The notes beneath the pieces were generated by a model. The model did no database searches, had not been told where the DNA came from, and was given only the letters and a program-made list of their open reading frames with translations. From positions 1-59,048 of the IMG/VR virus record IMGVR_UViG_3300025030_000116: a stretch of 59,048 nucleotides of DNA, one strand, 5' to 3'. The translations under genes and the position numbers were made by a program. Positions within the stretch are counted from its first letter, which is position 1; every line of letters starts with the position of its first letter. Shown one piece after another: positions 1 to 59,048 of the stretch. Origin of the DNA: a virus.

Positions 1-140
1 CCCCCCCTGGACCCCCCGACCCCCTGCGCGACCCCCGCCCCTCCCGTGAAATCAATTACCCCTCCCCTCTCAAGAACGTCTCCATTTTCCAATTGACCAA
101 AAGAGGCGGTAGCCACCCAGGGGGGACGACTGATTTGGTC
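1..140. other. C-rich window edge, no gene seen
   Basis: The first ~50 bases are runs of C broken by GA and TG, unlike the rest of the window. I see no reading frame with a ribosome binding site here. This may be the true end of the molecule, a packaging end or an assembly edge; the sequence does not decide between them. Confidence 0.5.
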
Positions 141-299
141 CTATTGCCCCAGCCTCCTCTTAATCTCCTCCGACCAGGCGCTTTTAACCTCAACTTCACC
201 CTCCAATCGTGCTATTTCTTCGCCCACAATGAGCAATTCATGTGCTAAATCGGCAACATCCATCTCGTCCATCAGTCCAAACGTGCTTTGCTCTTCCAT
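141..299 (-). CDS. small acidic hypothetical protein
   Basis: A 52-residue leftward frame starting MEEQSTFGLMDEMD and ending KRRLGQ. It is rich in Glu and Asp and probably all helical. A GGGAGA ribosome binding site lies about 5 bases before the ATG. It has the same orientation as the right arm (57.9-48.6 kb), so if the genome is circular or permuted it may belong to that leftward group. I recognise no family and infer no function. Confidence 0.5.
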   Translation of the reverse strand: MEEQSTFGLMDEMDVADLAHELLIVGEEIARLEGEVEVKSAWSEEIKRRLGQ

Positions 300-983
300 G
301 TTTATCTCCCAGTTTTATCCCACATGCCAAAGCGACAGGTGGGCGGCAGATTGGAGGGTAGTCCTGAAGTGCGTCAGAATATGTCGCAAGTCGTCAAGCG
401 ATCCAAGGAGCTGTTTTTAGCCTTCATATGCCCATCAGCGTCAATGCCACCTGGGACGAGAAGCGCAGATAGCAATCCAACGATGTAGACATCGCATTTC
501 AACAGAGTTGAGGGTGATGCCCATATCCTTGCCTGCCTTGCTCCGAGATCGTGCCTTTAAGCGGCATTTAAAGATTAGATGGCTTTTGCCGTCCCACACC
601 ATCCCCCTCGGGGGGTAAGGGGGGTTGTTTTTATTCTTTTATCTTCTTATGGGTTTGGTTCTGGGTAGCTTTGCGGATAGGTTAGCGTTAGCTATCCCAG
701 TAGGTAACCCAGTAGGTTCCGTTAAATTGACATGAGAACTCCATGTTAACAACTGGTTACGCCTGCTTACCCTGCGGATCACCCCAAAAACACCCCAATT
801 TACCCCCTTCGTCACATCGGATGATCGGTGCATGTTCGTAACCCAGAGCTAACCGACAGCTAACCCAGTTGGTTCTTTACCCAAAGATGCCCCCGGTACC
901 CTTCCCATGACCCCCTTCCCGAAAAATTTTCTTACCCCCGTTTTTCCCTCCAACAATTATTTTGACTGCATTCAACTTTGTTG
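300..983. other. non-coding region with iterons and a small hairpin
   Basis: No convincing gene on either strand; the short frames present lack ribosome binding sites. A CCCCC-TCG-GGGGG hairpin at 603-615 is followed by G- and T-runs and may be a terminator. From about 650 to 876 there are direct repeats related to AACCCAGTAGGT, annotated separately. The stretch ends at the operator-promoter pair that drives thyX. Confidence 0.5.
694..876. repeat. origin-like iterons shared with the initiator gene
   Basis: ATCCCAGTAGGT (694-705) is followed directly by AACCCAGTAGGT (706-717), a 12-base period. AACCCAGTTGGTTC recurs at 862-875, a weaker copy (AACCCAGAGCT) is near 840, and an inverted ACCCAG copy is near 661-667. 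The same core, including an exact AACCCAGTAGG, occurs in phase inside the replication initiator gene (42148-42181). Binding sites for that initiator, or a second origin, are the natural reading; this is inference from shared sequence. Confidence 0.55.
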
Positions 984-1012
984 TTGCAATCATCCAACTT
1001 TGTTGGTAGAAA
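973..1012 (+). promoter_or_regulatory. promoter with two operators upstream of thyX
   Basis: A -35 TTGCAA (984-989), a 17-base spacer and a -10 TAGAAA (1007-1012). Two identical CAACTTTGTTG palindromes at 973-983 and 995-1005 have starts 22 bases apart, about two helical turns. The second lies inside the spacer against the -10 box. A bound protein would block RNA polymerase, so the thyX operon should be silent in a lysogen. Architecture matches the promoter at 22810-22838. Confidence 0.6.
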
Positions 1013-1124
1013 GGTTCCACACGAATCGACACCGTGTTGGTGGGGCCGGGTGAGTTGAATTTTCAGGCAAGGGTGATGGGGCTGTCCCTGATCCGCTTGC
1101 CCGGCATTTTAAGGAAGATGAAGC

Positions 1125-1235
1125 ATGAACGTCTGCAAGAAGTGTCACCCGCTGAAGCGGTTTTTCTGCATCATCCCTTGCCCTGCCGTTAACACCGAGC
1201 CGGATAAGGTTAAAAAGGAGTGGGCAACGACATGA
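1125..1235 (+). CDS. small cysteine-containing protein before thyX
   Basis: A 36-residue frame starting MNVCKKCHPLKRFFC, with a CxxC pair and two more cysteines. AAGGA sits nine bases before the ATG. Its TGA overlaps the thyX ATG in the ATGA arrangement, which suggests translational coupling. The cysteines could bind a metal. A competing 38-residue frame starts at 1076, so the call is moderate. Confidence 0.45.
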   Translation: MNVCKKCHPLKRFFCIIPCPAVNTEPDKVKKEWATT

Positions 1236-1900
1236 AGCTGGTAAAGCCCGGATTCACAATTGACATGGACGGCTTGACCCCGAGCCAGATCCTCACCAAG
1301 CTTGAGCGCATTGGCCGGCTCAGTCATCAGTCAGAGGACAAAATGACCGAGGGCTCCGCCGAGAAGTTCATAAGCAAGTGGGCGATTCAGCACGGGCATG
1401 AAAGCATCCTCCGCCATCACAGCATTACGGTGCGGATCGTCTGCAATCGGGCTGTCTCCCATCAGCTTGTGCGTCACGGCCTGGCTCACTTTCTACAGGA
1501 GTCCCAGCGGTACTGCTGCTACAAGGGGCATGTCACCTTCGTCGTCCCCCAGTGGGCAAACATCGAGTCCGGGCAGTTCACCCGAGAGCAGGACATCAAA
1601 CTGATCCCCCCCTCCAATGGAGCGCGGGTGTGGGTCCGGTCGATGTTCAATGCCGAGGAGTCTTACCACGATCTGCTGGCCTGCGGGCGCCCGGCGGAAG
1701 AGGCGCGGGGAGTTTTGCCAAACGATGCCAAGACCGAGCTTGACCTGACGGCGAACTTGGAGGAGTGGCGCCACATTTTCAAAGCCCGGACGTCCAAACA
1801 CACTGACCCGGCTGCCCGCGAGATCATGGCCCCCATGCTGGACCAGTTCACATATCTGCTGCCGGCCATATTCAGCGACATCATTCCTTTCCGGGGTTAA
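1232..1900 (+). CDS. thyX: FAD-dependent thymidylate synthase (ThyX family)
   Basis: 222 residues. ThyX makes dTMP from dUMP using methylene-tetrahydrofolate, FAD and NADPH, in the cytoplasm. Visible family marks are HESILRHH (56-63) and the signature region RHGLAHFLQESQRY (81-94), which aligns with the classical RHR-x7-S motif but has Gly instead of the third Arg. The ATG at 1232 is preferred because AAGGAG ends at 1220, 11 bases upstream; the alternative GTG at 1220 would overlap the ribosome binding site. First large gene of the operon from the 984 promoter. It presumably raises dTTP supply for phage replication. Confidence 0.88.
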   Translation: MKLVKPGFTIDMDGLTPSQILTKLERIGRLSHQSEDKMTEGSAEKFISKWAIQHGHESILRHHSITVRIVCNRAVSHQLVRHGLAHFLQESQRYCCYKGHVTFVVPQWANIESGQFTREQDIKLIPPSNGARVWVRSMFNAEESYHDLLACGRPAEEARGVLPNDAKTELDLTANLEEWRHIFKARTSKHTDPAAREIMAPMLDQFTYLLPAIFSDIIPFRG

Positions 1901-2010
1901 CCGGGTCCCCGCTCTGCTTCGGCATCGGGCTTGCGGAGTGCATTGTGCCGGCCATTCCGGCAGGCGCTCCAGTCCAGAGACTCACTGGGTTATCAACCGA
2001 GGACGAACCC

Positions 2011-2085
2011 GTGACCTACTGGTGCAGCGGGCAGGAAGCTAGGTCAACCCTTACAATTTATCAATGTCCACGCTGCCCAGGCTAA
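2011..2085 (+). CDS. possible 24-residue zinc-ribbon-like miniprotein
   Basis: GTG start with GAGGA nine bases upstream; the product starts MTYWCSGQEA and ends CPRCPG, giving a CxxC pair plus an isolated Cys. It lies between thyX and the next gene. The gap 1901-2120 otherwise shows only a small GCCGGC/GCAGGC-type hairpin near 1950. Its short length makes this tentative. Confidence 0.3.
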   Translation: MTYWCSGQEARSTLTIYQCPRCPG

Positions 2086-2120
2086 CACGGTGGGTCCAAC
2101 TTTTTAGAGGCAAGAGCCCA

Positions 2121-2498
2121 ATGGAAGCAGAGAAAAAACAAAACCCTTGCTTGGGACAAAAATACAGCACTGCGGTCTTCGCTCCGACCCGTGGCGAGGT
2201 GAAATATCTGGCTCTGAAGATGGTTTCAGTGATTAGAAACAAACGCTTTGAGACTGTTGCTGAAGCTTACAAGCGTAGGTTCCTGTCAACTCTTGAGCAT
2301 ATCGGTCATACACTCGATCCGACGAGCCCGCCATGCACGAATTGCCCGGCTATCACAGTTTATTTTTGTGGGAAATACGCACTTGAGTGTAGGGATTTCC
2401 TCAGATACAGCAACGGTGGGCGTGCTTACGATCCGAATAAAAGGCGAAAGCGTGTCCCGAAAGTTAACACCACATTTGATTCAACGGAGGAATTGTAA
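2121..2498 (+). CDS. hypothetical protein, basic with cysteine pairs
   Basis: 125 residues starting MEAEKKQNPCLGQKY. The middle has helix-forming KRFETVAEAYKRRF, followed by a PPCTNC and a CGKYALEC cluster that could hold a metal, and a Lys/Arg-rich tail. The ATG at 2121 is preceded by GAGG; an in-frame ATG at 2064 would give a longer product with weaker support. Its stop overlaps the next start (TAATG). No family recognised. Confidence 0.6.
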   Translation: MEAEKKQNPCLGQKYSTAVFAPTRGEVKYLALKMVSVIRNKRFETVAEAYKRRFLSTLEHIGHTLDPTSPPCTNCPAITVYFCGKYALECRDFLRYSNGGRAYDPNKRRKRVPKVNTTFDSTEEL

Positions 2499-2764
2499 TG
2501 GCTAATCCCGTAATGGAGCGCCGCATCGTTCGCGTCCTGGTTAGCAACGATGTCTTGCTGCAAGGCTTGAACCTCGGACCAGAGACAGTCCTTTGCCAGA
2601 TCGTGCCAGCGGTTGATCGTTACGAGTTCGGGATGCAACACTGGCTGTTCTTTGCCGATCCTTCTTTCCCGGTGAACGAGCGTGGCTGCTTGGTACGTGA
2701 GTACCGGATGCTCTGCACCGACAACGACGAGGGCGGCAGGGACATCGAAATGGTGCCGGCATGA
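2498..2764 (+). CDS. hypothetical protein
   Basis: 88 residues, MANPVMERRIVRVLV at the start, with a strong GGAGG ribosome binding site eight bases upstream. The pattern of alternating hydrophobic residues suggests a small beta-rich fold. It overlaps both neighbours by a few bases, so it is clearly part of the thyX operon. No family recognised. Confidence 0.65.
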   Translation: MANPVMERRIVRVLVSNDVLLQGLNLGPETVLCQIVPAVDRYEFGMQHWLFFADPSFPVNERGCLVREYRMLCTDNDEGGRDIEMVPA

Positions 2765-3186
2765 CGACAGTGGCGTGGGACGGCAAGTTGTTAGCTGGAG
2801 ACAGGCTGTGCTGCTTTGGTGGCACTCCGGTTGTCACAACAAAGGTCTTCGCCCTGAATGGGGTTCTGATCGGGACCGCTGGCCTGAAGGTCGATGGAAT
2901 CCTGTTCCGCGAGTGGGTCGAGAAAGGCAGACCCGCAGACAAAAAGCCTGTAGTTGGCGACAACTTTACCGGCTTATTGGTAGAGGCATCCGGGGAGCTG
3001 ATTTACTATGACGGCCCGAAGTTGGTGCCAGTTCCGATGCCCGCCGGGCAGAGATGGTCCTTGGGAAGTGGCTGCGATTTTGCGCTAGGCGCTATGGCCG
3101 CCGGGGCGAGTGCGATACAGGCGGTAGAGATAGCCTGCGTGCTTGACGTTAACACGGGTCTGGGAGTGGACTATGTGTCACTCTAG
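2761..3186 (+). CDS. proteasome/HslV-like Ntn-hydrolase fold protein
   Basis: 141 residues. It begins MTTVAWDGKLLAGDR, which resembles the N-terminus of HslV and proteasome beta subunits: after Met removal, Thr2 would be the N-terminal nucleophile. The C-terminal part (GAMAAGASAIQAVEIA, then LDVNTGLGVDYVSL) also follows the pattern of phage HslV-like proteins. There is no HslU-like unfoldase nearby, so whether it degrades proteins, processes a precursor or is inactive is open. ATGA overlap with the gene before. Confidence 0.65.
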   Translation: MTTVAWDGKLLAGDRLCCFGGTPVVTTKVFALNGVLIGTAGLKVDGILFREWVEKGRPADKKPVVGDNFTGLLVEASGELIYYDGPKLVPVPMPAGQRWSLGSGCDFALGAMAAGASAIQAVEIACVLDVNTGLGVDYVSL

Positions 3187-3358
3187 CTGCCCCTACGAAT
3201 ACCGATTTAGCGGTGACTGTGGCCGAACGGCGATGCAAAACACCCCCCTTGCCCATTGCTACACCCCGAAATGCCAAGGGTGCGGCGAGGAAGGCTGTGA
3301 AATAGACGAGATTTACGGGCTGTGCAATGCCTGCTGGGAAAAGGAGCGAGAGCTATGA
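3173..3358 (+). CDS. small cysteine-rich zinc-finger-like protein
   Basis: 61 residues with 10 cysteines, including CQGCGEEGC and CNAC arranged as in a treble-clef or zinc ribbon. The ATG at 3173 has GGGAG eight bases upstream and lies inside the end of the Ntn-hydrolase gene in another frame. It may bind nucleic acid or a protein partner; family not recognised. Confidence 0.6.
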   Translation: MCHSSCPYEYRFSGDCGRTAMQNTPLAHCYTPKCQGCGEEGCEIDEIYGLCNACWEKEREL

Positions 3359-3672
3359 AAAAGATGACCGCTGAAGATGTCGCCAACCTGGCCCAGTTCG
3401 TCCAGGTGGCGAGGAAGATGATGGAGGAAAGGTTCGGGGATCTTGGCCTCAAGCTGCTGGACCTGGATCTCGGGATAAGCGGCAACAAGAACGTGATCGT
3501 CATCCCCGGCGCCGAACGGTACTTCCTCACTGGCACCGTTGCTCACCCGATGAGCCAGAAGTTCAAGGAGTTCCGGGTGGACTTTGCCATGAGCATCGGG
3601 GACACGACCATTGACACGGTGGCCGGGATCGTCAATGACGTGGTGACGAAGACGGCGCCGAGTTTCAAATGA
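3355..3672 (+). CDS. hypothetical protein
   Basis: 105 residues, starting MKKMTAEDVANLAQFVQVARK. An N-terminal helix is followed by a beta-rich region containing NKNVIVIPGAERYFLTG. The ATG overlaps the upstream TGA (ATGA), with AAGGAGCGAG before it. An upstream in-frame ATG at 3322 is less well placed. No family recognised. Confidence 0.65.
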   Translation: MKKMTAEDVANLAQFVQVARKMMEERFGDLGLKLLDLDLGISGNKNVIVIPGAERYFLTGTVAHPMSQKFKEFRVDFAMSIGDTTIDTVAGIVNDVVTKTAPSFK

Positions 3673-3908
3673 CACCCCAGACCTTGAATGAGTTCCTGGA
3701 CGCCATCTATTCGGCCACGAATGAGTTTCGGCGCACAGGAAAGGAGCCGAAGGCTATTTACCTGGGAAGCGAGACCCGCCATCGGTTCTATTCTGACCCT
3801 TTGGTGAGAAGTTACCTGACGGCAGCATCACCCGCCGTACAACGCGACGAAATATGTGGTATCCCGGTCTTCAGGGTGAACGATAAGGAGCATTTCAATG
3901 TCGGGTAG
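3669..3908 (+). CDS. hypothetical protein
   Basis: 79 residues, MTPQTLNEFLDAIYSATNEF at the start, then KAIYLGSETRHRFYSD and GIPVFRVNDKEHFNVG. The second half resembles the short substrate-like beta segments of phage structural or capsid-associated proteins, but I cannot assign it. It overlaps the previous gene by ATGA and the next by 11 bases. Confidence 0.55.
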   Translation: MTPQTLNEFLDAIYSATNEFRRTGKEPKAIYLGSETRHRFYSDPLVRSYLTAASPAVQRDEICGIPVFRVNDKEHFNVG

Positions 3909-4326
3909 TCTGAAGCTGTCTCTTCCTCTCACTGTGACACTTCCGCGCAAGACTAAGGCGGACAAGGTATTCATCCTGAACCTCAACAACTACCGTAACA
4001 CGCATCACATGACGCTGAACCAGGCCAAGGTAAAGTACAAAGAGCTGATATATGAGTTGATGCTGACGAGATCAGGAAAGTATGTAGCACCTATCTTGCC
4101 TCCGCCTCCGTATCTGTTCACCTACACCGTCTTCCCTGGCAGCATGAGGACGTTCGATGTTAACAATGTGTGCAGCATCATCGACAAGTTCGCAGCCGAC
4201 GCATTGCAGGAACTAGGAATAATCAAGAACGACAACTTCAAATTCATCCCCGAGAGTGTCTTTAAGTTCGGGAGCGTGGATAAAGACAATCCGAGATGTG
4301 AGTTGGTTGTAACTCCGCTCGCCTAA
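3898..4326 (+). CDS. RusA-like Holliday-junction endonuclease (probable)
   Basis: 142 residues. RusA enzymes cut four-way DNA junctions and use clustered acidic residues for Mg2+. Here the diagnostic stretch is FDVNNVCSIIDKFAADALQE (86-105) followed by GIIKNDN, giving D87, D96, D101 and D112 in RusA-like spacing. The preceding FTYTVFPG strand also fits. Last gene of the thyX operon; an operator lies five bases after its stop. It would resolve recombination or replication intermediates before packaging. Confidence 0.6.
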   Translation: MSGSLKLSLPLTVTLPRKTKADKVFILNLNNYRNTHHMTLNQAKVKYKELIYELMLTRSGKYVAPILPPPPYLFTYTVFPGSMRTFDVNNVCSIIDKFAADALQELGIIKNDNFKFIPESVFKFGSVDKDNPRCELVVTPLA

Positions 4327-4331
4327 AGCCG

Positions 4332-4342
4332 CAACTTAGTTG
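4332..4342. promoter_or_regulatory. operator-like palindrome CAACTTAGTTG
   Basis: An 11-base palindrome identical to the copy at 38229-38239. A half site (CAACAATAAAG) follows at 4351. It could control a promoter for the packaging operon; -35 and -10 boxes are not clear here. Confidence 0.5.
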
Positions 4343-4399
4343 AATTAATGCAACAATAAAGAGGGGGTGATCTGACTGGTATCAATCCTGGTAGTTGGA

Positions 4400-4639
4400 G
4401 TGGGCTTATCGTTGGCCCAGGTGTCCGTGGTGTCCGCCGCCGCGCATCAGGTAGGGATCGTAGTGCTGATCGAGGAGCGAGAGCAACCGACCATCATGTT
4501 GTCCATGCCGGCCCTTCCTGTTGGGTGCTACGAGCCAATCCTTTGGGACGAAGAGGATTCCCCCGAGTGCCATCCGGCCCATCCGTTGGGCGATCATGCC
4601 GATCATGCCAAGAGGCATGTGATTTGGGATTACGGCTAG
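4400..4639 (+). CDS. possible small protein upstream of terminase
   Basis: A frame of 79 residues from GTG at 4400. It could extend to a CTG near 4376 behind GAGGGGG. The start is hydrophobic (LSLAQVSVVSAAAHQVGIVV) and the end is His/Asp rich. The opposite strand is also open across most of it, and composition gives no clear preference, so I treat it as doubtful. The rest of 4343-4732 has no other candidate gene. Confidence 0.3.
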   Translation: MGLSLAQVSVVSAAAHQVGIVVLIEEREQPTIMLSMPALPVGCYEPILWDEEDSPECHPAHPLGDHADHAKRHVIWDYG

Positions 4640-4694
4640 GGCAAGAGAGCCGAACGGGGCTTAAAAAGATCCTACTGACCCAATCCACGATCAA

Positions 4695-4719
4695 GCCGGC
4701 GGGGGCAATCCTCGCCGGC
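4695..4719 (+). terminator. hairpin before terminase small subunit
   Basis: GCCGGCG (4695-4701) pairs with CGCCGGC (4713-4719). There is no T-tract, so it may be an attenuator, RNA processing site or translational control element rather than a true terminator. It ends 13 bases before the terminase small-subunit ATG. Confidence 0.4.
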
Positions 4720-4732
4720 ACAGGGATAAATC

Positions 4733-5326
4733 ATGGCTCCAAAGAAAGAAAAATCGAACGTGTTAACTGGGCTGGATCTCTTGCAGGCCAAGACCCCTTC
4801 CGGCCAAAAGAAAACCCCGCCGCTGATCCCGGTTCAAGAGGCTCTAGTAATCCAGGGAGTGCTTGCCGGGAAGAAGCCAGGCGAGGCCGTGGCTGACGCT
4901 GGGTACGGCTTCAACAAGAAGAACGCCGAGGCATTCGGCAAGAACCTTGTGGCGAAGCACACGGATGTTAACGGCGCCCTGATAGCAAGCCTTGAGAGTG
5001 TCGGGGTCAATCTGGACTTCCTCACCGGGAAGATTAAGGAAGGCATGGGTGCCAGCAAGCCGCTCATGGTTGGAAAGACCAAAAGCAAAGACGGCACGGA
5101 GGAGATGGAATACGCGAATACCCCCGACTATGCAACTCGCCACAAGTACGTTGAGACGGTACTTGACATCCTACCTGGCGCCCGAGCTGCCAAGAAGATT
5201 GAGGTGACGCAGACGACATTTGAACAGAAGGCGGTCCTGGTTGCCGATATGCGCGAGAACCCGAAGGACGTGATGCTGATGATGGAAAGGATGCTTGAGA
5301 TGAAGAGGACCAAAACCATTGAGTGA
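4733..5326 (+). CDS. terS: terminase small subunit (probable)
   Basis: 197 residues. The small terminase recognises phage DNA and loads the large subunit. A Lys-rich N-terminus is followed by a helical domain, VQEALVIQGVLAGKKPGEA then AVADAGYGFNKKNAEAFGKN, typical of small-terminase DNA-binding regions, and a helical C-terminal part. Position directly before the large subunit, with an 8-base overlap, supports the assignment. Family-level similarity only. Confidence 0.7.
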   Translation: MAPKKEKSNVLTGLDLLQAKTPSGQKKTPPLIPVQEALVIQGVLAGKKPGEAVADAGYGFNKKNAEAFGKNLVAKHTDVNGALIASLESVGVNLDFLTGKIKEGMGASKPLMVGKTKSKDGTEEMEYANTPDYATRHKYVETVLDILPGARAAKKIEVTQTTFEQKAVLVADMRENPKDVMLMMERMLEMKRTKTIE

Positions 5327-7073
5327 ACTCCTCGCCAAGATAGAAGCGATGACCGAGGAGGAGCTGCTTGACCACATCTCCCATCTGAGGCTCACCGTTG
5401 ATTTCCCCTTCTTCGCGTCCAGGCTGCTCAAAGTGCAGACGATGAAGGGCAAGATTGTGCCGCTAGAGCTGAACTATCCGCAGCAGCTCCTTCATACGAT
5501 CATCGAAGACCACATAAGGCCGAAAAGACTCGTCCGCATCGTTGACCTCAAATCTCGACGCATGGGACATTCAACATATTTCTCCGGGCTCTTCTACCAG
5601 AAGGCTAGCCGCATCCACAACCGCTATGCCGTTCAGATTACGCATGAGCCGGAAGCGACCGACACCCTTTTCAAGATGGTCAAGAGGTTCTTCAGTTTCT
5701 CCCCTACCAGCGAGCGCCCGGAAACGCTCTACAACAACACGAAGCTGTTGGAGTTCAACAACAAGGACGGCAGGGGGCTCAACTCCGGCTTCCGAGTTGC
5801 GACCGCCGGCAAGGAGGACTTTGGTTCAGGTCAGACGATCCACTACGCCCACCTTTCCGAGACGGCCAAGTGGGACCAGGGGACCACCAAGAGCCTGTTA
5901 ACGTCACTCCTACAGACCGTCCCGGACGAAGACGACACAATGGTTGTCTTTGAGTCAACCGCCAAGGGTATCGGCGGGGAGTTCTATGACCGCTTCTGGG
6001 GCGCTCGCTTCCGCGTCTGGATCAAGCGTCTGGACGCTGACGGCAAGCCGGTCATTGAGGACACGATCAACGCGACCGCCGACCTGGACAACATCTACAC
6101 GTCCCTGTTCTTTCCCTGGTTTGTCTTCCCCGACTACGTGATAACCCCGCCATACGACTTCGTGTTAACGCCGAAAGAGGCCGGGATCAAAGCGCAGTAC
6201 GGGCTTTCGGATGCTCAAATTTACTGGCGCCGCCGGACCATCGCCAACAAGTGTGACGCCAACGAAGACATCTTCAACCAGGAGTACCCGGCCACACCCG
6301 AACATGCCTTCCTTGGATCTGGCCGGCCATGCTTCGACAACGCCAAGCTGCTCTTGCAGAAGGACGCCGCCCCTCCTCCGATAGCACGTTACGAGTGCCT
6401 GACTTCAACGGGCAAGTGGCTCATCAAGAACGATGGCCGGCTGTCAGTATGGGAGGAGCCCCGAGTCGGAGACGCCTACATCATATCCGCAGACGTTGCG
6501 GAAGGTTTGGAGAAAGGCGACTTCTCAACTGCCGATGTCATCAACCATCGTACAGGGGACCAGGTGGCGCAGTGGCACGGGCACATCGACCCTGACGAGT
6601 TCGCATCAATCCTGAGTTCTCTCGGAATCCGGTACAACGTGGCCTTGCTCGCGCCCGAGCGGAACAACCACGGCCTCATGGTAGTCAACAAGCTGATGTA
6701 TACCCACAACTACCCGCGCATCCATTGCGAGATGGTTCCCGACCCTCCTGGCAAGCCACGGAAGAGGTTTGGGTGGGTCACTGATAAGAAGACCCGGCCT
6801 TTTATCATAGACAACATGATAGCCGAGGTGCGTGAGGGTTCGCATGGTATCAGGTGCGCGGCGACGTTCGAGGAGATGATGGCCTTCAAGATCCAGAACA
6901 ACGGCAGAATGGAGGCAGATTCAGGACGTTTCGATGACCGGGTTATCTCTATCTGTATAGCAAAGCACCTCCGCCAAGTTCTTCCCGTACCGCGTCAGAT
7001 TCTACGGAATAAACGCCCATCTGGAGCGACAGGCGGAACCAAGAGCAAGCCTAACGCTAAGGGGTGGACGTGA
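5319..7073 (+). CDS. terL: terminase large subunit
   Basis: 584 residues. This is the packaging motor: an N-terminal ATPase and a C-terminal RNase H-like nuclease. A Walker A-like motif KSRRMGHST lies at about 78-86, a Walker B-like MVVFEST at about 207-213, and the first nuclease acidic residue in IISADVAEGLEKGDFS near 388-403. The chosen start is TTG (5319) overlapping the small-subunit gene with AGAGGA upstream; the next ATG, at 5349, lacks a ribosome binding site. It drives DNA into the prohead through the portal encoded at 7900. Confidence 0.9.
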   Translation: MSELLAKIEAMTEEELLDHISHLRLTVDFPFFASRLLKVQTMKGKIVPLELNYPQQLLHTIIEDHIRPKRLVRIVDLKSRRMGHSTYFSGLFYQKASRIHNRYAVQITHEPEATDTLFKMVKRFFSFSPTSERPETLYNNTKLLEFNNKDGRGLNSGFRVATAGKEDFGSGQTIHYAHLSETAKWDQGTTKSLLTSLLQTVPDEDDTMVVFESTAKGIGGEFYDRFWGARFRVWIKRLDADGKPVIEDTINATADLDNIYTSLFFPWFVFPDYVITPPYDFVLTPKEAGIKAQYGLSDAQIYWRRRTIANKCDANEDIFNQEYPATPEHAFLGSGRPCFDNAKLLLQKDAAPPPIARYECLTSTGKWLIKNDGRLSVWEEPRVGDAYIISADVAEGLEKGDFSTADVINHRTGDQVAQWHGHIDPDEFASILSSLGIRYNVALLAPERNNHGLMVVNKLMYTHNYPRIHCEMVPDPPGKPRKRFGWVTDKKTRPFIIDNMIAEVREGSHGIRCAATFEEMMAFKIQNNGRMEADSGRFDDRVISICIAKHLRQVLPVPRQILRNKRPSGATGGTKSKPNAKGWT

Positions 7074-7234
7074 GCTTTATAACGAGAAAATGGGTCATTC
7101 CCGACTATGACCTGAAAAGATTGGAGCTACCAAGACATGGCGCCCATGACTTTCTTGCCAAGATCGGAGTTAACGTGGATCGGCAATATGATAGCTGGCC
7201 GGACCTTTGCCGCATGGCGACAGTCGTACACTAG
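7070..7234 (+). CDS. hypothetical protein ending at an in-frame amber codon
   Basis: 54 residues from a GTG that overlaps the terminase stop (GTGA), with AAGGGG upstream. The product starts MSFITRKWVIPDYDLKR. The frame ends with TAG at 7232-7234 but continues open for another 102 codons in the same phase. Either the gene was split by a nonsense mutation, the TAG is read through, or two small proteins are made. No family recognised. Confidence 0.5.
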   Translation: MSFITRKWVIPDYDLKRLELPRHGAHDFLAKIGVNVDRQYDSWPDLCRMATVVH

Positions 7235-7312
7235 CGGGTTGCACTCCTGACCCCTGACGAGATTCGCCCGATAGAAAGGAAGATTCTGGAGTCGATCATC
7301 CAGGATGAAGTT

Positions 7313-7543
7313 ATGTGGGTATATTCACAGGGAATCGAGCGGTGCGGCGGATATTTACGGGTGATGCCCCAGATAGAGTTTTCGGTCTTTGAGAAACCTG
7401 GACCGCCTAGCCTCACTATGCTCATGCCCAGAGAACTAAAGATAGAAGAAATGCAACTGGTGCATAGATTTGAGGTGGTTTCCCTCTTGGTCGCCATTGA
7501 CGAGGACAGCCTAGAAGTCTATTGGGGCAGAAAAACATCTTAG
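7313..7543 (+). CDS. hypothetical protein, continuation of the 7070 frame
   Basis: 76 residues from ATG 7313, in the same frame as the gene at 7070. The untranslated codons 7235-7312 would encode a sensible helix (LTPDEIRPIERKILESIIQD), which suggests one original 157-residue protein. AGGATG before 7313 could allow a separate start. No family recognised. Confidence 0.45.
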   Translation: MWVYSQGIERCGGYLRVMPQIEFSVFEKPGPPSLTMLMPRELKIEEMQLVHRFEVVSLLVAIDEDSLEVYWGRKTS

Positions 7544-7583
7544 TTGTTTGACACGCTCCATAATGTTGTGGTAACTGAACCTC

Positions 7584-7712
7584 ATGGCAAAAATTGTAAA
7601 GCTTATCGAGCTGATAAAGCAGCTACACGCAGACAAGTTTACGGGTTCGATTACCGTCAACTTCGGTCAGGGCGGGATCAACGACATCGAGAAGTACGAG
7701 AAGATAAAGTAG
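7584..7712 (+). CDS. small DUF2292/YezD-like protein
   Basis: 42 residues beginning MAKIVKLIELIKQLHADKF, then FTGSITVNFGQGGINDIEKY. The helix followed by a GSITVxFxQGxI hairpin and a charged tail matches the small DUF2292/YezD pattern, whose function is unknown. The upstream gap 7544-7583 holds a promoter-like TTGACA and a TGTTG half operator. The stop is one base before the tRNA. Confidence 0.55.
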   Translation: MAKIVKLIELIKQLHADKFTGSITVNFGQGGINDIEKYEKIK

Positions 7713-7713
7713 T

Positions 7714-7789
7714 GCTGGTGTAGCTCAGTTGGTAGAGCGGCTGCCTTGTAAGCAGCATGTCGCAGGTTCGATGCCTGTCATCAGCTCCA
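7714..7789 (+). tRNA. tRNA-Thr (anticodon TGT)
   Basis: A 76-base cloverleaf. Acceptor GCTGGTG pairs with CATCAGC (one G-U), the D arm is TAGCTCAGTTGGTAGAGC, the anticodon loop is CTTGTAA with anticodon TGT, the T arm is CAGG-TTCGATG-CCTG, and CCA is encoded at 7787-7789. It would read ACA and probably other ACN codons. GTTAAC read in the third frame (xxG TTA ACx) produces Thr ACN codons, an intriguing but unproven link. Confidence 0.95.
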
Positions 7790-7835
7790 TTTAAATTTCT
7801 GGATTCTGCAACCGCCTCGCAAGGGGAGTGAGCGC

Positions 7836-7883
7836 AAGGCCGGATGATTTGACGTTAACACGTCAGTCGTCCGGCCTTTTTTA
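7836..7883 (+). terminator. rho-independent terminator after tRNA-Thr
   Basis: AAGGCCGGA (7836-7844) pairs with TCCGGCCTT (7870-7878), with inner arms TGACGT/ACGTCA and a GTTAAC in the loop region, followed by a run of six T. It lies before the portal start, so it either ends the tRNA transcript or attenuates the head operon. Confidence 0.8.
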
Positions 7884-7899
7884 TTACCTGGAGAACTGC

Positions 7900-10056
7900 T
7901 TGATCCAAAACGGCACACCAGCCCTCGGCATCATCCCCTTCAAGGGCGTAAGGCAGCTTGAAGAGGAGAAGACCGCCAAAGCTACTGCGGCATATCAGGC
8001 GCAGACTGCAACGGCGCAGCCGCAGTACATCAGCGCCCTCTCGGGATACATCGAGAAGTGCTGGGCGTCCGCTCGTCAAGCAAAGCAACTCCCCGAGCGT
8101 CAGATGATGCGGAACCTCCGGCAGAGGAACGGGATCTACGAAGCCGACAAGATGGCAGCAATCGCGCAGATGGGCGGTTCGGAAGTCTACATCCTCCTGA
8201 CCTCGACCAAGTGCCGCGCTGCCGAGGCGTGGGTTAACGACATCCTTCGCCCGGTGGGTGAACGCCTTTTCGGGATCAAGCCGACCCCTATTGCCGAACT
8301 CTCCCCGGAAAGAGTTGACCTGATCTATCAGGACGCATCGGCGGTCTATGACGAGGTGATGAGCCAGGCTCAAGCGTTGGGCCAAGAGATCGACCGCACC
8401 CAGCTTCAGCATGAAATGCGTGAGTACCTGGAAGAGTCCCACGACAAGGCACTGAAGCAGATGCAGGAAGAGGCCGAGGAGCGGGCCGAGCGTATGGCCG
8501 TCAAGATTGACGACCAGCTTGCCGAGGGCGGGTGGTACGAGGCTTTCTGGGCATCCATTAACGACCTTATCACCCTGAAGGCGGGCATCATCAAGGGTCC
8601 GGTGCTCCGCAGGAAGAAGGTGCAGGCGTGGGTGCAAGACTCGGAACAGGGTGGGAAGTGGGTAGTCAAGGCGGTTGACAAGATCATCCCGACCTTTGAG
8701 CGCGTGAGCCCGTTCGACCTCTACCCGGCGCCCGACTCCCGCAGCCCCGACGATGGATACCTGATCGAGCGCCATGAGTTAACCCGGTCTGACCTGCAAA
8801 CCCTGATCGGCGTCCCTGGCTACAGTGAGGCGGCGATACGGAAGGTCTTGCAGCAGTACCCCAACGGCTACCGCAACACCTTGCCCAACGATGTCGAGCG
8901 GGCGCGTGTCGAGTTCTCCGGCAATACCGAGTACACGACCCACGGCGAGAAGTTGGAGGCGCTGGAGTTCTGGGGTGCAGTGCAGGGCCGGATGCTCATC
9001 GAATGGGGCATGAAGGATGGCATCGACCCGGATCTTGATTACGAGGTTAACGCCTGGAAGATCGGCAGCTACGTCATAAGGGCAATCCTCAACCCTGACA
9101 AGCTGGGCCGCAAGCCGTACTCGGTTGACTCTTTCGAGCGGATACCGGGCTCCTTCTGGGGCAAGGGCATCCCTGAACTGATGGGCGACCTTCAGGACGT
9201 GTGCAATGCACTGGCAAGGGCAATCGTGAATAACGCGGCCCTCGCCTCCGGTCCCCAGGTTGAAGTTAACTTGGATCGAGTGCAGTCGGATTCGGATGCG
9301 ATCTGGCCCTGGAAGATCTGGCAGTCAACGAATCAGCAGATGTCGGAAGCCCCGGCTGTACGGTTCAACCAGCCGACCATCATCGTTGAGCCGCTTCTGA
9401 GGGTCTTCGACTTCTTCGCCACACTTTCAGAGGACCAGACCGGCGTACCTCGCTGGGCGTTTGGCAACTCGAATGTGGGCGGTGCCGGATCGACCAGCTC
9501 CGGCTTGTCCATGCTGATGACTTCAGCCAGCAGGGGGATCAAGGAGTTGATCTCTCACATCGACAACATGGTGGCAGGCGTCATCTCCCGCACCTACGAC
9601 TACAACATGGTCTACGACGAAGACGAGAGGATCAAGGGCGACTGCAAGACTGTTGCTCGCGGATCTTCGGCCCTCCTCGCAAAAGAACAGTTGATTCAGC
9701 GCACCAATGAATTCCTGGCCGCGACGAACAACCCGACCGACCTTCAGATTACCGGAATCGAGGGCAGGGCCGAACTCCTCAAGGTGGCCGCGCAAAACAT
9801 CGGGATCGACGTTTCAAAGGTCATCCCCGACAAGGCCGGGCTCCAGGCGCTTGTTGAAAAGATCGAGGCGCAGCAGGCCGCCATGATGCAGCAGAGCCGG
9901 CAGGCATCCGGGGGTGCATCTCCCCCTGGAGGAAGTCAGCCGGGAAGCGGAATGGTACCGGGCGCAGCTCCGCAGACGTTGGACAACGCAGGTAATCCGG
10001 CGGGCGGAACCGATGTTAACACGTTTCAGAATCAGCCAGGAGTAACGCCGGGATGA
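7900..10056 (+). CDS. portal protein
   Basis: 718 residues. The portal is the dodecameric ring at the capsid vertex through which DNA enters and leaves. The preferred start is TTG 7900 behind CTGGAGAACTGC; the longer frame from GTG 7828 would begin inside the terminator hairpin. The size, the position between terminase and scaffold, the long amphipathic middle (TRTQLQHEMREYLEE-type helices) and the disordered Gly/Pro/Gln-rich tail fit podovirus portals. A barrel-like Gln-rich segment near the C-terminus precedes the tail. Confidence 0.82.
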   Translation: MIQNGTPALGIIPFKGVRQLEEEKTAKATAAYQAQTATAQPQYISALSGYIEKCWASARQAKQLPERQMMRNLRQRNGIYEADKMAAIAQMGGSEVYILLTSTKCRAAEAWVNDILRPVGERLFGIKPTPIAELSPERVDLIYQDASAVYDEVMSQAQALGQEIDRTQLQHEMREYLEESHDKALKQMQEEAEERAERMAVKIDDQLAEGGWYEAFWASINDLITLKAGIIKGPVLRRKKVQAWVQDSEQGGKWVVKAVDKIIPTFERVSPFDLYPAPDSRSPDDGYLIERHELTRSDLQTLIGVPGYSEAAIRKVLQQYPNGYRNTLPNDVERARVEFSGNTEYTTHGEKLEALEFWGAVQGRMLIEWGMKDGIDPDLDYEVNAWKIGSYVIRAILNPDKLGRKPYSVDSFERIPGSFWGKGIPELMGDLQDVCNALARAIVNNAALASGPQVEVNLDRVQSDSDAIWPWKIWQSTNQQMSEAPAVRFNQPTIIVEPLLRVFDFFATLSEDQTGVPRWAFGNSNVGGAGSTSSGLSMLMTSASRGIKELISHIDNMVAGVISRTYDYNMVYDEDERIKGDCKTVARGSSALLAKEQLIQRTNEFLAATNNPTDLQITGIEGRAELLKVAAQNIGIDVSKVIPDKAGLQALVEKIEAQQAAMMQQSRQASGGASPPGGSQPGSGMVPGAAPQTLDNAGNPAGGTDVNTFQNQPGVTPG

Positions 10057-10301
10057 TGCACACCAGCGACATCGCCACACTCCGGGCCTTCGGAAATCTC
10101 AAGGATGGCCCAGTGAGGGCGTTCATAAAGTCTGCACTGGCCGAAATCGACGGCTCATTGCGGCGGGTGACAGGTGATTCGTATCGGACATTGCAGGGCC
10201 AAGCTCAAGTTTTAGAGGAGATGGCCGCGATGATGGACGATTCGGACGCTTTGATCGCCAAGGCAAGAAAACTGGCAGCACCGCAGTCAAGGCAGTTCTG
10301 A
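10053..10301 (+). CDS. hypothetical protein between portal and scaffold
   Basis: 82 residues, MMHTSDIATLRAFGNLKDGP at the start, mostly helical, ending KLAAPQSRQF. It overlaps the portal stop by four bases. Small helical proteins at this place occur in related podovirus gene orders, but I cannot name a function. Confidence 0.6.
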   Translation: MMHTSDIATLRAFGNLKDGPVRAFIKSALAEIDGSLRRVTGDSYRTLQGQAQVLEEMAAMMDDSDALIAKARKLAAPQSRQF

Positions 10302-10360
10302 CCGAGCCAACGTGCCGGTAAATCGAAATGCGCCAGCCATTGAGCGGCGCGGAGGAAACG

Positions 10361-11299
10361 ATGGGAAAACGCTTTATGTCCCCGGCTGATCGAGCCCAGG
10401 CAAAGATTGACGAACTGAGTGGCGTCCCGGCAGAAGCAGCACCGGGCCAGCCGGAAGGAACCGAGCCGCCCATTGAGGCGAGCCCTGAACCGTCCGTAGT
10501 CGCTCCTGAAGTCGTTCCGCCCCCGGCGCCGGTTGAAATCTCGGAAGGCACTTTTAAAGCACGGTGGGAAACCTTGCAGGGGATGTACCGGACGCTGAAT
10601 GAGGAGAAAACGTACCTAGTAGGCCGCGTTAACGCGCTGGAAACGCAAATTGCCAGCTCGTCCAGCATGGCAGCTCCCGAGCCCGGCGCTCCTGCTGCAA
10701 AAGGAGTAAATGAACTTCTCGACCTGATTTCCGATGGTCTTGGAGCGGACCTGGCGGGCCAGATCCAGCAGCTCATCCAGCAGTCCACGTCAAGCCAGAT
10801 GGCTCCGGTGGCCCAGAGGCTTGAAACTGTCGCTACCGACAACCTCAAGACTCGCCAGGACACCTTCGAGTCTTCGCTGACCGCAAGGGTGCCGGGGTGG
10901 AGAAACATGCACGGAAGCCCCGCCTTCGAGCAGTGGTTGCACTCCAAACGGGAACAGTTCTCCGGCTTGAGCTACTTCGACTGCTTCACCAGGGCGAACA
11001 ACGATTGGGATCTGGAAGGGCTTGTCGGCATTTTCAACAGCTATGCCCCGCCGGCCCCGCCGGTTGTCCCTCCCCCGCCGGTAGTAGATCCGAGGCTTGG
11101 CCTTGTTGCCCCCGGCAGGGGTGGCGGCAGCGGAGTCGTGGAGCTGGCCCCGACCGAACGCTTTTTCAAACAGTCCGAAGTCAACGCCTTTTACAAGGAT
11201 GTGACTCTCGGCAAGTACCGTGGCCGCCCGGCGGAAGAGGCGCAGATGGATGCCCTCATCAATCAGGCAAACATGGCCGGCAGGATTCTCCCCGGCTAA
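10361..11299 (+). CDS. scaffolding protein (probable)
   Basis: 312 residues. A perfect GGAGGAAACG-ATG start at 10361 is preferred to the in-frame ATG at 10328. The N-terminal half is Pro/Glu/Ala rich and low in complexity, followed by a coiled-coil-prone segment (LNEEKTYLVGRVNALETQIA) and a Pro-rich linker (YAPPAPPVVPPPPVV). The position just before the capsid gene and the disordered acidic character fit an assembly scaffold. It lacks an obvious protease domain. Confidence 0.7.
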   Translation: MGKRFMSPADRAQAKIDELSGVPAEAAPGQPEGTEPPIEASPEPSVVAPEVVPPPAPVEISEGTFKARWETLQGMYRTLNEEKTYLVGRVNALETQIASSSSMAAPEPGAPAAKGVNELLDLISDGLGADLAGQIQQLIQQSTSSQMAPVAQRLETVATDNLKTRQDTFESSLTARVPGWRNMHGSPAFEQWLHSKREQFSGLSYFDCFTRANNDWDLEGLVGIFNSYAPPAPPVVPPPPVVDPRLGLVAPGRGGGSGVVELAPTERFFKQSEVNAFYKDVTLGKYRGRPAEEAQMDALINQANMAGRILPG

Positions 11300-11338
11300 A
11301 CCTCCAACCAATAAGGATTTAAAAAAGGAGCAACTTGT

Positions 11339-12268
11339 ATGAGCTTCGTAGGCAGAGCACCGGGACAGCCGGACTATTCGAGCGCAGGGGCGGGGCGTTA
11401 CACCCCCCAGATTTACGCCCAGAAGACCCTCATCAAATTTTACCTGACAACCGTTTTCGGTGAAATCGCAAACACCGACTACGAGGGTGAAATCACCAAA
11501 ATGGGCGATAAGGTCATCATCCGTACCGTACCGGACGTGACGATCCGCGACTACGTGCGCGGCCAGGATCTCAACTACGAGACACCTGACGGCGCCGATG
11601 TCGAGCTGGACATCAACAGGGCCAAGTATTTCGCCCTCAAGATCGACAGCATCGACAAGCTTCAGATGGACATCAACATGATGGACAAATGGAGCGAGGA
11701 CGGCGGCAAGCAGATGGCAATCGTCATCGACCGGGATCTGCTCTCCAACATCTACCTGGATGCGGACGCGCTCAACCAGGGGGCAACGGCTGGTGCCGAC
11801 TCCGCCTCCTACAACCTGGGGACCGCCGGGGTCCCGCTCACCGTCACCAAGGACACCGCAATCGACGTTCTCATGGACGCCGAGGCTGTTCTTTCCGAGC
11901 AGAACGTGCCGGAAGACGAGGAGCGGTGGATCATCCTTCCGACCTGGATGTGCAACCTGCTCCAGAAATCGGAACTCCGCAGGGCAGACGGCGCCGGTTC
12001 GGCAACCAACCAGGACACCCTCCGCAACGGGAAGCTGGGCAAGATCGGTCAGTTCACGGTCTACCGCAGCAACAACGTCTACAAGTCCGGCGGGAACTCC
12101 TACATTCCCTTCGGCCACAAATCGGCTGTCACCTTCGCCTCGCAGCTCGTAGAGACGGAGACACTGCCGCACCCGACCGCGTTCGGTCAAATCATGCGTT
12201 CCCTGAACGTCTACGGTTACAAGGTCGTCAAGAAGCCGGCCATCGGCGTCATCGTCGCCAAGAAGTAA
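11339..12268 (+). CDS. major capsid protein
   Basis: 309 residues. A strong AAAAAAGGAG ribosome binding site suggests high expression. The start is SFVGRAPGQPDYSSAGAGRY, then a long helix-strand E-loop-like region and AKYFALKIDSIDKLQMD. The size and position between scaffold and connector genes fit an HK97-fold coat protein of the podovirus type. A terminator-like hairpin follows, as often seen after coat genes to set the stoichiometry of downstream products. Confidence 0.85.
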   Translation: MSFVGRAPGQPDYSSAGAGRYTPQIYAQKTLIKFYLTTVFGEIANTDYEGEITKMGDKVIIRTVPDVTIRDYVRGQDLNYETPDGADVELDINRAKYFALKIDSIDKLQMDINMMDKWSEDGGKQMAIVIDRDLLSNIYLDADALNQGATAGADSASYNLGTAGVPLTVTKDTAIDVLMDAEAVLSEQNVPEDEERWIILPTWMCNLLQKSELRRADGAGSATNQDTLRNGKLGKIGQFTVYRSNNVYKSGGNSYIPFGHKSAVTFASQLVETETLPHPTAFGQIMRSLNVYGYKVVKKPAIGVIVAKK

Positions 12269-12286
12269 CCCCGAGTTAACATCCAA

Positions 12287-12316
12287 CCCCCCGTCAGAAA
12301 TGGCGGGGTTCTTTCT
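12287..12316 (+). terminator. terminator/attenuator after the capsid gene
   Basis: CCCCGTC (12289-12295) pairs with GGCGGGG (12302-12308; one G-U) around AGAAAT, followed by TTCTTTCT. Partial read-through would reduce expression of downstream genes relative to the coat protein. A GTTAAC at 12275 lies just upstream. Confidence 0.7.
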
Positions 12317-12336
12317 GGCCTAAAAGGAGTAACCAG

Positions 12337-12828
12337 ATGGCGAAATATACCGCTCTCACCTCGCAGAAGAACATTCCGACCTTGGAGGGAGCGAAGCCGA
12401 CCCTCTCTAATGCCTCGTTCTACCTGCAAAACACCGTCTACATGAGCACCACGCCGCACGCAGCCGGCGGAGCGCTGCTGACGGTCAATGACGTTGTGCC
12501 GCTGATCGACCTGCCCGTAGGGGTGATGCCGGTTCGCGCCTGGCGCCGCGTCCTTACGGCCAATGACGGCGCTGCTGCCGCAACCATCGACGTGGGCGTC
12601 TACAAGTCGTCCGACGATTCCGCGGTTGACGCTGACGGCCTGATCGCTGCCGCTGATGCCAAGGCGGCTGCCGGAGTTACCACCCTCGGCGCAGGGGCGA
12701 TGCTCGCAACTGTCGGCTTCAAGCCCGCAGCCGAAGCAAGCTTCATCGGTGCCTCGATGGCTGTCGCTGCAACCGCAGCCTCGGTCGTCCCGAGAATCCA
12801 GGTCATCGTGGAGTGCGTTGCAGTCTAA
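12337..12828 (+). CDS. structural protein, possible capsid decoration or Ala-rich head protein
   Basis: 163 residues, very Ala/Val/Gly rich, with beta-sheet pattern (VVPLIDLPVGVMPVRAWRRV and TIDVGVYKSSDD). It directly follows the capsid gene with an AAAAGGAG ribosome binding site. It may be a decoration protein or spike-like beta-sandwich. Function is inferred from position only. Confidence 0.55.
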   Translation: MAKYTALTSQKNIPTLEGAKPTLSNASFYLQNTVYMSTTPHAAGGALLTVNDVVPLIDLPVGVMPVRAWRRVLTANDGAAAATIDVGVYKSSDDSAVDADGLIAAADAKAAAGVTTLGAGAMLATVGFKPAAEASFIGASMAVAATAASVVPRIQVIVECVAV

Positions 12829-12834
12829 CCGAAA

Positions 12835-12859
12835 GGAGGGGGGTTAAGCGCCCCCCTCC
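12835..12859 (+). terminator. strong hairpin between head genes
   Basis: GGAGGGGGG (12835-12843) pairs perfectly with CCCCCCTCC (12851-12859) around TTAAGCG. There is no T-run, so an RNA stability or processing element is as likely as termination. Confidence 0.5.
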
Positions 12860-12887
12860 CCTACCCTACCCAAGAAAGGGACCAGCA

Positions 12888-13220
12888 ATGAGCAACGACC
12901 CCAAATACATTCGCCACAGACTCACGGGCGCAGTTTACGACTTCAACCCGGCAGCACTCAAGAGGTCCGAAAACGACTTCGAGCCCTATGACGGCCCCGA
13001 GAAAGAAAAGACCGCTCCTGTCTCGCAGGAAGGGGCCGAGGAGCGGGCCGCTGCAATCCTGGCCGCAGTAAAAAGCATCGACCCTGCCGCCTACTCCGCC
13101 GCTGCCGGTGGCAGGCCGGCAATGCCCAAGGTGGGCGCCATATCCGAGATCGTGAAGTTCAAGGTATCCGGCGATGAAGTCGCTGCCGCCGTCCTCGCGC
13201 TGATCGAGCCCAAGGAGTAA
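12888..13220 (+). CDS. hypothetical head-associated protein
   Basis: 110 residues from ATG 12888 behind AAAGGGACCAG. It starts MSNDPKYIRHRLTGAVYDFN, has a charged linker (PYDGPEKEKTAP) and a helical Ala-rich end. The first part resembles a short peptide-like tail found in small phage head proteins. No family named. Confidence 0.6.
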   Translation: MSNDPKYIRHRLTGAVYDFNPAALKRSENDFEPYDGPEKEKTAPVSQEGAEERAAAILAAVKSIDPAAYSAAAGGRPAMPKVGAISEIVKFKVSGDEVAAAVLALIEPKE

Positions 13221-13225
13221 TCACC

Positions 13226-13852
13226 ATGTCCACGGTTGGAAGCATCTTTTCTGAAATGTTGCCGCGTCTGTCCAAGTCGGATCTATCCGTCTCCTTCATT
13301 GCGGCGATGCAGACAACCGTGGATGTCCTGGTGCGGAGACTCTGGGTTAACAAGTCCGACCTCCTGGCCGCGCCGATGACGCCTGTCGCGGTGCTGGCCG
13401 GGAGTGCATCTTTCCCCCTCCCTACCGACCTACTCGGGCTTAGGGAAAACCCTTATATGACCATTGAGGGACAGCCGGGAAGAGAATTGGCCCCCCTCCC
13501 TCCGGGCAGGCGCTATGCGTTCACTCAGCAGGGTACACCCGAATACTACGAAGTCCTTGGTTCGACGTGCTGGTTATTCCCAACCCCCAGCGCAAACGTA
13601 TCCATCAAGGCTATGTATAACCAAGATCCTCCCAAGTTAACAGGGATGGAAAGCACGATTCCCTTCAACGGGCTCTTTGATCCAGTTATCAAGGATGCGG
13701 CTCTCCAGATAGGAAGCCAGGGGGTTTTCGTTGTGAGTACGCCCGTTTTTGAAACGATGGTCCGTAACTTCGTTGACCAAATATTACAAATTCGCAATCC
13801 GAAAAATATCAGTTTTTTCCACTCACCTACCGGCAGACAGTCGAGGTGGTAA
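13226..13852 (+). CDS. head-tail connector protein (probable)
   Basis: 208 residues. It has N-terminal helices (SEMLPRLSKSDLSVSFIAAM and VDVLVRRLW) then beta strands with LFPTPSANVSIKAMYN, and a FNGLFDPVIKDAALQIG helix. This architecture and the location two genes after the coat protein fit an adaptor that joins the portal to the tail. Composition is slightly more A+T rich at its end. Confidence 0.6.
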   Translation: MSTVGSIFSEMLPRLSKSDLSVSFIAAMQTTVDVLVRRLWVNKSDLLAAPMTPVAVLAGSASFPLPTDLLGLRENPYMTIEGQPGRELAPLPPGRRYAFTQQGTPEYYEVLGSTCWLFPTPSANVSIKAMYNQDPPKLTGMESTIPFNGLFDPVIKDAALQIGSQGVFVVSTPVFETMVRNFVDQILQIRNPKNISFFHSPTGRQSRW

Positions 13853-13875
13853 CAGTCGCACCGGAGGGATAAATA

Positions 13876-14577
13876 ATGGGCACGATCACAGCACAGATAA
13901 TTTCCGACAAAGCATCGCTTCTCTTGCTGGATGAAACCCATGTCCGGTGGACCGCCCCCGAGATGATTGGGTGGATCAACTCTGGCATGAAAGAGATAGT
14001 GCTTCAGAAGCCGAACAGCCTCACGGCCAACACTCTTTGCACTCTGGTTGCAGGGACCAAGCAGACCATCTTTGGCAATACCGGCGCAGATGTCGGCATT
14101 TCTCTCCTTGAGGTGGTTCGGAACATGGGAGCTGCTGGAGCTGTTCCCGGCAAAGCGATCACCGGCATTGACCGCAATATCCTCGACACAATCAACCCGA
14201 GTTGGCATGTAACCGGAGCCGCCGCAGAAGTCTTGCATTATTCCGTTGATATGCGCGACCCCAAGACCTTCTACGTTTTCCCCGGACAGTTGGCGGCAAC
14301 CACTCAGAAGTTGGAGATAGTAATCAGCGTCAGTCCTCCGACGATATTGATTGGTGCAGTCATTCCCCTGGATGATGTCTATGAGTCGGTCCTTATCGAC
14401 TATGTGCTCTACAGGTGTTTTTCCAAGGACAGCGAACACACTGCGAACATGCAGCGGGCCGATTACCACTACAAGGCGTTCATGTCTGCCCTCGGGGTCA
14501 AGACTCAGGGCGAAATCGCATTTGCCCCTTCTATGCGATATTCCAAGGAGCCTAAACCGCAAGGAGCGCAGCAGTAA
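13876..14577 (+). CDS. DUF6682-like phage adaptor protein
   Basis: 233 residues with GGAGGG upstream. MIGWINSGMKEIVLQKPNS and VYESVLIDYVLYRCFSKDSE match the pattern of the DUF6682 phage adaptor family: an N-terminal helix pair, a beta insert and a C-terminal helical pair. It would sit below the portal as a ring in the neck. Its stop overlaps the next start by one base (TAATG). Confidence 0.6.
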   Translation: MGTITAQIISDKASLLLLDETHVRWTAPEMIGWINSGMKEIVLQKPNSLTANTLCTLVAGTKQTIFGNTGADVGISLLEVVRNMGAAGAVPGKAITGIDRNILDTINPSWHVTGAAAEVLHYSVDMRDPKTFYVFPGQLAATTQKLEIVISVSPPTILIGAVIPLDDVYESVLIDYVLYRCFSKDSEHTANMQRADYHYKAFMSALGVKTQGEIAFAPSMRYSKEPKPQGAQQ

Positions 14578-16304
14578 TGCGGATCTCGCTCAACATGTTC
14601 GGAGGGATGGCGCCAAAGGTGGCGCCTCACCTCCTGCCGGAAGCCGCAGCTCAAAACGCGACCAACTGCCGGTTCAGATCGGGCGCCTTGGAGCCGTTGC
14701 GGGATAAGGTACTCGACTCGGCATTGACCAAGGCGGGCGTGCTGCTGTCTCTCTTCCGGTACTGGGCGGCGTCCGTCTGGTTCTGCTGGACGACTGACGT
14801 TAACGTGGTGAACTCGCAGATTGCTGGTGATCCTTGGGCGAGGGTCTACTTCACAGGAGACACGTTGCCCCGGATGACCGCGAACGATGTCGCTGTTACG
14901 GGGGGGACCGACTACCCGGTAGCGGCTTACACCCTCGGCCTCCCCGCTCCCCTGTCTGCTCCTTCTGCTGACCCGGTTGCCATCCCCGCCTACAACCCGG
15001 CGCTGACCTATGCAGTCGGCAGTCTGGTGAATTACGATGGGGAGATTTACCTTAACTCGGTGGCAGTAGAGGTGGCGGAGGAGTGGACGGCGTTCAAGTG
15101 GTCGAGCATTGACCCCTCTACCATCGAGTCTCGGGCCTACATCTATACCTACGTTTCCGCGTATGGCGAGGAAGGTCCACCGGCAAACGCCTCGGCAGTC
15201 ATCGACGTTAACCCCGGACAGTCAGTGACGGTCGCCGGTATGTCAACGGCTCCGGCTGGCAGCTTCAATGTGACCCAGAAGCGCATCTACCGCACGAACA
15301 CGGGTAGCAACGGGACCGAATATCAGTTGGTCGCAACGATTCCTGTTGCCCAGGTCAGCTACGCCGATTCTATCCTTGGGGATTCGCTGGGCGGAGTCCT
15401 TGTGAGCCAAACATGGGTGGCCCCCCCGGCTACTCTCCAAGGGCTTATCTCCTTGCCGTGCGGATCTCTTGCGGGGTTCACTGGAAACGAGGTCTGTTTT
15501 TCCGTCCCCTACGAGCATCACGCCTGGCCCCTTGATTACAGGGTTTCGGTGGATTACCCGATTATCGCAATTGGAGCCTTCGGGAATTATGTGCTGATTG
15601 CTACCGCCGGAACGCCTTATGTGATAGTAGGACAAGACCCTTCAAGCATGTCGCAGCCAGAGCGAATAGAAACGGGTCTATCCTGTGTTTCAAAGCGCGG
15701 GATGGTGGATATGGGGGATGGCCTACTCTATCCCACACCTGATGGCCTCCAGCTCGTTGCTGTCGGCAAGTTTGAGATAGTCACGGAGTCGATCCTTTCA
15801 AATGATGATTGGCAGGCGATGAATCCTTCATCCATTACTGCTTTCTTGTGGAACGGGAAGTATGTCGCCTTCTACAATAACGGCGCGAGTGGCGCCTTCA
15901 TCTTTGACCCTGCGACAAAGGATTTCACCAACCTTGGCGTAACTGGCATAACGGGTGGGTTCACTGACCTGAAGACCGGGAAGCTCTACCTCGTCTCGGG
16001 CCAAAACGTCTACGCATGGGACGGCGGCGGGAATCTCACGTTAATTTGGAGATCCCGGCCCTTCTATGCAGAGAGGGTAGTTAACCTGGCAGCGGGTCAG
16101 GTGTTCGCTACGGCATACCCGGTGACATTGAAGCTGTACGCTGACGGGGTGCTGAAGCACACCGCTACGGTCGCAAACAACCAGCCCTTCCGCCTCCCCT
16201 CTGGCTATCTGGCCTTGGTGTGGGAAACGGAGCTGCAATGTGCGGCAGGCCGCGTTAACGGCGTCAGGTTGGCAACTAGCGTCAGAGAGTTACAGCAAGA
16301 TTAA
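14577..16304 (+). CDS. tail tube/nozzle-like protein
   Basis: 575 residues, nearly all beta. Repeated short WxxG and YxVG motifs, an FN3-like central section (VSAYGEEGPPANASAVIDV, TQKRIYRTNTG) and a beta-propeller-like second half fit the nozzle proteins that follow adaptor genes in podoviruses. MRISLNMFGGMAPKVAPHLL at the start is typical of this class. It would form the distal tail tube. Assignment is by pattern and position. Confidence 0.6.
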   Translation: MRISLNMFGGMAPKVAPHLLPEAAAQNATNCRFRSGALEPLRDKVLDSALTKAGVLLSLFRYWAASVWFCWTTDVNVVNSQIAGDPWARVYFTGDTLPRMTANDVAVTGGTDYPVAAYTLGLPAPLSAPSADPVAIPAYNPALTYAVGSLVNYDGEIYLNSVAVEVAEEWTAFKWSSIDPSTIESRAYIYTYVSAYGEEGPPANASAVIDVNPGQSVTVAGMSTAPAGSFNVTQKRIYRTNTGSNGTEYQLVATIPVAQVSYADSILGDSLGGVLVSQTWVAPPATLQGLISLPCGSLAGFTGNEVCFSVPYEHHAWPLDYRVSVDYPIIAIGAFGNYVLIATAGTPYVIVGQDPSSMSQPERIETGLSCVSKRGMVDMGDGLLYPTPDGLQLVAVGKFEIVTESILSNDDWQAMNPSSITAFLWNGKYVAFYNNGASGAFIFDPATKDFTNLGVTGITGGFTDLKTGKLYLVSGQNVYAWDGGGNLTLIWRSRPFYAERVVNLAAGQVFATAYPVTLKLYADGVLKHTATVANNQPFRLPSGYLALVWETELQCAAGRVNGVRLATSVRELQQD

Positions 16305-16314
16305 GGAGGTCGTC

Positions 16315-17868
16315 GTGGCCGGAGCCGCTTGGTATAGATACAACACAGTAACCGTCACGCAGGGGAGCGCCAGCGTTGTCGGGGTCCAAACTTCCTTTCT
16401 CTCTCAGGTTTCGATTGGCGATCTCTTCACGGTGGACGGCACCAAGATCTACGAGATTTTGTCCGTTGTCGATGATACGCACATCACCTTGCAGACTGTC
16501 TACACCGGGGCGACAGGATCTACGGCCTACGGCATTCTGCGGAACTTCACCACGACCACTAACGCAGCCCTGGCCGCACAGCTTACCGCCCTGTTGGGTT
16601 CCTGGCAGACCCGCGAGGACCAGCAGAGGATCTGGCTTGCTGGCGCACTCCTGAGCGGTTATCGGAGCGACGGCACTCCCGCCAATCCAGCCGGGAACGA
16701 TCCCCTGGCCGGTTATTACCCGATGTCCGATGCTGTCGGGGTGACGCGGTACATCCCCTGCCCGGCGTTGTTTACGAATGCGACTAAGCTCGGGGGCTTT
16801 GTTGCCTCCCAGACGCCTGGGGCGAATCAGATACTGGTAACATCTGCAACGGGCAGTGTGGAATTCAATGCCGTTGCAGGGCAGCACTTGATGCTGAAGC
16901 TCAATGCCGCCACAGATAAATACTCACAGTTGGGGTTTTATGAAGAAGGAGCCTTAAAGTGGAACATTTTCAATGACTATGCTAATGATTCACTTGCATT
17001 CGGGACTTCTGCTGGTGCAAAGGCTGTTCTTTCCGTCGGCGGTAATCTATCTGTTGGTTACACTGCGGATAGCGGAGCACGCATTCACTCGCAGGTTGCA
17101 AACATTGGAGATTCAACTCTGTGCCTAACACGCGCAGGCTCCTCCCGGTTCAATTTCGTACAAGGTATCGCTGGTGTAACTGGGGATGCTCTTATTCTTC
17201 GTGACACCACATTGGGCAGGGACTACCTTACACTACGAAGTGGAAATATACTGGTTGGTACGCAGACAGAGCTGAGCACAACCACAAAGTTACAGGTATA
17301 TGGTTCAACAGGTATTAGTTTGGGTGCGGCAGGTGTAGGATTAGCAGGCGGTGCTACCAAGGGTGAAATATATGGCATAAATACAGCGTTCTCCACGTAT
17401 AACGCATTAGGCTTCCGCTGCCAGTCTAGCCCACAATTGTTCTTGAACACAGCAGGAGAGGTGTTAGTTAATACTGACGTAAGTAATGGCTCAGGGGCTA
17501 AACTACAGGTTAATGGTAGCCTCACCGCTGTCGGCACCGTATCAAACAATACGGTAGGTAATGCAGTAGTAGGCAATTTTTACCAGACCAATATCTCAAC
17601 GAACGCCGCAGGGACTGTAGGTTTACGCATTGGTTACGACTCTGTATCGGGTATGGGAGTTTTTGGGGCTTACGGTGAAGTAAATGCAGGACTCGCGTTT
17701 TACACAAAGGACGCAGGTAATAACAGTCTAAAGATGTCCTTATTGGCAAACGGAGGGCTAAACATAACTACTCAAACGTTTGCGTCTGAATCTGCGGCTA
17801 TTACCGGAGGGTTAATAGCCGGAACTATCTACAAAACAGTAACAGGGGAACTAAGAATAAAACTGTAA
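16315..17868 (+). CDS. tail fibre protein
   Basis: 517 residues from GTG 16315 behind AAGGAGG. The N-terminus (WYRYNTVTVTQGSASVVGVQ, then VSIGDLFTVDG and DTHITLQTVYTGATG) is a common tail-fibre attachment module. The rest is Gly/Asn/Ser-rich beta repeat, ending ITGGLIAGTIYKTVTGELRI. From about 16,900 the DNA becomes visibly more A+T rich and loses GTTAAC sites, which suggests that the receptor-binding part was acquired separately. Confidence 0.75.
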   Translation: MAGAAWYRYNTVTVTQGSASVVGVQTSFLSQVSIGDLFTVDGTKIYEILSVVDDTHITLQTVYTGATGSTAYGILRNFTTTTNAALAAQLTALLGSWQTREDQQRIWLAGALLSGYRSDGTPANPAGNDPLAGYYPMSDAVGVTRYIPCPALFTNATKLGGFVASQTPGANQILVTSATGSVEFNAVAGQHLMLKLNAATDKYSQLGFYEEGALKWNIFNDYANDSLAFGTSAGAKAVLSVGGNLSVGYTADSGARIHSQVANIGDSTLCLTRAGSSRFNFVQGIAGVTGDALILRDTTLGRDYLTLRSGNILVGTQTELSTTTKLQVYGSTGISLGAAGVGLAGGATKGEIYGINTAFSTYNALGFRCQSSPQLFLNTAGEVLVNTDVSNGSGAKLQVNGSLTAVGTVSNNTVGNAVVGNFYQTNISTNAAGTVGLRIGYDSVSGMGVFGAYGEVNAGLAFYTKDAGNNSLKMSLLANGGLNITTQTFASESAAITGGLIAGTIYKTVTGELRIKL

Positions 17869-17878
17869 GGAGTATCGA

Positions 17879-18154
17879 ATGCCCGAAACAAATTACAAAG
17901 AATCAGCAGTTGCAGGGCAGAAATGGACGCGAGCCATAAGGGTTCAGATCGACAACCCTCTCAATGGCCAGCCTTCTATCATGTTTGTGGAAGAGGAGGC
18001 CATCAACTTTGGTGACAGCACCATCACCAATCTGTCTGGCAACCTCCATGCTCAGTTTGACTCAAGCAATCCACTCCATGTGGAGATTTACACGAAGCTG
18101 GATCAACTCTACACGCTGTTACGGGAAGTGCGCGATGCAGCCATAACCACTTAA
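17879..18154 (+). CDS. hypothetical protein after tail fibre
   Basis: 91 residues beginning MPETNYKESAVAGQKWTRAI, then VQIDNPLNGQPSIMFVEEEA. Similar short beta proteins accompany tail fibres in podophage clusters. RBS AAGGAGTATCG. Function unknown. Confidence 0.6.
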   Translation: MPETNYKESAVAGQKWTRAIRVQIDNPLNGQPSIMFVEEEAINFGDSTITNLSGNLHAQFDSSNPLHVEIYTKLDQLYTLLREVRDAAITT

Positions 18155-18174
18155 CTCAAAAGGAGAACTCACAA

Positions 18175-18405
18175 ATGAATATCAGCCTTAGCCTTTCCAT
18201 CGACCAGACAAACATCATCCTCGGCGCTCTCAGTGAGCAGCCCTTCAAAACCGTTTCGTCCACCGTCTCGGAGATCCAGCAGCAAGCGACCGCCCAAGTG
18301 AAGGCTGCCCAGGATCAGGAAAGGGAGCGACAGACGAGTGAGATCCTGGCAAGGGAACTTTACAAGCAGGAACTCGCCAAGGACCCGATACCCACCGAGG
18401 AGTAA
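18175..18405 (+). CDS. hypothetical helical protein
   Basis: 76 residues, MNISLSLSIDQTNIILGALS then a long Gln/Ala/Glu-rich helix that is likely a coiled coil. AAAGGAG lies upstream. Such proteins are frequent in podophage tail clusters; function unknown. Confidence 0.6.
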   Translation: MNISLSLSIDQTNIILGALSEQPFKTVSSTVSEIQQQATAQVKAAQDQERERQTSEILARELYKQELAKDPIPTEE

Positions 18406-18410
18406 GCCAA

Positions 18411-18629
18411 GTGGGGACCTATCTGAAAAACATCCTCATCGGGATCGACCAGCTTGTTAACGCAATCTGCCTGGGCGATCCCGATGAGACGATAAGCTCC
18501 CGTGTGGGTAAGCGCAGAGACGGCAATGAACGGTTTTGGGCCGGAGTGGTAGACCGGCTTTTTTTCTGGCAAAAGAAACATACCGAAAAGTCGATTGAAC
18601 TGGATGAAGGCAAGGACCAACTGAAATAA
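18411..18629 (+). CDS. conserved phage protein of DPDETISSR type
   Basis: 72 residues from GTG 18411. It starts MGTYLKNILIGIDQLVNAI, then DPDETISSRVGKRR, with a hydrophobic RFWAGVVDRLFFW segment and KSIELDEGKDQ. This arrangement recurs in many phage proteins near tail and lysis genes. The amphipathic segments suggest membrane association. Function not established. Confidence 0.6.
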   Translation: MGTYLKNILIGIDQLVNAICLGDPDETISSRVGKRRDGNERFWAGVVDRLFFWQKKHTEKSIELDEGKDQLK

Positions 18630-18638
18630 AGGATACCC

Positions 18639-21600
18639 ATGTCGGATTCTCCAAACATACCTACTCTTTCATCCAAGGTTGATCCAGAGGTAAAGAAAGC
18701 GTTCACCTCCCTGAAGTCGTGGTTTGAGAAGGTGGGCGGCGTCGTGTCGCCGTCCGATCTGACGGCTACGGGCCTCTTCAACCGTGGCCCGAATGGCACC
18801 CTCACGCCCAATGCCCCGTTCTTGGACATGACCATCCCGCCACAGATTACAGGACTCGCAGTGTCCGGCTCATTCGCGGCCATCATGTTAACGTGGGACG
18901 ATCCCCGTTACAGGAACCTGGCATATGTCGAGGTGTACCGGGCGACTGTCAATGATCTTGGGCAGGCCGTCAGAGTCGGCACTACGCAATCCACTATGTA
19001 CGCGGACCGCCCGCCGCAGTCGTCGCTTTCTGTTACCTACTACTACTGGGTGCGGATCATCAGCGTTGCCAATGTGACCGGCCCCTACAACTCAACATCC
19101 GGCACGCCTGGTTCAACTGCCAACGATCCGACCTATGTGCTGGAAGTCCTCACCAACCAGATCAAGGAGGGGCAGCTCTACGGCGACCTGGCATCCCGGA
19201 TCGACCTGATCGACGCTCCAGGGACCGGGCTCGTTGACGCGGTGGATGTCATAGCGGACATGCAGATCAATCAGATACCTCTGCAATACAACGAGCTTTT
19301 TCTCGACCTGATGCGCGAAAAGAACATCTCCGACGCTACCGTGTACATTGATCCGGTAACGGGGGAAATCAGCTTGCTTGCCACGGCGAACGTCACAACA
19401 GAGGTTGAAGCAAGGATCACCGATCTTGAATTTAACATGGATGCCGAGGCTGGAAAGATCAGCATCCTCAACCAGATTGCCGTCTTCGACAGGGTAAGCG
19501 TGACGGATTTCAATACCACTGTTGAAGTCCTGAACGATGCAATTTCTCTCAAAACAACCACGTCCTACGTTGACACGGCTATGTTGAACATTGCCGACAC
19601 TTTAACCCCGGCAGCTTCCGACTCGATTACGGGCGACGGTCCTTTTGCAATCATGAATCTGTTGCTCATGGGCAATAAGATGAACCTGGAGAGCCTGGCG
19701 CACAAGGCGAACATCGCCCAGGCCCAGTTTGACCTGCAAAGCAACGCTGACGCAATCAGCGCGGAAGCTACGGCAAGGCTGCTGCTGGCGGCTCAAGTGG
19801 TGGACGGCGACAATGTCAACGCCGCCGCTATCCTGGTGGAGCAGAACGCCAGAGCTGATGCCGACACTGCCGAGGCGGAAGCGCGGGAGATCCTTGCGAC
19901 AAGGGTTCAGACCGCCGAAAGCGCCATTACCCAGATCAACACCGTCACTTCAACCAGCACCTCCGCGAGCGCGCAGGCACTTGCATCTCTCCAGACGGCT
20001 ATTGCCGACCCGACTACCGGCCTCGCATCCAAGGCTTCCGTCGTGGGGCTCCAGACCGCCAACAGTACCCTTCTGTCTTCGGTGGCGCAGGCGCTCATGC
20101 AGACATCTACCACTCTCAACGGGAACACAACCACTGTTGAGACAATGGCGCAGTCTCTTGACGGTGTTAACGGCGAGTACGCCATCAAGATTGACGCCAA
20201 CGGGGCTGTTGCCGGGATCGGACTGGTCAATGGTCCAAACGGTTCCGAGTTCGGAGTCCTTGCTGATCGTTTTTGGGTCATGTACCCCGATGCTCCCGAG
20301 CATAGCGCGGCTGCCACCTACAAGAAAAACGCCCGCGTTTCCTATGGGACGAAAACGGTCAACGAACAGGAAGTCCCTAAGCAGTGGCGGGCCATCGTAG
20401 ACATCACGGCGCCCGAAGCCTGGAACCCTGCACACTGGGACGATGCGAACCTCTCTCCTTTCATCGTGGATAGCGAGTACGGCGTCATTTTCGACACGGC
20501 ATATTTCAAAGAGGCGACGATCACGAGCGCAATGGTCGAAGACTTGAGCGCCGACAAGCTCACCGTTCCAGGGACCGGCACCATTTGGGAAGCGATCATC
20601 AACCTGGGGAAGATCACCAATGCCTACATTGGCGACTTTATCCAAAGCACCATTTACACGCCGGGATCGGTGGGATGGAAGATCGACAAGACTGGCGCGG
20701 TTGAGTTCAATGGGGGGGTGTTCCGGGGCAAAGTGGTCTTTGGGGCAGAATCGTCCGGCTATGGGAATCTCACGGACAAGCCGACATCTCTGGCAGACAT
20801 CAGTACTGACGATGGCGCGGTGTTAACTTCGACTGCCAACTTCGTGTCTGCGACCTACCCTGACGACCAGATAGCGATTCAGGCACAAATCGACGGCAAG
20901 ATCGAGACGTGGTATCAGGATGCGGACCCATCCCCGGCATGGACCACGGCAGCACTCAAACTCCAGCACAACGGGGACTTCTGGTATACCGTCACAGCTC
21001 CGAGAGTCTTGAAGCGGTACTCGAACTCTCCTGCTGGGTGGATCACGATAACGGATGACTCCGTGGTCGAGGCTGTATCGGCGGCGCAGCAAACGGCAAA
21101 CAGTAAGCGGACTGTTTTCACGGCGCAGCCGGTAACACCGTACATTGTTGGCGATCTTTGGGCAGCCGGGCCTTTAGGCGACATCAAGAAGTGTAAGACC
21201 GCTCGCGCAACAGGTGTTTTCAATGCGGCCGATTGGGAGCTGGCGGCGAAGTATACGGACGATTCGACTGTTAACGCCTTCGTCTCTGGGACCTATGCCA
21301 ACGATCTGGAAAGCCTTCAGGGGCAGGTTGACAGCAAGGTTGAATCGTGGTCGCAAGACGAAGACCCTTCTACTGCATGGACAACCGCCGAACTCAAAAC
21401 CGCCCATACCGGAGATTCGTGGTACTCGCCTACAGCCAAAGAACTGAAGCGGTGGAGCGGTACGGTGTGGGGTTTAATCGACAACGCAACGGCGATAGCT
21501 GCGGCTCAAGCGGCATCGGGCGCACAGAGTACTGCTGACAGCAAAAGAACCGTGTTCACAGCCCAGCCTGTAACGCCGTACCTACAGGGGGATTTGTGGC

Positions 21601-22430
21601 TGACATCGCTTGTTACGGGGACCGGCGACATCAAGAAGTGCATCACGGCGAAGGCGTCAGGTGCCTACGTTGCCGCGGATTGGGTCAAGGCGGCTGAATA
21701 CACCAAGGGGGCAAAGGCTGGAACTGACCTGGTGGACTCGGCGGGAACCCCCCTGACCGACGCACTTGTCATCACCAGCCAGGGAACTGCGGCAGATACG
21801 TCAGCGGTGAATGGGGTGGCTGCCACAACGGTACAAACGGGGGCGGCTGCCGGGGCGGCTGCGGCATCTACCGTCGCGGGGTGGACCAGGCCGGGCGAAA
21901 CCACAATTGACGGCAACAAGATCTCCACCGCAGACGCCTACGTTGATACCCTTCAGATCAAGGGGCAAGCCGTTACATTCCCCGTGGCCGCTTCCGTTGC
22001 TACCGATTACGAGACTGGTACGGTGAGCGGGACATGGTATGGCGTGGGCGTGAGCGTAACAGTCGATGCATCTGCGGGGGTGTTCCCCGTCTGCATCACT
22101 GCACATCTTTACGGCTCTGTCCAGGCAAGCTATTCGGGTGTCGGTGCAGGAGTAGCGGTTGGATATGTAAGAGTTGAAAGATCAACCGACAATGTAACCT
22201 GGGCACAGGTGGGCGGATCTCCAATAGTCCCGTTTGCCGACGCATATGTCTCATATTACGGCGGGGATACGTCTGCGGTGACCCCGGCCTGCATAATATG
22301 CAAGGATACCCCCTCGGCTGCGGGGACTATTTATTATCGCATAGCAGTCAAGGTTGACAGCACGGGTGGCACTACAAGGTCATGCACTGTCAAGGCGAGG
22401 GGGCTTCTTGCAATAGGGGCTAAACGATGA
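18639..22430 (+). CDS. tail tip / host-specificity-like protein with FN3 and repeated modules
   Basis: 1263 residues. An FN3-like domain (about 70-160: PPQITGLAVSGSFAAIMLTW) is followed by helical coiled-coil-like Ala/Glu repeats (about 360-500). Next come a DUF1983-like domain typical of lambda J tail tips (EYAIKIDANGAVAGIGLVNG), then a VTxEF-like section. Two tandem copies of a ~145-residue module follow, each with a WYQDxDP/WSQDEDP start and SKRTVFTAQPVTPY near the end (from about 750 and 895). The C-terminus is a beta domain. It probably contacts the host surface. Confidence 0.7.
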   Translation: MSDSPNIPTLSSKVDPEVKKAFTSLKSWFEKVGGVVSPSDLTATGLFNRGPNGTLTPNAPFLDMTIPPQITGLAVSGSFAAIMLTWDDPRYRNLAYVEVYRATVNDLGQAVRVGTTQSTMYADRPPQSSLSVTYYYWVRIISVANVTGPYNSTSGTPGSTANDPTYVLEVLTNQIKEGQLYGDLASRIDLIDAPGTGLVDAVDVIADMQINQIPLQYNELFLDLMREKNISDATVYIDPVTGEISLLATANVTTEVEARITDLEFNMDAEAGKISILNQIAVFDRVSVTDFNTTVEVLNDAISLKTTTSYVDTAMLNIADTLTPAASDSITGDGPFAIMNLLLMGNKMNLESLAHKANIAQAQFDLQSNADAISAEATARLLLAAQVVDGDNVNAAAILVEQNARADADTAEAEAREILATRVQTAESAITQINTVTSTSTSASAQALASLQTAIADPTTGLASKASVVGLQTANSTLLSSVAQALMQTSTTLNGNTTTVETMAQSLDGVNGEYAIKIDANGAVAGIGLVNGPNGSEFGVLADRFWVMYPDAPEHSAAATYKKNARVSYGTKTVNEQEVPKQWRAIVDITAPEAWNPAHWDDANLSPFIVDSEYGVIFDTAYFKEATITSAMVEDLSADKLTVPGTGTIWEAIINLGKITNAYIGDFIQSTIYTPGSVGWKIDKTGAVEFNGGVFRGKVVFGAESSGYGNLTDKPTSLADISTDDGAVLTSTANFVSATYPDDQIAIQAQIDGKIETWYQDADPSPAWTTAALKLQHNGDFWYTVTAPRVLKRYSNSPAGWITITDDSVVEAVSAAQQTANSKRTVFTAQPVTPYIVGDLWAAGPLGDIKKCKTARATGVFNAADWELAAKYTDDSTVNAFVSGTYANDLESLQGQVDSKVESWSQDEDPSTAWTTAELKTAHTGDSWYSPTAKELKRWSGTVWGLIDNATAIAAAQAASGAQSTADSKRTVFTAQPVTPYLQGDLWLTSLVTGTGDIKKCITAKASGAYVAADWVKAAEYTKGAKAGTDLVDSAGTPLTDALVITSQGTAADTSAVNGVAATTVQTGAAAGAAAASTVAGWTRPGETTIDGNKISTADAYVDTLQIKGQAVTFPVAASVATDYETGTVSGTWYGVGVSVTVDASAGVFPVCITAHLYGSVQASYSGVGAGVAVGYVRVERSTDNVTWAQVGGSPIVPFADAYVSYYGGDTSAVTPACIICKDTPSAAGTIYYRIAVKVDSTGGTTRSCTVKARGLLAIGAKR

Positions 22431-22795
22431 ATGTGGCAATCTATGACATTGAAACTGGGCGCATAAACAGGTTTGTATCATGCAATGTTTCCGCCATATC
22501 CATACAGGTGGGAGGCGGAGAAGAATTCTTCCTGAACTGCCCGCCCGAGACTACCCATATCGTTAACGGGGAGCCGAGGGTGGTTGCCCCTCTCCCACCG
22601 ACAGTCGAGGTGCTGATGAGCGGCATCCGTTCGGAGCGGCAGCGCCGTCTTGCCTTCTCCGACTGGACGCAGATGCCTGACTCGCCTTTGACGGCTGAGG
22701 AGCGGGCCGAGTGGGCAGCATACCGACAGGCACTCCGTGACTTCCCAGGGGGGTGCGATCCCGTGTCCCCGGTGTGGCCGGCGCCTCCCCTATAA
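22427..22795 (+). CDS. phage tail assembly chaperone-like protein
   Basis: 122 residues, overlapping the tail-tip gene by ATGA. The C-terminal RRLAFSDWTQMPDSPLTAEE and WAAYRQALRDFPG match the phage tail assembly chaperone (Phage_tail_APC) pattern. In related phages it assists folding or trimerisation of the fibre encoded beside it. Confidence 0.72.
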   Translation: MNVAIYDIETGRINRFVSCNVSAISIQVGGGEEFFLNCPPETTHIVNGEPRVVAPLPPTVEVLMSGIRSERQRRLAFSDWTQMPDSPLTAEERAEWAAYRQALRDFPGGCDPVSPVWPAPPL

Positions 22796-22809
22796 AATGC
22801 AGCGGTTGT

Positions 22810-22838
22810 TTGCAATGCCTCAACCATCTTGGTAGAAT
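22810..22838 (+). promoter_or_regulatory. promoter with operator before the ejection-protein genes
   Basis: TTGCAA (22810-22815), 17-base spacer, TAGAAT (22833-22838). CAACCATCTTG at 22821-22831 is a degenerate operator inside the spacer, in the same place relative to the -10 as the operator at 995-1005. It would start transcription of 22859 onward. Confidence 0.6.
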
Positions 22839-22858
22839 CCGCCGAAAAAGAGGGTTGA

Positions 22859-23272
22859 ATGAACGATTTCGGGCTCTACATGGAGATCGTGGATTTCCTT
22901 CACTCGGGCGGTGGCCCCTACGAGGTGATGAACGGAGACGTTCAGGAAAACCTCATCGACTCGCTCTGCTCTAGCCGGTACGTCTTGCAGAGAGACGACT
23001 ATGGCAAGATCAAGGCATTCTGCAATTACTGGCTTGTCATGCCGGAAGACCTGGACACAGTTCGTGCGGGGCATCGACCGGCTGAAGTTAACACGGGTTC
23101 CGTCTTCGTCATGGTCGATCACGTCAACAAGGGCGGCAGGCGTTCACTGCTCGACACGATAAGGCAACTAAGGATTCGATGCGTTAACGTGAAGGGCGCT
23201 GCCTGGTTCCATAAACAGGCCGCACCTGAAATGTTCCGCTACTACCCGTCGCAACGAGGGACCAATGGGTAA
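22859..23272 (+). CDS. hypothetical protein, T7 gp13-like position
   Basis: 137 residues starting MNDFGLYMEIVDFLHSGGGP, ending MFRYYPSQRGTNG. Mixed alpha/beta, with VFVMVDHVNKGGRRS and CVNVKGAAWFHKQ. It starts the group that matches the internal virion proteins of T7-like phages, where gene 13 lies here. The start has AGAGGGTTG six bases before. A GNAT-like fold is possible but not shown. Confidence 0.55.
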   Translation: MNDFGLYMEIVDFLHSGGGPYEVMNGDVQENLIDSLCSSRYVLQRDDYGKIKAFCNYWLVMPEDLDTVRAGHRPAEVNTGSVFVMVDHVNKGGRRSLLDTIRQLRIRCVNVKGAAWFHKQAAPEMFRYYPSQRGTNG

Positions 23273-23840
23273 AAAAGACATACCGGAAACTGAACAGGAA
23301 AGAACACTGGCGCAGGTTTCCATCGAGAAGTGGAACGACCATCAGCGGCGAATTGTCCCAATGGAAAACAAGGTGATCGCTGCCGCAGGTCGGAGCACCC
23401 AAGGGGCAGGCATAAGGGCGGCGGGCGCCGTTAACGCTGACGTAGCGCAGGCCGCTGTAGCGCCAATCAACCCGAACAGCGGCAAAGCCTTCACCGCAAC
23501 TCCCGCCTTGGCAATGGCTGAAAAGTCTGCAAAGGCTACCGTAGGCGCGGCACAGACGGTCGAGGATCAGCGGGCCTCCGCTCTTGGGAATGTCGTGAGT
23601 ATGGGCGAGGGAAAATCCGCCAGTGCTACGGCGGGCTTTGAGACGGCGGCAAGCAATGCAGTCAGCAGTGCAATAAACTCGGCACAGATAGACGCATCCA
23701 ACAGGCAAGCTATAGCTGGGGCGGGAGCGTCTTTGGCGGCAACGGGCGCTTACACTTACAACAAGGCCAATCCTCCGGCCAAAACAACTGGTTTGGCTGT
23801 CAGTTACCCCAAAACCACCAATCCCTTTATTCCCGATTAA
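23265..23840 (+). CDS. internal/ejection protein (T7 gp14-like position)
   Basis: 191 residues, Ala-rich and almost entirely helical, beginning MGKKDIPETEQERTLAQVSI, with long Ala/Val/Gly stretches near 120-170 that could insert into a membrane. Position after the gp13-like gene and before larger ejection proteins supports a role in forming the DNA-translocation channel. It overlaps the previous gene by eight bases. Confidence 0.55.
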   Translation: MGKKDIPETEQERTLAQVSIEKWNDHQRRIVPMENKVIAAAGRSTQGAGIRAAGAVNADVAQAAVAPINPNSGKAFTATPALAMAEKSAKATVGAAQTVEDQRASALGNVVSMGEGKSASATAGFETAASNAVSSAINSAQIDASNRQAIAGAGASLAATGAYTYNKANPPAKTTGLAVSYPKTTNPFIPD

Positions 23841-23858
23841 CGAGGGCGGCGACTACTT

Positions 23859-24296
23859 ATGTCAACTGACTATACCAGTGCAGCAATTCAGAACCCAGGC
23901 GTTCCAGCCTATGACCCGACCATCCTTGTGGATGGCGGTAAAGCCAGCGAGATGCAGTCTCGGGTTACAAGGGCGACATGGGACGATTACGTAAAGCGAT
24001 TCCAGCCATCGTCTGACGCCTTGATAGCTTCGACCGGCTTCATGAACCCTAGCATCTACGGGCAACAGGTGCGGGCCGGAATGGGCCAAGTTAACAAGGC
24101 TTACGATTCCGCCTTGGGAACTCAGGAAACTTCCCTTTCGAGGCTTGGGCTCTCCCAGAGCGGTGAACAGCGGGCATACAACAACATCCAAAATAACGTA
24201 GGTCGGTCTGCCTCGGTGGTCGATGCAGCTAACCGCATACGGCAAAGAATTTCTGCGAGGGATCAGGCGATTGCTTACGGCGGAACAGGGAGCTAA
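23859..24296 (+). CDS. hypothetical internal virion protein
   Basis: 145 residues, MSTDYTSAAIQNPGVPAYDP at the start, then helices with Gln/Asn/Ser-rich surfaces (QETSLSRLGLSQSGEQRAYN). It appears to be part of the ejection apparatus by position. No family recognised. Confidence 0.5.
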   Translation: MSTDYTSAAIQNPGVPAYDPTILVDGGKASEMQSRVTRATWDDYVKRFQPSSDALIASTGFMNPSIYGQQVRAGMGQVNKAYDSALGTQETSLSRLGLSQSGEQRAYNNIQNNVGRSASVVDAANRIRQRISARDQAIAYGGTGS

Positions 24297-24298
24297 AA

Positions 24299-24535
24299 AT
24301 GGGCGGATTACTTGGCAGCGGCGAAGCGCAGCAGAAAAGCGCATTGAAGGGGCTCGGTACGGCGGCAACGCTGGAAACCAGCAGGGAAAATGCCAGCGAA
24401 CAGCTTAACGCAGCACACGACCAGCAGGTACTAGGGTCAACAGCTTCGGGTGCGATGATCGGCGCTCAAGTCGGGGGTGGGTGGGGTGCATTGGCGGGTG
24501 GAATTATCGGCTTCGTGGCAGGGGAGTTAATGTAA
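24299..24535 (+). CDS. small glycine-zipper membrane protein
   Basis: 78 residues. The C-terminal third, GAMIGAQVGGGWGALAGG then FVAGELM, is a glycine-zipper segment able to pack in membranes. The N-terminal half is helical (KSALKGLGTAATLETSREN). Stop and next start overlap (TAATG). A component of the membrane-spanning ejection channel is the likely role, inferred from neighbours. Confidence 0.55.
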   Translation: MGGLLGSGEAQQKSALKGLGTAATLETSRENASEQLNAAHDQQVLGSTASGAMIGAQVGGGWGALAGGIIGFVAGELM

Positions 24536-26262
24536 TGGGAAATCCACTTGCTGAAGGTTTTCAAACATACGCAGCACTCCGAAACATGGACATCCAGGAT
24601 CAACAGCTTGCGATGCAGCAGCAATCTCATGCGGACCAGCAAGCCGCCTTGCAGTTCTCGCAGGGCCGCCAGGTTAAGGAAGATGTTCGCTTGCAGGCAT
24701 CTCACGAAGCAGCCCTTGCAACAGCCAAAAGAAAGGTTGATGGCGATGTTACCAAGTCGGTTGGTTACGCCGTACAGGAAGCCCTCGACAGCGGCCAGGA
24801 GGAAATTGATTTCAATTCTTGGACTCCGGCACAACAGAAATGGGCCGAGGACAACGGGCGCGTTAACACGCGGATTAAAACGGATGGCTCCCAGGCGAGG
24901 ACAATCAACGTCTCCAACGTGGGAGTTGGGGATGCACAGCAAATCTCTCCCATCTTCAACGGGAAGTCGCTGGAGGAGGTTGCCGGCATTACGAAGCACC
25001 TTGGCACCGTTCGGTCCCATCTCGACCAGATAACGGAGGACATGCAGGCGAACCCGCAAAAGTATGCCAACGGCATCAGGATTTCCCGCGAGCAGTCCCC
25101 TGAACTTTTCACTGCCCTCAATGCGGCCATTGCTCCCCAAGTTAACAAGGGGCTTGACGACCGCATCGAGAGGAAGGATGTCAGCGGCGCCATCATTAAC
25201 CCGGATGGGTCCGTCTCGGTCGAGGTTGAAAGCTTCGGCAAGGACGGCACCTCGTTTGGCCGCGCTCCGGTGACTTATGGCCGAGGGAATAATGATCCGG
25301 CTTCGATAGTTATGACGATCCCGGCGGCATCCCTCTACAAATACATCAAGGTCAACGAACAACTCGGCCAGCAGATCAAGGCGAGGCAGATCGAATTGGG
25401 AGACGACGAGCCCATCAAGGAGCAGCAGTCTCGCGGTGAAATTCGGAAGGCCATGAAGGCTATCGAGTCCATCCCGGAAGACGACAGAAGCGAGAAGCAG
25501 AACGTCATGTACGCAGGTTTAAAGGCGGGCCTGAAGTTCCCGGAGTCCAATTCCCTTGCCGCATTGAGGCCGGATAAGACATACCGAGATCCCAAGGTTG
25601 AATGGATGGGTGTCAAGGGCAAGCCTGGAATTGAGCAGGCATACCGTGACGGCGAAGCTGTTCCCGAGGACAAAGGGGGTATCCGTCAGCGGTTCGCCCC
25701 TCACGCCCCCAAAGAGCCCAAGTCGGACGCCGAGACGTTCAAGGCGAAGAGGCAGGATAAGGGGACCATAAAGGATGCTGGCCGCAAGGTGGAGCTTGAA
25801 CGCGCAGTTCTGGCGAAGCTAACCGCCGGGACGCCGGAGCATGATGCTCAGATGGCGATTGTCAACGCTGCATCGGACGACTACCAAACCCTAGCTGCCG
25901 AATACAGGGCGGATTGGAACGAGAAGTACGACCCCAACGAGAAGGCAGTAAAGGAAGTGAAACACGTCATCGAGCGTGCGCCGGTTGTCGCAGAAAATGA
26001 GGCACAGTTTGATTCGGCGCTGAAGTACCTCCGAGGTGGCGGCAGCATCACCGGCTTGCGCGAAAAGAAATGGGGGGAGCCTTCCCTGAAAAAGCTCGCC
26101 TCGACAGCGGGTCTTGCCTACACGCCCCCCGCCGCGAACATTTTGTCCCAGCCCGCCCGCCCTGCCTCTGCCCTGAAGAAGTCGGCGCCTGCAAAGGCCA
26201 AGGGTGTTGACCCTTCCGCCGGCTTTACCTTCGTAAATGGGAAAATAGTGCCGAACAAATAG
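24535..26262 (+). CDS. internal/ejection protein (T7 gp15-like position)
   Basis: 575 residues from ATG 24535 with GGGGAG upstream; the longer upstream in-frame extension lies inside the preceding gene. It is helical and Gln-rich at the start (QDQQLAMQQQSHADQQAALQ), charged in the middle and Ala/Lys/Pro-rich at the end. Size and place between the small membrane protein and the giant fit the second ejection protein. No enzymatic motif seen. Confidence 0.6.
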   Translation: MGNPLAEGFQTYAALRNMDIQDQQLAMQQQSHADQQAALQFSQGRQVKEDVRLQASHEAALATAKRKVDGDVTKSVGYAVQEALDSGQEEIDFNSWTPAQQKWAEDNGRVNTRIKTDGSQARTINVSNVGVGDAQQISPIFNGKSLEEVAGITKHLGTVRSHLDQITEDMQANPQKYANGIRISREQSPELFTALNAAIAPQVNKGLDDRIERKDVSGAIINPDGSVSVEVESFGKDGTSFGRAPVTYGRGNNDPASIVMTIPAASLYKYIKVNEQLGQQIKARQIELGDDEPIKEQQSRGEIRKAMKAIESIPEDDRSEKQNVMYAGLKAGLKFPESNSLAALRPDKTYRDPKVEWMGVKGKPGIEQAYRDGEAVPEDKGGIRQRFAPHAPKEPKSDAETFKAKRQDKGTIKDAGRKVELERAVLAKLTAGTPEHDAQMAIVNAASDDYQTLAAEYRADWNEKYDPNEKAVKEVKHVIERAPVVAENEAQFDSALKYLRGGGSITGLREKKWGEPSLKKLASTAGLAYTPPAANILSQPARPASALKKSAPAKAKGVDPSAGFTFVNGKIVPNK

Positions 26263-26275
26263 GAGTCAACCGACG

Positions 26276-29200
26276 ATGGCCCGTGTAAATGTCCCCGATT
26301 ATAATACGTTTGTCGATTTTCCTGACGATACCCCTGCGGACGTGATGGAGAAGGCCATGCTTGAAGCCTTCCCAGCAAAAGACTTCAGTAAGGTCAGCTT
26401 CAAGCAAGGCCCAACGTCAACGACAGGTATTGCTACTCCCAGGCAGCAGGAAGAGGCCCAGAGTCTCCGGGAAGCCGTAACGGGTAAGGAGGTGGCTAGG
26501 CCGCGTCGATCTGCCGTCCCCGAACTCCGCAATGCCCCGCCGAAGAACTTTTTCGAGAAGGGTGTAGACGCCGTGAGGGGGGCGCTCAGTCCCTACCATG
26601 ACACCGAATCTATGGACCCTGGCGCCATCGCCTCGGCGTCTATCAGTATGGACGCACAGCGTAACATAGTGCCGGCCAAAACGATTACGGCAGAGGGGAT
26701 GTCTGTTAACATTCCTGCCCGGTCGATGGCTCGCGATGAGTTTGTGGACATGATTAACCCTCAAGGGAAAGGGATCAGGACAGCCGAGAAGTTCATCAGC
26801 GGCACCGGTCAAGGGGTCAAGGGTGTGGCTACTGGCGCACTGGGCTTCGCTCAAGCTCTTGGCAGCGAGGCCGCAGGAGATGCAGCGAACGCTATCCAGG
26901 CAGACTCCCTCAACTCACCGGCGGACGAGAGCCTGGCGGGCGAACTTGGTTCCGGCTTCGGCTCCCTTCTTACATTCTTGGTCCCTTCGATGGGCGTCAA
27001 TAAGGTCGCCTCACTGATTGCCAAGATTTCCCCAAAGGCTGCAAAGTTCGCGGCCACAGGGACCATGACCGCGTTCGAGGCTGCTACTGAAGGCGGTAAC
27101 GTCTTCCGCGAGATGCAGGCCGGCGGAGCCACGGAAGAGGAGGCCAGCAAGGCCGCAACCAAAACCTTCCTGGCGAACCTCCCGCTCAACTTCATCACCA
27201 ACAAGGCAGCCTTCTTCCCGGATCATGAGGCCAAGGGGGTCGTGAAGCAGGCGTTGAACTCCGCGCTTCCCGAGGGGCTACAGGAAGGCTCGCAGGAATA
27301 CATCTCGCAGAGGTCGCAGCCTGGCAAGGAAGTGAGCGGGACGGCGATCTTGAAGAGTGCCGCCATCGGTGCGCTTACGGGCGGAGCTGTAGGGGCGGTC
27401 AAGGGCTCAATCTCCTCCGACCATGACATGCTTTCCACTTCTCCCGCTGCCGAGCCGGCCATGCCTGCCGCAGAGCCCCAGGCAGCCGCGCAGCCGTCCG
27501 TTGATCCGCTCGATGCTCACATGGAAGCAAACCCGCAGCAGCCTCTTCCTGCCCCTGTAGCAGAGCAGCCGAAGCCGGAAGCCATACCTGAGCCGGCGCC
27601 AAGAGATGTGCCTGTTAACACGGTATTCAAGCAGCCGGACGGCAGCACTATCAAGATCCTCGCCAAACGCGCCAAAGAGGGCGGATACGTCCTCAACACG
27701 ACTACCACCACGGCAGACGGTCAGAGCCAAACGGTCAGCTCGCATGATCCGGTGTCGGGTCATGACGTGCTTGCAGCTATCGAGCAGCACCGCCCTTCCC
27801 CGGTAGCCGCTCCCGTTGAAGTACAGGCAGAGGCCGCAGCACCACAGGAGCTTACTCGCCAGGCATGGACCGAGGCGCAGCCGGTCGAGGTAGCGGCAAC
27901 CGCTCCCGAAATAGTATCTGAACTGGACCAGGCCGCGCACGAATCCGCAGCCTCTCCGACCAATGAAACTCCCGTACCGACACAGGCCCAGGCAGAAGCC
28001 GGCAATTACAAGAAGGGCCATGTTAACATTCAGGGGCTCAACATCGCCATCGAGAACCCGCAGGGATCAAAGCGGTCAGGTGAAGACGCTGACGGCAAGC
28101 CTTGGGAAACGGAGATGCAGGACCATTACGGCTACATCAAGGGGACCGTGGGGAAGGATAAGGACCACATTGATGTCTTCGTGAAGCCCGGCCTCACCCC
28201 GGAGACGACCGGCGAAAAGTTTTTTGTCGTTGACCAGGTGGACCCGAAAACGGGAGAACTGGACGAGCATAAGATCATGCTTGGCTACGACTCCAAGGAG
28301 GCCGCGCAGGAGGCGTACCTTCGCAACTACGACCAGACCGGCGCCGACCGTATCGGGGCAATCACCGAGACGACCAGCGCCGACTTCAAGGAATGGCTGA
28401 AGCACGGTGACACCCAAGGCGGGTTCGTGCCGGTCAACAAGAAGGAGCCCATTGCTCCCGCGCCCGTACAGGAGCAGGTTACCTCACCCTCCCCCTCCCT
28501 CACTTTGGAGGAGATAGGCGCAAAGGGGATGAAGCACGACGCCAACACAAAAGGCGAGGTCATCATTCTGAAAGACGGGAAAAACATCGCGCAGCAGGAC
28601 CGCAAGACCGGCATGTGGAGGGTCTACGAGGGCGGGCTTTCTGCTAAGAACATGGTGGGCGACAACTTCACCATGAGGGAGGCAGCCGATGAGCTGAAGG
28701 GGATGAGGGAAGTTGAGGCTCCCGAGGCGCAGGCGGAGCGTGAAACGTTCGTCCAGGTATCGGCAGAGCTGGAATCAAAGACCGGAGTTGAGAAGTTCAA
28801 GGGAAAATCCTTTTCTTCTGTCAGTGACTTTCAGGAATATCTGAAGCAAGTCTACCCGTCCGTCCACAACATCGGGGCGAAAAAAGAAGAGGTTGTGGCT
28901 GCTGTGGAAATTGCTGCTGGCAAAGGCGGCAAAAAGGTGTTAACTCAACAGAGGAAGGAGATTCTTGCAGCGTTTCAGGAAGACATCAACCGGCTAAGGG
29001 AAGTGTATGGCGACCTGAACGGAGACACGGAGGCAACCGGTGCCTATGACACGGCTGCCGAAACCCTCGCCGCCGACGAGACAGCGGATCAGGTATCTGC
29101 TTTCGACTTTTTCGATAACATCATCAAGGAGAACCAGCGTGAAAGAGGAAACGAAAGCCAAAATAAAGGAAGAGATGATGAAGCTACCACCGGAGAAGCG

Positions 29201-32200
29201 CGTGAAGGTGGCGAAGCAGTTGCAGAAAAACCTGCCAAAGATCCTGCCGAAGAAGTAACCCCCTCCTTTAAAAAAACCGAGGCCGGGGACCAGGGCGTAC
29301 TGCTCAAGGGTGCTACCGAACTTGGCAAGGGGAAGAACCCCAAGGCCAAGGGTGTCGCCGGGGTCGAAGACCTTGAGCTGTTCTCTGAACCGAAGGAGCG
29401 AGCGGCAGAAAAAAGCCAGGGGGGGTTCGGCTTCGACACAGGCGGCTATGCTGAACGCACCTCCCCTACCCGCGTCACCACGCAGACCTTCCTTGAACTA
29501 CCCGAGATGGTCAAGCTCTACAAGCTCATCAACGAGGGCAAGCTTCCGAAACTTATGGAGCGCATGGGCAATGCCCTTGGCCGCCTCACCCACAACAAAA
29601 CCGGCGAAGCTGACATTAAACTCCGCAAGGATCTTTTTGCAGGGCCGCAGATTGCCGCTGAGAGCCTGAAGCCAGCAGAGGCAAGGCAGCAGTGGGACGC
29701 CTGGCAGAAGACCGTCCAAGATGCCAATCCTGACGCCGACATTATCTTTCGCCAGAAGTACAACAGGAAGACCAGCAAGATCGACTTCAAGGCGTACAAG
29801 CGCGATCCGAACTATGCCCTCAAAATCTTCGCCCACGAAATAGGCCACTTCGTTGACTACCTGCCGGACTACCTGGTGAGGGGAAGAGGTAACATTCTGG
29901 GTCACATCGCCGCGCTCAAGAAGTACGCCGGCCAAACCCTGGAGATGTACCCCAACGCACCGGGCAAGACCCTCTCCCCCGAAGACATGACACGCCTCAA
30001 GGCGGAAGCCCTGGATGACGCCACCATGGAGGCCGGTGCAGTCACCGAAACCATCACGCGGGAAGTCCCCAAGTATTCTGAGGCCGGCATTACCCCGGAG
30101 ATGATAACGGACATCTGGAACGGCATGGCAGACGCCAGGACAAACAACCCGGATCTTTACAAGTTCATCGCCAAGATGTCCGATGCGGAAAAGAAGTCGG
30201 TCGTCGTGAAGGCAATGAAGGGGCTTGTCCATGAGAGCCTGAAGCATCTTGGCGGCAAGCGCCAAGTCGGTACCGAGACGATCACGGAAACCGTAACTAG
30301 GTACAGCAAGCCGACTGCGGCAGAGGTTAAGGCCCGCCTTGACGAGCTGGTTCAGGAAGAAATTGCGACCCGCCGACTGTACGAGAAGACCCGGATCACG
30401 GACGAGCTGAAGAAGTTAACACAGATATGGAAGCCGTTCACTGTCGGTAAGGATGCCTATACCAAGTACCGGCATTCTGCATCGGAGCTGTACGCCGACG
30501 CCGTGAGCGTCCTCTTTAACGAGCCGCAACTGCTGAAGGATGTCGCGCCTACCTTCTACAAGGCGTTCTTCTACTACATGGGCGAGAGGCCCACCTTCAA
30601 GGAGGCGTACAAGGCTATCACCCGGTTAAGCAAAGACCCCTGGGCCTTGGGCGCCGAACGGTATGAAGATGAGATGGAGATGTACGAGCGCGGCGCCGAG
30701 AAGACGGAGCAGATCCGCAAGGCCCAGCCGGTCCATGAGAAAATCTACGACACAATGATGCGGAGCCTGGTTGACCGGAACCATGACGTTCTGAAGGATC
30801 TCCCGAAGACCAAGGGGGGGGACAGAGCCCGTTTTATGCTGGAAGAGATACCCTACCTAGGCGGAGAGGTAGAGAACTACGCACGGAAGGTCGAGGCCGT
30901 CAAAGCGAAGCTTGAGAAATCCGGCCTGACCATCAATGATTTCTCCGCGTTCCTGCTGGCACGTCACATCATCGAAAACCGGAGCGACGTAGCCAACGCA
31001 CAGGGGAAGACGGCGGTAACCGAGAAGGCGAAGCTTGAGTACATGAAGGAGCTGCACGGCGCCGAGAAAATGCGGCTGCTCGAAAAGGCCGCTGACGAGT
31101 TCAAGCAGGCCCGCGCCCACATCCTGAAGCGCATGGAAGAGTCTGAAATTGTGACCGAGGACTTGATGGCGAAGATCAACGAGCGCCAGCACTACGCCCA
31201 CATCGACGTTCAGAAGTACATGGACACCAAATTCGGGGATGGTACGTCATCGAGCGCCGGGTGGAAAAAGCTGGTAGAAGGCACCCTTTCAGACGTTAAC
31301 AACGTCTACGTTGCGACCGTCCTTCAGGACATGGCGATCCTCCGCATGGCGAAGATCAACGAGTCCAAGCGTGCGCTTACGGACGTATTCACGGGGACCG
31401 GGCTTGCAGTAACCGCCGAGATGAAATGGGACAAGAATTTCGGGGGCAAGCGTCCGGTTGATCCGGGCGGGGAAAAGGCGCTGCTGACGGTGATGGTTAA
31501 GGGGAAGCCGGTGTACTTCGTGGTAGACAAGCACGTTGCCGACACCTACAAGTATTCCCCGGTCAAGGCGATGGCGATAGGCCGGGTAGCCGGTTACGTC
31601 CAAGGTTTCTTCAGGGACATCCTGGTTTCTAAAAATCCGGCGTGGATGCTGAGAAACGTCTACCGGGACATGAAGGGGACCATCAAGAATAACTCCGAGG
31701 TGGCATGGTGGAACCCGATGGATCGGCTTCGCCTGCTGAGAGAGTACAAACGCGCCTTCACTGAAGTCCGCGCCGACATCATGAAGGGGGAGCGGAGCGC
31801 CGACATTGAGATGATGCACAACGAGCACATGCTGAATGCGGAGCGTATGTACTCCGGGCGTGAACAGAGCTTCGATAATGAGCTGGAAAGGATTGCCGTA
31901 GAGTTTCAGTTCGGGGAACAAGAGAGCGGAAACGTAGCAATCAAGCGCATCCGTCAGGTCTACAACTACCTGGACAAGCTGGGCAAAATTTCAGAGCAAA
32001 CATCCAAGGTGGGGGGCATGAAATACCTGCGCTCCAAGGGTGTTACTGGCGACGAACTGGCCCACAAGGTAAGAACCCTTGTTGGCACCCCGGACTATAA
32101 ACGTCAGGGGACATTGCAGCAACTCTCGAACAACATCGCCATGTTCTCCAATGTAGGGAAGGAAGGAACACGCTCGGCCTACTCGGCCTTCAAAACAGAT

Positions 32201-33118
32201 CCCCTTTCCTACGCCTTCAAGACCATCGAGTCGAATATCCTGCCCAAGTTGATGCTCGGGTTGGCGGCTGCCGGCGCACTCGGGGACGACCTTAAAGAAC
32301 TGGCACTGGCGATTCCCTCTTGGGACCGTCGCAGCTACTCCGTGATCCCTGTACCTGCCCGGTTGATCCAGTGGGCGAAGGAGGCGGGCCTGATTGGTCA
32401 GGGGGCAAATGCATACCTCCGGCTTCCGCAGGATTACGAAGGAGCGTTTTGGGGCGCCCTGACTTACGACATTACCCAAGGGGACGCCAAGGGGGTAGGC
32501 AAGGATGTCCTGTCGGCACAGCCCTACAAGCTGCACCCGATGCTGGCCCTTGTGGTCGATTGGGGTCAGTACCTCTCTGGGGCGCAGCCTTACGACTCCT
32601 TCAGGCAGAAGGACGTGTTAACTCGGGAGCAACAGCAGTATGGCGAGGTCCAGGGCTTGTTCAATAAAAAGAGCCTGGCCGGCATGGGCGTTCATACCTA
32701 CGGCATGTTGGGCCTGGGGAACATCTACAAGCTCGACAACAAGGAGTTCCCGAAGGACCAAACGGCTTTCGAGCGACTGCTCAAGATCACTCCGGTCAAC
32801 GCAATCGGAAGCTACCTCCAAGTGAACGACGCGGGCAGGCAGGAGCAGTTGGTCAAGCTCATCCGGGATGGCCGGAACGAGAAGTCGATCCAGTCGTATG
32901 AGATCGGGGACGCTATCAACGAGGGGGTAAGGGAAGGGAGGACCGGGACGAGGGATATGGTTCAGGTTTTCAAGGGTCTTATCTCCGAAGGCAAGATTGA
33001 CCGCAAGGCGGACTTTGGCCGCTTCCGGGCTAGATACATGAGGGCTATTGACCAAAAGCGGTACGGCATCAAGCCTACAAGTAAGAGCGAGGCAAAGGCT
33101 TTGAGCGAGTCCCAGTAG
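26276..33118 (+). CDS. giant ejection polyprotein with pyrophosphatase-like and zincin-like domains
   Basis: 2280 residues. The order is: a short N-terminal motif (VPDYNTFVDFPDDTPADVM); Gly/Ala-rich hydrophobic stretches (about 180-290); Pro/Glu/Ala linkers (about 380-570); an inorganic-pyrophosphatase-like domain known from phage polyvalent proteins (about 575-690; NIAIENPQGSKRSG, HYGYIKGTVGKDKDHIDVFV); charged linkers; a zincin-like HEIGH at 1187-1191 with a possible third ligand in SELYADAVSV near 1400; and a long helical C-terminal part (about 1450-2280) containing a membrane-like PAWMLRNVYRD segment. It corresponds in position to T7 gp16 but is much longer. It is probably carried in the head and ejected into the host. 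RBS AGGAGTC. Confidence 0.72.
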   Translation: MARVNVPDYNTFVDFPDDTPADVMEKAMLEAFPAKDFSKVSFKQGPTSTTGIATPRQQEEAQSLREAVTGKEVARPRRSAVPELRNAPPKNFFEKGVDAVRGALSPYHDTESMDPGAIASASISMDAQRNIVPAKTITAEGMSVNIPARSMARDEFVDMINPQGKGIRTAEKFISGTGQGVKGVATGALGFAQALGSEAAGDAANAIQADSLNSPADESLAGELGSGFGSLLTFLVPSMGVNKVASLIAKISPKAAKFAATGTMTAFEAATEGGNVFREMQAGGATEEEASKAATKTFLANLPLNFITNKAAFFPDHEAKGVVKQALNSALPEGLQEGSQEYISQRSQPGKEVSGTAILKSAAIGALTGGAVGAVKGSISSDHDMLSTSPAAEPAMPAAEPQAAAQPSVDPLDAHMEANPQQPLPAPVAEQPKPEAIPEPAPRDVPVNTVFKQPDGSTIKILAKRAKEGGYVLNTTTTTADGQSQTVSSHDPVSGHDVLAAIEQHRPSPVAAPVEVQAEAAAPQELTRQAWTEAQPVEVAATAPEIVSELDQAAHESAASPTNETPVPTQAQAEAGNYKKGHVNIQGLNIAIENPQGSKRSGEDADGKPWETEMQDHYGYIKGTVGKDKDHIDVFVKPGLTPETTGEKFFVVDQVDPKTGELDEHKIMLGYDSKEAAQEAYLRNYDQTGADRIGAITETTSADFKEWLKHGDTQGGFVPVNKKEPIAPAPVQEQVTSPSPSLTLEEIGAKGMKHDANTKGEVIILKDGKNIAQQDRKTGMWRVYEGGLSAKNMVGDNFTMREAADELKGMREVEAPEAQAERETFVQVSAELESKTGVEKFKGKSFSSVSDFQEYLKQVYPSVHNIGAKKEEVVAAVEIAAGKGGKKVLTQQRKEILAAFQEDINRLREVYGDLNGDTEATGAYDTAAETLAADETADQVSAFDFFDNIIKENQRERGNESQNKGRDDEATTGEAREGGEAVAEKPAKDPAEEVTPSFKKTEAGDQGVLLKGATELGKGKNPKAKGVAGVEDLELFSEPKERAAEKSQGGFGFDTGGYAERTSPTRVTTQTFLELPEMVKLYKLINEGKLPKLMERMGNALGRLTHNKTGEADIKLRKDLFAGPQIAAESLKPAEARQQWDAWQKTVQDANPDADIIFRQKYNRKTSKIDFKAYKRDPNYALKIFAHEIGHFVDYLPDYLVRGRGNILGHIAALKKYAGQTLEMYPNAPGKTLSPEDMTRLKAEALDDATMEAGAVTETITREVPKYSEAGITPEMITDIWNGMADARTNNPDLYKFIAKMSDAEKKSVVVKAMKGLVHESLKHLGGKRQVGTETITETVTRYSKPTAAEVKARLDELVQEEIATRRLYEKTRITDELKKLTQIWKPFTVGKDAYTKYRHSASELYADAVSVLFNEPQLLKDVAPTFYKAFFYYMGERPTFKEAYKAITRLSKDPWALGAERYEDEMEMYERGAEKTEQIRKAQPVHEKIYDTMMRSLVDRNHDVLKDLPKTKGGDRARFMLEEIPYLGGEVENYARKVEAVKAKLEKSGLTINDFSAFLLARHIIENRSDVANAQGKTAVTEKAKLEYMKELHGAEKMRLLEKAADEFKQARAHILKRMEESEIVTEDLMAKINERQHYAHIDVQKYMDTKFGDGTSSSAGWKKLVEGTLSDVNNVYVATVLQDMAILRMAKINESKRALTDVFTGTGLAVTAEMKWDKNFGGKRPVDPGGEKALLTVMVKGKPVYFVVDKHVADTYKYSPVKAMAIGRVAGYVQGFFRDILVSKNPAWMLRNVYRDMKGTIKNNSEVAWWNPMDRLRLLREYKRAFTEVRADIMKGERSADIEMMHNEHMLNAERMYSGREQSFDNELERIAVEFQFGEQESGNVAIKRIRQVYNYLDKLGKISEQTSKVGGMKYLRSKGVTGDELAHKVRTLVGTPDYKRQGTLQQLSNNIAMFSNVGKEGTRSAYSAFKTDPLSYAFKTIESNILPKLMLGLAAAGALGDDLKELALAIPSWDRRSYSVIPVPARLIQWAKEAGLIGQGANAYLRLPQDYEGAFWGALTYDITQGDAKGVGKDVLSAQPYKLHPMLALVVDWGQYLSGAQPYDSFRQKDVLTREQQQYGEVQGLFNKKSLAGMGVHTYGMLGLGNIYKLDNKEFPKDQTAFERLLKITPVNAIGSYLQVNDAGRQEQLVKLIRDGRNEKSIQSYEIGDAINEGVREGRTGTRDMVQVFKGLISEGKIDRKADFGRFRARYMRAIDQKRYGIKPTSKSEAKALSESQ

Positions 33119-33138
33119 CGATAAAGTAGGCCATTGGT

Positions 33139-33168
33139 TTGACATGCCAACCAAGTTGAATGTAGACT
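33139..33168 (+). promoter_or_regulatory. lysis-operon promoter with operator
   Basis: TTGACA (33139-33144), 18-base spacer, TAGACT (33163-33168). The operator CAACCAAGTTG (33148-33158) lies inside the spacer. This would keep the lysis cassette off in a lysogen and give separate late control. Confidence 0.6.
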
Positions 33169-33196
33169 CCGCCCCATTATGTGGGAAGGAGCCAAC

Positions 33197-33457
33197 ATGA
33201 ACCGCACTCTGACCGAGGCCGATATTGCCGCGATAGTTGAAGGGCTGAAGGGTCACACCCACTGCAACCTTGGGTTAACCCTAACCCCGGACCAAGCAAG
33301 CTTGCTAAAGCGGATTCTCGAAGCCATAGACGGCGGCGCAAAGATCGTGGGTAGGACCATTCTGACGGCGATCATCTTGGCGCTGATTGCAGTTTTCACC
33401 AAGGGGTTTTGGTTCTCCATAATCTCAGGCATCAAGGCAGCGGGGTTCGGTAAATAA
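33197..33457 (+). CDS. small membrane protein, holin candidate
   Basis: 86 residues from ATG 33197 with AAGGAG upstream. The N-terminal half is soluble (MNRTLTEADIAAIVEGLKG), the C-terminal third has a membrane helix (TILTAIILALIAVFTKGF). It is directly upstream of the endolysin with a one-base stop/start overlap, so a holin or holin-associated role is likely. A single membrane segment is compatible with pinholin or class III holins. Confidence 0.55.
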   Translation: MNRTLTEADIAAIVEGLKGHTHCNLGLTLTPDQASLLKRILEAIDGGAKIVGRTILTAIILALIAVFTKGFWFSIISGIKAAGFGK

Positions 33458-34035
33458 TGAAGACGCTCAATGCACTGTTCAGAGAAGTGATCCTCGCCAA
33501 CGAGTTGGGCGGCAACATCAAGGTCGCGCTTCGGTTCTCCGATCCCGATGGTGTGCTGTCGGGTAAAAGCGGGTGGAGCTTCGGTATCTCGCAGTTCGAC
33601 ACTCAGAACAATGACGCAGCCCTCAAGTGCCTAGCTGCCTGCGGGTTCTCCCCGGCGGAGATCCGGGGGGTTGTCGCACAAACCATCGACGTCAAACCCC
33701 TGGCTGCAAAGCTCGCGGCGAATACCGATGTCATTGCGCTGTACGACGAGGAGCAACTGTCGTACTGCCTCAGCAAAGCTCTCAACTTCGACAGCGACCA
33801 TGGGATTCCCGTTGCCGATGCTGCCGCGATCCTGGCGAGCGCCGACTACGTGAATCAGTACGGCTCGCAAGGCAATGGGGCGCGTGCATATTACAAGGCG
33901 CTGGCCCGCCCGATCACCGCCCTTGACGTTCTCAACTTCAAGTTAACACAAACCAAATATGGCAGGGAGCATCCCGGTGACTGCCGCCGCCGATACGACA
34001 ATCTCATGAAAGTCGTCAACTGCGCGAAAGCGTAA
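33457..34035 (+). CDS. endolysin (peptidoglycan hydrolase)
   Basis: 192 residues. The start MKTLNALFREVILANELGG contains a Glu that could be catalytic (NELGG), followed by SGKSGWSFGISQFDTQNND, the GxSxGxxQ-type signature seen in phage lysozymes and lytic transglycosylases. No signal peptide, so export would need a holin. It is between two small membrane-protein genes and before the spanins, a standard lysis cassette. Confidence 0.65.
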   Translation: MKTLNALFREVILANELGGNIKVALRFSDPDGVLSGKSGWSFGISQFDTQNNDAALKCLAACGFSPAEIRGVVAQTIDVKPLAAKLAANTDVIALYDEEQLSYCLSKALNFDSDHGIPVADAAAILASADYVNQYGSQGNGARAYYKALARPITALDVLNFKLTQTKYGREHPGDCRRRYDNLMKVVNCAKA

Positions 34036-34054
34036 ACCAGAAAGGAAACTAAAA

Positions 34055-34324
34055 ATGAAAACCGTCCGCCTTATCCTGTCCCTCATGCTCATCATCATCT
34101 GCACCGCAGCCCTGGCCCTCGGGGCTGATGTCGCGCCGATTGTCGCCGTACCTTCGCCGTCGATCCTCGACTGGTTCGCGGTGAACAAGGCCGTGATCTT
34201 CGGTGCAGCCTTGGCTATCTCTGAACTCCTGTCCTTGATTCCCGGCTTCCAGGGCAACGGTATCCTCGATACCATCAAGAAGGGGCTCGCCCTGCTTTCG
34301 GGGAAACCCCAGGTGACAACCTAA
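34055..34324 (+). CDS. membrane protein of the lysis cassette (second holin candidate)
   Basis: 89 residues. An N-terminal hydrophobic segment (LILSLMLIIICTAALALG) looks like a signal or membrane helix and is followed by NKAVIFGAALAISELLSLI, a second one. Two membrane segments and a charged C-terminus fit a class II holin or an antiholin. Which of the two candidates is the true holin cannot be told from sequence. Confidence 0.55.
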   Translation: MKTVRLILSLMLIIICTAALALGADVAPIVAVPSPSILDWFAVNKAVIFGAALAISELLSLIPGFQGNGILDTIKKGLALLSGKPQVTT

Positions 34325-34647
34325 TGGGCGGGGCGATGGCGGCGATCACTGCGGTCTTCTCTGTCATCGCCCTGCTGCTGGAGGTGTGGACCAAGGCGGC
34401 CCCCAAGCGGGCGAAGGAGAAGAAAGATGAAGCGATCCAACGTGGCCGGCAGGATCTTCATGACGGCAATGCTGATGCTGTTACTACTCGGCTCGGCATC
34501 GTGTTCGATGCTCCGCCTCTCGCCGGTAGTGGTAATGCCGGAGGCGCAGGCGATGCCGATCAAGGCGGGACAGGCCGCATCCATGACCGGCTGGCTGCTC
34601 TCGGAATCCGCATTGGCGAAGCTCCTGGAGAAAGCGGAAAGCTGTAG
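34324..34647 (+). CDS. i-spanin (Rz-like)
   Basis: 107 residues: an N-terminal membrane anchor (MGGAMAAITAVFSVIALLLE), then a Lys-rich helix and a Gly/Asp-rich periplasmic part. An Rz1-like lipoprotein gene is embedded in another frame (34427-34651). The pair would bridge inner and outer membranes and complete Gram-negative lysis. Overlaps the previous gene by one base. Confidence 0.65.
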   Translation: MGGAMAAITAVFSVIALLLEVWTKAAPKRAKEKKDEAIQRGRQDLHDGNADAVTTRLGIVFDAPPLAGSGNAGGAGDADQGGTGRIHDRLAALGIRIGEAPGESGKL

Positions 34648-34651
34648 GTGA
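34427..34651 (+). CDS. o-spanin lipoprotein (Rz1-like), embedded in Rz
   Basis: 74 residues with a signal peptide (FMTAMLMLLLLGSASC) ending in a lipobox-like SASC; the Cys would be lipidated and placed in the outer membrane. The remainder is Pro/Ala rich and short. Almost all of it lies inside the Rz-like gene in the +1 frame, a typical overlapping Rz/Rz1 layout. Confidence 0.62.
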   Translation: MKRSNVAGRIFMTAMLMLLLLGSASCSMLRLSPVVVMPEAQAMPIKAGQAASMTGWLLSESALAKLLEKAESCR

Positions 34652-34661
34652 AATAGACATC

Positions 34662-34672
34662 CAACAAAGTTG
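34662..34672. promoter_or_regulatory. operator-like palindrome CAACAAAGTTG
   Basis: A perfect copy ten bases after the o-spanin stop and about 100 bases before the attP core. It may control a local promoter or serve as an arm site for the integrase; the sequence does not distinguish. Confidence 0.5.
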
Positions 34673-34771
34673 AATGTTTTCAGCTACTTAACCTTGCCCC
34701 CCTATTGTCCCCTTATTTGTCATTTACTTGGCTTTTTGTGAACAATTTCAGCAAGTTAACTTGAAGAACAA

Positions 34772-34820
34772 AGGACTGCAAATCCTTCACTCCCCGGTTC
34801 AAATCCGGGCGCCGCCTCCA
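34772..34820 (+). other. attP: attP core: 3' half of a tRNA-Cys gene
   Basis: The stretch reads as a tRNA 3' part: an anticodon arm AGGA-CTGCAAA-TCCT (anticodon GCA, Cys), a T arm CCCGG-TTCAAAT-CCGGG, and an acceptor 3' arm ending CGCCGCCTCCA. The 5' half (acceptor 5' strand and D arm) is absent. This is the expected form of an attP for a phage that integrates into a host tRNA-Cys gene and restores its 3' end. It lies 260 bases from the integrase stop. Confidence 0.85.
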
Positions 34821-34825
34821 ACTAA

Positions 34826-34851
34826 CCTCTTGATTTTTCAAGGGGTTTTTT
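34826..34851 (+). terminator. terminator just after the attP tRNA segment
   Basis: CCTCTTGA (34826-34833) pairs with TCAAGGGG (34838-34845), with T-G allowed, then six T. After integration it would end transcription of the restored tRNA-Cys gene, or stop lysis-operon read-through into the integrase region. Confidence 0.7.
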
Positions 34852-34870
34852 GTTGTCCAGACTTTATTTA

Positions 34871-34977
34871 CAACAATGTTGTAGCTAACCCCTCAACTTT
34901 GTTGAATATACAATTTCCTCAACAATTTCCACTAGTTAATTATATTTACAACAAAGTTGTATCATTTCAACAACTTG
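34871..34977. promoter_or_regulatory. cluster of operator-like repeats beside attP
   Basis: CAACAATGTTG (34871-34881), CAACTTTGTTG (34894-34904), CAACAAAGTTG (34949-34959), and degenerate CAACAATTTCC (34920) and CAACAACTTG (34968-34977). The DNA here is markedly A+T rich. The 23-base spacing of the first two fits cooperative binding. They may be repressor sites or integrase/excisionase arm sites, since they lie between the core and the integrase gene. Confidence 0.55.
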
Positions 34978-35021
34978 CAGTTGTCCCCTTTTTGTCCCCT
35001 TCGGTCCCCCTCTCCGCTTAC

Positions 35022-35051
35022 AAAAAAAGCCCGGCAGTTAAGCGCGGGCTT
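35022..35051 (-). terminator. integrase transcript terminator
   Basis: Read leftward: AGCCCG (35050-35045) pairs with CGGGCT (35033-35028) followed by seven T (35028-35022). It is 29 bases past the integrase stop, so it ends the leftward repressor-integrase transcript before attP. Confidence 0.75.
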
Positions 35052-35079
35052 GGGATAAGCAAGATGGTTTCTCTTCCTG

Positions 35080-36387
35080 TTATTTTTGTTCTCTGCGGTC
35101 TGCCTCCTGTCCCTCGTTGCGCGCTCCGCCCAGACTGAAATTCTGCATTGCATTGTGCTTTGCCCTGTCGGTGATGTGGGCATACCTCCTCGTCATGTAG
35201 GAGCTTGAGTGTCCAACGATCCGCTGAAGCACCTCTATCTTGTCCGGGTGCTCCTCAAGGAAGTGAGTGCAGAACGTATGACGGAGTTGGTGAAAGGTGA
35301 AATCGAATATGCCAGCGTCTCGGCAAGCTTTCGTAAATCCGATGTCAGATCCAACCAGCATATGTCCGCCCTCCTTTACTGGGCTGGGAATGACGTACCC
35401 AGTCGGCGGGGGTATGTCTCTCACTCCGCAATCTTTCTTCCATTGGAGCAGCGCCTCTCTTAGCAGGCCGGTCATTGGAATCTGTACGGTCTTCGGCCCG
35501 GCAGATCGTCTATGCTTCACAACCTTGATTATCTCGTTGCGGCGCCAATCAATCTCATTCCACTTGAGCGTTAACACGCCGTCAATACGCAACCCAGTGT
35601 TGAGCCCTAGCAGGACTAACAATCTAAGGTGGGGGATCACGTTCGCCCCCTTGATGCCCTTCCTATGCACTCCCGCCCTTGGCGCCGCGCACACCTCTAG
35701 CAGCCGATCTATCTCGTCGTGGCTCAGATACCTGTCATTCTCGTTGTCCTCATTTAGTAGAGCATACCCACTAAGTTGGTTGGTTTTTATGAGGCGCTTC
35801 TGTACTGCGATTGACATGAGGCGTTTCAATGTTGCCAGATCGCGGTTAATAGTTGCAGGCGTAGGCGTCCTTGCCTCAAGGATCTCTCCATTCGCCGGGT
35901 CCAACTTGGTGTAGAAGACTTCGCCCTCTCTAAATGCAACGTATTCATCCAGATCTTCCCACTCGATTTTATCTATGGGCGCTTTCTTGAAGTAGGGAAG
36001 CAAGTGATTCGTGGTCCTGTACTTGTAGGGCGCTATGGTGCCAGGTGCCAGCTTTTCTTTCTTAGCTTGGTCGTCTAGCCAATCAAAGAAGACTTTAGCG
36101 GCATTGGCGAACGAAGTGTCTTTTGACTTGTCTACTACGGCCCCATTCTCTCGCTTTGTTAACATGTCGTTTTCATAGGCTACCGCTGCCGCCTTAGATT
36201 CCAACACTTTCTTGTGCTTAACCTTGCTGCCATCCGGCCCAGTGACACGGAACACAGCATACCATCCTCTAGAATACCGAGTTTCAGAGCCGCACTTACA
36301 CGCGGGTAAGACTTTGAGTTGTACGGGGTCAGACACCTCACACTTGCATTCAATGTTAGTACATGTCCTCTTCTTGTAGACAGACAT
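35080..36387 (-). CDS. int: tyrosine integrase
   Basis: 435 residues. It catalyses integration at attP and excision. Catalytic-box features seen are an Arg in NTGLRIDGV, HQLRH (His-x-x-Arg), GHSSSYMTRRYAH with the Tyr nucleophile, and an intervening Lys-containing beta hairpin. The N-terminus contains a CxxxxCxC/CxC cysteine cluster (CTNIECKCEV then PACKCGS) that may be a zinc-binding arm domain, followed by a SAM-like core-binding domain. It is transcribed toward attP behind the repressor gene. Confidence 0.9.
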   Translation of the reverse strand: MSVYKKRTCTNIECKCEVSDPVQLKVLPACKCGSETRYSRGWYAVFRVTGPDGSKVKHKKVLESKAAAVAYENDMLTKRENGAVVDKSKDTSFANAAKVFFDWLDDQAKKEKLAPGTIAPYKYRTTNHLLPYFKKAPIDKIEWEDLDEYVAFREGEVFYTKLDPANGEILEARTPTPATINRDLATLKRLMSIAVQKRLIKTNQLSGYALLNEDNENDRYLSHDEIDRLLEVCAAPRAGVHRKGIKGANVIPHLRLLVLLGLNTGLRIDGVLTLKWNEIDWRRNEIIKVVKHRRSAGPKTVQIPMTGLLREALLQWKKDCGVRDIPPPTGYVIPSPVKEGGHMLVGSDIGFTKACRDAGIFDFTFHQLRHTFCTHFLEEHPDKIEVLQRIVGHSSSYMTRRYAHITDRAKHNAMQNFSLGGARNEGQEADRREQK

Positions 36388-36390
36388 AAC

Positions 36391-36855
36391 TCACCTCTTT
36401 TGTTTTCTTTGAAGTTGCTTAACTTCGCTCGAAACATCTACACTTGCCAGCATGGCGACTAATGCCAACTGGTCAGCGATCTTGGTTCTCAATTCGTTAT
36501 TATGTTCAATCACCTTCCTGTAAATATTCAAAACCGCTTCTTCGTCCAAAGTCAAAGTAATGTTGTTGTCTCCAAGTTTCGGCCACAAATAACGGTCCTT
36601 ATTGGAAGTGTCGGTATAGGTTTCCAACAACTCCTTCACTTCTTCAGTCGAGTAATTCAATTTAAACAATATGATAGCCAGAGTATCCGGGGCCAGGGTT
36701 TTGTCTGGAACATCAGTAAATGCCCGCCGTACAGTTTCGGCTGAATATTCAATGCCTGAATCCTTTGTGAATTGGGTAACATTCTCCCACCCCTGATCCC
36801 GGAGCCTCTTATTCGTGATAGCAAAAAATGCTTTTTTCCGCTGGTTCTGATCCAT
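36391..36855 (-). CDS. HTH repressor / lysogeny regulator (probable)
   Basis: 154 residues. The N-terminal half contains a helix-turn-helix pattern (VTQFTKDSGIEYSAETVRRA). The C-terminal part is helical (LDEEAVLNIYRKVIEHNNEL) and may dimerise. It is the first gene of the leftward transcript, faces the divergent promoters and lies beside a cluster of CAACWWWGTTG operators, so it is the best candidate for the protein that binds them genome-wide. No LexA-like autocleavage domain seen. Confidence 0.65.
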   Translation of the reverse strand: MDQNQRKKAFFAITNKRLRDQGWENVTQFTKDSGIEYSAETVRRAFTDVPDKTLAPDTLAIILFKLNYSTEEVKELLETYTDTSNKDRYLWPKLGDNNITLTLDEEAVLNIYRKVIEHNNELRTKIADQLALVAMLASVDVSSEVKQLQRKQKR

Positions 36856-36917
36856 TTCGCCCCCTCCCTTGTTTGGCCTGTGTCTCCAAATCCTAGATGG
36901 ATTCTGAAGTATTATGA

Positions 36918-36946
36918 AATATAGCCCTACAATTCATTATTGTCAA
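36918..36946 (-). promoter_or_regulatory. leftward promoter for repressor and integrase
   Basis: On the minus strand, -35 TTGACA (36946-36941), a 17-base spacer and -10 TATATT (36923-36918). An operator half site (CAACAAT) overlaps the -35. The leader to the repressor start is about 60 bases. It diverges from the promoter at 36981. Confidence 0.7.
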
Positions 36947-36969
36947 CAATATAAATTGAAAGACGCTAA

Positions 36970-37023
36970 CTACTTTGTTGTTGACATTAATGAGCCGTAG
37001 GAATATCATGTGCAACATTGTTG
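36970..37023 (+). promoter_or_regulatory. rightward early promoter with two operators
   Basis: -35 TTGACA (36981-36986), 17-base spacer, -10 TATCAT (37004-37009). CTACTTTGTTG (36970-36980) abuts the -35 and CAACATTGTTG (37013-37023) covers the start site. It drives the early recombination and replication genes; repressor binding here would maintain lysogeny. Confidence 0.72.
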
Positions 37024-37081
37024 AAGTTATTTTTCTAGTTTGTTGTGCATGTGGTTCATAACCTGGCGGGAGGGAGGCAAC

Positions 37082-37249
37082 TTGTTAGATGGAGTAACTA
37101 CTGGTACGGATGATGGCATGTTTTTCTTGGATGGACTAGACAAGGGGGCACTGGAAGCAAGGGCAAGGGAGGCGAGGACAACGGTAAGCGATGAGACTGC
37201 AATCCTTAACGCCTGCCTTAACAGGCTAGGAGGTGACATTGCAAGCTAA
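37082..37249 (+). CDS. small hypothetical protein, first early gene
   Basis: 55 residues from TTG 37082 behind GGGAGGGAGG; an upstream ATG at 37040 in the same frame has no ribosome binding site. It is acidic and helical (KGALEARAREARTTVSDETA). Its location, first behind the early promoter, is where Cro or antirepressor genes often lie, but there is no visible HTH. No family recognised. Confidence 0.55.
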   Translation: MLDGVTTGTDDGMFFLDGLDKGALEARAREARTTVSDETAILNACLNRLGGDIAS

Positions 37250-38213
37250 GAAGCTGGTTCACACGAAGGACATGGAGCGCGACGAGTGGCTGAAGCACCG
37301 TCGCGGGGGCATCGGGGGCAGCGATGCCCCCGCCATCGCAGGCTTGTCCAGGTGGAGCAATCCACTCTCGACATACCTGGACAAGATCAGCACAGAGCCT
37401 CCCGACGAGGAAGAAAACCGCTTCATGAAGTGGGGGAACATCCTGGAGCCGGTCATTGCTACCGAGTTCGCCAATCTCACCGGGTTCAAGGTGCGGGTGT
37501 GCAACTACATCCTTCAGCACCCGGAACACAAGTGGATGCTGGCGAATATCGACCGAGAAGTGATCGACCCGATTCATGGTAAGGTCGGACTGGAGTGCAA
37601 GTCTGCCAGTCAGTACAAGGCAAAGGAGTGGGAAGACGACAAGACGCCGGACGAGTACGTAATCCAGTGCGCCCACTACATGATGGTGACTGGCTCCCCT
37701 CGCTGGTATCTTGCGGTCCTGATCGGCGGCAATGACTTCCAGTGGCGCCTTATCGAGCGGGATATGGATCTTGAGCGCGACCTGTTCAAGATAGAAAGCG
37801 AGTTCTGGCAGCAGATCCAGGACCGCACCCCCCCCGCCATCGACGGCTCGCCTGCAAGCGATGACATCCTGAAGTCTCTCTATCCGCAGGCAGAGATCGA
37901 AAGTGTGTTAACATTGCCCGATACCTTCCTGTCCGTCTTCGCACAACTGGAGCAGGCCAAGATTGACGAGAAGGAGGCAGAGAAGCGGAAGAAGGAGGCA
38001 GAGAACACGATCAAGGCCGAAATGGGCGAGTTTGCCGTTGCAACTTGCGGCGTGTACCAATCAAGTTGGTCGAATGTTTCTACCAGTGCATTCGACATGG
38101 ACTCTTTCAAGGTCGAGCAGCCCGAGTTGAGAGAGGGGTACATGACCACGCGCGACAGCCGAAGGTTCAGCTTCAAAAAGCTCAAGCCCCCGAAAGAGAA
38201 GAAGGCGGCATAA
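37239..38213 (+). CDS. YqaJ-family viral recombinase (lambda Exo-like nuclease)
   Basis: 324 residues. The start is TTG 37239 with AGGAGG five bases upstream; the GTG at 37233 lies in that site. RGGIGGSDAPAIAGLSRWSN and NILEPVIATEF are typical of YqaJ; GKVGLECKSAS supplies the E-x-K of the PD-(D/E)xK nuclease and DEYVIQCAHYMMVTG the following helix. It degrades 5' ends to expose 3' tails for the RecT protein next door. A C-terminal coiled coil (KIDEKEAEKRKKEAENTIKA) is present. Confidence 0.88.
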   Translation: MQAKKLVHTKDMERDEWLKHRRGGIGGSDAPAIAGLSRWSNPLSTYLDKISTEPPDEEENRFMKWGNILEPVIATEFANLTGFKVRVCNYILQHPEHKWMLANIDREVIDPIHGKVGLECKSASQYKAKEWEDDKTPDEYVIQCAHYMMVTGSPRWYLAVLIGGNDFQWRLIERDMDLERDLFKIESEFWQQIQDRTPPAIDGSPASDDILKSLYPQAEIESVLTLPDTFLSVFAQLEQAKIDEKEAEKRKKEAENTIKAEMGEFAVATCGVYQSSWSNVSTSAFDMDSFKVEQPELREGYMTTRDSRRFSFKKLKPPKEKKAA

Positions 38214-38228
38214 CCACGCCCAGCGGCA

Positions 38229-38239
38229 CAACTTAGTTG
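38229..38239. promoter_or_regulatory. operator-like palindrome between exonuclease and recT
   Basis: CAACTTAGTTG, identical to 4332-4342, between the exonuclease stop and the AAAAGGAG of recT. With no clear promoter here it may act as a roadblock, or as an internal silencer like mycobacteriophage stoperators. This is inference. Confidence 0.5.
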
Positions 38240-38257
38240 AAAAGGAGATACAACACA

Positions 38258-39178
38258 ATGGCATTACCGGAAGCAGGAACGAAGGACGCCCTCAAGGGCA
38301 AGTTGGCAGCAAAGGCAGGGGGAGACATTGCTCCCAAGCAGGACAACACGCTGGGCGGCTTCCTGGAGCGCACCAAGGGCGAGTGGTCGAAGGCGCTCCC
38401 GCAACACGTTACGGCTGACCGCTTGATGAGGATCGCGGTGTCGGCGGTGAACAGAAACCCGAATCTCGCAAAATGTACCATGCAGTCTCTCGTCGCCGGT
38501 GTCGTCATTTCCAGCCAGCTCGGCCTGGAGCTGAACACCCCCCTCGGCCACGCCTACCTTATTCCCTACTCCCGCTCGGTCAAAGTCGGCAACGAGTGGA
38601 AGAAGGTTGACGAGGCTCAGTTCCAGCTCGGCTATGCCGGCATCCTGGATCTCGCCTACCGTTCCGGCCAGTTCAAGGGGATCTATTCGGAATCCGTCTA
38701 CGAGAATGACGAGTTCTCCTACGAGTACGGCTACGACAAGTCCCTGAAGCACAAGCCCACCGAAGGCGAACCCGGCTTACTGAAGGGCGTCTATGCAGTC
38801 TTCCACCTCAAGGATGGCGGCAGCGACTTCAAATACTGGAGCGTTGCAAAGATCATGGCTCACGCCGCCAAGTATTCCGGCGCATGGGATGCGGCAGCCG
38901 GGAAGTTCAAGGCCAAATCTTCCTGGGCTGACAGCTTTGAAGGAATGGCAAAGGTTCCGGTCCTCAAGGATCTGCTGAAACTGGCTCCCAAGAGCATCGA
39001 GTTCCAGAAGCAGCTCACCCTGGACAACTCCGTCAAGACCGAGTTCAAGGCCGATATGGTCGAGGCGTCGGGGATCGAGGTCGAGTATTCGATAGTTGAC
39101 CAGGATACCGGCGAATTGCCCATGACCGCCGAGGAGAAAAAAGGGGAAGGCGCAGAGCCTCTTTTCGACGCCAAGTAG
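38258..39178 (+). CDS. recT: RecT-family single-strand annealing protein
   Basis: 306 residues from ATG 38258 behind AAAAGGAG. The core QSLVAGVVISSQLGLELNTP, GHAYLIPYSR and FQLGYAGILDLAYRSGQFK are strongly RecT-like. The C-terminal tail is acidic. It anneals complementary single strands and works with the YqaJ nuclease upstream and the SSB at 39941. Phages use this pair for recombination-dependent replication and for genome mosaicism. Confidence 0.92.
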   Translation: MALPEAGTKDALKGKLAAKAGGDIAPKQDNTLGGFLERTKGEWSKALPQHVTADRLMRIAVSAVNRNPNLAKCTMQSLVAGVVISSQLGLELNTPLGHAYLIPYSRSVKVGNEWKKVDEAQFQLGYAGILDLAYRSGQFKGIYSESVYENDEFSYEYGYDKSLKHKPTEGEPGLLKGVYAVFHLKDGGSDFKYWSVAKIMAHAAKYSGAWDAAAGKFKAKSSWADSFEGMAKVPVLKDLLKLAPKSIEFQKQLTLDNSVKTEFKADMVEASGIEVEYSIVDQDTGELPMTAEEKKGEGAEPLFDAK

Positions 39179-39180
39179 TA

Positions 39181-39191
39181 CAACTTTGTAG
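39181..39191. promoter_or_regulatory. degenerate operator CAACTTTGTAG
   Basis: Lies immediately after the recT stop. A promoter for the following regulator may overlap it, but the -35 and -10 boxes are unclear. A G+C-rich imperfect hairpin follows at about 39212-39245. Confidence 0.42.
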
Positions 39192-39263
39192 TATTTTTTA
39201 CGCTACCATGTGGCGGGGCGGATGACTTAGGCCGTCCGTCCCGCGCAATAGGAGAAAGTTAAC

Positions 39264-39662
39264 ATGGCGACATTAGGCGCAAGAGTAGACGAAGCCTTTT
39301 TCAAGAGAGTAACTGCGGCGGCAAACGCATTGGGAATGAAGGTAAGCGGATTCTTGACGGCAGCAGTAGAAGAGAAAATGGCGGCGCCTGCCGGTAATGC
39401 CAGACAGTATTCCTTGCTCGACACAGGGAACAACGTGCGTCACGGCGCACAGCGGGAGCAGATCCGGATGGTCATGGTGGATGGCGCCTGGCGGTCGCTC
39501 CCCGATATTGCAACAGCAATAAATGCTTCTGACGCCTCGATCCCTTCCATATCGGCCCGGCTGCGGGATCTTCGCAAGCCCGAGTTCGGGAGCTATACGG
39601 TGGACAAGAGGCAGCCGAGGAAGGGCTACTTTGAATACTGCGTCAAAGGGGGGAAGCAGTAA
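39264..39662 (+). CDS. DNA-binding regulator: ribbon-helix-helix plus winged helix
   Basis: 132 residues. The N-terminus (ATLGARVDEAFFKRVTAAAN then GMKVSGFLTAAVEEK) has an RHH pattern; the C-terminus (SLPDIATAINASDASIPSIS then ARLRDLRKPEFGSYTVDKR) is like a winged helix. GTTAAC lies between the GGAG and the ATG. It may regulate the early operon it sits in. Targets unknown. Confidence 0.6.
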   Translation: MATLGARVDEAFFKRVTAAANALGMKVSGFLTAAVEEKMAAPAGNARQYSLLDTGNNVRHGAQREQIRMVMVDGAWRSLPDIATAINASDASIPSISARLRDLRKPEFGSYTVDKRQPRKGYFEYCVKGGKQ

Positions 39663-39883
39663 TGGCGGAGTTCCTCCTCTGGAAAACCCGGAATGGCCCT
39701 CGCCCTCACCTCTGGAAAGCCCGGAATGAAATCATGATGGCCTCACGAAGAGACGAGTTCGTTGCCGGTCGCCTGAAGGTTGCAGGCGAACTAGGGATGA
39801 CCGGGGATGCCTGCTTTGTCTTCTTGGCAGCAGAACTCATGAAGGACCGGGAGGCCCGCAGAAGTAAGGATCAAATACCTTGA
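39662..39883 (+). CDS. hypothetical protein
   Basis: 73 residues from an ATG overlapping the previous stop (TAATG). The start is Trp/Arg rich (LLWKTRNGPRPHLWKARN), then a helical region (DEFVAGRLKVAGELGMTGDA). A shorter version from the MMASRR methionines is possible. No family recognised. Confidence 0.5.
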   Translation: MAEFLLWKTRNGPRPHLWKARNEIMMASRRDEFVAGRLKVAGELGMTGDACFVFLAAELMKDREARRSKDQIP

Positions 39884-39893
39884 GGCCCGCAAC

Positions 39894-39956
39894 ATGGGCC
39901 TGTTCGACAAAATCAAAATCTGGATTGGAGGGAAGTTAACATGGCGAAAGGCGTAA
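39894..39956 (+). CDS. possible 20-residue amphipathic peptide
   Basis: MGLFDKIKIWIGGKLTWRKA, with GAGG about nine bases upstream, overlapping the SSB start in another frame. Its amphipathic lysine-rich helix might be membrane active, or its translation may couple to the SSB gene. Short frame; tentative. Confidence 0.3.
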   Translation: MGLFDKIKIWIGGKLTWRKA

Positions 39957-40318
39957 ATTTCACGTTTCATGGCCGCCTCGGCAAAGACCCCGAATTGAAG
40001 TATGTCGGGGCCAAACAAACCCCCTGCACCAACTTCCGTGTTGCCGTCAACATGGGCGAGGCTCAAGGCACCGAATGGATCGACTGCGTTGCCTGGGGCG
40101 AGGTCGCCCTCGGGGTGGCTGAACAGTTCAAGAAGGGAGACAAGATCTGGATCAAGGACTCCGGCCCCAAGACCAACAGGTGGGAGTACCAGGGGAAGTC
40201 CTACGAGAAGATGCAGTTCGTCATCTGGTCCTTTGCTGGCGAGGAATCGGCTGAAGGCGAGGCAGGCGAAGCGGCAGGCGGCGCCCCAGACCAGGGCGAC
40301 CAGGAGATACCGTTCTAA
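39941..40318 (+). CDS. ssb: single-stranded DNA-binding protein
   Basis: 125 residues. The OB fold starts VNFTFHGRLGKDPELKY; TEWIDCVAWGEVALGVAEQF and YEKMQFVIWSFAGEE are SSB-like. The acidic tail ends DQEIPF, the tip that binds partner proteins in the SSB family. RBS GGAGGG with GTTAAC between it and the ATG. It protects single strands for RecT and replication. Confidence 0.92.
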   Translation: MAKGVNFTFHGRLGKDPELKYVGAKQTPCTNFRVAVNMGEAQGTEWIDCVAWGEVALGVAEQFKKGDKIWIKDSGPKTNRWEYQGKSYEKMQFVIWSFAGEESAEGEAGEAAGGAPDQGDQEIPF

Positions 40319-40698
40319 TGGACAAAGGCATTGCAGAAGGTAGCCGCATGATATTCCCGCTCTGTGGCATCACTTATGCCGACTGCATCAGCGTGTCCGG
40401 GGTTAATCAGAGGGATGCGGCCAAGAAGCTTGGCGTCAGCGAACGTCAGTTCCACGCCGTAATCAAGCGGCTCGGAATGGGTCACTGGTATCCCGACGTT
40501 CGGCCCCGGTCGCGCTGCATCTCCAAAGAGGACATCATCAAGGTGGCGGGAGAGAGGTACACCCGCAGGGATTCAGCGCATATCCTCGGCGTCAGCTACG
40601 CCTACCTGAAGGATCTCATTGAGGAGTGGAAGCTTCAGGAGTATTTCATCAGCAGCTCGGACGCGAAGAGAATTGCCGTCAAGGGTTACTGCAACTAA
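40318..40698 (+). CDS. protein with two HTH motifs
   Basis: 126 residues. Two helix-turn-helix-like stretches, VNQRDAAKKLGVSERQFHAV (about 28-47) and YTRRDSAHILGVSYAYLKDL (about 80-99), separated by a linker. This tandem arrangement suits a transcription regulator or DNA-structuring protein. One-base stop/start overlap with ssb. Confidence 0.6.
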   Translation: MDKGIAEGSRMIFPLCGITYADCISVSGVNQRDAAKKLGVSERQFHAVIKRLGMGHWYPDVRPRSRCISKEDIIKVAGERYTRRDSAHILGVSYAYLKDLIEEWKLQEYFISSSDAKRIAVKGYCN

Positions 40699-40711
40699 AG
40701 GAGTTAACGCA

Positions 40712-41131
40712 ATGGGATGCATGAAACACAATTTCCAGTTATCCGACCCGTGCCCTCTCTGTTACCCCTCTGCCTACAACATACCCAGAGGCTCGATAAC
40801 CGCCAAACCGGAGGAAGCAGACGCGCCCAAGAACGACCAAGGCAAGGCCCGCTACGACCTTATCCCCGCTCATGCCCTAGAGGCGCTGGCGAAGGTTTAC
40901 ATGAACGGCGCAGGGGCCGAATACCCTGAGAACTCTTGGCGTAAGGGGTTCCGCTATACCCGCATTTTCTCGGCGGCGATGCGACACCTGTGGGCCTGGA
41001 TGCGAGGGGAAGAGCTTGACCCCAAGACTCGCTTGCCTCACACGATCCACGCCGCATGGAACTGTTTCACGTTGTTCGAGATGGGGCGAACCGGCAAGGG
41101 AACCGATGACCGCTGGAAGGAGGAAATATGA
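40712..41131 (+). CDS. dATP/dGTP diphosphohydrolase N-terminal-like (DUF5664) protein
   Basis: 139 residues from ATG 40712 (GGAGTTAACGCA precedes it, another GTTAAC in a ribosome-binding-site spacer). The N-terminus has a CMKHNFQ-DPCPLC cysteine pair; then DQGKARYDLIPAHALEALAK, WRKGFRYTRIFSAAMRHLWA and LPHTIHAAWNCF follow the family pattern with conserved acidic and His positions. Members are thought to process purine dNTPs. It may alter the phage nucleotide pool. Confidence 0.65.
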   Translation: MGCMKHNFQLSDPCPLCYPSAYNIPRGSITAKPEEADAPKNDQGKARYDLIPAHALEALAKVYMNGAGAEYPENSWRKGFRYTRIFSAAMRHLWAWMRGEELDPKTRLPHTIHAAWNCFTLFEMGRTGKGTDDRWKEEI

Positions 41132-41442
41132 AAGCATGTCAAGGGAAGGTCGTTTATATCAGCGGGTCAATATCTTTGGACCCGAATTTCAAGGAGAAAT
41201 TTCGCCGTGCGGCAATGTCGGTTATGGATGCTGGCGCTAAAAGGTGCCTCAACCCCGCCGAACTCCCCGCAGGATGGGACTATGGGGAATACATGGACCA
41301 CTGCATGTTGATGGTTCGCCGTTCCGAGGTGCTTGTTATGCTGCCATGTTGGCGATCTTCCCCAGGGGCAAAGGCAGAGAAGGCGTTTGCCGAGAGTTTG
41401 CGGCTCACAGTAGTGGAACTGCCGACTGTCGGGGAGGCATAA
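41128..41442 (+). CDS. DUF4406 nucleoside deoxyribosyltransferase-like protein
   Basis: 104 residues. GKVVYISGSIS, then LNPAELPAGWDYGEYMDHCM and EVLVMLPCWRSSPGAKAEKA match DUF4406, related to the nucleoside 2-deoxyribosyltransferase fold: a nucleotide-binding beta-alpha motif and a WxxSxGAxxE motif. It may salvage or exchange bases on nucleosides. It overlaps the previous gene by ATGA. Confidence 0.72.
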   Translation: MKACQGKVVYISGSISLDPNFKEKFRRAAMSVMDAGAKRCLNPAELPAGWDYGEYMDHCMLMVRRSEVLVMLPCWRSSPGAKAEKAFAESLRLTVVELPTVGEA

Positions 41443-41630
41443 TGGGGCTCGTATCTCACAAAAGAAAACGACAGAGCAAGGGGCGAGATCCCGAAGGGCG
41501 CTACAGGTGTGTTTCCTTCCGAGTTAACTTGGAGGAAGAGGCGGCAATTGGCGCGATGGTCCCTGAGGGAGCCAACAAAAACACCTTTTTGCGCGATTTG
41601 GTTCTATCGGCAGCTCAATCCGTACAATAA
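41442..41630 (+). CDS. small basic RHH-like protein
   Basis: 62 residues, starting MGLVSHKRKRQSKGRDPEG, then RYRCVSFRVNLEEEAAIGAM, a ribbon followed by two helices as in ribbon-helix-helix proteins. Stop/start overlap with DUF4406 (TAATG). Probably a DNA-binding regulator or a nucleoid-like factor. Confidence 0.5.
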   Translation: MGLVSHKRKRQSKGRDPEGRYRCVSFRVNLEEEAAIGAMVPEGANKNTFLRDLVLSAAQSVQ

Positions 41631-41646
41631 AGTTGCAATTATTCTA

Positions 41647-41683
41647 CAACCTTGTTGACGCCTGCGATTTTACATGCTACCGT
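41647..41683 (+). promoter_or_regulatory. replication-operon promoter with operator
   Basis: -35 TTGACG (41655-41660), 17-base spacer, -10 TACCGT (41678-41683). CAACCTTGTTG (41647-41657) overlaps the -35. It reads into the initiator and primase-helicase genes through the hairpin at 41768. Confidence 0.55.
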
Positions 41684-41767
41684 CAGTCTTGTTTTCAAAT
41701 CTCAACCACATCTGGCGGGATGTGACTGCACGATATGGGTTCAAAGGGGGATCGCCCTCTTTACCCC

Positions 41768-41812
41768 AAACCCCCCTCAGAGGCCCGCCAGCCTTTGCGG
41801 GGGGTTTACTTT
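41768..41812 (+). terminator. leader terminator before the initiator gene
   Basis: AAACCCCCC (41768-41776) pairs with GGGGGGTTT (41799-41807), followed by TACTTTTT. It lies between the promoter at 41655 and the ATG at 41827, so it could attenuate replication genes unless antitermination occurs. Confidence 0.6.
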
Positions 41813-41826
41813 TTCCGGAGTCAGCA

Positions 41827-42564
41827 ATGAACCATTACCCCTTCTACGTTGGCGATTACATGCGTGACACAATGCACCTCACCAACGAGCAGGATCTTAT
41901 GTACCGGCGGGCAATCGACTACTGTTACATGACTGGTAGGCCGCTCCCTCTCGACAAAACCCAGTGGGTTAGCATCGGCAAAGCTTCAGGTCCGGTTTGG
42001 GTGGCGGCTATGGAGACTGTTATTGAGTCGTTCTTCAGGGTCAGGGAGGACGGGTACTACAACGACAGGATCGAGCGTGAGCTTGAGAAAATGAACAGGA
42101 AGGTTCAGGCTGCAAGGGATAACGGCAAGCTGGGTGGCCGCAAAAGAAACCCAGTTGATAACCCAGTAGGAACCCAGCCGGTTAGCGGATTGGTTGTCTC
42201 AGCCGTTGAAGTTGTCGAACCAGCCGCCCCACCTACCCTACCCCTCAAGCCCCCCCTGAAAAAGAAAGCCTCAATAGATGGAGACGAAGCCCTCTTTGAT
42301 GAGTTCTGGCAGGGATACCCGAAGAAATCTGCAAAGCCGGTGGCCCGTAGGGCATGGGACAAGCTGGGCGTTGATGCGCTCCTCTCGGCGCAAATAGTAC
42401 AGGCAGTGGAGAACTTCAAGCGCACGGAGCAATGGATGAAGGACGGCGGCCAGTTTATCCCGATGCCTGCGACCTGGTTGAATCAGCGGCGGTGGGAAGA
42501 TGAGATTGAAATATCCGGCGAGGTCGGGACCGGAGCAAGAGACATATTCTCGGGGGGAAGGTAG
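41827..42564 (+). CDS. replication initiation protein (DUF1376-type)
   Basis: 245 residues from ATG 41827 behind CGGAG; an upstream in-frame ATG lies before the leader hairpin and is unlikely. The N-terminus, MNHYPFYVGDYMRDTMHLTN then LMYRRAIDYCYMTGRPLP, is a DUF1376 winged-helix domain of replication initiators. A Pro-rich linker (VEPAAPPTLPLKPPLKK) precedes a C-terminal DnaD/primosome-like part ending PATWLNQRRWEDE. The linker-coding DNA carries iterons (42148-42181), a lambda-O-like organisation with the origin inside the gene. Confidence 0.75.
   Translation: MNHYPFYVGDYMRDTMHLTNEQDLMYRRAIDYCYMTGRPLPLDKTQWVSIGKASGPVWVAAMETVIESFFRVREDGYYNDRIERELEKMNRKVQAARDNGKLGGRKRNPVDNPVGTQPVSGLVVSAVEVVEPAAPPTLPLKPPLKKKASIDGDEALFDEFWQGYPKKSAKPVARRAWDKLGVDALLSAQIVQAVENFKRTEQWMKDGGQFIPMPATWLNQRRWEDEIEISGEVGTGARDIFSGGR
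41958..42181. repeat. iterons in the initiator gene, probable origin
   Basis: AACCCAGTTGAT (42148-42159), AACCCAGTAGG (42160-42170) and AACCCAGCCGG (42171-42181) are direct repeats with 12- and 11-base periods. An outlying AACCCAGTGGGTT is at 41958-41970. The same 11-mer is found at 706-716. Repeats at the DNA level persist even though they encode NPVDNPVGTQP in shifting phases, so the DNA sequence itself seems to be selected. Confidence 0.6.
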
Positions 42565-42566
42565 AG

Positions 42567-44507
42567 ATGTCGATGTTAACAATCAGTGAGATAGTAGGAA
42601 TGATGAACAACCACGCAGAGCAGATTGCCAAGGAATTGCTACCGAATGGCAAGCTTGAGGGGCGCGAGTGGGTTGTTGGCGGCATCGGCGGGACGGCGGG
42701 ACGGTCCATGAAGGTCTGCGTATCAGGTTCCAAGGTTGGGATATGGAGCGACTTTGCAGCGGGAGGTGAAAGCGGCGACCTGTTAGACCTGTGGCGGGAA
42801 GTCCGCAACTTCTCCAATAACCGGGACGCCCTGGTGGAAGTCAAAGCGTACCTGGGAATAAAAGACCCTGCATTTGAGCCAATGAAGCAGAAGGAGTACC
42901 GGCGCCCTGTCACGCCAAAGGATGCCAAGAAGATCGTCGCAGGTTCAAAGGTGATGGACTACCTGATAGGCGTAAGGAAGTTAACACCGGAAGCGATAGC
43001 CGCGTACAGGATCGGAGAGATTGCCCAGGTGGGACCGTGGGAGAGTTGGAACAAAAAGAAAAATGGTGATCCGGCTACTGCGTGGAAGGGTCCGTGGATC
43101 GTCTTTCCGTTCTTCCGTGGCGGCGAACTGCTGAACATCAAATACCTGCACGTTGACCGCCCGGACGGCAAGAAGCAGACCCTCGTTGAATCCAACTGTG
43201 AGCCTACCTGTTTCGGCTGGCATGTAATACCCAAGGACGCCCGCGAGATAACCATTTGCGAAGGAGAGATTGACGCGCCCAGCCTCTATGTGTATGGCCG
43301 CCCTGCCCTCTCGGTCCCCTTCGGCGGAGGCAAGGGCGATAAGCAGCAATGGGTCAACTGGGACTGGGAATACCTGGAGACGATGGAAACGATCTACCTT
43401 TGCCTTGACGATGACGAGGAAGGCAAGATTGCTACGGCGGAACTGATAGGGCGCCTTGGTGTCCACCGCTGCAAGATCGTCACGCTGCCGAGGAAGGATG
43501 CAAACCTTTGCCTCATGGACGGCGTACCCAAGGAGGAGATTGACAAGGCGTTTGCGAACGCGGTCATGATCGAGCCTGACGAGTTAAAGAGAGCAAACTA
43601 CTACACCGCCGATGTCCAGTCAGAGTTCTACCCCTCCGGCGGGAAGCTACCAGGCTTCGACATGCCCTGGCTGAAAATCCCCTTTCGCTTTCTCCGTGGC
43701 GAAGTATCAACCTACACCGGCATTAACGGCCACGGCAAGAGCTTACTACTCGGCCAGATCATCATCGCCGCCGGGATGCAGGATGAGCGGAGTTGTGTTG
43801 CTTCCATGGAGATGCACCCCAAGAAAACCCTTTACCGTATGGTCCGGCAGGCAACCGGTAAGAAGATCCCCGAGCGGGAGGCGATTGCTTCCTGCCTTGA
43901 TTGGATGTCCGACAAGCTCTGGCTGTTCGACCTGGTTGGCACCGGAAAGACAGTGCGGCTGCTGGAGGTCTTTGAATTTGCCTACCGCCGTCATGGGATC
44001 AAGCAATTCGTGATCGACTCCCTGATGAAGTGCGGGATCGCAGAAGACGACTACAAGGGGCAGAAGGCGTTTATCGAGAAATTGTGCGACTTCGTTCAGC
44101 GCACCGGCTGTCATATCCATTTGGTAGCTCATGCCCGTAAAGGCGAGAACGAGGGCGCAGCCCCAGGCAAACTCGACATCAAGGGGACCGGCGCCATAAG
44201 CGACTTGGTTTTCAATTGCTTCACGGTCTGGAGGAATAAGGGCAAAGAGGAGATAGTCAAGGCCCATAAGGACGGTGAAAAGTTCGATCTACCCAAGGGC
44301 AAGACGCTTGAGGACATACAGAACCAGCCGGACGCACTGTTAACTTGTGACAAGGCTAGAAACGTGGAAGATTCCGAGGGCAAGTATTTCCTTTGGTACG
44401 ACGCGCCCTCTATGCAGTATTTGGAGCGTCCCGGTGACAGGGTGATTCAATACTTCAAGGTCGCCGGCTCCCCCGGTCTTTACGCCGATCTCCCCCCGGA
44501 CTTTTAG
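42567..44507 (+). CDS. primase-helicase (T7 gp4-like: TOPRIM plus DnaB-type)
   Basis: 646 residues. TOPRIM features are ICEGEIDAPSLY (about 230-241) and LCLDDDEEGK (about 278-287). The helicase part has Walker A GINGHGKS (about 384-391), Walker B-like FVIDSLMK (about 480) and HLVAHARKG (about 517-525). The N-terminus keeps WSDFAAGGESGDLLDLW, like CHC2 primases, but has few cysteines, so the zinc finger seems reduced. It would unwind and prime phage DNA with the upstream initiator. RBS GGGGGAAGG. Confidence 0.88.
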   Translation: MSMLTISEIVGMMNNHAEQIAKELLPNGKLEGREWVVGGIGGTAGRSMKVCVSGSKVGIWSDFAAGGESGDLLDLWREVRNFSNNRDALVEVKAYLGIKDPAFEPMKQKEYRRPVTPKDAKKIVAGSKVMDYLIGVRKLTPEAIAAYRIGEIAQVGPWESWNKKKNGDPATAWKGPWIVFPFFRGGELLNIKYLHVDRPDGKKQTLVESNCEPTCFGWHVIPKDAREITICEGEIDAPSLYVYGRPALSVPFGGGKGDKQQWVNWDWEYLETMETIYLCLDDDEEGKIATAELIGRLGVHRCKIVTLPRKDANLCLMDGVPKEEIDKAFANAVMIEPDELKRANYYTADVQSEFYPSGGKLPGFDMPWLKIPFRFLRGEVSTYTGINGHGKSLLLGQIIIAAGMQDERSCVASMEMHPKKTLYRMVRQATGKKIPEREAIASCLDWMSDKLWLFDLVGTGKTVRLLEVFEFAYRRHGIKQFVIDSLMKCGIAEDDYKGQKAFIEKLCDFVQRTGCHIHLVAHARKGENEGAAPGKLDIKGTGAISDLVFNCFTVWRNKGKEEIVKAHKDGEKFDLPKGKTLEDIQNQPDALLTCDKARNVEDSEGKYFLWYDAPSMQYLERPGDRVIQYFKVAGSPGLYADLPPDF

Positions 44508-44509
44508 GC

Positions 44510-44764
44510 ATGGACGCTATCACGATCCAGGCAAAAGTTAACGGGACATGGCAGCCGGTCGATTTCGGGCGCTATGGAAACGACATACCCGGCACGCTGG
44601 GGCAGATGAACGGGGCGGAGGTCATCATCAAATGGGAGCAGGCCGGAGAGGATTGCCGGTACTACTGCGGCACCCTCCCCCTCGCCAAAGCGATGAGACT
44701 AAAGACGAAGCATGTGTTAACAATTACCGAGTTGTTAGAAATCTACCATAGGAGGAAGAGGTGA
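44510..44764 (+). CDS. hypothetical protein
   Basis: 84 residues; IQAKVNGTWQPVDFG, then GAEVIIKWEQAGEDCRYYCG and a helical KR-rich C-terminus. Small beta proteins of this kind follow replication genes in phages. The ribosome binding site is weak, which suggests translational coupling to the helicase stop three bases upstream. Confidence 0.6.
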   Translation: MDAITIQAKVNGTWQPVDFGRYGNDIPGTLGQMNGAEVIIKWEQAGEDCRYYCGTLPLAKAMRLKTKHVLTITELLEIYHRRKR

Positions 44765-44940
44765 AAAAACCGAGACTGCTTTACTATGAAGAAGGCGAGA
44801 ACGCATGGATACCAGCACCGGACCACGTTGAGAACCTGATCGACGTTGCCGAATCAATGACAGACGGCGAAGTGGTGGAGTTGCGGTTTAAGCGGTTCGA
44901 CATGACGGATGAAGAATTCGATAGCCTCCCGGAGTCCTAA
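44761..44940 (+). CDS. small acidic hypothetical protein
   Basis: 59 residues from GTG 44761 with AGGAGG upstream, overlapping the previous TGA by three bases. MKKPRLLYYEEGENAWIPAP at the start, then a helix and many Asp/Glu (MTDEEFDSLPES at the end). The strong ribosome binding site and tight packing make it a convincing gene. Function unknown. Confidence 0.65.
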   Translation: MKKPRLLYYEEGENAWIPAPDHVENLIDVAESMTDGEVVELRFKRFDMTDEEFDSLPES

Positions 44941-44943
44941 GAT

Positions 44944-45255
44944 ATGAGAGCGCACCTGAAGGTTGGAGAGAAATGGGTAGTCGAGGAGTTACCCGCCGAC
45001 CCCGAGCAGATATTGAAATGGCTTTGGAACCATGACGGCCAGCAGGTTGTCGTGGCTGACGATGAAAACCAGACTTACTACTGCGCCAGGGAGACGGAAT
45101 TGCTTCTTTACCAGGAAAAAGGAAAAAAGGCGGAGATGTTCATTGTCCTGGGCAAGATGCTGTTCGACAACATGAGCACCATTCAGCTAACTTTCTCAGC
45201 AGTAAATGAAGTTTTCCCAGATGCGGTCCTGGAATCCGTAACACAATTGTGTTGA
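44944..45255 (+). CDS. hypothetical protein
   Basis: 103 residues, MRAHLKVGEKWVVEELPADP at the start, then WLWNHDGQQVVVADDENQTY and a helical end. It shares the alternating acidic/beta style of its two upstream neighbours. Its stop lies inside the promoter at 45252, so it is the last gene of the replication transcript. Confidence 0.6.
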   Translation: MRAHLKVGEKWVVEELPADPEQILKWLWNHDGQQVVVADDENQTYYCARETELLLYQEKGKKAEMFIVLGKMLFDNMSTIQLTFSAVNEVFPDAVLESVTQLC

Positions 45256-45279
45256 CAATTCCATCCTAGTTGGTAGAAT
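45244..45279 (+). promoter_or_regulatory. promoter for the HU operon
   Basis: TTGACA (45252-45257), 16-base spacer, TAGAAT (45274-45279). CAATTGTGTTG (45244-45254) overlaps the -35 and a half site TAGTTGG abuts the -10, as in other operator-controlled promoters of this genome. Confidence 0.65.
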
Positions 45280-45318
45280 ATATCAACCTACAATGCAGAC
45301 GAGCAAAGGAGATTTTCA

Positions 45319-45696
45319 ATGGAAGAGAAGGCCGAAGTCACGGAGAGCAAGCGGTTCAACATGTTGGCACTGCTGGGCGAAAGGCCCGACAGGGAAACGT
45401 TCAGAGCAGGCGGCTTCATCGACAAGAAAGGCAAAGTTCTCGACGCTATCCGCGCCGACCTCGAAGACCGCGCAGCCAGCGATGAGGAGTTCAACAACAA
45501 GCTGCTCGACTGCGAGCTGGGTTTCGGTTGCGAGGGCGACGAAAGGTATCTCCTCCCGTTCCTCTTCGAACTGTCGCACAGCAAGGGCAAGGACGACACC
45601 CTCAAGAGTTTGACTTCCGCCGTAGAGGTAGCGACCGTCCACATCAGAAAGCTCAATGCCGAGATCGCAGAACTGAAGGCGGCACAGCAGCAGTAA
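45319..45696 (+). CDS. hypothetical protein upstream of HU
   Basis: 125 residues, acidic and mostly helical, beginning MEEKAEVTESKRFNMLALLG and ending HIRKLNAEIAELKAAQQQ, a coiled-coil-like tail. AAAGGAGA precedes the ATG. It shares a promoter with the HU gene 24 bases downstream and may act with it. No family recognised. Confidence 0.6.
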   Translation: MEEKAEVTESKRFNMLALLGERPDRETFRAGGFIDKKGKVLDAIRADLEDRAASDEEFNNKLLDCELGFGCEGDERYLLPFLFELSHSKGKDDTLKSLTSAVEVATVHIRKLNAEIAELKAAQQQ

Positions 45697-45720
45697 AACC
45701 CAAAGACCAAAGGAGGCATT

Positions 45721-45999
45721 ATGACAAGGCAAAGTTCGATTGCAGCAGTGGCAGCCACGGCAGGTATCACCCATGCACAGGCCAAAAAGGCCATCAAGGC
45801 GGCGTTTGATCTCGTCCTGACGGATACGTATGCCGGGGAGAAGATCAGCGTTCACGGGTTCGGCACCTTCGAGATGAAGGACGTTAAGGCGAGGAAGGGC
45901 GTCAACCCTCAGACCGGCAAGCCCATCGAGATCGCCGCGAAAAGGACGCTCCGATTCAAGTTCTCCAAGAGCGCCGAGGACAAGATCAACGAGAAGTAG
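45721..45999 (+). CDS. HU/IHF-family DNA-bending protein
   Basis: 92 residues. SIAAVAATAGITHAQAKKAI, ISVHGFGTFEMKDVKARKG and GVNPQTGKPIEIAAKRTLRF are the classical HU/IHF body and beta arm. It bends DNA and may assist recombination, replication initiation or packaging. RBS AAAGGAGG. A perfect 16-base hairpin follows. Confidence 0.92.
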   Translation: MTRQSSIAAVAATAGITHAQAKKAIKAAFDLVLTDTYAGEKISVHGFGTFEMKDVKARKGVNPQTGKPIEIAAKRTLRFKFSKSAEDKINEK

Positions 46000-46004
46000 C
46001 CTAC

Positions 46005-46048
46005 CCCGCTCGACCATTTCCGTGACGTTAAAGAAATGGTCGAGCGGG
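46005..46048 (+). terminator. perfect 16-bp hairpin after the HU gene
   Basis: CCCGCTCGACCATTTC (46005-46020) pairs without mismatch with GAAATGGTCGAGCGGG (46033-46048) around a 12-base loop. There is no T-tract, so it could be a terminator needing help, an RNase III site, or a protein site in DNA. It marks the start of the cassette array. Confidence 0.55.
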
Positions 46049-46077
46049 CGTTAAGCCGGAGAGGGGGAGCGGTGGAC

Positions 46078-46368
46078 ATGACAAGATTGCAGGAATTAGC
46101 ATCGTGCGCTGTGCCAGATTACAAGATGGTATCGGTCGGTTGCGGGGATTTACGCGCGCTCATTGCCGAGGTGGAGCGGCTGACGGCTGAGAACGCCACG
46201 CTCAAAGACATGGAGCTTATCTACTCCAATCGCATGGGCGAACTGGCGCAGCTGTCGGATATCGTTTGCACATGGGTGCTGGAAAATCGAGAGTTGGCGT
46301 ACATGCCCGATGATGTGGGTGAGGCTGCCGACGAAATCATGGAGTACGTTGAGGCGGTGCGGCCATGA
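46078..46368 (+). CDS. cassette gene A1, hypothetical
   Basis: 96 residues from ATG 46078 behind GGGGGAGCGGTGGAC. Helical, with a leucine-zipper-like LRALIAEVERLTAENATLKD. It ends YVEAVRP, and its last 18 bases form the repeated junction also found at 47254 and 47933. The stop overlaps gene B1 by ATGA. Function unknown. Confidence 0.6.
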   Translation: MTRLQELASCAVPDYKMVSVGCGDLRALIAEVERLTAENATLKDMELIYSNRMGELAQLSDIVCTWVLENRELAYMPDDVGEAADEIMEYVEAVRP

Positions 46369-46493
46369 GCGCGCAGGCAATGGTAGGCGTCGGTTTGGCA
46401 ATAACTGCCGGAGTTGCAGCAGCGCGCCATCACCCTGTTGCAGCAACAGTCATCGCGCTTATTGCAGGGATCACTGCTTGCGGTAGGTGGTAG
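46365..46493 (+). CDS. cassette gene B1, small membrane protein
   Basis: 42 residues: MSAQAMVGVGLAITAGVAAA, then HHPVAATVIALIAGITACGR. Two hydrophobic segments predict a hairpin in the inner membrane. The start overlaps gene A1. It ends at the repeated GGTTTAAC block. Function unknown; small membrane proteins in phage accessory loci are often toxins or exclusion factors, which here is only a possibility. Confidence 0.55.
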   Translation: MSAQAMVGVGLAITAGVAAARHHPVAATVIALIAGITACGRW

Positions 46494-46545
46494 GTTTAAC
46501 GGAATCGGGTTGTGGGCGCAGCACACGAACGAGGGGTTAATCGCA

Positions 46546-46917
46546 ATGAGCCTAGTCCACAAGAATTGCCGGATCGCCTACGGATGCACGCGAACGGTCT
46601 GGTTGATTGGTCCTTACGCCTTCAAGTTCCCGGCGGGGGCGGAGTGGCGGCTGTTCCTTTTAGGTCTTCTTGCAAACATGCAGGAACGGTTGTTCAGCCG
46701 CACCGGCTGGCCGGAACTTTGTCCTGTCATTTGGTCAATTCCTGGTGGGTGGCTGGTCGTGATGAAGCGAGTAAGGGTTTTGACAGAAGATGAGTTCGCT
46801 AACCTCGATTTAGAGAAATGGGTTGAGCGGGGGGATTACACGGTGCCCGCTGAAATAAAGCATGATTCATTTGGTTGGCTAGACGGGAAGTTGGTAGCTA
46901 TTGATTACGGCAATTGA
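46546..46917 (+). CDS. cassette gene, conserved phage hypothetical protein
   Basis: 123 residues from ATG 46546. IAYGCTRTVWLIGPYAFKFP then FLLGLLANMQERLFSRTGWP and IWSIPGGWLVVMKRVRVLT give it a mixed alpha/beta look; GPYAFKFP followed by a helix faintly recalls the N-lobe of protein-kinase-like folds. No catalytic motif is clear. Flanked by partial and complete cassette repeats. Confidence 0.55.
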   Translation: MSLVHKNCRIAYGCTRTVWLIGPYAFKFPAGAEWRLFLLGLLANMQERLFSRTGWPELCPVIWSIPGGWLVVMKRVRVLTEDEFANLDLEKWVERGDYTVPAEIKHDSFGWLDGKLVAIDYGN

Positions 46918-46941
46918 GGGGTTAAACCCTGGGAGGGAACG

Positions 46942-47271
46942 GTGGACTTAGCAGAGAGCAAAAGACTACAGGCGGCAATGAGCGATACAGCGACAGACGC
47001 CCACGACTACACCAGCGAGCGCATCAAGAACTCACATGGCTGGCTCATTGCCAAGGTGGAGGAGTTGGCGGAATTGGTAAAAGAAATGGTGACGAGTGCC
47101 GTAAACGTCCAACAGGGCGCACGCGACATGGTCAAGTTTTCCGATGACAGGGCGCTTGAGTACAAGCATGAAGTGGATCGACAGAATGTGTTGATTTTCG
47201 ACCTTCGCCAACAGGTGGAGTTCTGGTCAAAAGACGAACCGGCGGCAGAGGCAGAGGCGGTGCGGCCATGA
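46942..47271 (+). CDS. cassette gene A2, hypothetical coiled-coil protein
   Basis: 109 residues from GTG 46942 with GGGAGGG upstream. Helical throughout (AKVEELAELVKEMVTSAVNV, EVDRQNVLIFDLRQQVEFW). Ends AEAEAVRP in the repeated junction and overlaps gene B2. Unrelated in sequence to A1 and A3 apart from the tail. Confidence 0.6.
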   Translation: MDLAESKRLQAAMSDTATDAHDYTSERIKNSHGWLIAKVEELAELVKEMVTSAVNVQQGARDMVKFSDDRALEYKHEVDRQNVLIFDLRQQVEFWSKDEPAAEAEAVRP

Positions 47272-47513
47272 GCGGAGCGTCAACAGACACGGGCAAAATC
47301 ACGTTTCTCGGGCACAAAGAACAGACGGCCAAGGATTGCGAAGGGGTTGCTGAGATGCTTGTCACTCTCGCCAAGGATGTGCGCGAGGGGAACATGGCAG
47401 CGTTTGAGGGGTTCTGGTTCCAGGGAGGGACAGAGGAAGGCGATGCGCGAATATTGGAACTTCGGGAGCGGTTGCTGCTCCGGTATCTTCACCGTCAAGA
47501 ACAGGTGGTTTAA
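47268..47513 (+). CDS. cassette gene B2, hypothetical
   Basis: 81 residues starting MSGASTDTGKITFLGHKEQT, then helical AEMLVTLAKDVREGNMAAFE and WFQGGTEEGDARILELRERL. The stop TAA lies inside the repeated GGTTTAACGGAATCG block. No family recognised. Confidence 0.55.
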   Translation: MSGASTDTGKITFLGHKEQTAKDCEGVAEMLVTLAKDVREGNMAAFEGFWFQGGTEEGDARILELRERLLLRYLHRQEQVV

Positions 47514-47572
47514 CGGAATCGAGCTGCCACGCGCAGCGGGACCAGCGAGGGGTTAAACCCTGGCGAGGAGGA

Positions 47573-47950
47573 ATGGTGAAGGAAGCAGATTTCAGGAAAG
47601 AGCTTGTAAAAATCATGCCTGGGTATGAGTGGACAATCCACACGACTCCCCGCTGTTCGGTGGGCAGATACCTCAGCGCCACCGGCATTCAGTCGAGCGG
47701 GTTCAACCGACTGTCTACCCTGCATGTGCTGAGGCGGAAATTCGGCAAAGAAGACATGATCGAGTACGAGGTAAAAAGCTCCGGTTATGGCAAAAGGACA
47801 CCGTGGCTGTCCACGGCCACGCGGATCACACTTGCGCAGGCGTTACGTGCTCTGCAAGATCACTACGAGCATATGGCCGCGACCTACGGGGGCCACGCTC
47901 GCGATTTGCGAGATGCACGTAAGGCAGCAGCAGAGGCGGTGCGGCCATGA
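47573..47950 (+). CDS. cassette gene A3, hypothetical
   Basis: 125 residues from ATG 47573; the next codon, GTG 47576, is better spaced from GAGGAGG and may be the real start. MPGYEWTIHTTPRCSVGRYL and FNRLSTLHVLRRKFGKEDMI suggest an alpha/beta fold. It ends AAAEAVRP in the repeated junction. Function unknown. Confidence 0.6.
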   Translation: MVKEADFRKELVKIMPGYEWTIHTTPRCSVGRYLSATGIQSSGFNRLSTLHVLRRKFGKEDMIEYEVKSSGYGKRTPWLSTATRITLAQALRALQDHYEHMAATYGGHARDLRDARKAAAEAVRP

Positions 47951-48171
47951 GCAACGAGGTTTTCCGATTTGGGGCTGAAAGGGTCAGGACTACCGCAGGA
48001 ATAAAGAGGGGTCTGTCATACCAGGATGAACGGGATAGGGTGGCAAAGGCCCACGATTGCTTCGACGGGATCGTGATATTGGACTGGCAGGACAGCGGGA
48101 AGCAGTCACAGTGCAGCATACGCCAGTTTTTAAAGCGGTTCAGTTACCACGGGAACGGCCATTCGGTTTAA
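47947..48171 (+). CDS. cassette gene B3, hypothetical
   Basis: 74 residues starting MSNEVFRFGAERVRTTAGIK, basic at first, then a mixed region (GIVILDWQDSGKQSQCSIRQ). The stop lies in a GGTTTAAC, the partial cassette repeat. No family recognised. Confidence 0.55.
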   Translation: MSNEVFRFGAERVRTTAGIKRGLSYQDERDRVAKAHDCFDGIVILDWQDSGKQSQCSIRQFLKRFSYHGNGHSV

Positions 48172-48177
48172 CTACTT

Positions 48178-48294
48178 ATTATCCCAGTAACCGGCGGGAT
48201 ATCCGCCTAGGGCGATCAACTGGATTGCCGTGTGATTGCCGCCGGTTGACCGGGATAATGAAAATGCAAATGCCGCCAGGGCGGTCAACTAAGA
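48178..48294 (+). repeat. long inverted repeat with internal direct repeat
   Basis: ATTATCCCAGTAACCGGCGG (48178-48197) is nearly complementary to 48239-48259 (one mismatch, one bulge), with a ~41-base loop. The loop contains CCGCCTAGGGCGATCAACT and, after the stem, GCCGCCAGGGCGGTCAACT recurs (about 48272-48290). This could be a structured RNA, a protein-binding element or the remains of a small mobile element. It ends just before the ribosome binding site of the next gene. Confidence 0.5.
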
Positions 48295-48306
48295 AGGAGG
48301 TAGGGC

Positions 48307-48525
48307 ATGTTTTGGGGAGGCGCAGCGTTTGGGGCGTTTGTGGTGCTGGCATTGATCGCGGCGGGATTGGGTGTCATTTCCTGGCAGGTTGCCAAGGAGA
48401 GGAGGAAGGAAGAGAAAGAACCGCTGAACCACAAGAAGTATTGGGAGGAGAGCCTTGAGGTTCAGAGCCGGAATGCCGAGACGTTCGAGCAGATCCTGAC
48501 TGTGCTCGACAACTGGAAACGGTGA
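48307..48525 (+). CDS. small membrane protein
   Basis: 72 residues with AAGGAGGTAGGGC upstream. One membrane helix (AFGAFVVLALIAAGLGVISW) followed by a charged cytoplasmic tail (KERRKEEKEPLNHKKYWEES). Last rightward gene before the bidirectional terminator. Function unknown. Confidence 0.6.
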   Translation: MFWGGAAFGAFVVLALIAAGLGVISWQVAKERRKEEKEPLNHKKYWEESLEVQSRNAETFEQILTVLDNWKR

Positions 48526-48550
48526 CGCTATGAAATAGCTCCAGACGCAA

Positions 48551-48592
48551 GAAAGCCCCCGAGTCATGTTGACCTCGGGGGCTTTTCTTTTG
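48551..48592. terminator. bidirectional terminator between converging arms
   Basis: GAAAGCCCCCGAG (48551-48563) pairs with CTCGGGGGCTTTTC (48574-48587), with T-rich sequence on the right and an A-rich flank on the left. It separates rightward early genes from the leftward lipoprotein gene ending at 48598. Confidence 0.85.
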
Positions 48593-48597
48593 CCTGC

Positions 48598-48936
48598 TTA
48601 GAAATCAGGTAAAGGGAAAGCCAGAATTCCACGGATCGCCGTAACCTGGCCCGCTGTCCGCAGCGTCCTACCCGTGTAACTCCCATCGACTACGTTGTTG
48701 TGTATTCCGACATCCACCGGGGCGTTAACGGGCGCCTGAAGGCTCGTATAGGCAGCAAAGACCCCCCTGGTAGTTGTCACGGTCCAGTTACTAGAACCGT
48801 CGATCCAATCAGCCGCCTTCGCAGATCCAACGTAAACCCCTGCGTCTCGATACTCGGTTATGACCGGGGCGTCGTTCCCCCCTCCCTCTCCGCATCCGGC
48901 AACGAGTAGTAAAGCAGTGCAAATAATTTTCTTCAT
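48598..48936 (-). CDS. lipoprotein, lysogenic-conversion (moron) candidate
   Basis: 112 residues. A signal peptide MKKIICTALLLVAGC with a clean lipobox (LVAGC), then a Gly/Asp-rich mature start and beta-rich body (NWTVTTTRGVFAAYT). It has its own promoter and lies between two terminators, the classic moron layout. Phage lipoproteins of this sort can change the host surface or block superinfection; that role is inferred. Confidence 0.65.
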   Translation of the reverse strand: MKKIICTALLLVAGCGEGGGNDAPVITEYRDAGVYVGSAKAADWIDGSSNWTVTTTRGVFAAYTSLQAPVNAPVDVGIHNNVVDGSYTGRTLRTAGQVTAIRGILAFPLPDF

Positions 48937-48960
48937 GATTCCTCCTCTAAATGGCCGCCA

Positions 48961-48989
48961 ACCTTAAACCGATTGCCACGAATTGTAAA
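48961..48989 (-). promoter_or_regulatory. leftward promoter of the lipoprotein gene
   Basis: Minus strand: TTTACA (48989-48984), 17-base spacer, TAAGGT (48966-48961), followed by AGAGGAGGAATC before the ATG. No CAACWWWGTTG operator is present, so the gene could be expressed in a lysogen. The -10 matches that of the promoter at 58122. Confidence 0.5.
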
Positions 48990-48990
48990 T

Positions 48991-49037
48991 GAAGAAAGGC
49001 CCGGACAAGCATGTTAACTCGCCGGGCCTTCCTTCAT
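48991..49037. terminator. terminator after the 49045 gene, GTTAAC in loop
   Basis: AAGGCCCGG (48996-49004) pairs with CCGGGCCTT (49022-49030), extended by GAAG/CTTC flanks, and has GTTAAC in its loop (49013). It ends the long leftward operon before the lipoprotein unit. Confidence 0.75.
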
Positions 49038-49044
49038 TCATTGA

Positions 49045-49374
49045 TTAGGTGCGGGGATTCTTGATGATCTCGTCTACCGTTATGCGGAGGTGGGTATATT
49101 CGGGATCATCCTCGTCTTTACCCTGCACGATGGTGCGGGTGCCTATGGAGATTGACTTGCCCCGGCTGTTCTCAATCTCCACGAATCGAGTGTGGCCCGG
49201 CCCCTCTTCGACCAGGATGATGTTAATGGCGATGCCCCTGGCGGGTTCCATCTTATCGAGCTGGGCCATTAGACTGAGGCACTGAGCGGCTAGTCGGTAT
49301 TCGTGCGAGTCCTGCTGCCTAAGCATACCCCGAGTGTTCTTGATTCTTTCCAGTTCTTCCCTAGTAAACGTCAT
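49045..49374 (-). CDS. hypothetical protein
   Basis: 109 residues from ATG 49374 with GGGAGG upstream. A helical start (MTFTREELERIKNTRGMLRQ) and a beta-rich end (IAINIILVEEGPGHTRFVEI, YTHLRITVDEIIKNPRT). ATGA overlap with the gene before it. Last gene of the leftward operon. No family recognised. Confidence 0.6.
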   Translation of the reverse strand: MTFTREELERIKNTRGMLRQQDSHEYRLAAQCLSLMAQLDKMEPARGIAINIILVEEGPGHTRFVEIENSRGKSISIGTRTIVQGKDEDDPEYTHLRITVDEIIKNPRT

Positions 49375-49733
49375 GCTGCCTCCCTTTCCGGCGGTATTGC
49401 TTCCGGCGTCATTCCTGCCTGGATGGTTCTCATGGTAAGATTCCAAGCGTCCGCCCAGTAGTTGCACATTTCGTCCGAAACCTTCTGCCCGCTCCCCTTC
49501 ACCAAGTCGAGGATGGCAGCAGAGACGGCGGCAAGTTTCCGGGCGTTGCGGGACTTCTCCGGTAACTGCTTTTCCATCTGCATGAGCACCATCATCCCCA
49601 GCGAGGCGCCAAGGGTGACAAGCTCCGCGTTGTCGAACTCCTCCTGCTTGGGCAGCTCATTGAATATCTTGACCTGAACTTCCCGGTACGTTACCCGCTT
49701 CCCCACCATCACCCGCTCGTAATACTTTTTCAT
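49371..49733 (-). CDS. hypothetical protein
   Basis: 120 residues starting MKKYYERVMVGKRVTYREVQ, then a helical domain (TLGASLGMMVLMQMEKQLPE) and a second helical part (YWADAWNLTMRTIQAGMTPE). Packed between overlapping neighbours. No family recognised. Confidence 0.6.
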   Translation of the reverse strand: MKKYYERVMVGKRVTYREVQVKIFNELPKQEEFDNAELVTLGASLGMMVLMQMEKQLPEKSRNARKLAAVSAAILDLVKGSGQKVSDEMCNYWADAWNLTMRTIQAGMTPEAIPPEREAA

Positions 49734-49894
49734 GCCGCCTTTCTCCCTTCGGTCAGTGCCATGATGCCCGCCGTGATGATGTCCCTGATCGCTTCGCTTT
49801 CCTTCTGACCCCGGTACTCCGCCGTCATCTTGATCTGCTCCAGCGTCTCAGGGTCGAGCCTCAAGCCGATCCGTGATGTCTTCTTGACTTTCAT
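49730..49894 (-). CDS. ribbon-helix-helix DNA-binding protein
   Basis: 54 residues, MKVKKTSRIGLRLDPETLEQ, then IKMTAEYRGQKESEAIRDII. The short ribbon (SRIGLRLDP) and two helices with a turn are the RHH fold of Arc/CopG regulators. It overlaps the next gene by four bases. It may regulate the leftward operon. The operators it recognises are not evident. Confidence 0.72.
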   Translation of the reverse strand: MKVKKTSRIGLRLDPETLEQIKMTAEYRGQKESEAIRDIITAGIMALTEGRKAA

Positions 49895-49895
49895 G

Positions 49896-50180
49896 CTAAC
49901 CTCCGAATTTCATCTTGCCGTCCGTCTTGCCGTCATCAATCCAGGTGAACCGCCTTACTATCACCCGTGTGGATTTTTGGTGAATGATCCCCTTCGCCTG
50001 CATGTCCCGGATGGTATCGAAGGCCGTCTTGATCTCAGACAGGCAGAGTTCGAGCTTTTCAGCGGGGACGTGCCCCAGGTCTTCAAACTTGGTGAGGATG
50101 TAGCGCGGCGGGCTCTCCTCTCTTGCTTTCTGCAACGTGAACTGTCTGAATCCCTCTATGAGTCTTCCGAAAAATGGCAT
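49896..50180 (-). CDS. hypothetical protein
   Basis: 94 residues from ATG 50180; GGAGAGTTAAC precedes it, so a GTTAAC fills the spacer. MPFFGRLIEGFRQFTLQKAR, then PPRYILTKFEDLGHVPAEKL and a winged-helix-like end (RDMQAKGIIHQKSTRVIVRR). Possibly DNA binding. Confidence 0.55.
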   Translation of the reverse strand: MPFFGRLIEGFRQFTLQKAREESPPRYILTKFEDLGHVPAEKLELCLSEIKTAFDTIRDMQAKGIIHQKSTRVIVRRFTWIDDGKTDGKMKFGG

Positions 50181-50181
50181 G

Positions 50182-50955
50182 TTAACTCTCCTTCTTGAGT
50201 AACAGCTTCTTACCCTGGCAGCTCCGGCACTGGGACTCCCTGTGCGCTTCAAACTCTTGGTAGCCCGTAGTGTCGCAGTCGTAGTTGTCGCGGATGTCTC
50301 GGGCGAAGGCTTCCAACTCCTCTATGCGGTCCTCGGCGGTCGTCAGCTTCTCACACACCGTGAACACGTCCGCACTGTGCGCGTTGCACTCCAAGCGGTA
50401 GGTTTCCAACAGGCGGTTGTGGTTCTTCCGCCGTTCCTTGATGTCGGACACCAGCCCTTTGATCTTCGTCAGAACTTCACTCCAGGGTGCCGACTCCTCC
50501 ATGCCAAGCTCTTTCTTGATGAGGTTGAAGAAGTCGGCGGCCTGCTGCGTGTTGTCCTTCGCGCACTGCTTCCAGTAGGCCACCCCCCGATGCAACTCCT
50601 CCTTCTGCATGGCGAGGTTCTGGATGACCCTTTCCACTCCCCGGCGCTCCTTGTCCCGCGCCTCGACGTAGAGCTGCTTATTCGCCTCGTTAAGTCGAGC
50701 CTCAAGCTCATCCATCTTGGCTGCCGCATTGCGGGCGTTGACTGCCGCTGAGCGGTGAGCCTCGTCAATGGCTTCCTGCCGGCACTGTTTCAATGCCCGA
50801 ATCTGGCAGTCGCGGTAGCCGATGGTCGTTTTCAGCTCCTCTATCTCGTTTTCCAGTAACTCGTTGTCCCAAGGGTTCTTGCCGATGTAGAAGCCGATGC
50901 TCGGCCTGTGGTCGTTGAGCCATTTCACTGTCACTGCCTTAGCCAGTCTCTTCAT
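50182..50955 (-). CDS. long coiled-coil protein with a C-terminal CxxC
   Basis: 257 residues. Most of it is helical with heptad-like spacing (NELLENEIEELKTTIGYRDC, ARLNEANKQLYVEARDKERR). The C-terminus has CRSCQGKK, like a zinc-ribbon fragment. GTTAAC immediately precedes the ATG on its strand. No family recognised. Confidence 0.6.
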   Translation of the reverse strand: MKRLAKAVTVKWLNDHRPSIGFYIGKNPWDNELLENEIEELKTTIGYRDCQIRALKQCRQEAIDEAHRSAAVNARNAAAKMDELEARLNEANKQLYVEARDKERRGVERVIQNLAMQKEELHRGVAYWKQCAKDNTQQAADFFNLIKKELGMEESAPWSEVLTKIKGLVSDIKERRKNHNRLLETYRLECNAHSADVFTVCEKLTTAEDRIEELEAFARDIRDNYDCDTTGYQEFEAHRESQCRSCQGKKLLLKKES

Positions 50956-51161
50956 GTTAACGCCTCCTCCCCATCCTGCTCGGCGTCAAAGTGCATTTCC
51001 GATGTCGCCACGCACTCCTCAAAGATGATCCCCATTTCCGCGCACAGGTGCCGCAAGTCGGTGAGCAAGTCCGTGATGTCTGCGGTCAGGTCTTCCTGGT
51101 CGTATTCTCCCAGCGCCCTTGCTGCCCGCTCGGATCTTCCTTCGTTTGATAGATCGCTCAT
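50952..51161 (-). CDS. small acidic hypothetical protein
   Basis: 69 residues, MSDLSNEGRSERAARALGEY, then DLTADITDLLTDLRHLCAEM. Helical and acidic. GTTAAC separates its ribosome binding site (AAAGGGGAGC) from ATG. ATGA overlap with the coiled-coil gene. Confidence 0.55.
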   Translation of the reverse strand: MSDLSNEGRSERAARALGEYDQEDLTADITDLLTDLRHLCAEMGIIFEECVATSEMHFDAEQDGEEALT

Positions 51162-51162
51162 G

Positions 51163-51534
51163 TTAACGCTCCCCTTTTTGGACTTCCTGGGCAATGAGGT
51201 ATCCGGTCCAGAGCAGCATAAGCAGGCTCCAAAACATCCACCCCGTGCGGGCCATCAATAACTGGTCCCGTAGGTTGACAAGCTGTAATGCGAAAATACC
51301 GTACAACGGACCCACCCACGTTGCTTTGACCTTATTCCACGCGATAACGACTCGCACCGGACCAGCTATCAAGTGCAGCAGTTTGAGTCTGGGAAATTCT
51401 GCCTGCGTGTGGACATGCGCGGAAAGCAGATAGGTAGCTTTGAAGCCGTGGTCATCCTTGATCCACCATGCCGGATCTTTCCAGTTTGCTACGTTGGCGG
51501 ATATTGCGTGATTCTTCGTCGTGAGCAACTTCAT
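51163..51534 (-). CDS. membrane protein
   Basis: 123 residues. The soluble N-terminus (MKLLTTKNHAISANVANWKD) is followed by a long hydrophobic region (FPRLKLLHLIAGPVRVVIAW, then MFWSLLMLLWTGYLIAQEV) giving probably two membrane helices. GAGGAGTTAAC precedes the ATG. Function unknown. Confidence 0.58.
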   Translation of the reverse strand: MKLLTTKNHAISANVANWKDPAWWIKDDHGFKATYLLSAHVHTQAEFPRLKLLHLIAGPVRVVIAWNKVKATWVGPLYGIFALQLVNLRDQLLMARTGWMFWSLLMLLWTGYLIAQEVQKGER

Positions 51535-51561
51535 GTTAACTCCTCCTCTTAAGATAAAATT

Positions 51562-52197
51562 TCATAATGTTGCCCTTGACTCAAGCCATGCGTTAAGCTC
51601 CGATTGAAGCCAGCCCACGGCACCCCCTGTCAGCTTCCGGCGTTTCGGGAACTGTCCCGTTTTCTCCATCCTCCATACGGTCGTATATGAGATCCCCACT
51701 GCATCCTTGATATTCTTCGGGCGGACTATGCTGTCGTTGGCTGGAATTATCTTTTTAGATGGCGGGTCGTATGAGGTTGGTTGCTTGGCTGTGTCGGCTG
51801 CTACCTTTGCAAACTCAACCCTTACAGCATCCATGCAAGACGAAATAACCGACTCGATTATTGGAGCATAGGCATTTCTACTTATAGCCGTTGCAATTCT
51901 TACCAAAATAGCCTCGCCCCACTCGTTCATTGCCATGTTAACGCTAGAGCAAACAAGCCTACAATTTTCGGGATAGTACCCGATTGCATTGTCTATACGG
52001 TCTAAGCTTGGCATCCAAGGGCGTCTCACGCATGACGGGATACGTTCATCCGAGAACGGGATGCCTGTAACAGCACAAATTCCATTGCTTTTGAAGATTA
52101 GATCTTCAAAATCATCGACACTCAGTTGAAAAGATATGCTTCTCGCCTCGGCATTTTTTCTTGCTGTCACATACAGCTTCGTAAATAGTTTCCTCAT
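51562..52197 (-). CDS. HNH-endonuclease-like protein fused to an AlpA-type HTH
   Basis: 211 residues from ATG 52197 (GAGGAGGAG upstream; the TTG at 52206 is too close). The N-terminal half has CAVTGIPFSDER, then PSLDRIDNAIGYYPENCRLV (63-82), the pattern of phage HNH nucleases with a Ser-Leu-Asp-Arg-Ile-Asp box. The C-terminal ~58 residues (RPKNIKDAVGISYTTVWRME, then GGAVGWLQSELNAWLESRA) are an AlpA/excisionase-like winged helix. A DNA-targeted nuclease or a regulator derived from one is possible. The fusion is unusual. Confidence 0.65.
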   Translation of the reverse strand: MRKLFTKLYVTARKNAEARSISFQLSVDDFEDLIFKSNGICAVTGIPFSDERIPSCVRRPWMPSLDRIDNAIGYYPENCRLVCSSVNMAMNEWGEAILVRIATAISRNAYAPIIESVISSCMDAVRVEFAKVAADTAKQPTSYDPPSKKIIPANDSIVRPKNIKDAVGISYTTVWRMEKTGQFPKRRKLTGGAVGWLQSELNAWLESRATL

Positions 52198-52334
52198 TGC
52201 GACCAACTCCTCCTCTTGATTGTTTTTTTCAACTTAACTGGGTGGAAGGCCAGATAATTCGATCCGGCACACCTGGTACAGCAACGCTCACCTTCAACGG
52301 TTCCGTCTGCATCGTGTCCGCATTTCATTTTCAT
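52194..52334 (-). CDS. small zinc-finger-like protein
   Basis: 46 residues, MKMKCGHDADGTVEGERCCT, then RCAGSNYLAFHPVK, a CxH...CCxxC cluster. GGAGGCAGCC precedes ATG. Its TGA overlaps the ATG of the HNH-AlpA gene, so the two are translationally coupled and may act together. Confidence 0.6.
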   Translation of the reverse strand: MKMKCGHDADGTVEGERCCTRCAGSNYLAFHPVKLKKTIKRRSWSQ

Positions 52335-52355
52335 GGCTGCCTCCATTTAATCGCT

Positions 52356-53339
52356 TTAGGCTATCAGCAGGGACGGCATGTATCCGGCCTGGTCCCTGAC
52401 CCAAGGGGTGTACTGTGCGAAATCGCAGGACTTGTAAAACCGACCGTTGACCCACCGCGCAAAATGCTTCAGCCTCATGTCGCTGTTCTGATTGTAGATC
52501 ATGACGTAAGGCGAGATATTCATCTCCACCAGGCGCCGGACCCGATACATATCCTCCTCAAAAGTCGTATCGAATCCGACAAGGGTGAAGCAGAGATGCT
52601 TCCACGCCTTTACATGCTTCAAGAGTGACCCGATCCCCTCCATCACCTTTTGCTCGAACGGCATAAGATCCCATGCGTAATGCAGTGACCGCAGATGCTT
52701 GACTTCTGACAGTGCCTTGGCAATCTCAGGGGTGACAAACCGCACGTCGATCCCCTGGGTAATGTCCAGGGTCAGGTTCCGTTCTTTGCACTCGCGCAGC
52801 TTCTCCAGGCAATCAGGATCGGAAGTCAGATTGTTGTCTAAAAGGATCAAGACATTTGACCGCGGATTCAGCAGATCCCCGATGGAACCGACCGAATGAA
52901 GGGCGCCCTCCTTCTTCGGCACAGCACAGAAGGCGCAGGATCTGACGCATCCCCTCGTTGTGAAGCCGATACCCGCGTCTAGGAGCGTTTGGCATTTCTC
53001 CTGTTTTGATGTCGCCTTCATGATCCCCTTCAGCCTCGGAAGGATGTCTTTCATCTGGTAAAGGTCGAAATCCGGCTGGCAGCTCTCCACGTTAACAGGG
53101 AGGGTTTTCGTCAAGTCCCAGCCAGTTCCCCCGAACTCGACCTGCGGGAAGATACCTGCCAGTCTCTCGGCTTTCGCCCTGTTCTTGGAAAAGATGACGC
53201 TGCAAAACACCTTGTCTACGTCGCTGGGTTTGAAGTCGTTCAAGAGGACCGTTGCGCCCTGCTCCTTGTAGTAGGTGGAAAGCTTCATGATGGCGAGATT
53301 CGGTATCCGCCCATCAAAGTCGATCAGTCCTATTCGCAT
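52356..53339 (-). CDS. radical SAM protein
   Basis: 327 residues from ATG 53339 (GGAGGG seven bases upstream; the earlier ATG at 53345 is only one base away). The Fe4S4-binding CVRSCAFC gives C131, C135 and C138 in the Cx3Cx2C radical SAM pattern. The N-terminal ~100 residues (RIGLIDFDGRIPNLAIMKLS) resemble a cobalamin-binding-like or Rossmann domain. It has an SAM-barrel-like series of strands (LTLDITQGIDVRFVTPE). Substrate unknown; modification of nucleic acid or of a peptide are possibilities. Confidence 0.75.
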   Translation of the reverse strand: MRIGLIDFDGRIPNLAIMKLSTYYKEQGATVLLNDFKPSDVDKVFCSVIFSKNRAKAERLAGIFPQVEFGGTGWDLTKTLPVNVESCQPDFDLYQMKDILPRLKGIMKATSKQEKCQTLLDAGIGFTTRGCVRSCAFCAVPKKEGALHSVGSIGDLLNPRSNVLILLDNNLTSDPDCLEKLRECKERNLTLDITQGIDVRFVTPEIAKALSEVKHLRSLHYAWDLMPFEQKVMEGIGSLLKHVKAWKHLCFTLVGFDTTFEEDMYRVRRLVEMNISPYVMIYNQNSDMRLKHFARWVNGRFYKSCDFAQYTPWVRDQAGYMPSLLIA

Positions 53340-53373
53340 TTTCATTCCCTCCGGTTTGATGGTTCAAGTCACA

Positions 53374-53395
53374 CCCCCAAGCGTTAACCTGGGGG
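53374..53395 (-). terminator. right-arm hairpin with GTTAAC loop
   Basis: CCCCCA (53374-53379) pairs with TGGGGG (53390-53395) around AGCGTTAACC. A weaker outer stem TTGATG/CATCAA (53357-53362, 53408-53413) is present. It separates the Nmad5-like gene from the radical SAM gene and belongs to a hairpin family in this arm. Confidence 0.6.
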
Positions 53396-53409
53396 CGATC
53401 CTTCAAGCA

Positions 53410-53967
53410 TCAAGCCTTTGCGGACGCAATGAGCGCGTTGAGTTCTGCCGGTATGATGGCGGGCAAGGTGTTGATGAGTTGCCCCATGCCTTCGGTAAAC
53501 TCGGCACTCTCCGGCCAAACCTCGTTTAGCTTCTTGACGGTGTTAACGGATGCCAGTAATGATGAAACCTTGTTTCTCAGCGCGTGCTTCTCTTTCTCGA
53601 TGGCCTGCTCTTTCAGTTGGGTAGCGTAAAAGGCGATGGTCTTAGCGTCATCATTCTCATAGTTGGCAGCGGTATGGCGGCTGTGGTTGTTGGAAACCCT
53701 GCGCTGGCTGGAAAAATTGACGTAAACATATCCGGTACTGGACGCCCCAAACTGAACCCGCAAGCCTGATGTATCCGGCAGGTATCCGGCAGGGAGCGCC
53801 TCCATTTTCTGTTTAAGCGGGCCAGAGTAAAGGCTGTCGTAAACCATGTCGCCAAGAGCTGTTTTCTCGGCAGCCACCTCTGCGTCCCTGGCGGCGAAGG
53901 CGGACGTGATAACGCGGTTCCTGATAAGAGTCCTTCTTTCTTCGGTCAGTCTGATTGGTGCGCTCAT
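53410..53967 (-). CDS. Nmad5-like protein (nucleotide-modification-associated domain)
   Basis: 185 residues. MSAPIRLTEERRTLIRNRVI, then helices with charged residues, ALGDMVYDSLYSGPLKQKME, LPAGYLPDT, and a beta region (GYVYVNFSSQRRVS). The pattern agrees with Nmad5, a domain linked bioinformatically to phage nucleotide modification. Its exact activity is not known. Located by the radical SAM gene, which suggests the two may belong to one pathway. Family call moderate. Confidence 0.5.
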   Translation of the reverse strand: MSAPIRLTEERRTLIRNRVITSAFAARDAEVAAEKTALGDMVYDSLYSGPLKQKMEALPAGYLPDTSGLRVQFGASSTGYVYVNFSSQRRVSNNHSRHTAANYENDDAKTIAFYATQLKEQAIEKEKHALRNKVSSLLASVNTVKKLNEVWPESAEFTEGMGQLINTLPAIIPAELNALIASAKA

Positions 53968-54025
53968 GCGGTGAATCTCCTTTTTGTGGTAGTGGGCGCC
54001 AGATCTCTCCAGCGCCCCGTTAAGG

Positions 54026-54175
54026 TTAGAACAGACAAAGTTGAGCCATTACAGCTTTCACCCTGGATACGGGTGCTTTCGATTGCGTTTTAGGCGGTGC
54101 GTCCAGGCGGTGCGCGGGGTAAATTCTGATTTTGTCGTCTTCAGGTGAATACGATGCCGAATGTGGTGTTAACAT
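54026..54175 (-). CDS. small hypothetical protein
   Basis: 49 residues, MLTPHSASYSPEDDKIRIYP at the start, basic afterwards (PKTQSKAPVSRVKAVM). ACAGACAGGAGGATGGACC lies before the ATG, one of the repeated leaders. GTTAAC is codons 2-3. Function unknown; the interval 53968-54025 shows nothing else. Confidence 0.45.
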   Translation of the reverse strand: MLTPHSASYSPEDDKIRIYPAHRLDAPPKTQSKAPVSRVKAVMAQLCLF

Positions 54176-54193
54176 GGTCCATCCTCCTGTCTG

Positions 54194-54322
54194 TTACGGT
54201 AGGCGCCTTGGGTTCAGCCTTGGCGCTGTCTGGTTCCGTTCGTGCTCCTCGATAATGTTCTTGATGCTCTGCGGCGTGTAGTGCTCGATGATCTCCGTCA
54301 ACGTCATTCTGCTTCGCGCCAT
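54194..54322 (-). CDS. small hypothetical protein
   Basis: 42 residues, MARSRMTLTEIIEHYTPQSI then KNIIEEHERNQTAPRLNPRR. A single helix pair with a basic tail. It overlaps the membrane miniprotein gene (54304-54378) by 19 bases in another frame, indicating coupling. Confidence 0.5.
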   Translation of the reverse strand: MARSRMTLTEIIEHYTPQSIKNIIEEHERNQTAPRLNPRRLP

Positions 54323-54378
54323 ACAATCACCGCCCCGATTAGAATTGAGATACCTACCACCGCCCAACCTGTTAACAT
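54304..54378 (-). CDS. 24-residue membrane miniprotein
   Basis: MLTGWAVVGISILIGAVIVW followed by REAE: one membrane helix with a short charged end. GGACAGGAGGAAACCA precedes the ATG, a variant of the repeated leader. GTTAAC overlaps the first codons. Small membrane peptides at this place might act on the host envelope; that is speculative. Confidence 0.5.
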   Translation of the reverse strand: MLTGWAVVGISILIGAVIVWREAE

Positions 54379-54415
54379 TGGTTTCCTCCTGTCCTGTCTG
54401 GTTGACTGCTCAAGC

Positions 54416-54445
54416 GAAGGGCCAAGCTTGTTAACTTGGCCCTTC
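54416..54445 (-). terminator. right-arm hairpin with GTTAAC loop
   Basis: GAAGGGCCAAG (54416-54426) pairs perfectly with CTTGGCCCTTC (54435-54445) around CTTGTTAA. On the minus strand it is preceded by TGATAG (54450-54445), a motif shared with three other hairpins of this arm. It follows the 54462 gene. Confidence 0.7.
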
Positions 54446-54461
54446 TATCAGCGGTCAACGA

Positions 54462-54884
54462 TTAATCCTGTTTCTTGTCCTCGTAAAATTTGCCGTCCTC
54501 GTCCACGCGATACCAGACGCCAGGCTTAAGCTTGCCGTCACTGCCATCGCCGCACCCGGTTTCTGCGCACCGCATTTCCGCCCGTTCCTCAGCCTTGTTC
54601 CACCATGCCATCGCAATGCAGCCATACTTCCCTGCTTTGGCGCGACTATTGAGACCGGCGCATACTGCGGGTGAGCAGTCGCCCGAGGTGGCCGCGCTGC
54701 TGGAGTAGCCCGAGGTGGCCGCGCTGCTGCAGTCGCCCGAGGTGGCCGCGCTGCTGGAGTAGCCCGAGGTGGCCGCGCTGCTGGAGTAGCCCGAGGTGGC
54801 CGCGCTGCTGGAGTAGCCCGAGGTGGGTCTGGTCTTATCCGTTTCTTGTGGCGCTTCCGTTACCGTTGTCGCTTGCGTCGTCAT
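54462..54884 (-). CDS. TSGYSSSAA tandem-repeat protein
   Basis: 140 residues. A Thr-rich start is followed by six 9-residue repeats of SGYSSSAAT/SGDCSSAAT, then CAGLNSRAKAGKYGCIAMAW, a segment conserved in other phage and bacterial proteins with this repeat. Such repeats likely build a solenoid-like beta structure. The acidic C-terminus (DEDGKFYEDKKQD) is unique here. Function unknown; repeat number may vary between isolates. Confidence 0.6.
   Translation of the reverse strand: MTTQATTVTEAPQETDKTRPTSGYSSSAATSGYSSSAATSGYSSSAATSGDCSSAATSGYSSSAATSGDCSPAVCAGLNSRAKAGKYGCIAMAWWNKAEERAEMRCAETGCGDGSDGKLKPGVWYRVDEDGKFYEDKKQD
54676..54830. repeat. 27-bp tandem repeats in the TSGYSSSAA gene
   Basis: About six near-identical 27-base units containing GCCCGAGGTGGCCGCGCTGC, differing only at the Tyr/Asp-Cys codons. 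They lie in frame with the gene and are not interrupted by unique spacers, so they are a coding minisatellite rather than CRISPR. They are prone to slippage. Confidence 0.85.
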
Positions 54885-54997
54885 TGCACTTCCTCCTTGT
54901 TGTTGGTCCTGCGAGTTAACAGCATAATTTCAATCAAGACGTAGATCACGCCAATGATGAAAAGCCGTGCCTGTATCCAGTTGGTTGCAGCGTCCAC
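54881..54997 (-). CDS. small membrane protein
   Basis: 38 residues from GTG 54997: MDAATNWIQARLFIIGVIYV then LIEIMLLTRRTNNKEEVQ, one membrane helix and a basic cytoplasmic end. GGGGGAAT precedes it and the start overlaps the upstream stop. ATGA overlap with the repeat protein gene. Confidence 0.52.
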   Translation of the reverse strand: MDAATNWIQARLFIIGVIYVLIEIMLLTRRTNNKEEVQ

Positions 54998-55284
54998 TAT
55001 TCCCCCTTGGCTTTGGCGATCTTTGCTTGTGCGGTGAGAACGGCATCGAGAGTAAGCCCCGTTACCCCTCCGTGGCACTGGAGACATTCAATCAGGGTTT
55101 CCAGCGCGGACAGCAGTTCCGGTGCGGCGACGATCAGGGCGGCGTTAGCTTTTCCCTCATCAAGACGAAAGTGTGACAAGTCACGCACTACGGCTACGGC
55201 CCGGCCCGAACCAAATACTGTGCATTCTTGGTTTCCGTGTCCCATTGCTTCCCACGGTCCCGGTGTGTGTTTGGTGTTGCTCAT
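54997..55284 (-). CDS. conserved phage hypothetical protein (HTPGPW type)
   Basis: 95 residues. MSNTKHTPGPWEAMGHGNQE then KANAALIVAAPELLSALETL: the HTPGPW start and AxLIxAAPELL motif recur in a widespread phage protein of unknown function. Helical C-terminal half. Transcribed with the membrane miniprotein that follows. Confidence 0.6.
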   Translation of the reverse strand: MSNTKHTPGPWEAMGHGNQECTVFGSGRAVAVVRDLSHFRLDEGKANAALIVAAPELLSALETLIECLQCHGGVTGLTLDAVLTAQAKIAKAKGE

Positions 55285-55297
55285 GGTGTCCCCCTGG

Positions 55298-55396
55298 CTA
55301 GATGGCGAAAATGACCTTATGGCCCTTGTTCCTGATGCTCTGCAATTCCTTCGCGGTGACGGTGTAGCGCCTGTCTTTGACGATGATCCGATACAT
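55298..55396 (-). CDS. 32-residue hypothetical protein
   Basis: MYRIIVKDRRYTVTAKELQS then IRNKGHKVIFAI, a compact alpha/beta pattern. The leader ACAGACAGGAGGATTAACC precedes the ATG with perfect spacing, so translation is likely in spite of its small size. No family recognised. Confidence 0.5.
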   Translation of the reverse strand: MYRIIVKDRRYTVTAKELQSIRNKGHKVIFAI

Positions 55397-55440
55397 GGTT
55401 AATCCTCCTGTCTGTTGGTTGATTGAAGCGTGAAGCGATA

Positions 55441-55463
55441 CCGCCAAGCTGTTAACTTGGCGG
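55441..55463 (-). terminator. right-arm hairpin with GTTAAC loop
   Basis: CCGCCAAG (55441-55448) pairs with CTTGGCGG (55456-55463) around CTGTTAA. On the minus strand TGATAG (55471-55466) precedes it. It follows the VWA-like gene stop by about 12 bases. Confidence 0.65.
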
Positions 55464-55475
55464 CTCTATCAGGGT

Positions 55476-56306
55476 TCAATATGGGTCTGTCGGGTTGTCG
55501 ATAGTGGTCAATCTGGCTGCCTGCTCCTCAACCCACCGGGCGCTCCCCTCTGGTGTGCTGAAGACTGCCAGACCGCTTGCAGCATAGGCGGCGGGGATGT
55601 AAAGCCCGTATTCCTTTTGCTCCTCCTGGCTCATGTTGTCGGGTGCTCCGTATCTCCCGCCCCGGTTGTTGTAGTTTCGTTCCAGGACGGCGAAGGTTAA
55701 GCGGCGTAACCATGCCGGATGTGCCAGGGCAAAAGAAATTGAGTCAATCGACAGCGGCGACATCCCAAAGCTAACAAGCATTTCCTGGCGTTTATATTCC
55801 CCAGCGTCCGCGCTCCATACCCCCACGGTTAACTCAACGATGTTTGTAGGGTCGCGTTGTAGCGTGTCGATCAAGGCAACAATGGCGGCGCCTCGGTTGT
55901 AAATCTGTTGGACCGGAATTGAGCCCGAATAGTCCGCGGCGACAGCGATTCTAACCACTCGCTTTGCAGTAACCTCTGTGGGGCGCATCCAGCATTCCGG
56001 TAAGCCTTCGACCACGGAGCCCACGTCGAAAAAATCACCCTCAACGTCCCATTGATACTCAAGATGTTTCTCTGTCTGCGCCTTCTCGATTTCCCTTAGC
56101 CGGTCGGAAACGCTTGACGCTGCCGCCGTCCATCCGTGGGTGATAAGTCGAACCATCTCGCCCCAGCTTTTGCAGCCGGTGTCGTTCTCCGTTTCATGCT
56201 GAGAGTTGCAATACCTCAAGTCCGCCGTGTCACCTATCCATTCCATTACGTCTGTGATGCTGTCAAACTCCTGTCTGATAAAACCAAGTGCTTTTGTCTC
56301 TTTCAT
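55476..56306 (-). CDS. VWA-like protein paired with the AAA+ ATPase
   Basis: 276 residues from ATG 56306 behind GGGGGAG. The centre has VRIAVAADYSGSIPVQQIYN (119-138), with D125-S127-S129 as a MIDAS-like DxSxS motif, then a helix (RGAAIVALIDTLQ) and a further strand, as in von Willebrand A domains. The N-terminus (ALGFIRQEFDSITDVMEWIG) is typical of phage proteins of this type. Adjacent to a MoxR/CobS-like ATPase, forming a probable chaperone or remodelling pair. Substrate unknown. Confidence 0.6.
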   Translation of the reverse strand: MKETKALGFIRQEFDSITDVMEWIGDTADLRYCNSQHETENDTGCKSWGEMVRLITHGWTAAASSVSDRLREIEKAQTEKHLEYQWDVEGDFFDVGSVVEGLPECWMRPTEVTAKRVVRIAVAADYSGSIPVQQIYNRGAAIVALIDTLQRDPTNIVELTVGVWSADAGEYKRQEMLVSFGMSPLSIDSISFALAHPAWLRRLTFAVLERNYNNRGGRYGAPDNMSQEEQKEYGLYIPAAYAASGLAVFSTPEGSARWVEEQAARLTTIDNPTDPY

Positions 56307-56341
56307 AGTCTCCCCCGGTAAGATTGAAAGTTGAAACGACC

Positions 56342-56370
56342 GGCACAAAGTATAATGTTAACTTTGTGCC
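56342..56370 (-). terminator. right-arm hairpin with GTTAAC
   Basis: GGCACAAAGT (56342-56351) pairs with ACTTTGTGCC (56361-56370) around ATAATGTTA. TGATAG (minus, about 56378-56373) precedes it. It lies between the AAA+ ATPase gene and the VWA-like gene, so the two could be transcribed together with attenuation. Confidence 0.65.
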
Positions 56371-56387
56371 GCCTATCATCGTTCTAT

Positions 56388-57668
56388 CTATGCGGCCCAC
56401 TTCATTGCTGTTCCTGTTGCGTTCTGTATCTTGGTTTTAATGTCCGCGCTAATGCCTTTCCAAATAATCATGTTTTCAACTTCATCCTGTGAGAAACCAG
56501 CTTTTAACAGCTTTGCACCCTTGTAACTTGCGCGGGGACTGATAACCATGCGCTCTTTCAAGTCAAAAGCTGCTTTACGGTACATCTGCACCCGTCTGCA
56601 CCACTGGTCGTTTCCAGCCAGTAGCCGCTCTAGCTCTTCGTCATAGTCAAAATCGACAACTGCAAAGCGGTCCAGGCTGGCGGCGTCTAGCTGGTTGCGG
56701 CCTACATACTGCCGGTCGGCGCCTCTCCCGTAGGTGTTCATGGCACAGACGCAAACGAAGTCGGCGTTAACTTCAATCATCCCGTCCGGGAAGGCTGCGA
56801 GGCTGTTTGAAAGGATCGCGTTTAAGATGGTCAGCACGTTGGCGTTGCCTGCGTCCGCTTCGTCTAGGAGGAAAACCCCGCCATACTCCACGGCGTCCCT
56901 TAGCTGCGTCCGGTTGTATTTGCCGTGGGCGTCGATGAAGCCTAAGAGGTCGGTCTTTGTCGTCTGCTGTCCGACACTGATGCAGTAAAACTTCAACCCC
57001 ATTGCCTCGGCTGCCTGATGCGTTGCGTGGGTCTTTCCAGATCCAGCCGGACCGACTAGCATGTAATGCTCACGGGCTGCGATGATCTTGCAAAGCGTGG
57101 GGAACATCTTGTGTTGCACTCCTGCCTTGATAACTTCCTTGCCAGGGATGACAACCTCAAAGCGGCGGGTATTGCTGTCGATAACTTCCTTGACGATCTT
57201 TCTAACCCGTTCCTCGTCAAACACAGCCACGACCGGCGTTGCTCCCGCTGACCCCGTATCTATCCATGTCCCGTTGTTGATGTAGTCGGTAAGCTGTGCG
57301 CGGGTCCATTTGGTTCTAAGGTCCGTTGTGGGTAGCCCTGCCGCTTTCGCCTTGTCCGCTGCCGCCTTCCGCAACTCTTGCACGCTGGCCTGGCTCACCT
57401 CGTCGCTGCTCATGTCCTCGCTCCCCTCGATTGCTTCCGTCTCTTCATTGAATGTTGTGATAACCAGATGGGCCTCTCTCGCTCCGTCTGCCAGTCCAGC
57501 GTTGTAGGTGTAAAACTTCTCCGCTTTGTCCTTACCAACAACGCTTGGCTTCCAGTGCTCCCCGCTCCAGTGCGTATCTGTCAGATACCGCTTTTCCCTG
57601 TCGTTCTCCGCCTCGGCTACCCAATAAGGGAGCCCCTTCTTCTTGCTGGTAAATTTCACGATCTTCAT
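56388..57668 (-). CDS. MoxR/CobS-type AAA+ ATPase
   Basis: 426 residues. Walker A GPAGSGKT (206-213), Walker B VFLLDEAD (265-272), sensor-1 Asn in CAMNTYGRG (around 311) and an Arg finger in LDAASLDRF (around 334) are intact. The N-terminal 140 residues are unrelated and charged, including a SAP-like TKWTRAQLTDYI (about 119-130). MoxR-family enzymes work with VWA partners to remodel proteins or insert metals. RBS GGTAGGAGGATGCAGCC; the upstream CAACCAACTTGGTAGG resembles the phage operator. Confidence 0.82.
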   Translation of the reverse strand: MKIVKFTSKKKGLPYWVAEAENDREKRYLTDTHWSGEHWKPSVVGKDKAEKFYTYNAGLADGAREAHLVITTFNEETEAIEGSEDMSSDEVSQASVQELRKAAADKAKAAGLPTTDLRTKWTRAQLTDYINNGTWIDTGSAGATPVVAVFDEERVRKIVKEVIDSNTRRFEVVIPGKEVIKAGVQHKMFPTLCKIIAAREHYMLVGPAGSGKTHATHQAAEAMGLKFYCISVGQQTTKTDLLGFIDAHGKYNRTQLRDAVEYGGVFLLDEADAGNANVLTILNAILSNSLAAFPDGMIEVNADFVCVCAMNTYGRGADRQYVGRNQLDAASLDRFAVVDFDYDEELERLLAGNDQWCRRVQMYRKAAFDLKERMVISPRASYKGAKLLKAGFSQDEVENMIIWKGISADIKTKIQNATGTAMKWAA

Positions 57669-57713
57669 GGCTGCATCCTCCTACCAAGTTGGTTGACATT
57701 GAAAGGCTCGATA

Positions 57714-57743
57714 AACCCGCCGGACCTTTCAGCCTGGCGGGTT
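57714..57743 (-). terminator. right-arm hairpin before the AAA+ gene
   Basis: AACCCGCC (57714-57721) pairs with GGCGGGTT (57736-57743) around a 14-base loop. It has the same position after a stop (57755) as other right-arm hairpins but lacks TGATAG and GTTAAC. It precedes the AAA+ leader. Confidence 0.55.
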
Positions 57744-57754
57744 GCTCCATCCTT

Positions 57755-57856
57755 TCAAGCTGTCATTGCCTCGCGCATCATGGCGCAGTATTCGTGAGTT
57801 AACAGCAAGCCCTCTTCCATAAAATCCTCAACTTCAGCGATTGTGACCTTTTCCAT
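57755..57856 (-). CDS. 33-residue acidic hypothetical protein
   Basis: MEKVTIAEVEDFMEEGLLLT then HEYCAMMREAMTA, helical and acidic. The leader CAGACAGGGGGAACTAGAC precedes ATG. GTTAAC is part of codons Leu-Thr. First gene of the leftward arm after the promoter at 58122. No family recognised. Confidence 0.5.
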   Translation of the reverse strand: MEKVTIAEVEDFMEEGLLLTHEYCAMMREAMTA

Positions 57857-57899
57857 GTCTAGTTCCCCCTGTCTGCTTGTGGTTGGCTGCAAGTCGATA

Positions 57900-57927
57900 A
57901 GCGCCGAAGCTTTTACACCTCGGCGCT
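57900..57927 (-). terminator. right-arm hairpin in the leader
   Basis: AGCGCCGA (57900-57907) pairs with TCGGCGCT (57920-57927). TGATAG precedes it on the minus strand (57930-57925). It is between the promoter at 58122 and the first leftward gene, so it is placed as an attenuator rather than after a gene. Confidence 0.55.
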
Positions 57928-57930
57928 ATC

Positions 57931-58261
57931 ATCTCGATTCCTACCTGTCTGTCTGTTCTCACCCTGTCACGGTGCCCTATCGCTTGTCCCCTTCGCCCTG
58001 GTAACTCCGCTCACCTCATTGACGGTATGCCGTCCTCGTTGGGCCTGCTGGCTGTGGGGGTCAACGCTATTCAGTTGTCAAAGATCCGGTTCCTGCGGCG
58101 CTGTGCCAACCACGCAAAACAACCTTAAACGAGTTAACGCAACTTTGCAAGAAGTTTTGTTCAACAAAGTAGGATTTTTATTCGATGAAATCTAAGACTT
58201 CGATAAGCTGCTAAATTGTTTGCACTCTCTACCTAAAATATATACTGAAGAGGAGTATATA
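57931..58261. promoter_or_regulatory. leader and promoter region of the leftward arm
   Basis: No gene is visible. On the minus strand TTGCAA (58150-58145), 17-base spacer and TAAGGT (58127-58122) form a promoter with GTTAAC in its spacer; CAACAAAGTAG (58162-58172), a degenerate operator, is just upstream. TATATACT-gaagagg-AGTATATA (58239-58261) is a perfect inverted repeat in A+T-rich DNA, a possible binding site. An ACAGACAGACAGG leader relative is near 57940. Confidence 0.55.
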
Positions 58262-58559
58262 CTATACATAAAAGACCTGTCTCTCCGAGTCCTTTATACC
58301 TGCCTTGTGGTTGATGGAAGGGAAAAGAGATAGAAAGGGTTCGCGGTCGGCGTGCCTCGGGCCTTTTTCGCATGGCGTGAAATCGTGATCGGTCAGGGCG
58401 TCGGCTGCCCGGTCAATCCAAGTTAACTTGCTGCCCGATGCCTGCCAGAATGCCCGAATTGCACCCCTTTTGCCTGGCCTTGTCCCCTTTTCCGTCCCCC
58501 TTCGCCTTGCTCCCCCTCTCAAGTACCTGTTATTCATCAAGTTAACTCGGCACAGCAAA
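58262..58559. other. phage right end, no convincing gene
   Basis: Open leftward frames exist but none has a ribosome binding site or credible composition. It carries GTTAAC at 58433 and 58541 and a CTTGTCCCCTTTTCCGTCCC-like block similar to DNA at 34981-35015 near attP. Somewhere near 58545-58563 the sequence changes to G+C-rich bacterial DNA. Confidence 0.5.
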
Positions 58560-58562
58560 GGT

Positions 58563-58979
58563 TTATCCATCCTTGGCGCACCGTATCGGCTCCATGCCCA
58601 GCCGCTCCCAGCCCCGGTGCTCCAACAGCACCCGGGTGCCGCCCCCTTCGGCGCGGAAGCTCAACTCCAGCTCGGTCGGCGGATAGGGCTTCTTGTTGGG
58701 CTTCCAGGCGATCACCAGCCTGGCCGGCGGGTCCCAGACCATGATCCTTCCCCACGACAGCAGCTCACCGCTGGACAGGCGCTCCAGCACCTGCCCGTCG
58801 ACCCGCGGCTCCATCTCCACCCCCACCGGGGTCACCCCGGGAAGCTCCTCGTCCACGGCGCGCGAGTGGCTGTCCAGGGGCCACCAGTTGGACAGGCCCT
58901 GCGTGAACACCCGGAAAGCCTGCTCTACGGAGCAGCGCACCACGATGCTTCTTCGAATCGGCTCCAGCTTCAGGCTCAT
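58563..58979 (-). CDS. SRPBCC/AHSA1-like protein, probably truncated
   Basis: 138 residues. SIVVRCSVEQAFRVFTQGLS, NWWPLDSHS and the LxFRAEGGGTRVLLEHRGWE pattern are typical of AHSA1/START-like ligand-binding proteins of bacteria. The product stops after CAKDG, where family members usually continue with GW and a final helix of about 20 residues, so the 3' end seems lost at the join with phage DNA. G+C and codon use differ from the phage; no GTTAAC present. Confidence 0.65.
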   Translation of the reverse strand: MSLKLEPIRRSIVVRCSVEQAFRVFTQGLSNWWPLDSHSRAVDEELPGVTPVGVEMEPRVDGQVLERLSSGELLSWGRIMVWDPPARLVIAWKPNKKPYPPTELELSFRAEGGGTRVLLEHRGWERLGMEPIRCAKDG

Positions 58980-59048
58980 CGCCGTCCTCCTTTCTTTTCC
59001 GCGCTTTCCTTGAAGGCCGCCAGGGCCGTGTCCCAGAACAGCTCCAGG
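58976..59048 (-). CDS. C-terminal fragment of an upstream gene (partial)
   Basis: The frame entering from the right edge reads LELFWDTALAAFKESAEKKG and ends two Arg codons later, TGA overlapping the ATG of the AHSA1-like gene. The final-helix style resembles the C-terminus of another SRPBCC protein, or of the ArsR regulator that often precedes AHSA1 genes. Only ~23 residues are visible. Confidence 0.5.
   Translation of the reverse strand, partial: LELFWDTALAAFKESAEKKGGRR

Follow-up and report, generated by a model that had tools for sequence, protein, structure and literature searches.

The 59,048-nt phage sequence analyzed here (the whole stretch is referred to as the window) contained 81 copies of the palindrome GTTAAC, about 10-fold above first-order Markov expectation (81 vs 7.6), and this excess was real. 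The comparison among phages suggests a system: GTTAAC may be a density-selected site for a putative DNA protein of two-fold symmetry that acts along the length of the phage genome, for which the chances appear about even. The wider reading, offered tentatively as a possibility, is that phages carry a system that marks the whole genome or forms nucleoprotein along it, in which one palindromic site would be held by selection to a set density at 80–100 places in codons and gaps, in several lineages of one phage group plus at least one structurally unrelated phage, and would be read by a putative new phage protein, with phage DNA set apart from host DNA.

The exact count agreed with the sequence-only reading in site number and extent (745 to 58,541). 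The expected number was 11.1 by base composition, 7.6 by first-order Markov (dinucleotides), and 25.3 and 69.1 by third- and fourth-order models, respectively, the last two containing GTTAAC's own sub-words; the strong excess claimed earlier stood, while the G+C content given as ~57% was 55.5%. GTTAAC ranked first among all hexamers in the window (z = 26.6), and the top hexamer without overlap to it had a z of 8.1. The avoidance of six-base palindromes ascribed to phages held for the other palindromes: all 64 pooled to 347 vs 905 expected, the 63 other than GTTAAC pooled to 0.30 of expectation, and 13 of the 64 were missing. The count of all 64 against a Markov model, proposed as a check, revealed no equal enrichment elsewhere, the next palindrome being GGCGCC (48 vs 28.0 expected). 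The core was strict, and other GTWWAC words were not enriched (GTATAC, 3 vs 3.6; GTAAAC, 13 vs 15.3).

Within genes (gene list n = 70), 57 GTTAAC were seen, compared to 16.0 ± 3.7 (maximum 28) under synonymous codon resampling and 17.2 ± 3.4 (maximum 26) under within-gene synonymous permutation (300 replicates each); a codon-constrained model yielding about 80 had been named as the outcome that speaks against selection, and the models run gave 16–17 in genes. The genic sites were mainly, as described before, GTT-AAC (Val-Asn; 33 sites) or xxG-TTA-ACx (23 sites), so that GTTAAC sites accounted for 23 of the gene list's 81 TTA codons. A further feature was that 25 of the 81 sites were not wholly within listed genes, where length predicted ~11 (binomial P = 7e-5). 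These synonymous nulls, together with the flank preference (see below), support the earlier proposal that selection acts on the DNA word and not on the protein.

In the window's group, GTTAAC was embedded in the palindromic consensus CSRH-GTTAAC-DYSG, and the flank preference was symmetric about the perfect-palindrome core. Across 640 sides of 320 sites from eight enriched records, with one-mismatch words from the same genomes as control, +1 was C in 8% of sides (p = 2e-16), +2 was a pyrimidine in 79% (p = 6e-34), +3 was S in 70% (p = 1.5e-7), and +4 was G in 40% (p = 7.5e-5). The preference was also present at the window's noncoding sites; it was not seen at 72 GTTAAC sides of non-enriched phages or at 74 of host-family DNA. 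The inner flank (+2 pyrimidine) was kept in every enriched record having enough sites. The outer flank failed in two records, which counts against the binding-protein reading: (i) G299 followed the +1/+2 rule and not +3 and +4, and (ii) G076 kept only +2 (and partly +3).

The sites (Table 1) were spaced more evenly than random in the window, G073, and G011, with gamma shapes of 2.07, 1.69, and 1.67, respectively (null 95% ranges near 0.8–1.3); none of 500 nulls reached the observed shape, candidate-position nulls agreed, and no long-range periodicity was found past short-range exclusion. The spacing of G076 was not significantly even, and this, plus the window's one 4-kb gap (P = 0.25 under random placement and 0.012 under the fitted even-spacing model), counts against the even-coverage reading. 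In G299, two of the three 21-bp site pairs resembled heptad-coding repeats, as judged by eye. The arrangement of Shine-Dalgarno-like stretch, GTTAAC, and ATG accounted for six of the 81 window sites and was rare in G073 (two) and G011 (one).

Table 1. GTTAAC sites and related features of the window
Feature	Position(s)	Strand	Remark
All GTTAAC sites (n = 81)	745..58546	.	exact count; first bases in the next three rows
First bases, part 1	745, 1188, 1896, 2463, 3148, 4159, 4762, 4967, 5897, 6164, 7169, 7854, 8233, 8778, 9046, 9265, 10015, 10628, 12275, 13346, 13636, 14799, 15207, 16080, 16254, 18456, 18887	.	
First bases, part 2	20166, 20822, 21270, 22562, 23087, 23183, 23430, 24090, 24862, 25141, 26705, 27614, 28022, 28939, 30415, 31295, 32617, 33274, 33942, 34755, 35570, 36158, 37907, 39258, 39935	.	
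First bases, part 3	40703, 41523, 42575, 42980, 44339, 44537, 44716, 48724, 49013, 50181, 50956, 51162, 51535, 51937, 53091, 53383, 53542, 54168, 54371, 54430, 54915, 55451, 55828, 56357, 56766, 57798, 58133, 58422, 58541	.	
Sites 39258, 39935	39258..39940	+	between purine-rich Shine-Dalgarno-like stretch and ATG
Sites 50181, 50956, 51162, 51535	50181..51540	-	between Shine-Dalgarno-like stretch and minus-strand ATG
Sites 53383, 54430, 55451	53383..55456	.	in loops of intergenic hairpin-like inverted repeats; flanks judged by eye
Longest stretch without GTTAAC	44716..48729	.	4,008 bp between sites
Integrase and adjoining 154-aa protein	35080..36855	-	154-aa protein at 36391-36855
Tandem-HTH protein	40318-40698		
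HU/IHF-like protein	45721-45999		
95-aa family protein	54997-55284		
DUF7192 protein and MoxR/AAA_5-type ATPase	55476..57668	-	DUF7192 protein at 55476-56348; ATPase at 56388-57668

GTTAAC excess was found in 11 distinct phage records including the window (e.g., 100 vs 10.3 and 81 vs 11.7), and the long podovirus-like enriched records had 46–100 sites, mostly intragenic. The remaining phage loci pooled to 0.52–0.93 of expectation, and relatives without excess included a 59-kb record with 1 vs 8.5. The trait was discrete among relatives and patchy on trees; G299 (45 vs 7.0 expected) had terminase, portal, and capsid from other families than those of the window. L003 kept five of nine window sites, compared to 25% of all hexamers, and single sites turned over while density persisted. 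Local GTTAAC clusters in L421, L440, and L445 lacked the flank rule and were a different thing. As for other words, many relatives of marine type (20 loci) and one Marinobacterium chromosome stretch had high CAGCTG counts, and the AGTACT signal in high-GC relatives came from few counts.

The host link consisted of one MAG contig: the G011 phage sat in a Geobacteraceae MAG. With host assignment thus indirect, none of the 60 genomes taken from the likely host family reached a GTTAAC density like that of the phages, so that the enrichment in the host chromosome raised earlier was not borne out and a host-wide iterated palindrome was not supported. Sampled stretches of five host-family genomes gave 20 vs 13.3 (taken from contigs already known to hold sites), 7 vs 8.9, 3 vs 4.6, 5 vs 6.2, and 5 vs 3.5, and GTTAAC did not occur at ten further terminase loci from this family, for which about 5.2 copies were expected. 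Since the excess was common to about ten other virus records and lacking in the likely hosts, a putative protein or DNA mark may read the virus's own DNA.

The search for such a reader covered the five long enriched records (the window, G073, G011, G076, and G299) and six non-enriched ones, and no gene family cleanly tracked the trait. MoxR ATPase plus DUF7192 was the only protein pair common to all five, and it was also present in two of the six non-enriched records (G002 and G081); four changes were still needed on a tree built from 83 ATPase rows, and the ATPase–trait link was biased because G299 and G300 had been retrieved with the ATPase as query. Rejected candidates were (i) the HU/IHF-like protein, found in the window, G073, and G011 but also in non-enriched G081; (ii) the 154-aa protein, found in the window, G073, and G076 but also in G081; (iii) ribbon-helix-helix proteins, occurring in enriched and non-enriched phages; (iv) the tandem-HTH protein, found in the window and G073 only; and (v) the 95-aa family, which was found in the window, G073, G011, and G076 and was absent from all six non-enriched records, but had no match in G299 and gave no sign of DNA binding. 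The window phage is probably temperate, as judged from its integrase and adjacent 154-aa protein; neither an integrase match nor a 154-aa protein homologue was found in G011, which strained a simple lysogeny-repressor story.

Under the favored reading, GTTAAC would be the strict core of the longer two-fold-symmetric site, recognized on the phage's own genome by a putative sequence-specific DNA protein that moves with the phages and not with the host. Selection would maintain about one site per 0.6–0.7 kb where codons permit; site pairs closer than about 200 bp would be redundant or harmful, and long gaps would tend to fill. Coverage might be how the protein works, with distributed roadblocks or anchors; in the likeliest version it would be either a direction-independent analogue of mycobacteriophage stoperators, silencing phage transcription or insulating it, or an architectural protein. 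That the word is instead a by-product of codon pairs, amino acids, or mutation, with no selection on it, has next to no credibility: the synonymous neighbor GTCAAC did rise to 2.0x in the window, 1.75–2.1x in G073, G011, and G076, and 1.4x in non-enriched G002, as did GATAAC (1.2–2.3x in the same four and 1.7x in G002), but synonymous nulls fell far short, 25 sites did not lie wholly inside genes, codon usage does not make flank bias or evenness, and relatives of similar composition held 1–13 sites.

The main rival, rather unlikely in our judgment, is a methylation mark, in which a host-strain or unrecognized phage methyltransferase would modify GTTAAC and marks would be needed about every kilobase, for example to direct mismatch repair to one strand (the proposal made for HIP1) or to label the DNA as self. 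A strict six-base palindrome is typical of methyltransferases too, and Burkholderiaceae are known to have a 6mA methyltransferase whose GTWWAC target includes GTTAAC (PMC11460718, in part). For HIP1, the available portion of PMC4390886 describes palindromic extensions, a density set near one site per 1000 nt, and a proposed repair ratchet that saturates, stopping once every base is near a site; such a ratchet would also yield even spacing. Against it stand the lack of enrichment of the other GTWWAC words and of the likely host genomes, and the phage methyltransferase suggested earlier was not found among the window ORFs scanned. An N6-methylase plus helicase segment of a giant DarB-like protein was found in G073, G011, and G076; it was also present in non-enriched G002 and had no match in the window, and therefore does not follow the trait. 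Still less probable is a co-opted host DNA protein, with the hosts of enriched phages sharing one GTTAAC-binding protein and the word rare in their chromosomes by neutral chance: the patchy tree distribution fits host jumps and the G011 phage lies within a Geobacteraceae MAG, but the word was missing from that family's other (pro)phage terminase loci, and non-enriched G078 and G079 matched the family tetranucleotide signature (0.77–0.87) at least as well as the enriched phages, with G299 at only 0.34–0.48.

Among known systems, HIP1 (GCGATCGC and variants, the highly iterated palindromes of cyanobacteria; PMC4390886) was likened to GTTAAC by the sequence-only reading, whose interpretation as a whole was partly supported. 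According to the accessible text of that source, the likeness extends to a short palindrome far over expectation at about one per kb, palindrome-keeping extensions, a single variant per genome, and saturated-looking spacing; the difference is that HIP1 is a cell-genome feature, whereas GTTAAC, with its six-base core, was over-represented in phages but not in those chromosomes of likely hosts that were tested, and the window yielded no cognate methyltransferase. In Cluster A mycobacteriophages, stoperators (PMC6550527 and PMC9283540, in excerpt) likewise place many copies of one phage-specific site over a similar-sized phage genome, but they are 13–14 bp without dyad symmetry, number 20–30 per genome, are oriented with transcription and mostly placed in short intergenic spaces, and stop elongation when bound by the phage immunity repressor, whereas GTTAAC is palindromic with symmetric flanks, numbers 46–100, lies mostly inside genes, and has no known reader. 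The SPbeta element bound by the repressor MrpR is also a within-genome repeat serving one phage DNA-binding protein, but its motif, in the text available, is 15 bp long and found at some ten promoter regions, being neither genome-wide nor intragenic (PMC10516654). The start-associated sequences of Cluster K mycobacteriophages (PMC3203893, in extract) recall the six window sites directly before gene starts, but they are asymmetric and tied to such starts, where 75 of the 81 sites were not located. No report of GTTAAC hyper-abundance in phages was present among the literature matches listed, from a search that was not exhaustive.

The cause of short-palindrome hyper-abundance, as in HIP1, has been a question in organisms that are hard to rewrite genome-wide; with 81 sites in a 59-kb phage, a single site in relatives, and a consensus that is defined, the question becomes testable. 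If a phage protein does read these sites, viruses would have a novel means of organizing, silencing, or labeling their own DNA separately from that of the host.

An exact count gave 81 GTTAAC sites in the 59,048-bp window, ranging from 745 to 58,541 (1,372 per Mb), as in the sequence-only reading that had called this word a highly iterated palindrome; the large excess over base composition also stood (11.1 expected), but G+C content was 55.5% rather than ~57%. The excess persisted against a first-order Markov model (7.6 expected) and was not matched by other hexamers, GTTAAC ranking top with z 26.6 and the best non-overlapping hexamer reaching z 8.1. Codon constraints did not account for it either: 70 genes, hand-picked from the window ORFs with matches as guide, harbored 57 sites, compared to 16.0 ± 3.7 under resampling with proteins and codon usage held and 17.2 ± 3.4 under within-gene permutation, and 25 of the 81 sites were not wholly within these genes (~11 expected by length, P 7e-5). 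Among 164 TTAA tetramers, 81 were G-TTAA-C, with every other context occurring at most 12 times. The other 63 palindromes of the window pooled to 0.30 of expectation, 13 being absent; non-GTTAAC palindromes stood at 0.18–0.51 in most enriched records (exceptions without strong avoidance: G076, 0.71; G299, 0.82), at 0.48–0.90 in long non-enriched relatives, and at 0.84–0.92 in host-family samples.

Relatives were gathered by scanning viral contigs for terminase, portal, capsid, and ATPase and by one scan of genome contigs; four scans kept the best 80 matches, two others gave no relative, and one gave only an already known record. At least 459 loci were obtained, some of them overlapping pieces of the same record. 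Thirty-one of the 459 loci (≥3 kb) passed O≥4 and O/E≥3. Spread-out excess was found in virus records or loci L003, L095, L096, L183, G073, G074, G011, G076, G299, and G300 and in contig C46 of a Geobacteraceae metagenome-assembled genome (MAG); because 21 of 22 C46 site spacings were common to G011, these two were counted as one phage, giving, from scans keeping the best 80, at least eleven distinct enriched records including the window, five of them fragments (L003, L095, L183, and G300 <10 kb; G074 14 kb). The long enriched records were G073 (100 sites versus 10.3 expected), G011 (81 versus 11.7), G076 (46 versus 9.0), and G299 (45 versus 7.0 in 31.9 kb), and the long non-enriched ones were G002 (1 versus 8.5), G077 (3 versus 6.1), G078 (13 versus 9.2), G079 (6 versus 4.3), and G081 (10 versus 7.2). 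The remaining loci pooled to 0.52–0.93 of expectation, and thus the excess was a discrete trait. L402 (four sites only) and L421, L440, and L445 (local clusters lacking the flank rule described below) also passed the threshold. Clusters of L421 (G301, 4518–5298; spacings 21, 49, and 33 bp), L416, L440, and L445 lay mainly in noncoding DNA, with other flanks, in phages with MoxR ATPase, and looked iteron- or operator-like. A CAGCTG excess in L135 (46 versus 7.5) and 19 further loci, distant terminase/capsid relatives, possibly reflected codon usage or another iterated word.

The phylogenies indicated that the enriched records are not one clade: the enriched label needed 4 changes on the terminase tree (7 enriched among 23 rows), 5 on the portal tree (8 among 31), and 5 on the capsid tree (7 among 25), with starred branches forcing no fewer than 1, 2, and 3 of them, respectively. 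Short fragments labelled non-enriched (e.g., L174, L175, and L178; ~0.5 expected) were weak witnesses, and L001 (2 sites versus 0.6 expected) was borderline. G299, retrieved with the ATPase as query, displayed both the excess and the flank rule at +1/+2 despite other structural-gene families: at E 1e-4, phmmer matched none of its proteins to the window terminase, portal, or capsid, and its own fell into other PHROG families (terminase phrog_3717/phrog_2, portal phrog_64, and head phrog_247), along with a tape measure protein. What G299 had in common with the window was RecE, RecT, the MoxR-type ATPase, and DUF7192. No gene family cleanly tracked the excess across enriched and non-enriched records.

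The core word was strict. One-mismatch words in the window occurred at 0.85–1.23x, except GTCAAC (2.0x) and GGTAAC (1.5x); in G073, G011, and G076, GTCAAC stood at 1.75–2.1x and GATAAC at 1.5–2.3x (1.4x and 1.7x in non-enriched G002), and in G299, TTTAAC, CTTAAC, and GATAAC at 1.6–2.1x, all far under the 5–18x of GTTAAC in enriched records. Flanks, numbered outward from the core, were tallied together on both sides of the 320 sites in eight enriched records (640 sides in all), with one-mismatch words of the same genomes as control: C in 8% at +1 (p = 2e-16), C or T in 79% at +2 (p = 6e-34), C or G in 70% at +3 (p = 1.5e-7), and G in 40% at +4 (p = 7.5e-5). Noncoding sites of the window showed this bias; the 72 GTTAAC sides from non-enriched phages and the 74 from host-family DNA lacked it. 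G076 preferred G at +1 and pyrimidine (74%) at +2, with +4 unbiased, and G299 had A/T (87%) at +1, pyrimidine (83%) at +2, and T-rich +3 and +4; the inner preference was thus general, and the outer one specific to the window's group.

Sites were more evenly spaced than random. Across 259 gaps of the window, G073, and G011, those under 200 bp numbered 36 (68 expected), those of 600–800 bp 53 (27 expected), and those above 1.5 kb 13 (26 expected); gamma shapes were 2.07, 1.69, and 1.67, respectively (null 95% ranges near 0.8–1.3; 0 of 500 nulls as high), and the picture was unchanged when null sites were drawn from positions whose word differed from GTTAAC by at most one or two bases. Evenness was not significant in G076 alone (P 0.05). 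Pair counts showed exclusion below about 200–300 bp and no longer period. Gene length was not the cause, since six single giant genes (3–20 gaps each, small samples biasing low) gave CV 0.35–0.57. Individual sites turned over while density persisted, as judged from retention in eight core genes (4/9 window sites kept in G073, 2/14 in G011, and 0/15 in G076). L003 (76% identical) kept 5/9 window sites, versus 25% of all hexamers and 0/24 other palindromes, and 3/7 unshared sites were GTCAAC in the partner.

The window matched terminase, portal, capsid, internal virion protein, RecE, RecT, SSB, and primase-helicase, and its integrase adjoined a 154-aa protein; cultured relatives appear distant (27–32% terminase identity among 30 matches listed of 221 records). 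The longest site-free stretch, perhaps recently acquired, held small ORFs, most of them lacking a homologue in the phages used for comparison. Giant-protein homologues in G073, G011, G076, and G002 contained an N6-methylase plus helicase segment missing from the window version (BLAST). Nmad5, with a homologue in G076, makes DNA base modification genes possible in these phages. The true start of the HNH/AlpA-type ORF may give a shorter protein because a GTTAAC site precedes its internal ATG.

Window features with coordinates
Feature	Coordinates	Strand	Detail
Giant protein, DarB-like region plus InPase domain	26276-33118	+	matches
Longest GTTAAC-free stretch	44716-48724		4,008-bp gap; P 0.012 under even model
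HU/IHF-like gene in this stretch	45721-45999
HNH/endonuclease VII-like part joined to AlpA-type regulator	51562-52206	-	matches
GTTAAC directly before internal ATG of this ORF	51937
Nmad5 (Nucleotide-modification-associated domain 5)	53410-53967	-	E 2e-22

As far as tested, the excess was not a feature of host DNA. The G011/C46 phage was located in a 5.9-Mb MAG labelled Geobacteraceae, which had 708 GTTAAC (~120 per Mb versus 152 expected from a sample), although its binning was possibly wrong; enrichment of the host chromosome, raised by the sequence-only reading, was absent in all 60 genomes drawn from this family, which vary in G+C and may not include the window's host (at most ~173 per Mb; counts below the reversed-word control in 57). 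GTTAAC was also missing from ten further terminase loci of this family (~5.2 expected) and from four portal relatives within the class (~2.7 expected). No report of GTTAAC hyper-abundance in phages was among the literature matches listed. In its working, the system would be most like a HIP, the highly iterated palindrome of cyanobacteria, for which a self-limiting ratchet is proposed and which shares density near one per kb and palindromic extension (PMC4390886), but it differs in that the cell chromosomes tested lacked the excess and no cognate methyltransferase was found among the window ORFs scanned. Stoperators of Cluster A mycobacteriophages are likewise a many-site phage feature but are asymmetric and oriented (PMC6550527, PMC9283540), unlike palindromic GTTAAC.

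A methylation mark at GTTAAC is a strong rival reading, and the phage methyltransferase suggested earlier for this word was not found among the window ORFs scanned; a DNA-binding protein would rank above the mark mainly because of the flank preference. Taken together, a strict core with symmetric flanks and the even spacing of sites point to a two-fold-symmetric reader. The favoured reader would be a sequence-specific DNA-binding protein working by coverage of phage DNA, as roadblock, silencer, or architecture, and the same three properties suggest that genome coverage, not particular genes, is what has been selected.

Follow-up and report, generated by a model that had tools for sequence, protein, structure and literature searches.

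Iterons of one motif in a DUF1376 initiator gene and in a non-coding array before the terminase gene of a temperate phage: a candidate pair of initiator sites

The DNA analysed here (the window) is the whole of IMG/VR record IMGVR_UViG_3300025030_000116, which is 59,048 bases long, linear and without terminal repeats. The tailed-phage gene set, an integrase and a tRNA-Cys attP identify the element as a temperate tailed phage, and the position of the attP (34765-34820), inside the contig, suggests a non-integrated genome. Its recombination genes include those for an exonuclease, an annealing protein and a Holliday junction resolvase. The genes and repeats concerned are the following.

646..687, minus strand: degenerate inverted half-sites GCTACCCAGAACC and CGCTAACC, beside left array A and within the best partner window 599-749
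690..719, plus strand: left iteron array A, AGCTATCCCAGTAGGTA / AGGTAACCCAGTAGGTTC, period 12, non-coding
839..875, plus strand: left iteron array B, TAACCCAGAGC / TAACCGACAGC / TAACCCAGTTGGTTC (third unit also as TAACCCAGTTGG), period 11, non-coding
3898..4326, plus strand: RusA-like Holliday junction resolvase (PHROG 1682, E 4.6e-30)
5319..7073, plus strand: terminase large subunit, 3' of the left array (PHROG 24361 terminase, E 1.8e-25)
37233..38213, plus strand: YqaJ/RecE-like exonuclease
38237..39178, plus strand: RecT single-strand annealing protein
41827..42564, plus strand: DUF1376 replication initiator gene, 245 aa (Pfam PF07120, E 6.8e-21)
41957..41974, no strand assigned: single iteron, near-palindrome AACCCAGTGGGTT(AGC), within the DUF1376 domain, gene position 132
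42148..42184, plus strand: iteron array within the gene where it encodes the linker, AACCCAGTTGAT / AACCCAGTAGG / AACCCAGCCGGTT, the starts 12 and 11 apart
42567..44507, plus strand: primase/helicase (Toprim + RecA-like ATPase), the gene that follows the initiator gene (Pfam Toprim_2 and AAA_25; PHROG 239, E 3.5e-101)
56388..57668, minus strand: AAA+ (AAA_5) ATPase, 39% identical to L148:6107-7366(-) in a 227-aa alignment

The product of the initiator gene was matched by the DUF1376 profile (PF07120) with 74.9 bits, against a curated cut-off of 30.1, and by PHROG 9327 (primosomal protein, 1.6e-43) and PHROGs 9474 and 270 (replication initiation). Its start codon was assigned to the ATG at 41827 instead of 41674. 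The family, also called YdaU, is catalogued as a domain of unknown function. In the AlphaFold2 model, residues 1-103 form a winged-helix domain (mean pLDDT at or above about 90 for residues 11-100), residues from about 104 to 150 a disordered linker, and residues from about 151 to 230 a helical C-terminal domain. The fold matches of the N-terminal domain were weak, with a best Z of 5.9, and of a kind that winged helices give in general, and Foldseek returned nothing below E 0.001 for the full model. The N-terminal domains of RepA-type plasmid initiators (PDB 4pql, 4pt7, 5kbj) have their winged helix arranged in a comparable way (Z of 4.8-5.2 and rmsd of 3.1-4.0 for 74-79 aligned residues), a weak match that is tied with those of many unrelated winged-helix proteins, and the search of the PDB by sequence gave no convincing solved relative. 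A scan of genome contigs with the initiator, for a host or prophage copy, revealed no relative.

The in-gene array encodes the predicted disordered linker between the two folded domains. Of the in-gene copies, those at 41958 and 42171 lie in one reading frame and those at 42148 and 42160 in another, so that what is kept is the DNA of the iteron and not a peptide. In phage zth2-2, repeats are found at the same gene positions as in the window (132 and 322). At the left end, the longest stop-free frame between 560 and 1230 does not exceed 79 codons.

The preliminary description of this DNA had proposed that one iteron family is common to the left end and to the initiator gene. The unit AACCCAGTAGG is indeed present at both 706-716 and 42160-42170. 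When AACCCAGTNGG was counted with at most one mismatch, as that description had proposed, 10 matches were obtained in the 59 kb, with a shuffle mean of 4.25 and 3 of 100 shuffles reaching 10. Eight of the ten, including all four exact ones, fall in the two loci: 694, 706 and 862 at the left end, and in the gene 42148, 42160, 42171 and, once on each strand, 41958. Only 1981(-) and 35396 lie outside. The excess in the raw count is modest evidence and cross-prediction is the stronger test. When a motif matrix was built from the three left sites and run over the whole window, its best non-self matches were 42156, 41957(-), 42144 and 41954, every one within the gene, and the matrix built from the gene sites gave 702, 858, 41954 and 690 as its top matches window-wide. 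The shared family is thus confirmed by reciprocal top matches, and the periods of 11-12 bases described for the two arrays were observed at both loci, the left one consisting of two sub-arrays (690-719 and 839-875).

An unselected self-comparison of the window led to the same pair. The best extragenic partner of the gene array was the segment 599-749 (score 37, the next 21) and, in the reverse direction, the left segment 640-720 pointed to the gene array. A score of at least 37 was reached by 11 of 600 random segments; the ten that were listed all pair with a 27-bp tandem at 54677 or with CAACTTTGTTG operators, which are other true repeats. A chance resemblance, or a coding artefact of the low-complexity Asn-Pro-Val linker, would be compatible with the modest count, but it agrees poorly with the reciprocal best matches, the two reading frames and the non-coding copies, and it is contradicted by relatives in which matched pairs carry a different motif (see below); we regard this explanation as scarcely credible.

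A survey of 40 non-redundant DUF1376 genes from viral contigs and phage records, compared with 800 control windows from the same contigs, showed that such arrays are frequent in this gene family. The linker-coding part bears a 10-13 bp array in 25 of the 40 genes (controls 29/800, 3.6%) and a 6-8 bp AACC-rich array, also in 25 genes (controls 12/800, 1.5%); both together were present in 14 genes and in 2 control windows. The AACC-rich array sits just downstream of the 10-13 bp array, and neither of the family periods, 11 and 7 bp, is divisible by 3. The 10-13 bp units vary from phage to phage (CCCAGTGGGTT, GCGAACGCATT, AGCAAGTGCTG, CAACGGGCGTT, GCACGAAGCGT, GTTACGTCACC, GAAATCAGATA). Uniformly palindromic iterons were considered and rejected, the excess being mild (0.62 against 0.52). 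Similarity between DUF1376 domains tracks similarity between array DNAs (Mantel r 0.48, 0 of 5000 permutations), a correlation confounded by descent. A DNA search of viral contigs for tandem ACCCAGTNGG detected 31 contigs, 10 of them with the repeat in a DUF1376 gene.

By their sequence, the linker arrays of DUF1376 genes look like an origin of replication within the gene. The lambda-O-like origin suggested earlier for this initiator gene is supported by the window sequence and by some 40 relatives. As in lambda O, whose iterons occupy 39034-39118, the repeats fall where the initiator gene encodes its linker, between two folded domains, and the C-terminal domain may have a helicase-recruiting role. 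The lambda iterons, however, measure about 18 bp and have no second array (the same self-comparison applied to lambda found no partner). The DUF1376 arrays have units of 11-12 bp, which are often near-palindromic, and in many cases a 7-8 bp AACC array comes after them. The lambda O family is absent among the Pfam and PHROG matches of the initiator, the fold matches being generic. Other origin signatures were also looked for in the window. DnaA boxes were not found above chance, GC-skew was rejected as an origin marker since it tracks gene direction only, and AACC-N5-GGTT, taken as a genome-wide palindrome, was not enriched as such (22 matches against 22.7 expected).

Seven other contigs with ACCCAGTNGG carry, before the terminase, a non-coding module made of iterons and an AACC array, and through the terminase relatives of these contigs nine longer phages that have a DUF1376 gene were reached. 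In five of the nine (G044, G050, G054, G055 and G061), the gene array has one clear partner elsewhere, which in every case is the non-coding stretch directly before the small and large terminase genes. Each partner bears the gene iteron of its own phage, of the GAAATCAGA type, together with an AACC-rich array; G050, for instance, has CGAAATCAGATA in the gene and TGAAATCAGATA outside, and G054 has CTGAAATCAGAA in the gene and TCTGAAATCAGA outside. The partner is located 11.0-15.4 kb downstream in the sense of the gene. The best extragenic window scored 36-80 in these five phages and the next best 14-27; the best partner score was reached by 0 of 30 random segments in three of them and by 1 of 30 in two. 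All five belong to a single terminase group and have iterons of a single type, so they do not count as five independent cases. The hypothesis that a second array is a general feature of DUF1376 phages was rejected: most of the other records examined show none, although many of those are fragments, and the family does not require it. The AACCCAGTNGG pair of the window follows the plan of the five relatives with an unrelated motif. The second origin-like site for the same protein that had been proposed for the left end gains support from these matched pairs, and the left array is probably, as in phage SPP1, a second docking site for the DUF1376 initiator.

In four of the five relatives, the array is flanked by a leftward AAA+ gene, divergent to the terminase and related to the window gene at 56388..57668; in the fifth, the contig stops at this point. 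The AAA+ gene of the window is also matched by one in L148, another phage in which a non-coding array is present, and a wider search with the AAA+ protein as query gave no matches. Because the homologous AAA+ gene of the window is near its right end, the left array takes the place of the relatives' array once the circle is closed. In such a circular genome, it would lie beside the AAA+ operon, at the early/late boundary before the packaging genes, and the two arrays would be 17.2 kb apart. The separation of about 17 kb given in the preliminary description agrees with this computed value, the circularity behind it being assumed for a record that is linear without terminal repeats.

The same description had compared the left locus to the incompatibility or copy-control loci of plasmids, at which the initiator would be titrated. 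Initiators can be titrated by iterons that lie outside the origin, and ectopic copies of the lambda origin reportedly arrest lambda. Nevertheless, integrase and attP mark the element as a temperate tailed phage and not an autonomous plasmid replicon, no partition genes were found among the proteins searched, and the place of the array before the terminase is conserved in the relatives. The comparison found no support and we consider a copy-control role very improbable.

The location between divergent operons, in a circular genome, would also suit an operator at which the DUF1376 protein represses or activates the AAA+ and late promoters, coupling replication to the early/late switch, and initiators often autoregulate. 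Against this, an operator-like family of its own, CAACNTTGTTG, is present in the window (21 matches against 3.3 expected, with copies also at 973 and 995), and the non-coding copy of the relatives retains an AACC array that would be superfluous for an operator. We regard an operator function as unlikely. That both arrays are sites of the DUF1376 initiator, the gene array being the origin, is on the present sequence comparisons the likely reading.

A precedent for paired sites is found in the Bacillus subtilis phage SPP1. Its initiator gp38 binds two sites, oriL within gene 38 and, at a distance of about 12-13 kb, oriR. A fork that sets out from oriL has been proposed to stall where gp38 occupies oriR, and resolvase, exonuclease and annealing protein then lead to concatemer replication (PMC6316719, PMC3485210). 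The window resembles SPP1 in having one array in the initiator gene and a second, intergenic one, which is in or near the late region in SPP1 and before the packaging genes in the window, and the spacing of 12-13 kb compares with 17.2 kb on the circle. For the theta-to-sigma switch, SPP1 has an exonuclease, an annealing protein and a Holliday junction resolvase (PMC6316719, PMC3485210), and all three have window counterparts. The window initiator belongs to PF07120. The systems differ in the primase/helicase that replaces gp39/gp40; the window phage is temperate and its repeat motif is different. As for the AT-rich unwinding element of SPP1, in the relatives the iterons of both sites are followed by an AACC array of 7-8 bp, whereas a clear one was seen at neither site of the window.

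In the mechanism that we propose, the winged-helix domain would bind the 11-12 bp iterons, the array in the linker-coding part would be the main origin, and the C-terminal domain would recruit the primase/helicase encoded by the next gene. The left array (690-875) would be a second site for the initiator, 17.2 kb downstream, between the leftward AAA+ and the rightward late operons, where it would either start replication or, when bound by the initiator, stall the fork coming from the gene origin as in the case of SPP1 oriR. The stalled fork could then be restarted by the exonuclease, the annealing protein and the Holliday junction resolvase as concatemeric replication for packaging. Taken alone, the fork-barrier role of the left array is proposed tentatively, at somewhat less than an even chance.

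Phage P1 has two true origins that are used at different times. The left array could likewise be an independent origin, early or for a lysogenic plasmid state, with no fork barrier. The non-coding copies of the relatives keep the whole module in conserved order and polarity, iterons then AACC array, as in a working origin, and SPP1 oriR also has a repeats-plus-DUE structure (PMC6316719). However, the left copy of the window is without a clear second array, integrase and attP suggest an integrated lysogeny for which a plasmid-state origin is unneeded, and the place before the packaging genes suits a late role. We hold two origins working at different times to be less likely than not.

DUF1376 is mentioned in five open papers, and among the open papers listed on phage iterons and paired origins no description of a DUF1376 in-gene origin or paired array was found. 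It is nearly an even chance that these phages form a large, unnamed class in which the DUF1376 gene is the origin (11-12 bp iterons, then a 7-8 bp AACC array) and in which one branch has duplicated the whole origin to a fixed position before the terminase, where it would serve as a programmed barrier to the fork and a switch to concatemers, arisen separately from that of SPP1. If so, a widespread domain of unknown function would turn out to be an initiator that binds origins and whose recognition code can be read, many phages would have an origin identifiable from their initiator gene, and the phage-specific matched pairs would make the fork-stall and concatemer proposal made for SPP1 testable in other phages.

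The tRNA-Cys 3' end (about 34765-34820) is flanked on either side by 11 bp TTGTCCCC repeats over the span 34690-35010, and the tRNA end and its repeats adjoin the tyrosine integrase gene. This span is probably attP, in which the TTGTCCCC repeats would act as arm-type sites. A tRNA-Thr (TGT) is found at 7714-7789 between the terminase and portal genes, and a tandem repeat of a 27-bp unit (5.6 copies, 95% matches) occupies 54677-54826. Two further genes were recognized:

51562-52206, (-) strand: HNH-type endonuclease domain fused to an AlpA/excisionase-like domain in a single reading frame
53410-53967, (-) strand: Nmad5 nucleotide-modification-associated protein

Repeats were also observed in related viral contigs. 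At 693-830 of L099, a DUF1376 phage, ~22 bp GTTAACGTGGTTAAC repeats adjoin two TTATCCACA-like boxes. Non-coding DNA upstream of terminase in L151 (6189-6436) and L152 (3286-3415) carries six copies of CAACGGACGTT and a CCATTAC array; no DUF1376 gene was seen in either contig.

The palindrome CAACNTTGTTG, searched in the window with at most one mismatch, gave 21 matches against 3.3 expected, a number reached in none of 100 shuffles. The sites include:

500
973/995
34662
34871/34894
34949
36970/37013
41625/41647
others

Several of them are paired, 22-23 bp apart, upstream of the integrase, RecE/RecT (exonuclease and annealing protein), DUF1376 (replication initiator) and thyX genes. CAACNTTGTTG is a candidate operator that may be used phage-wide.
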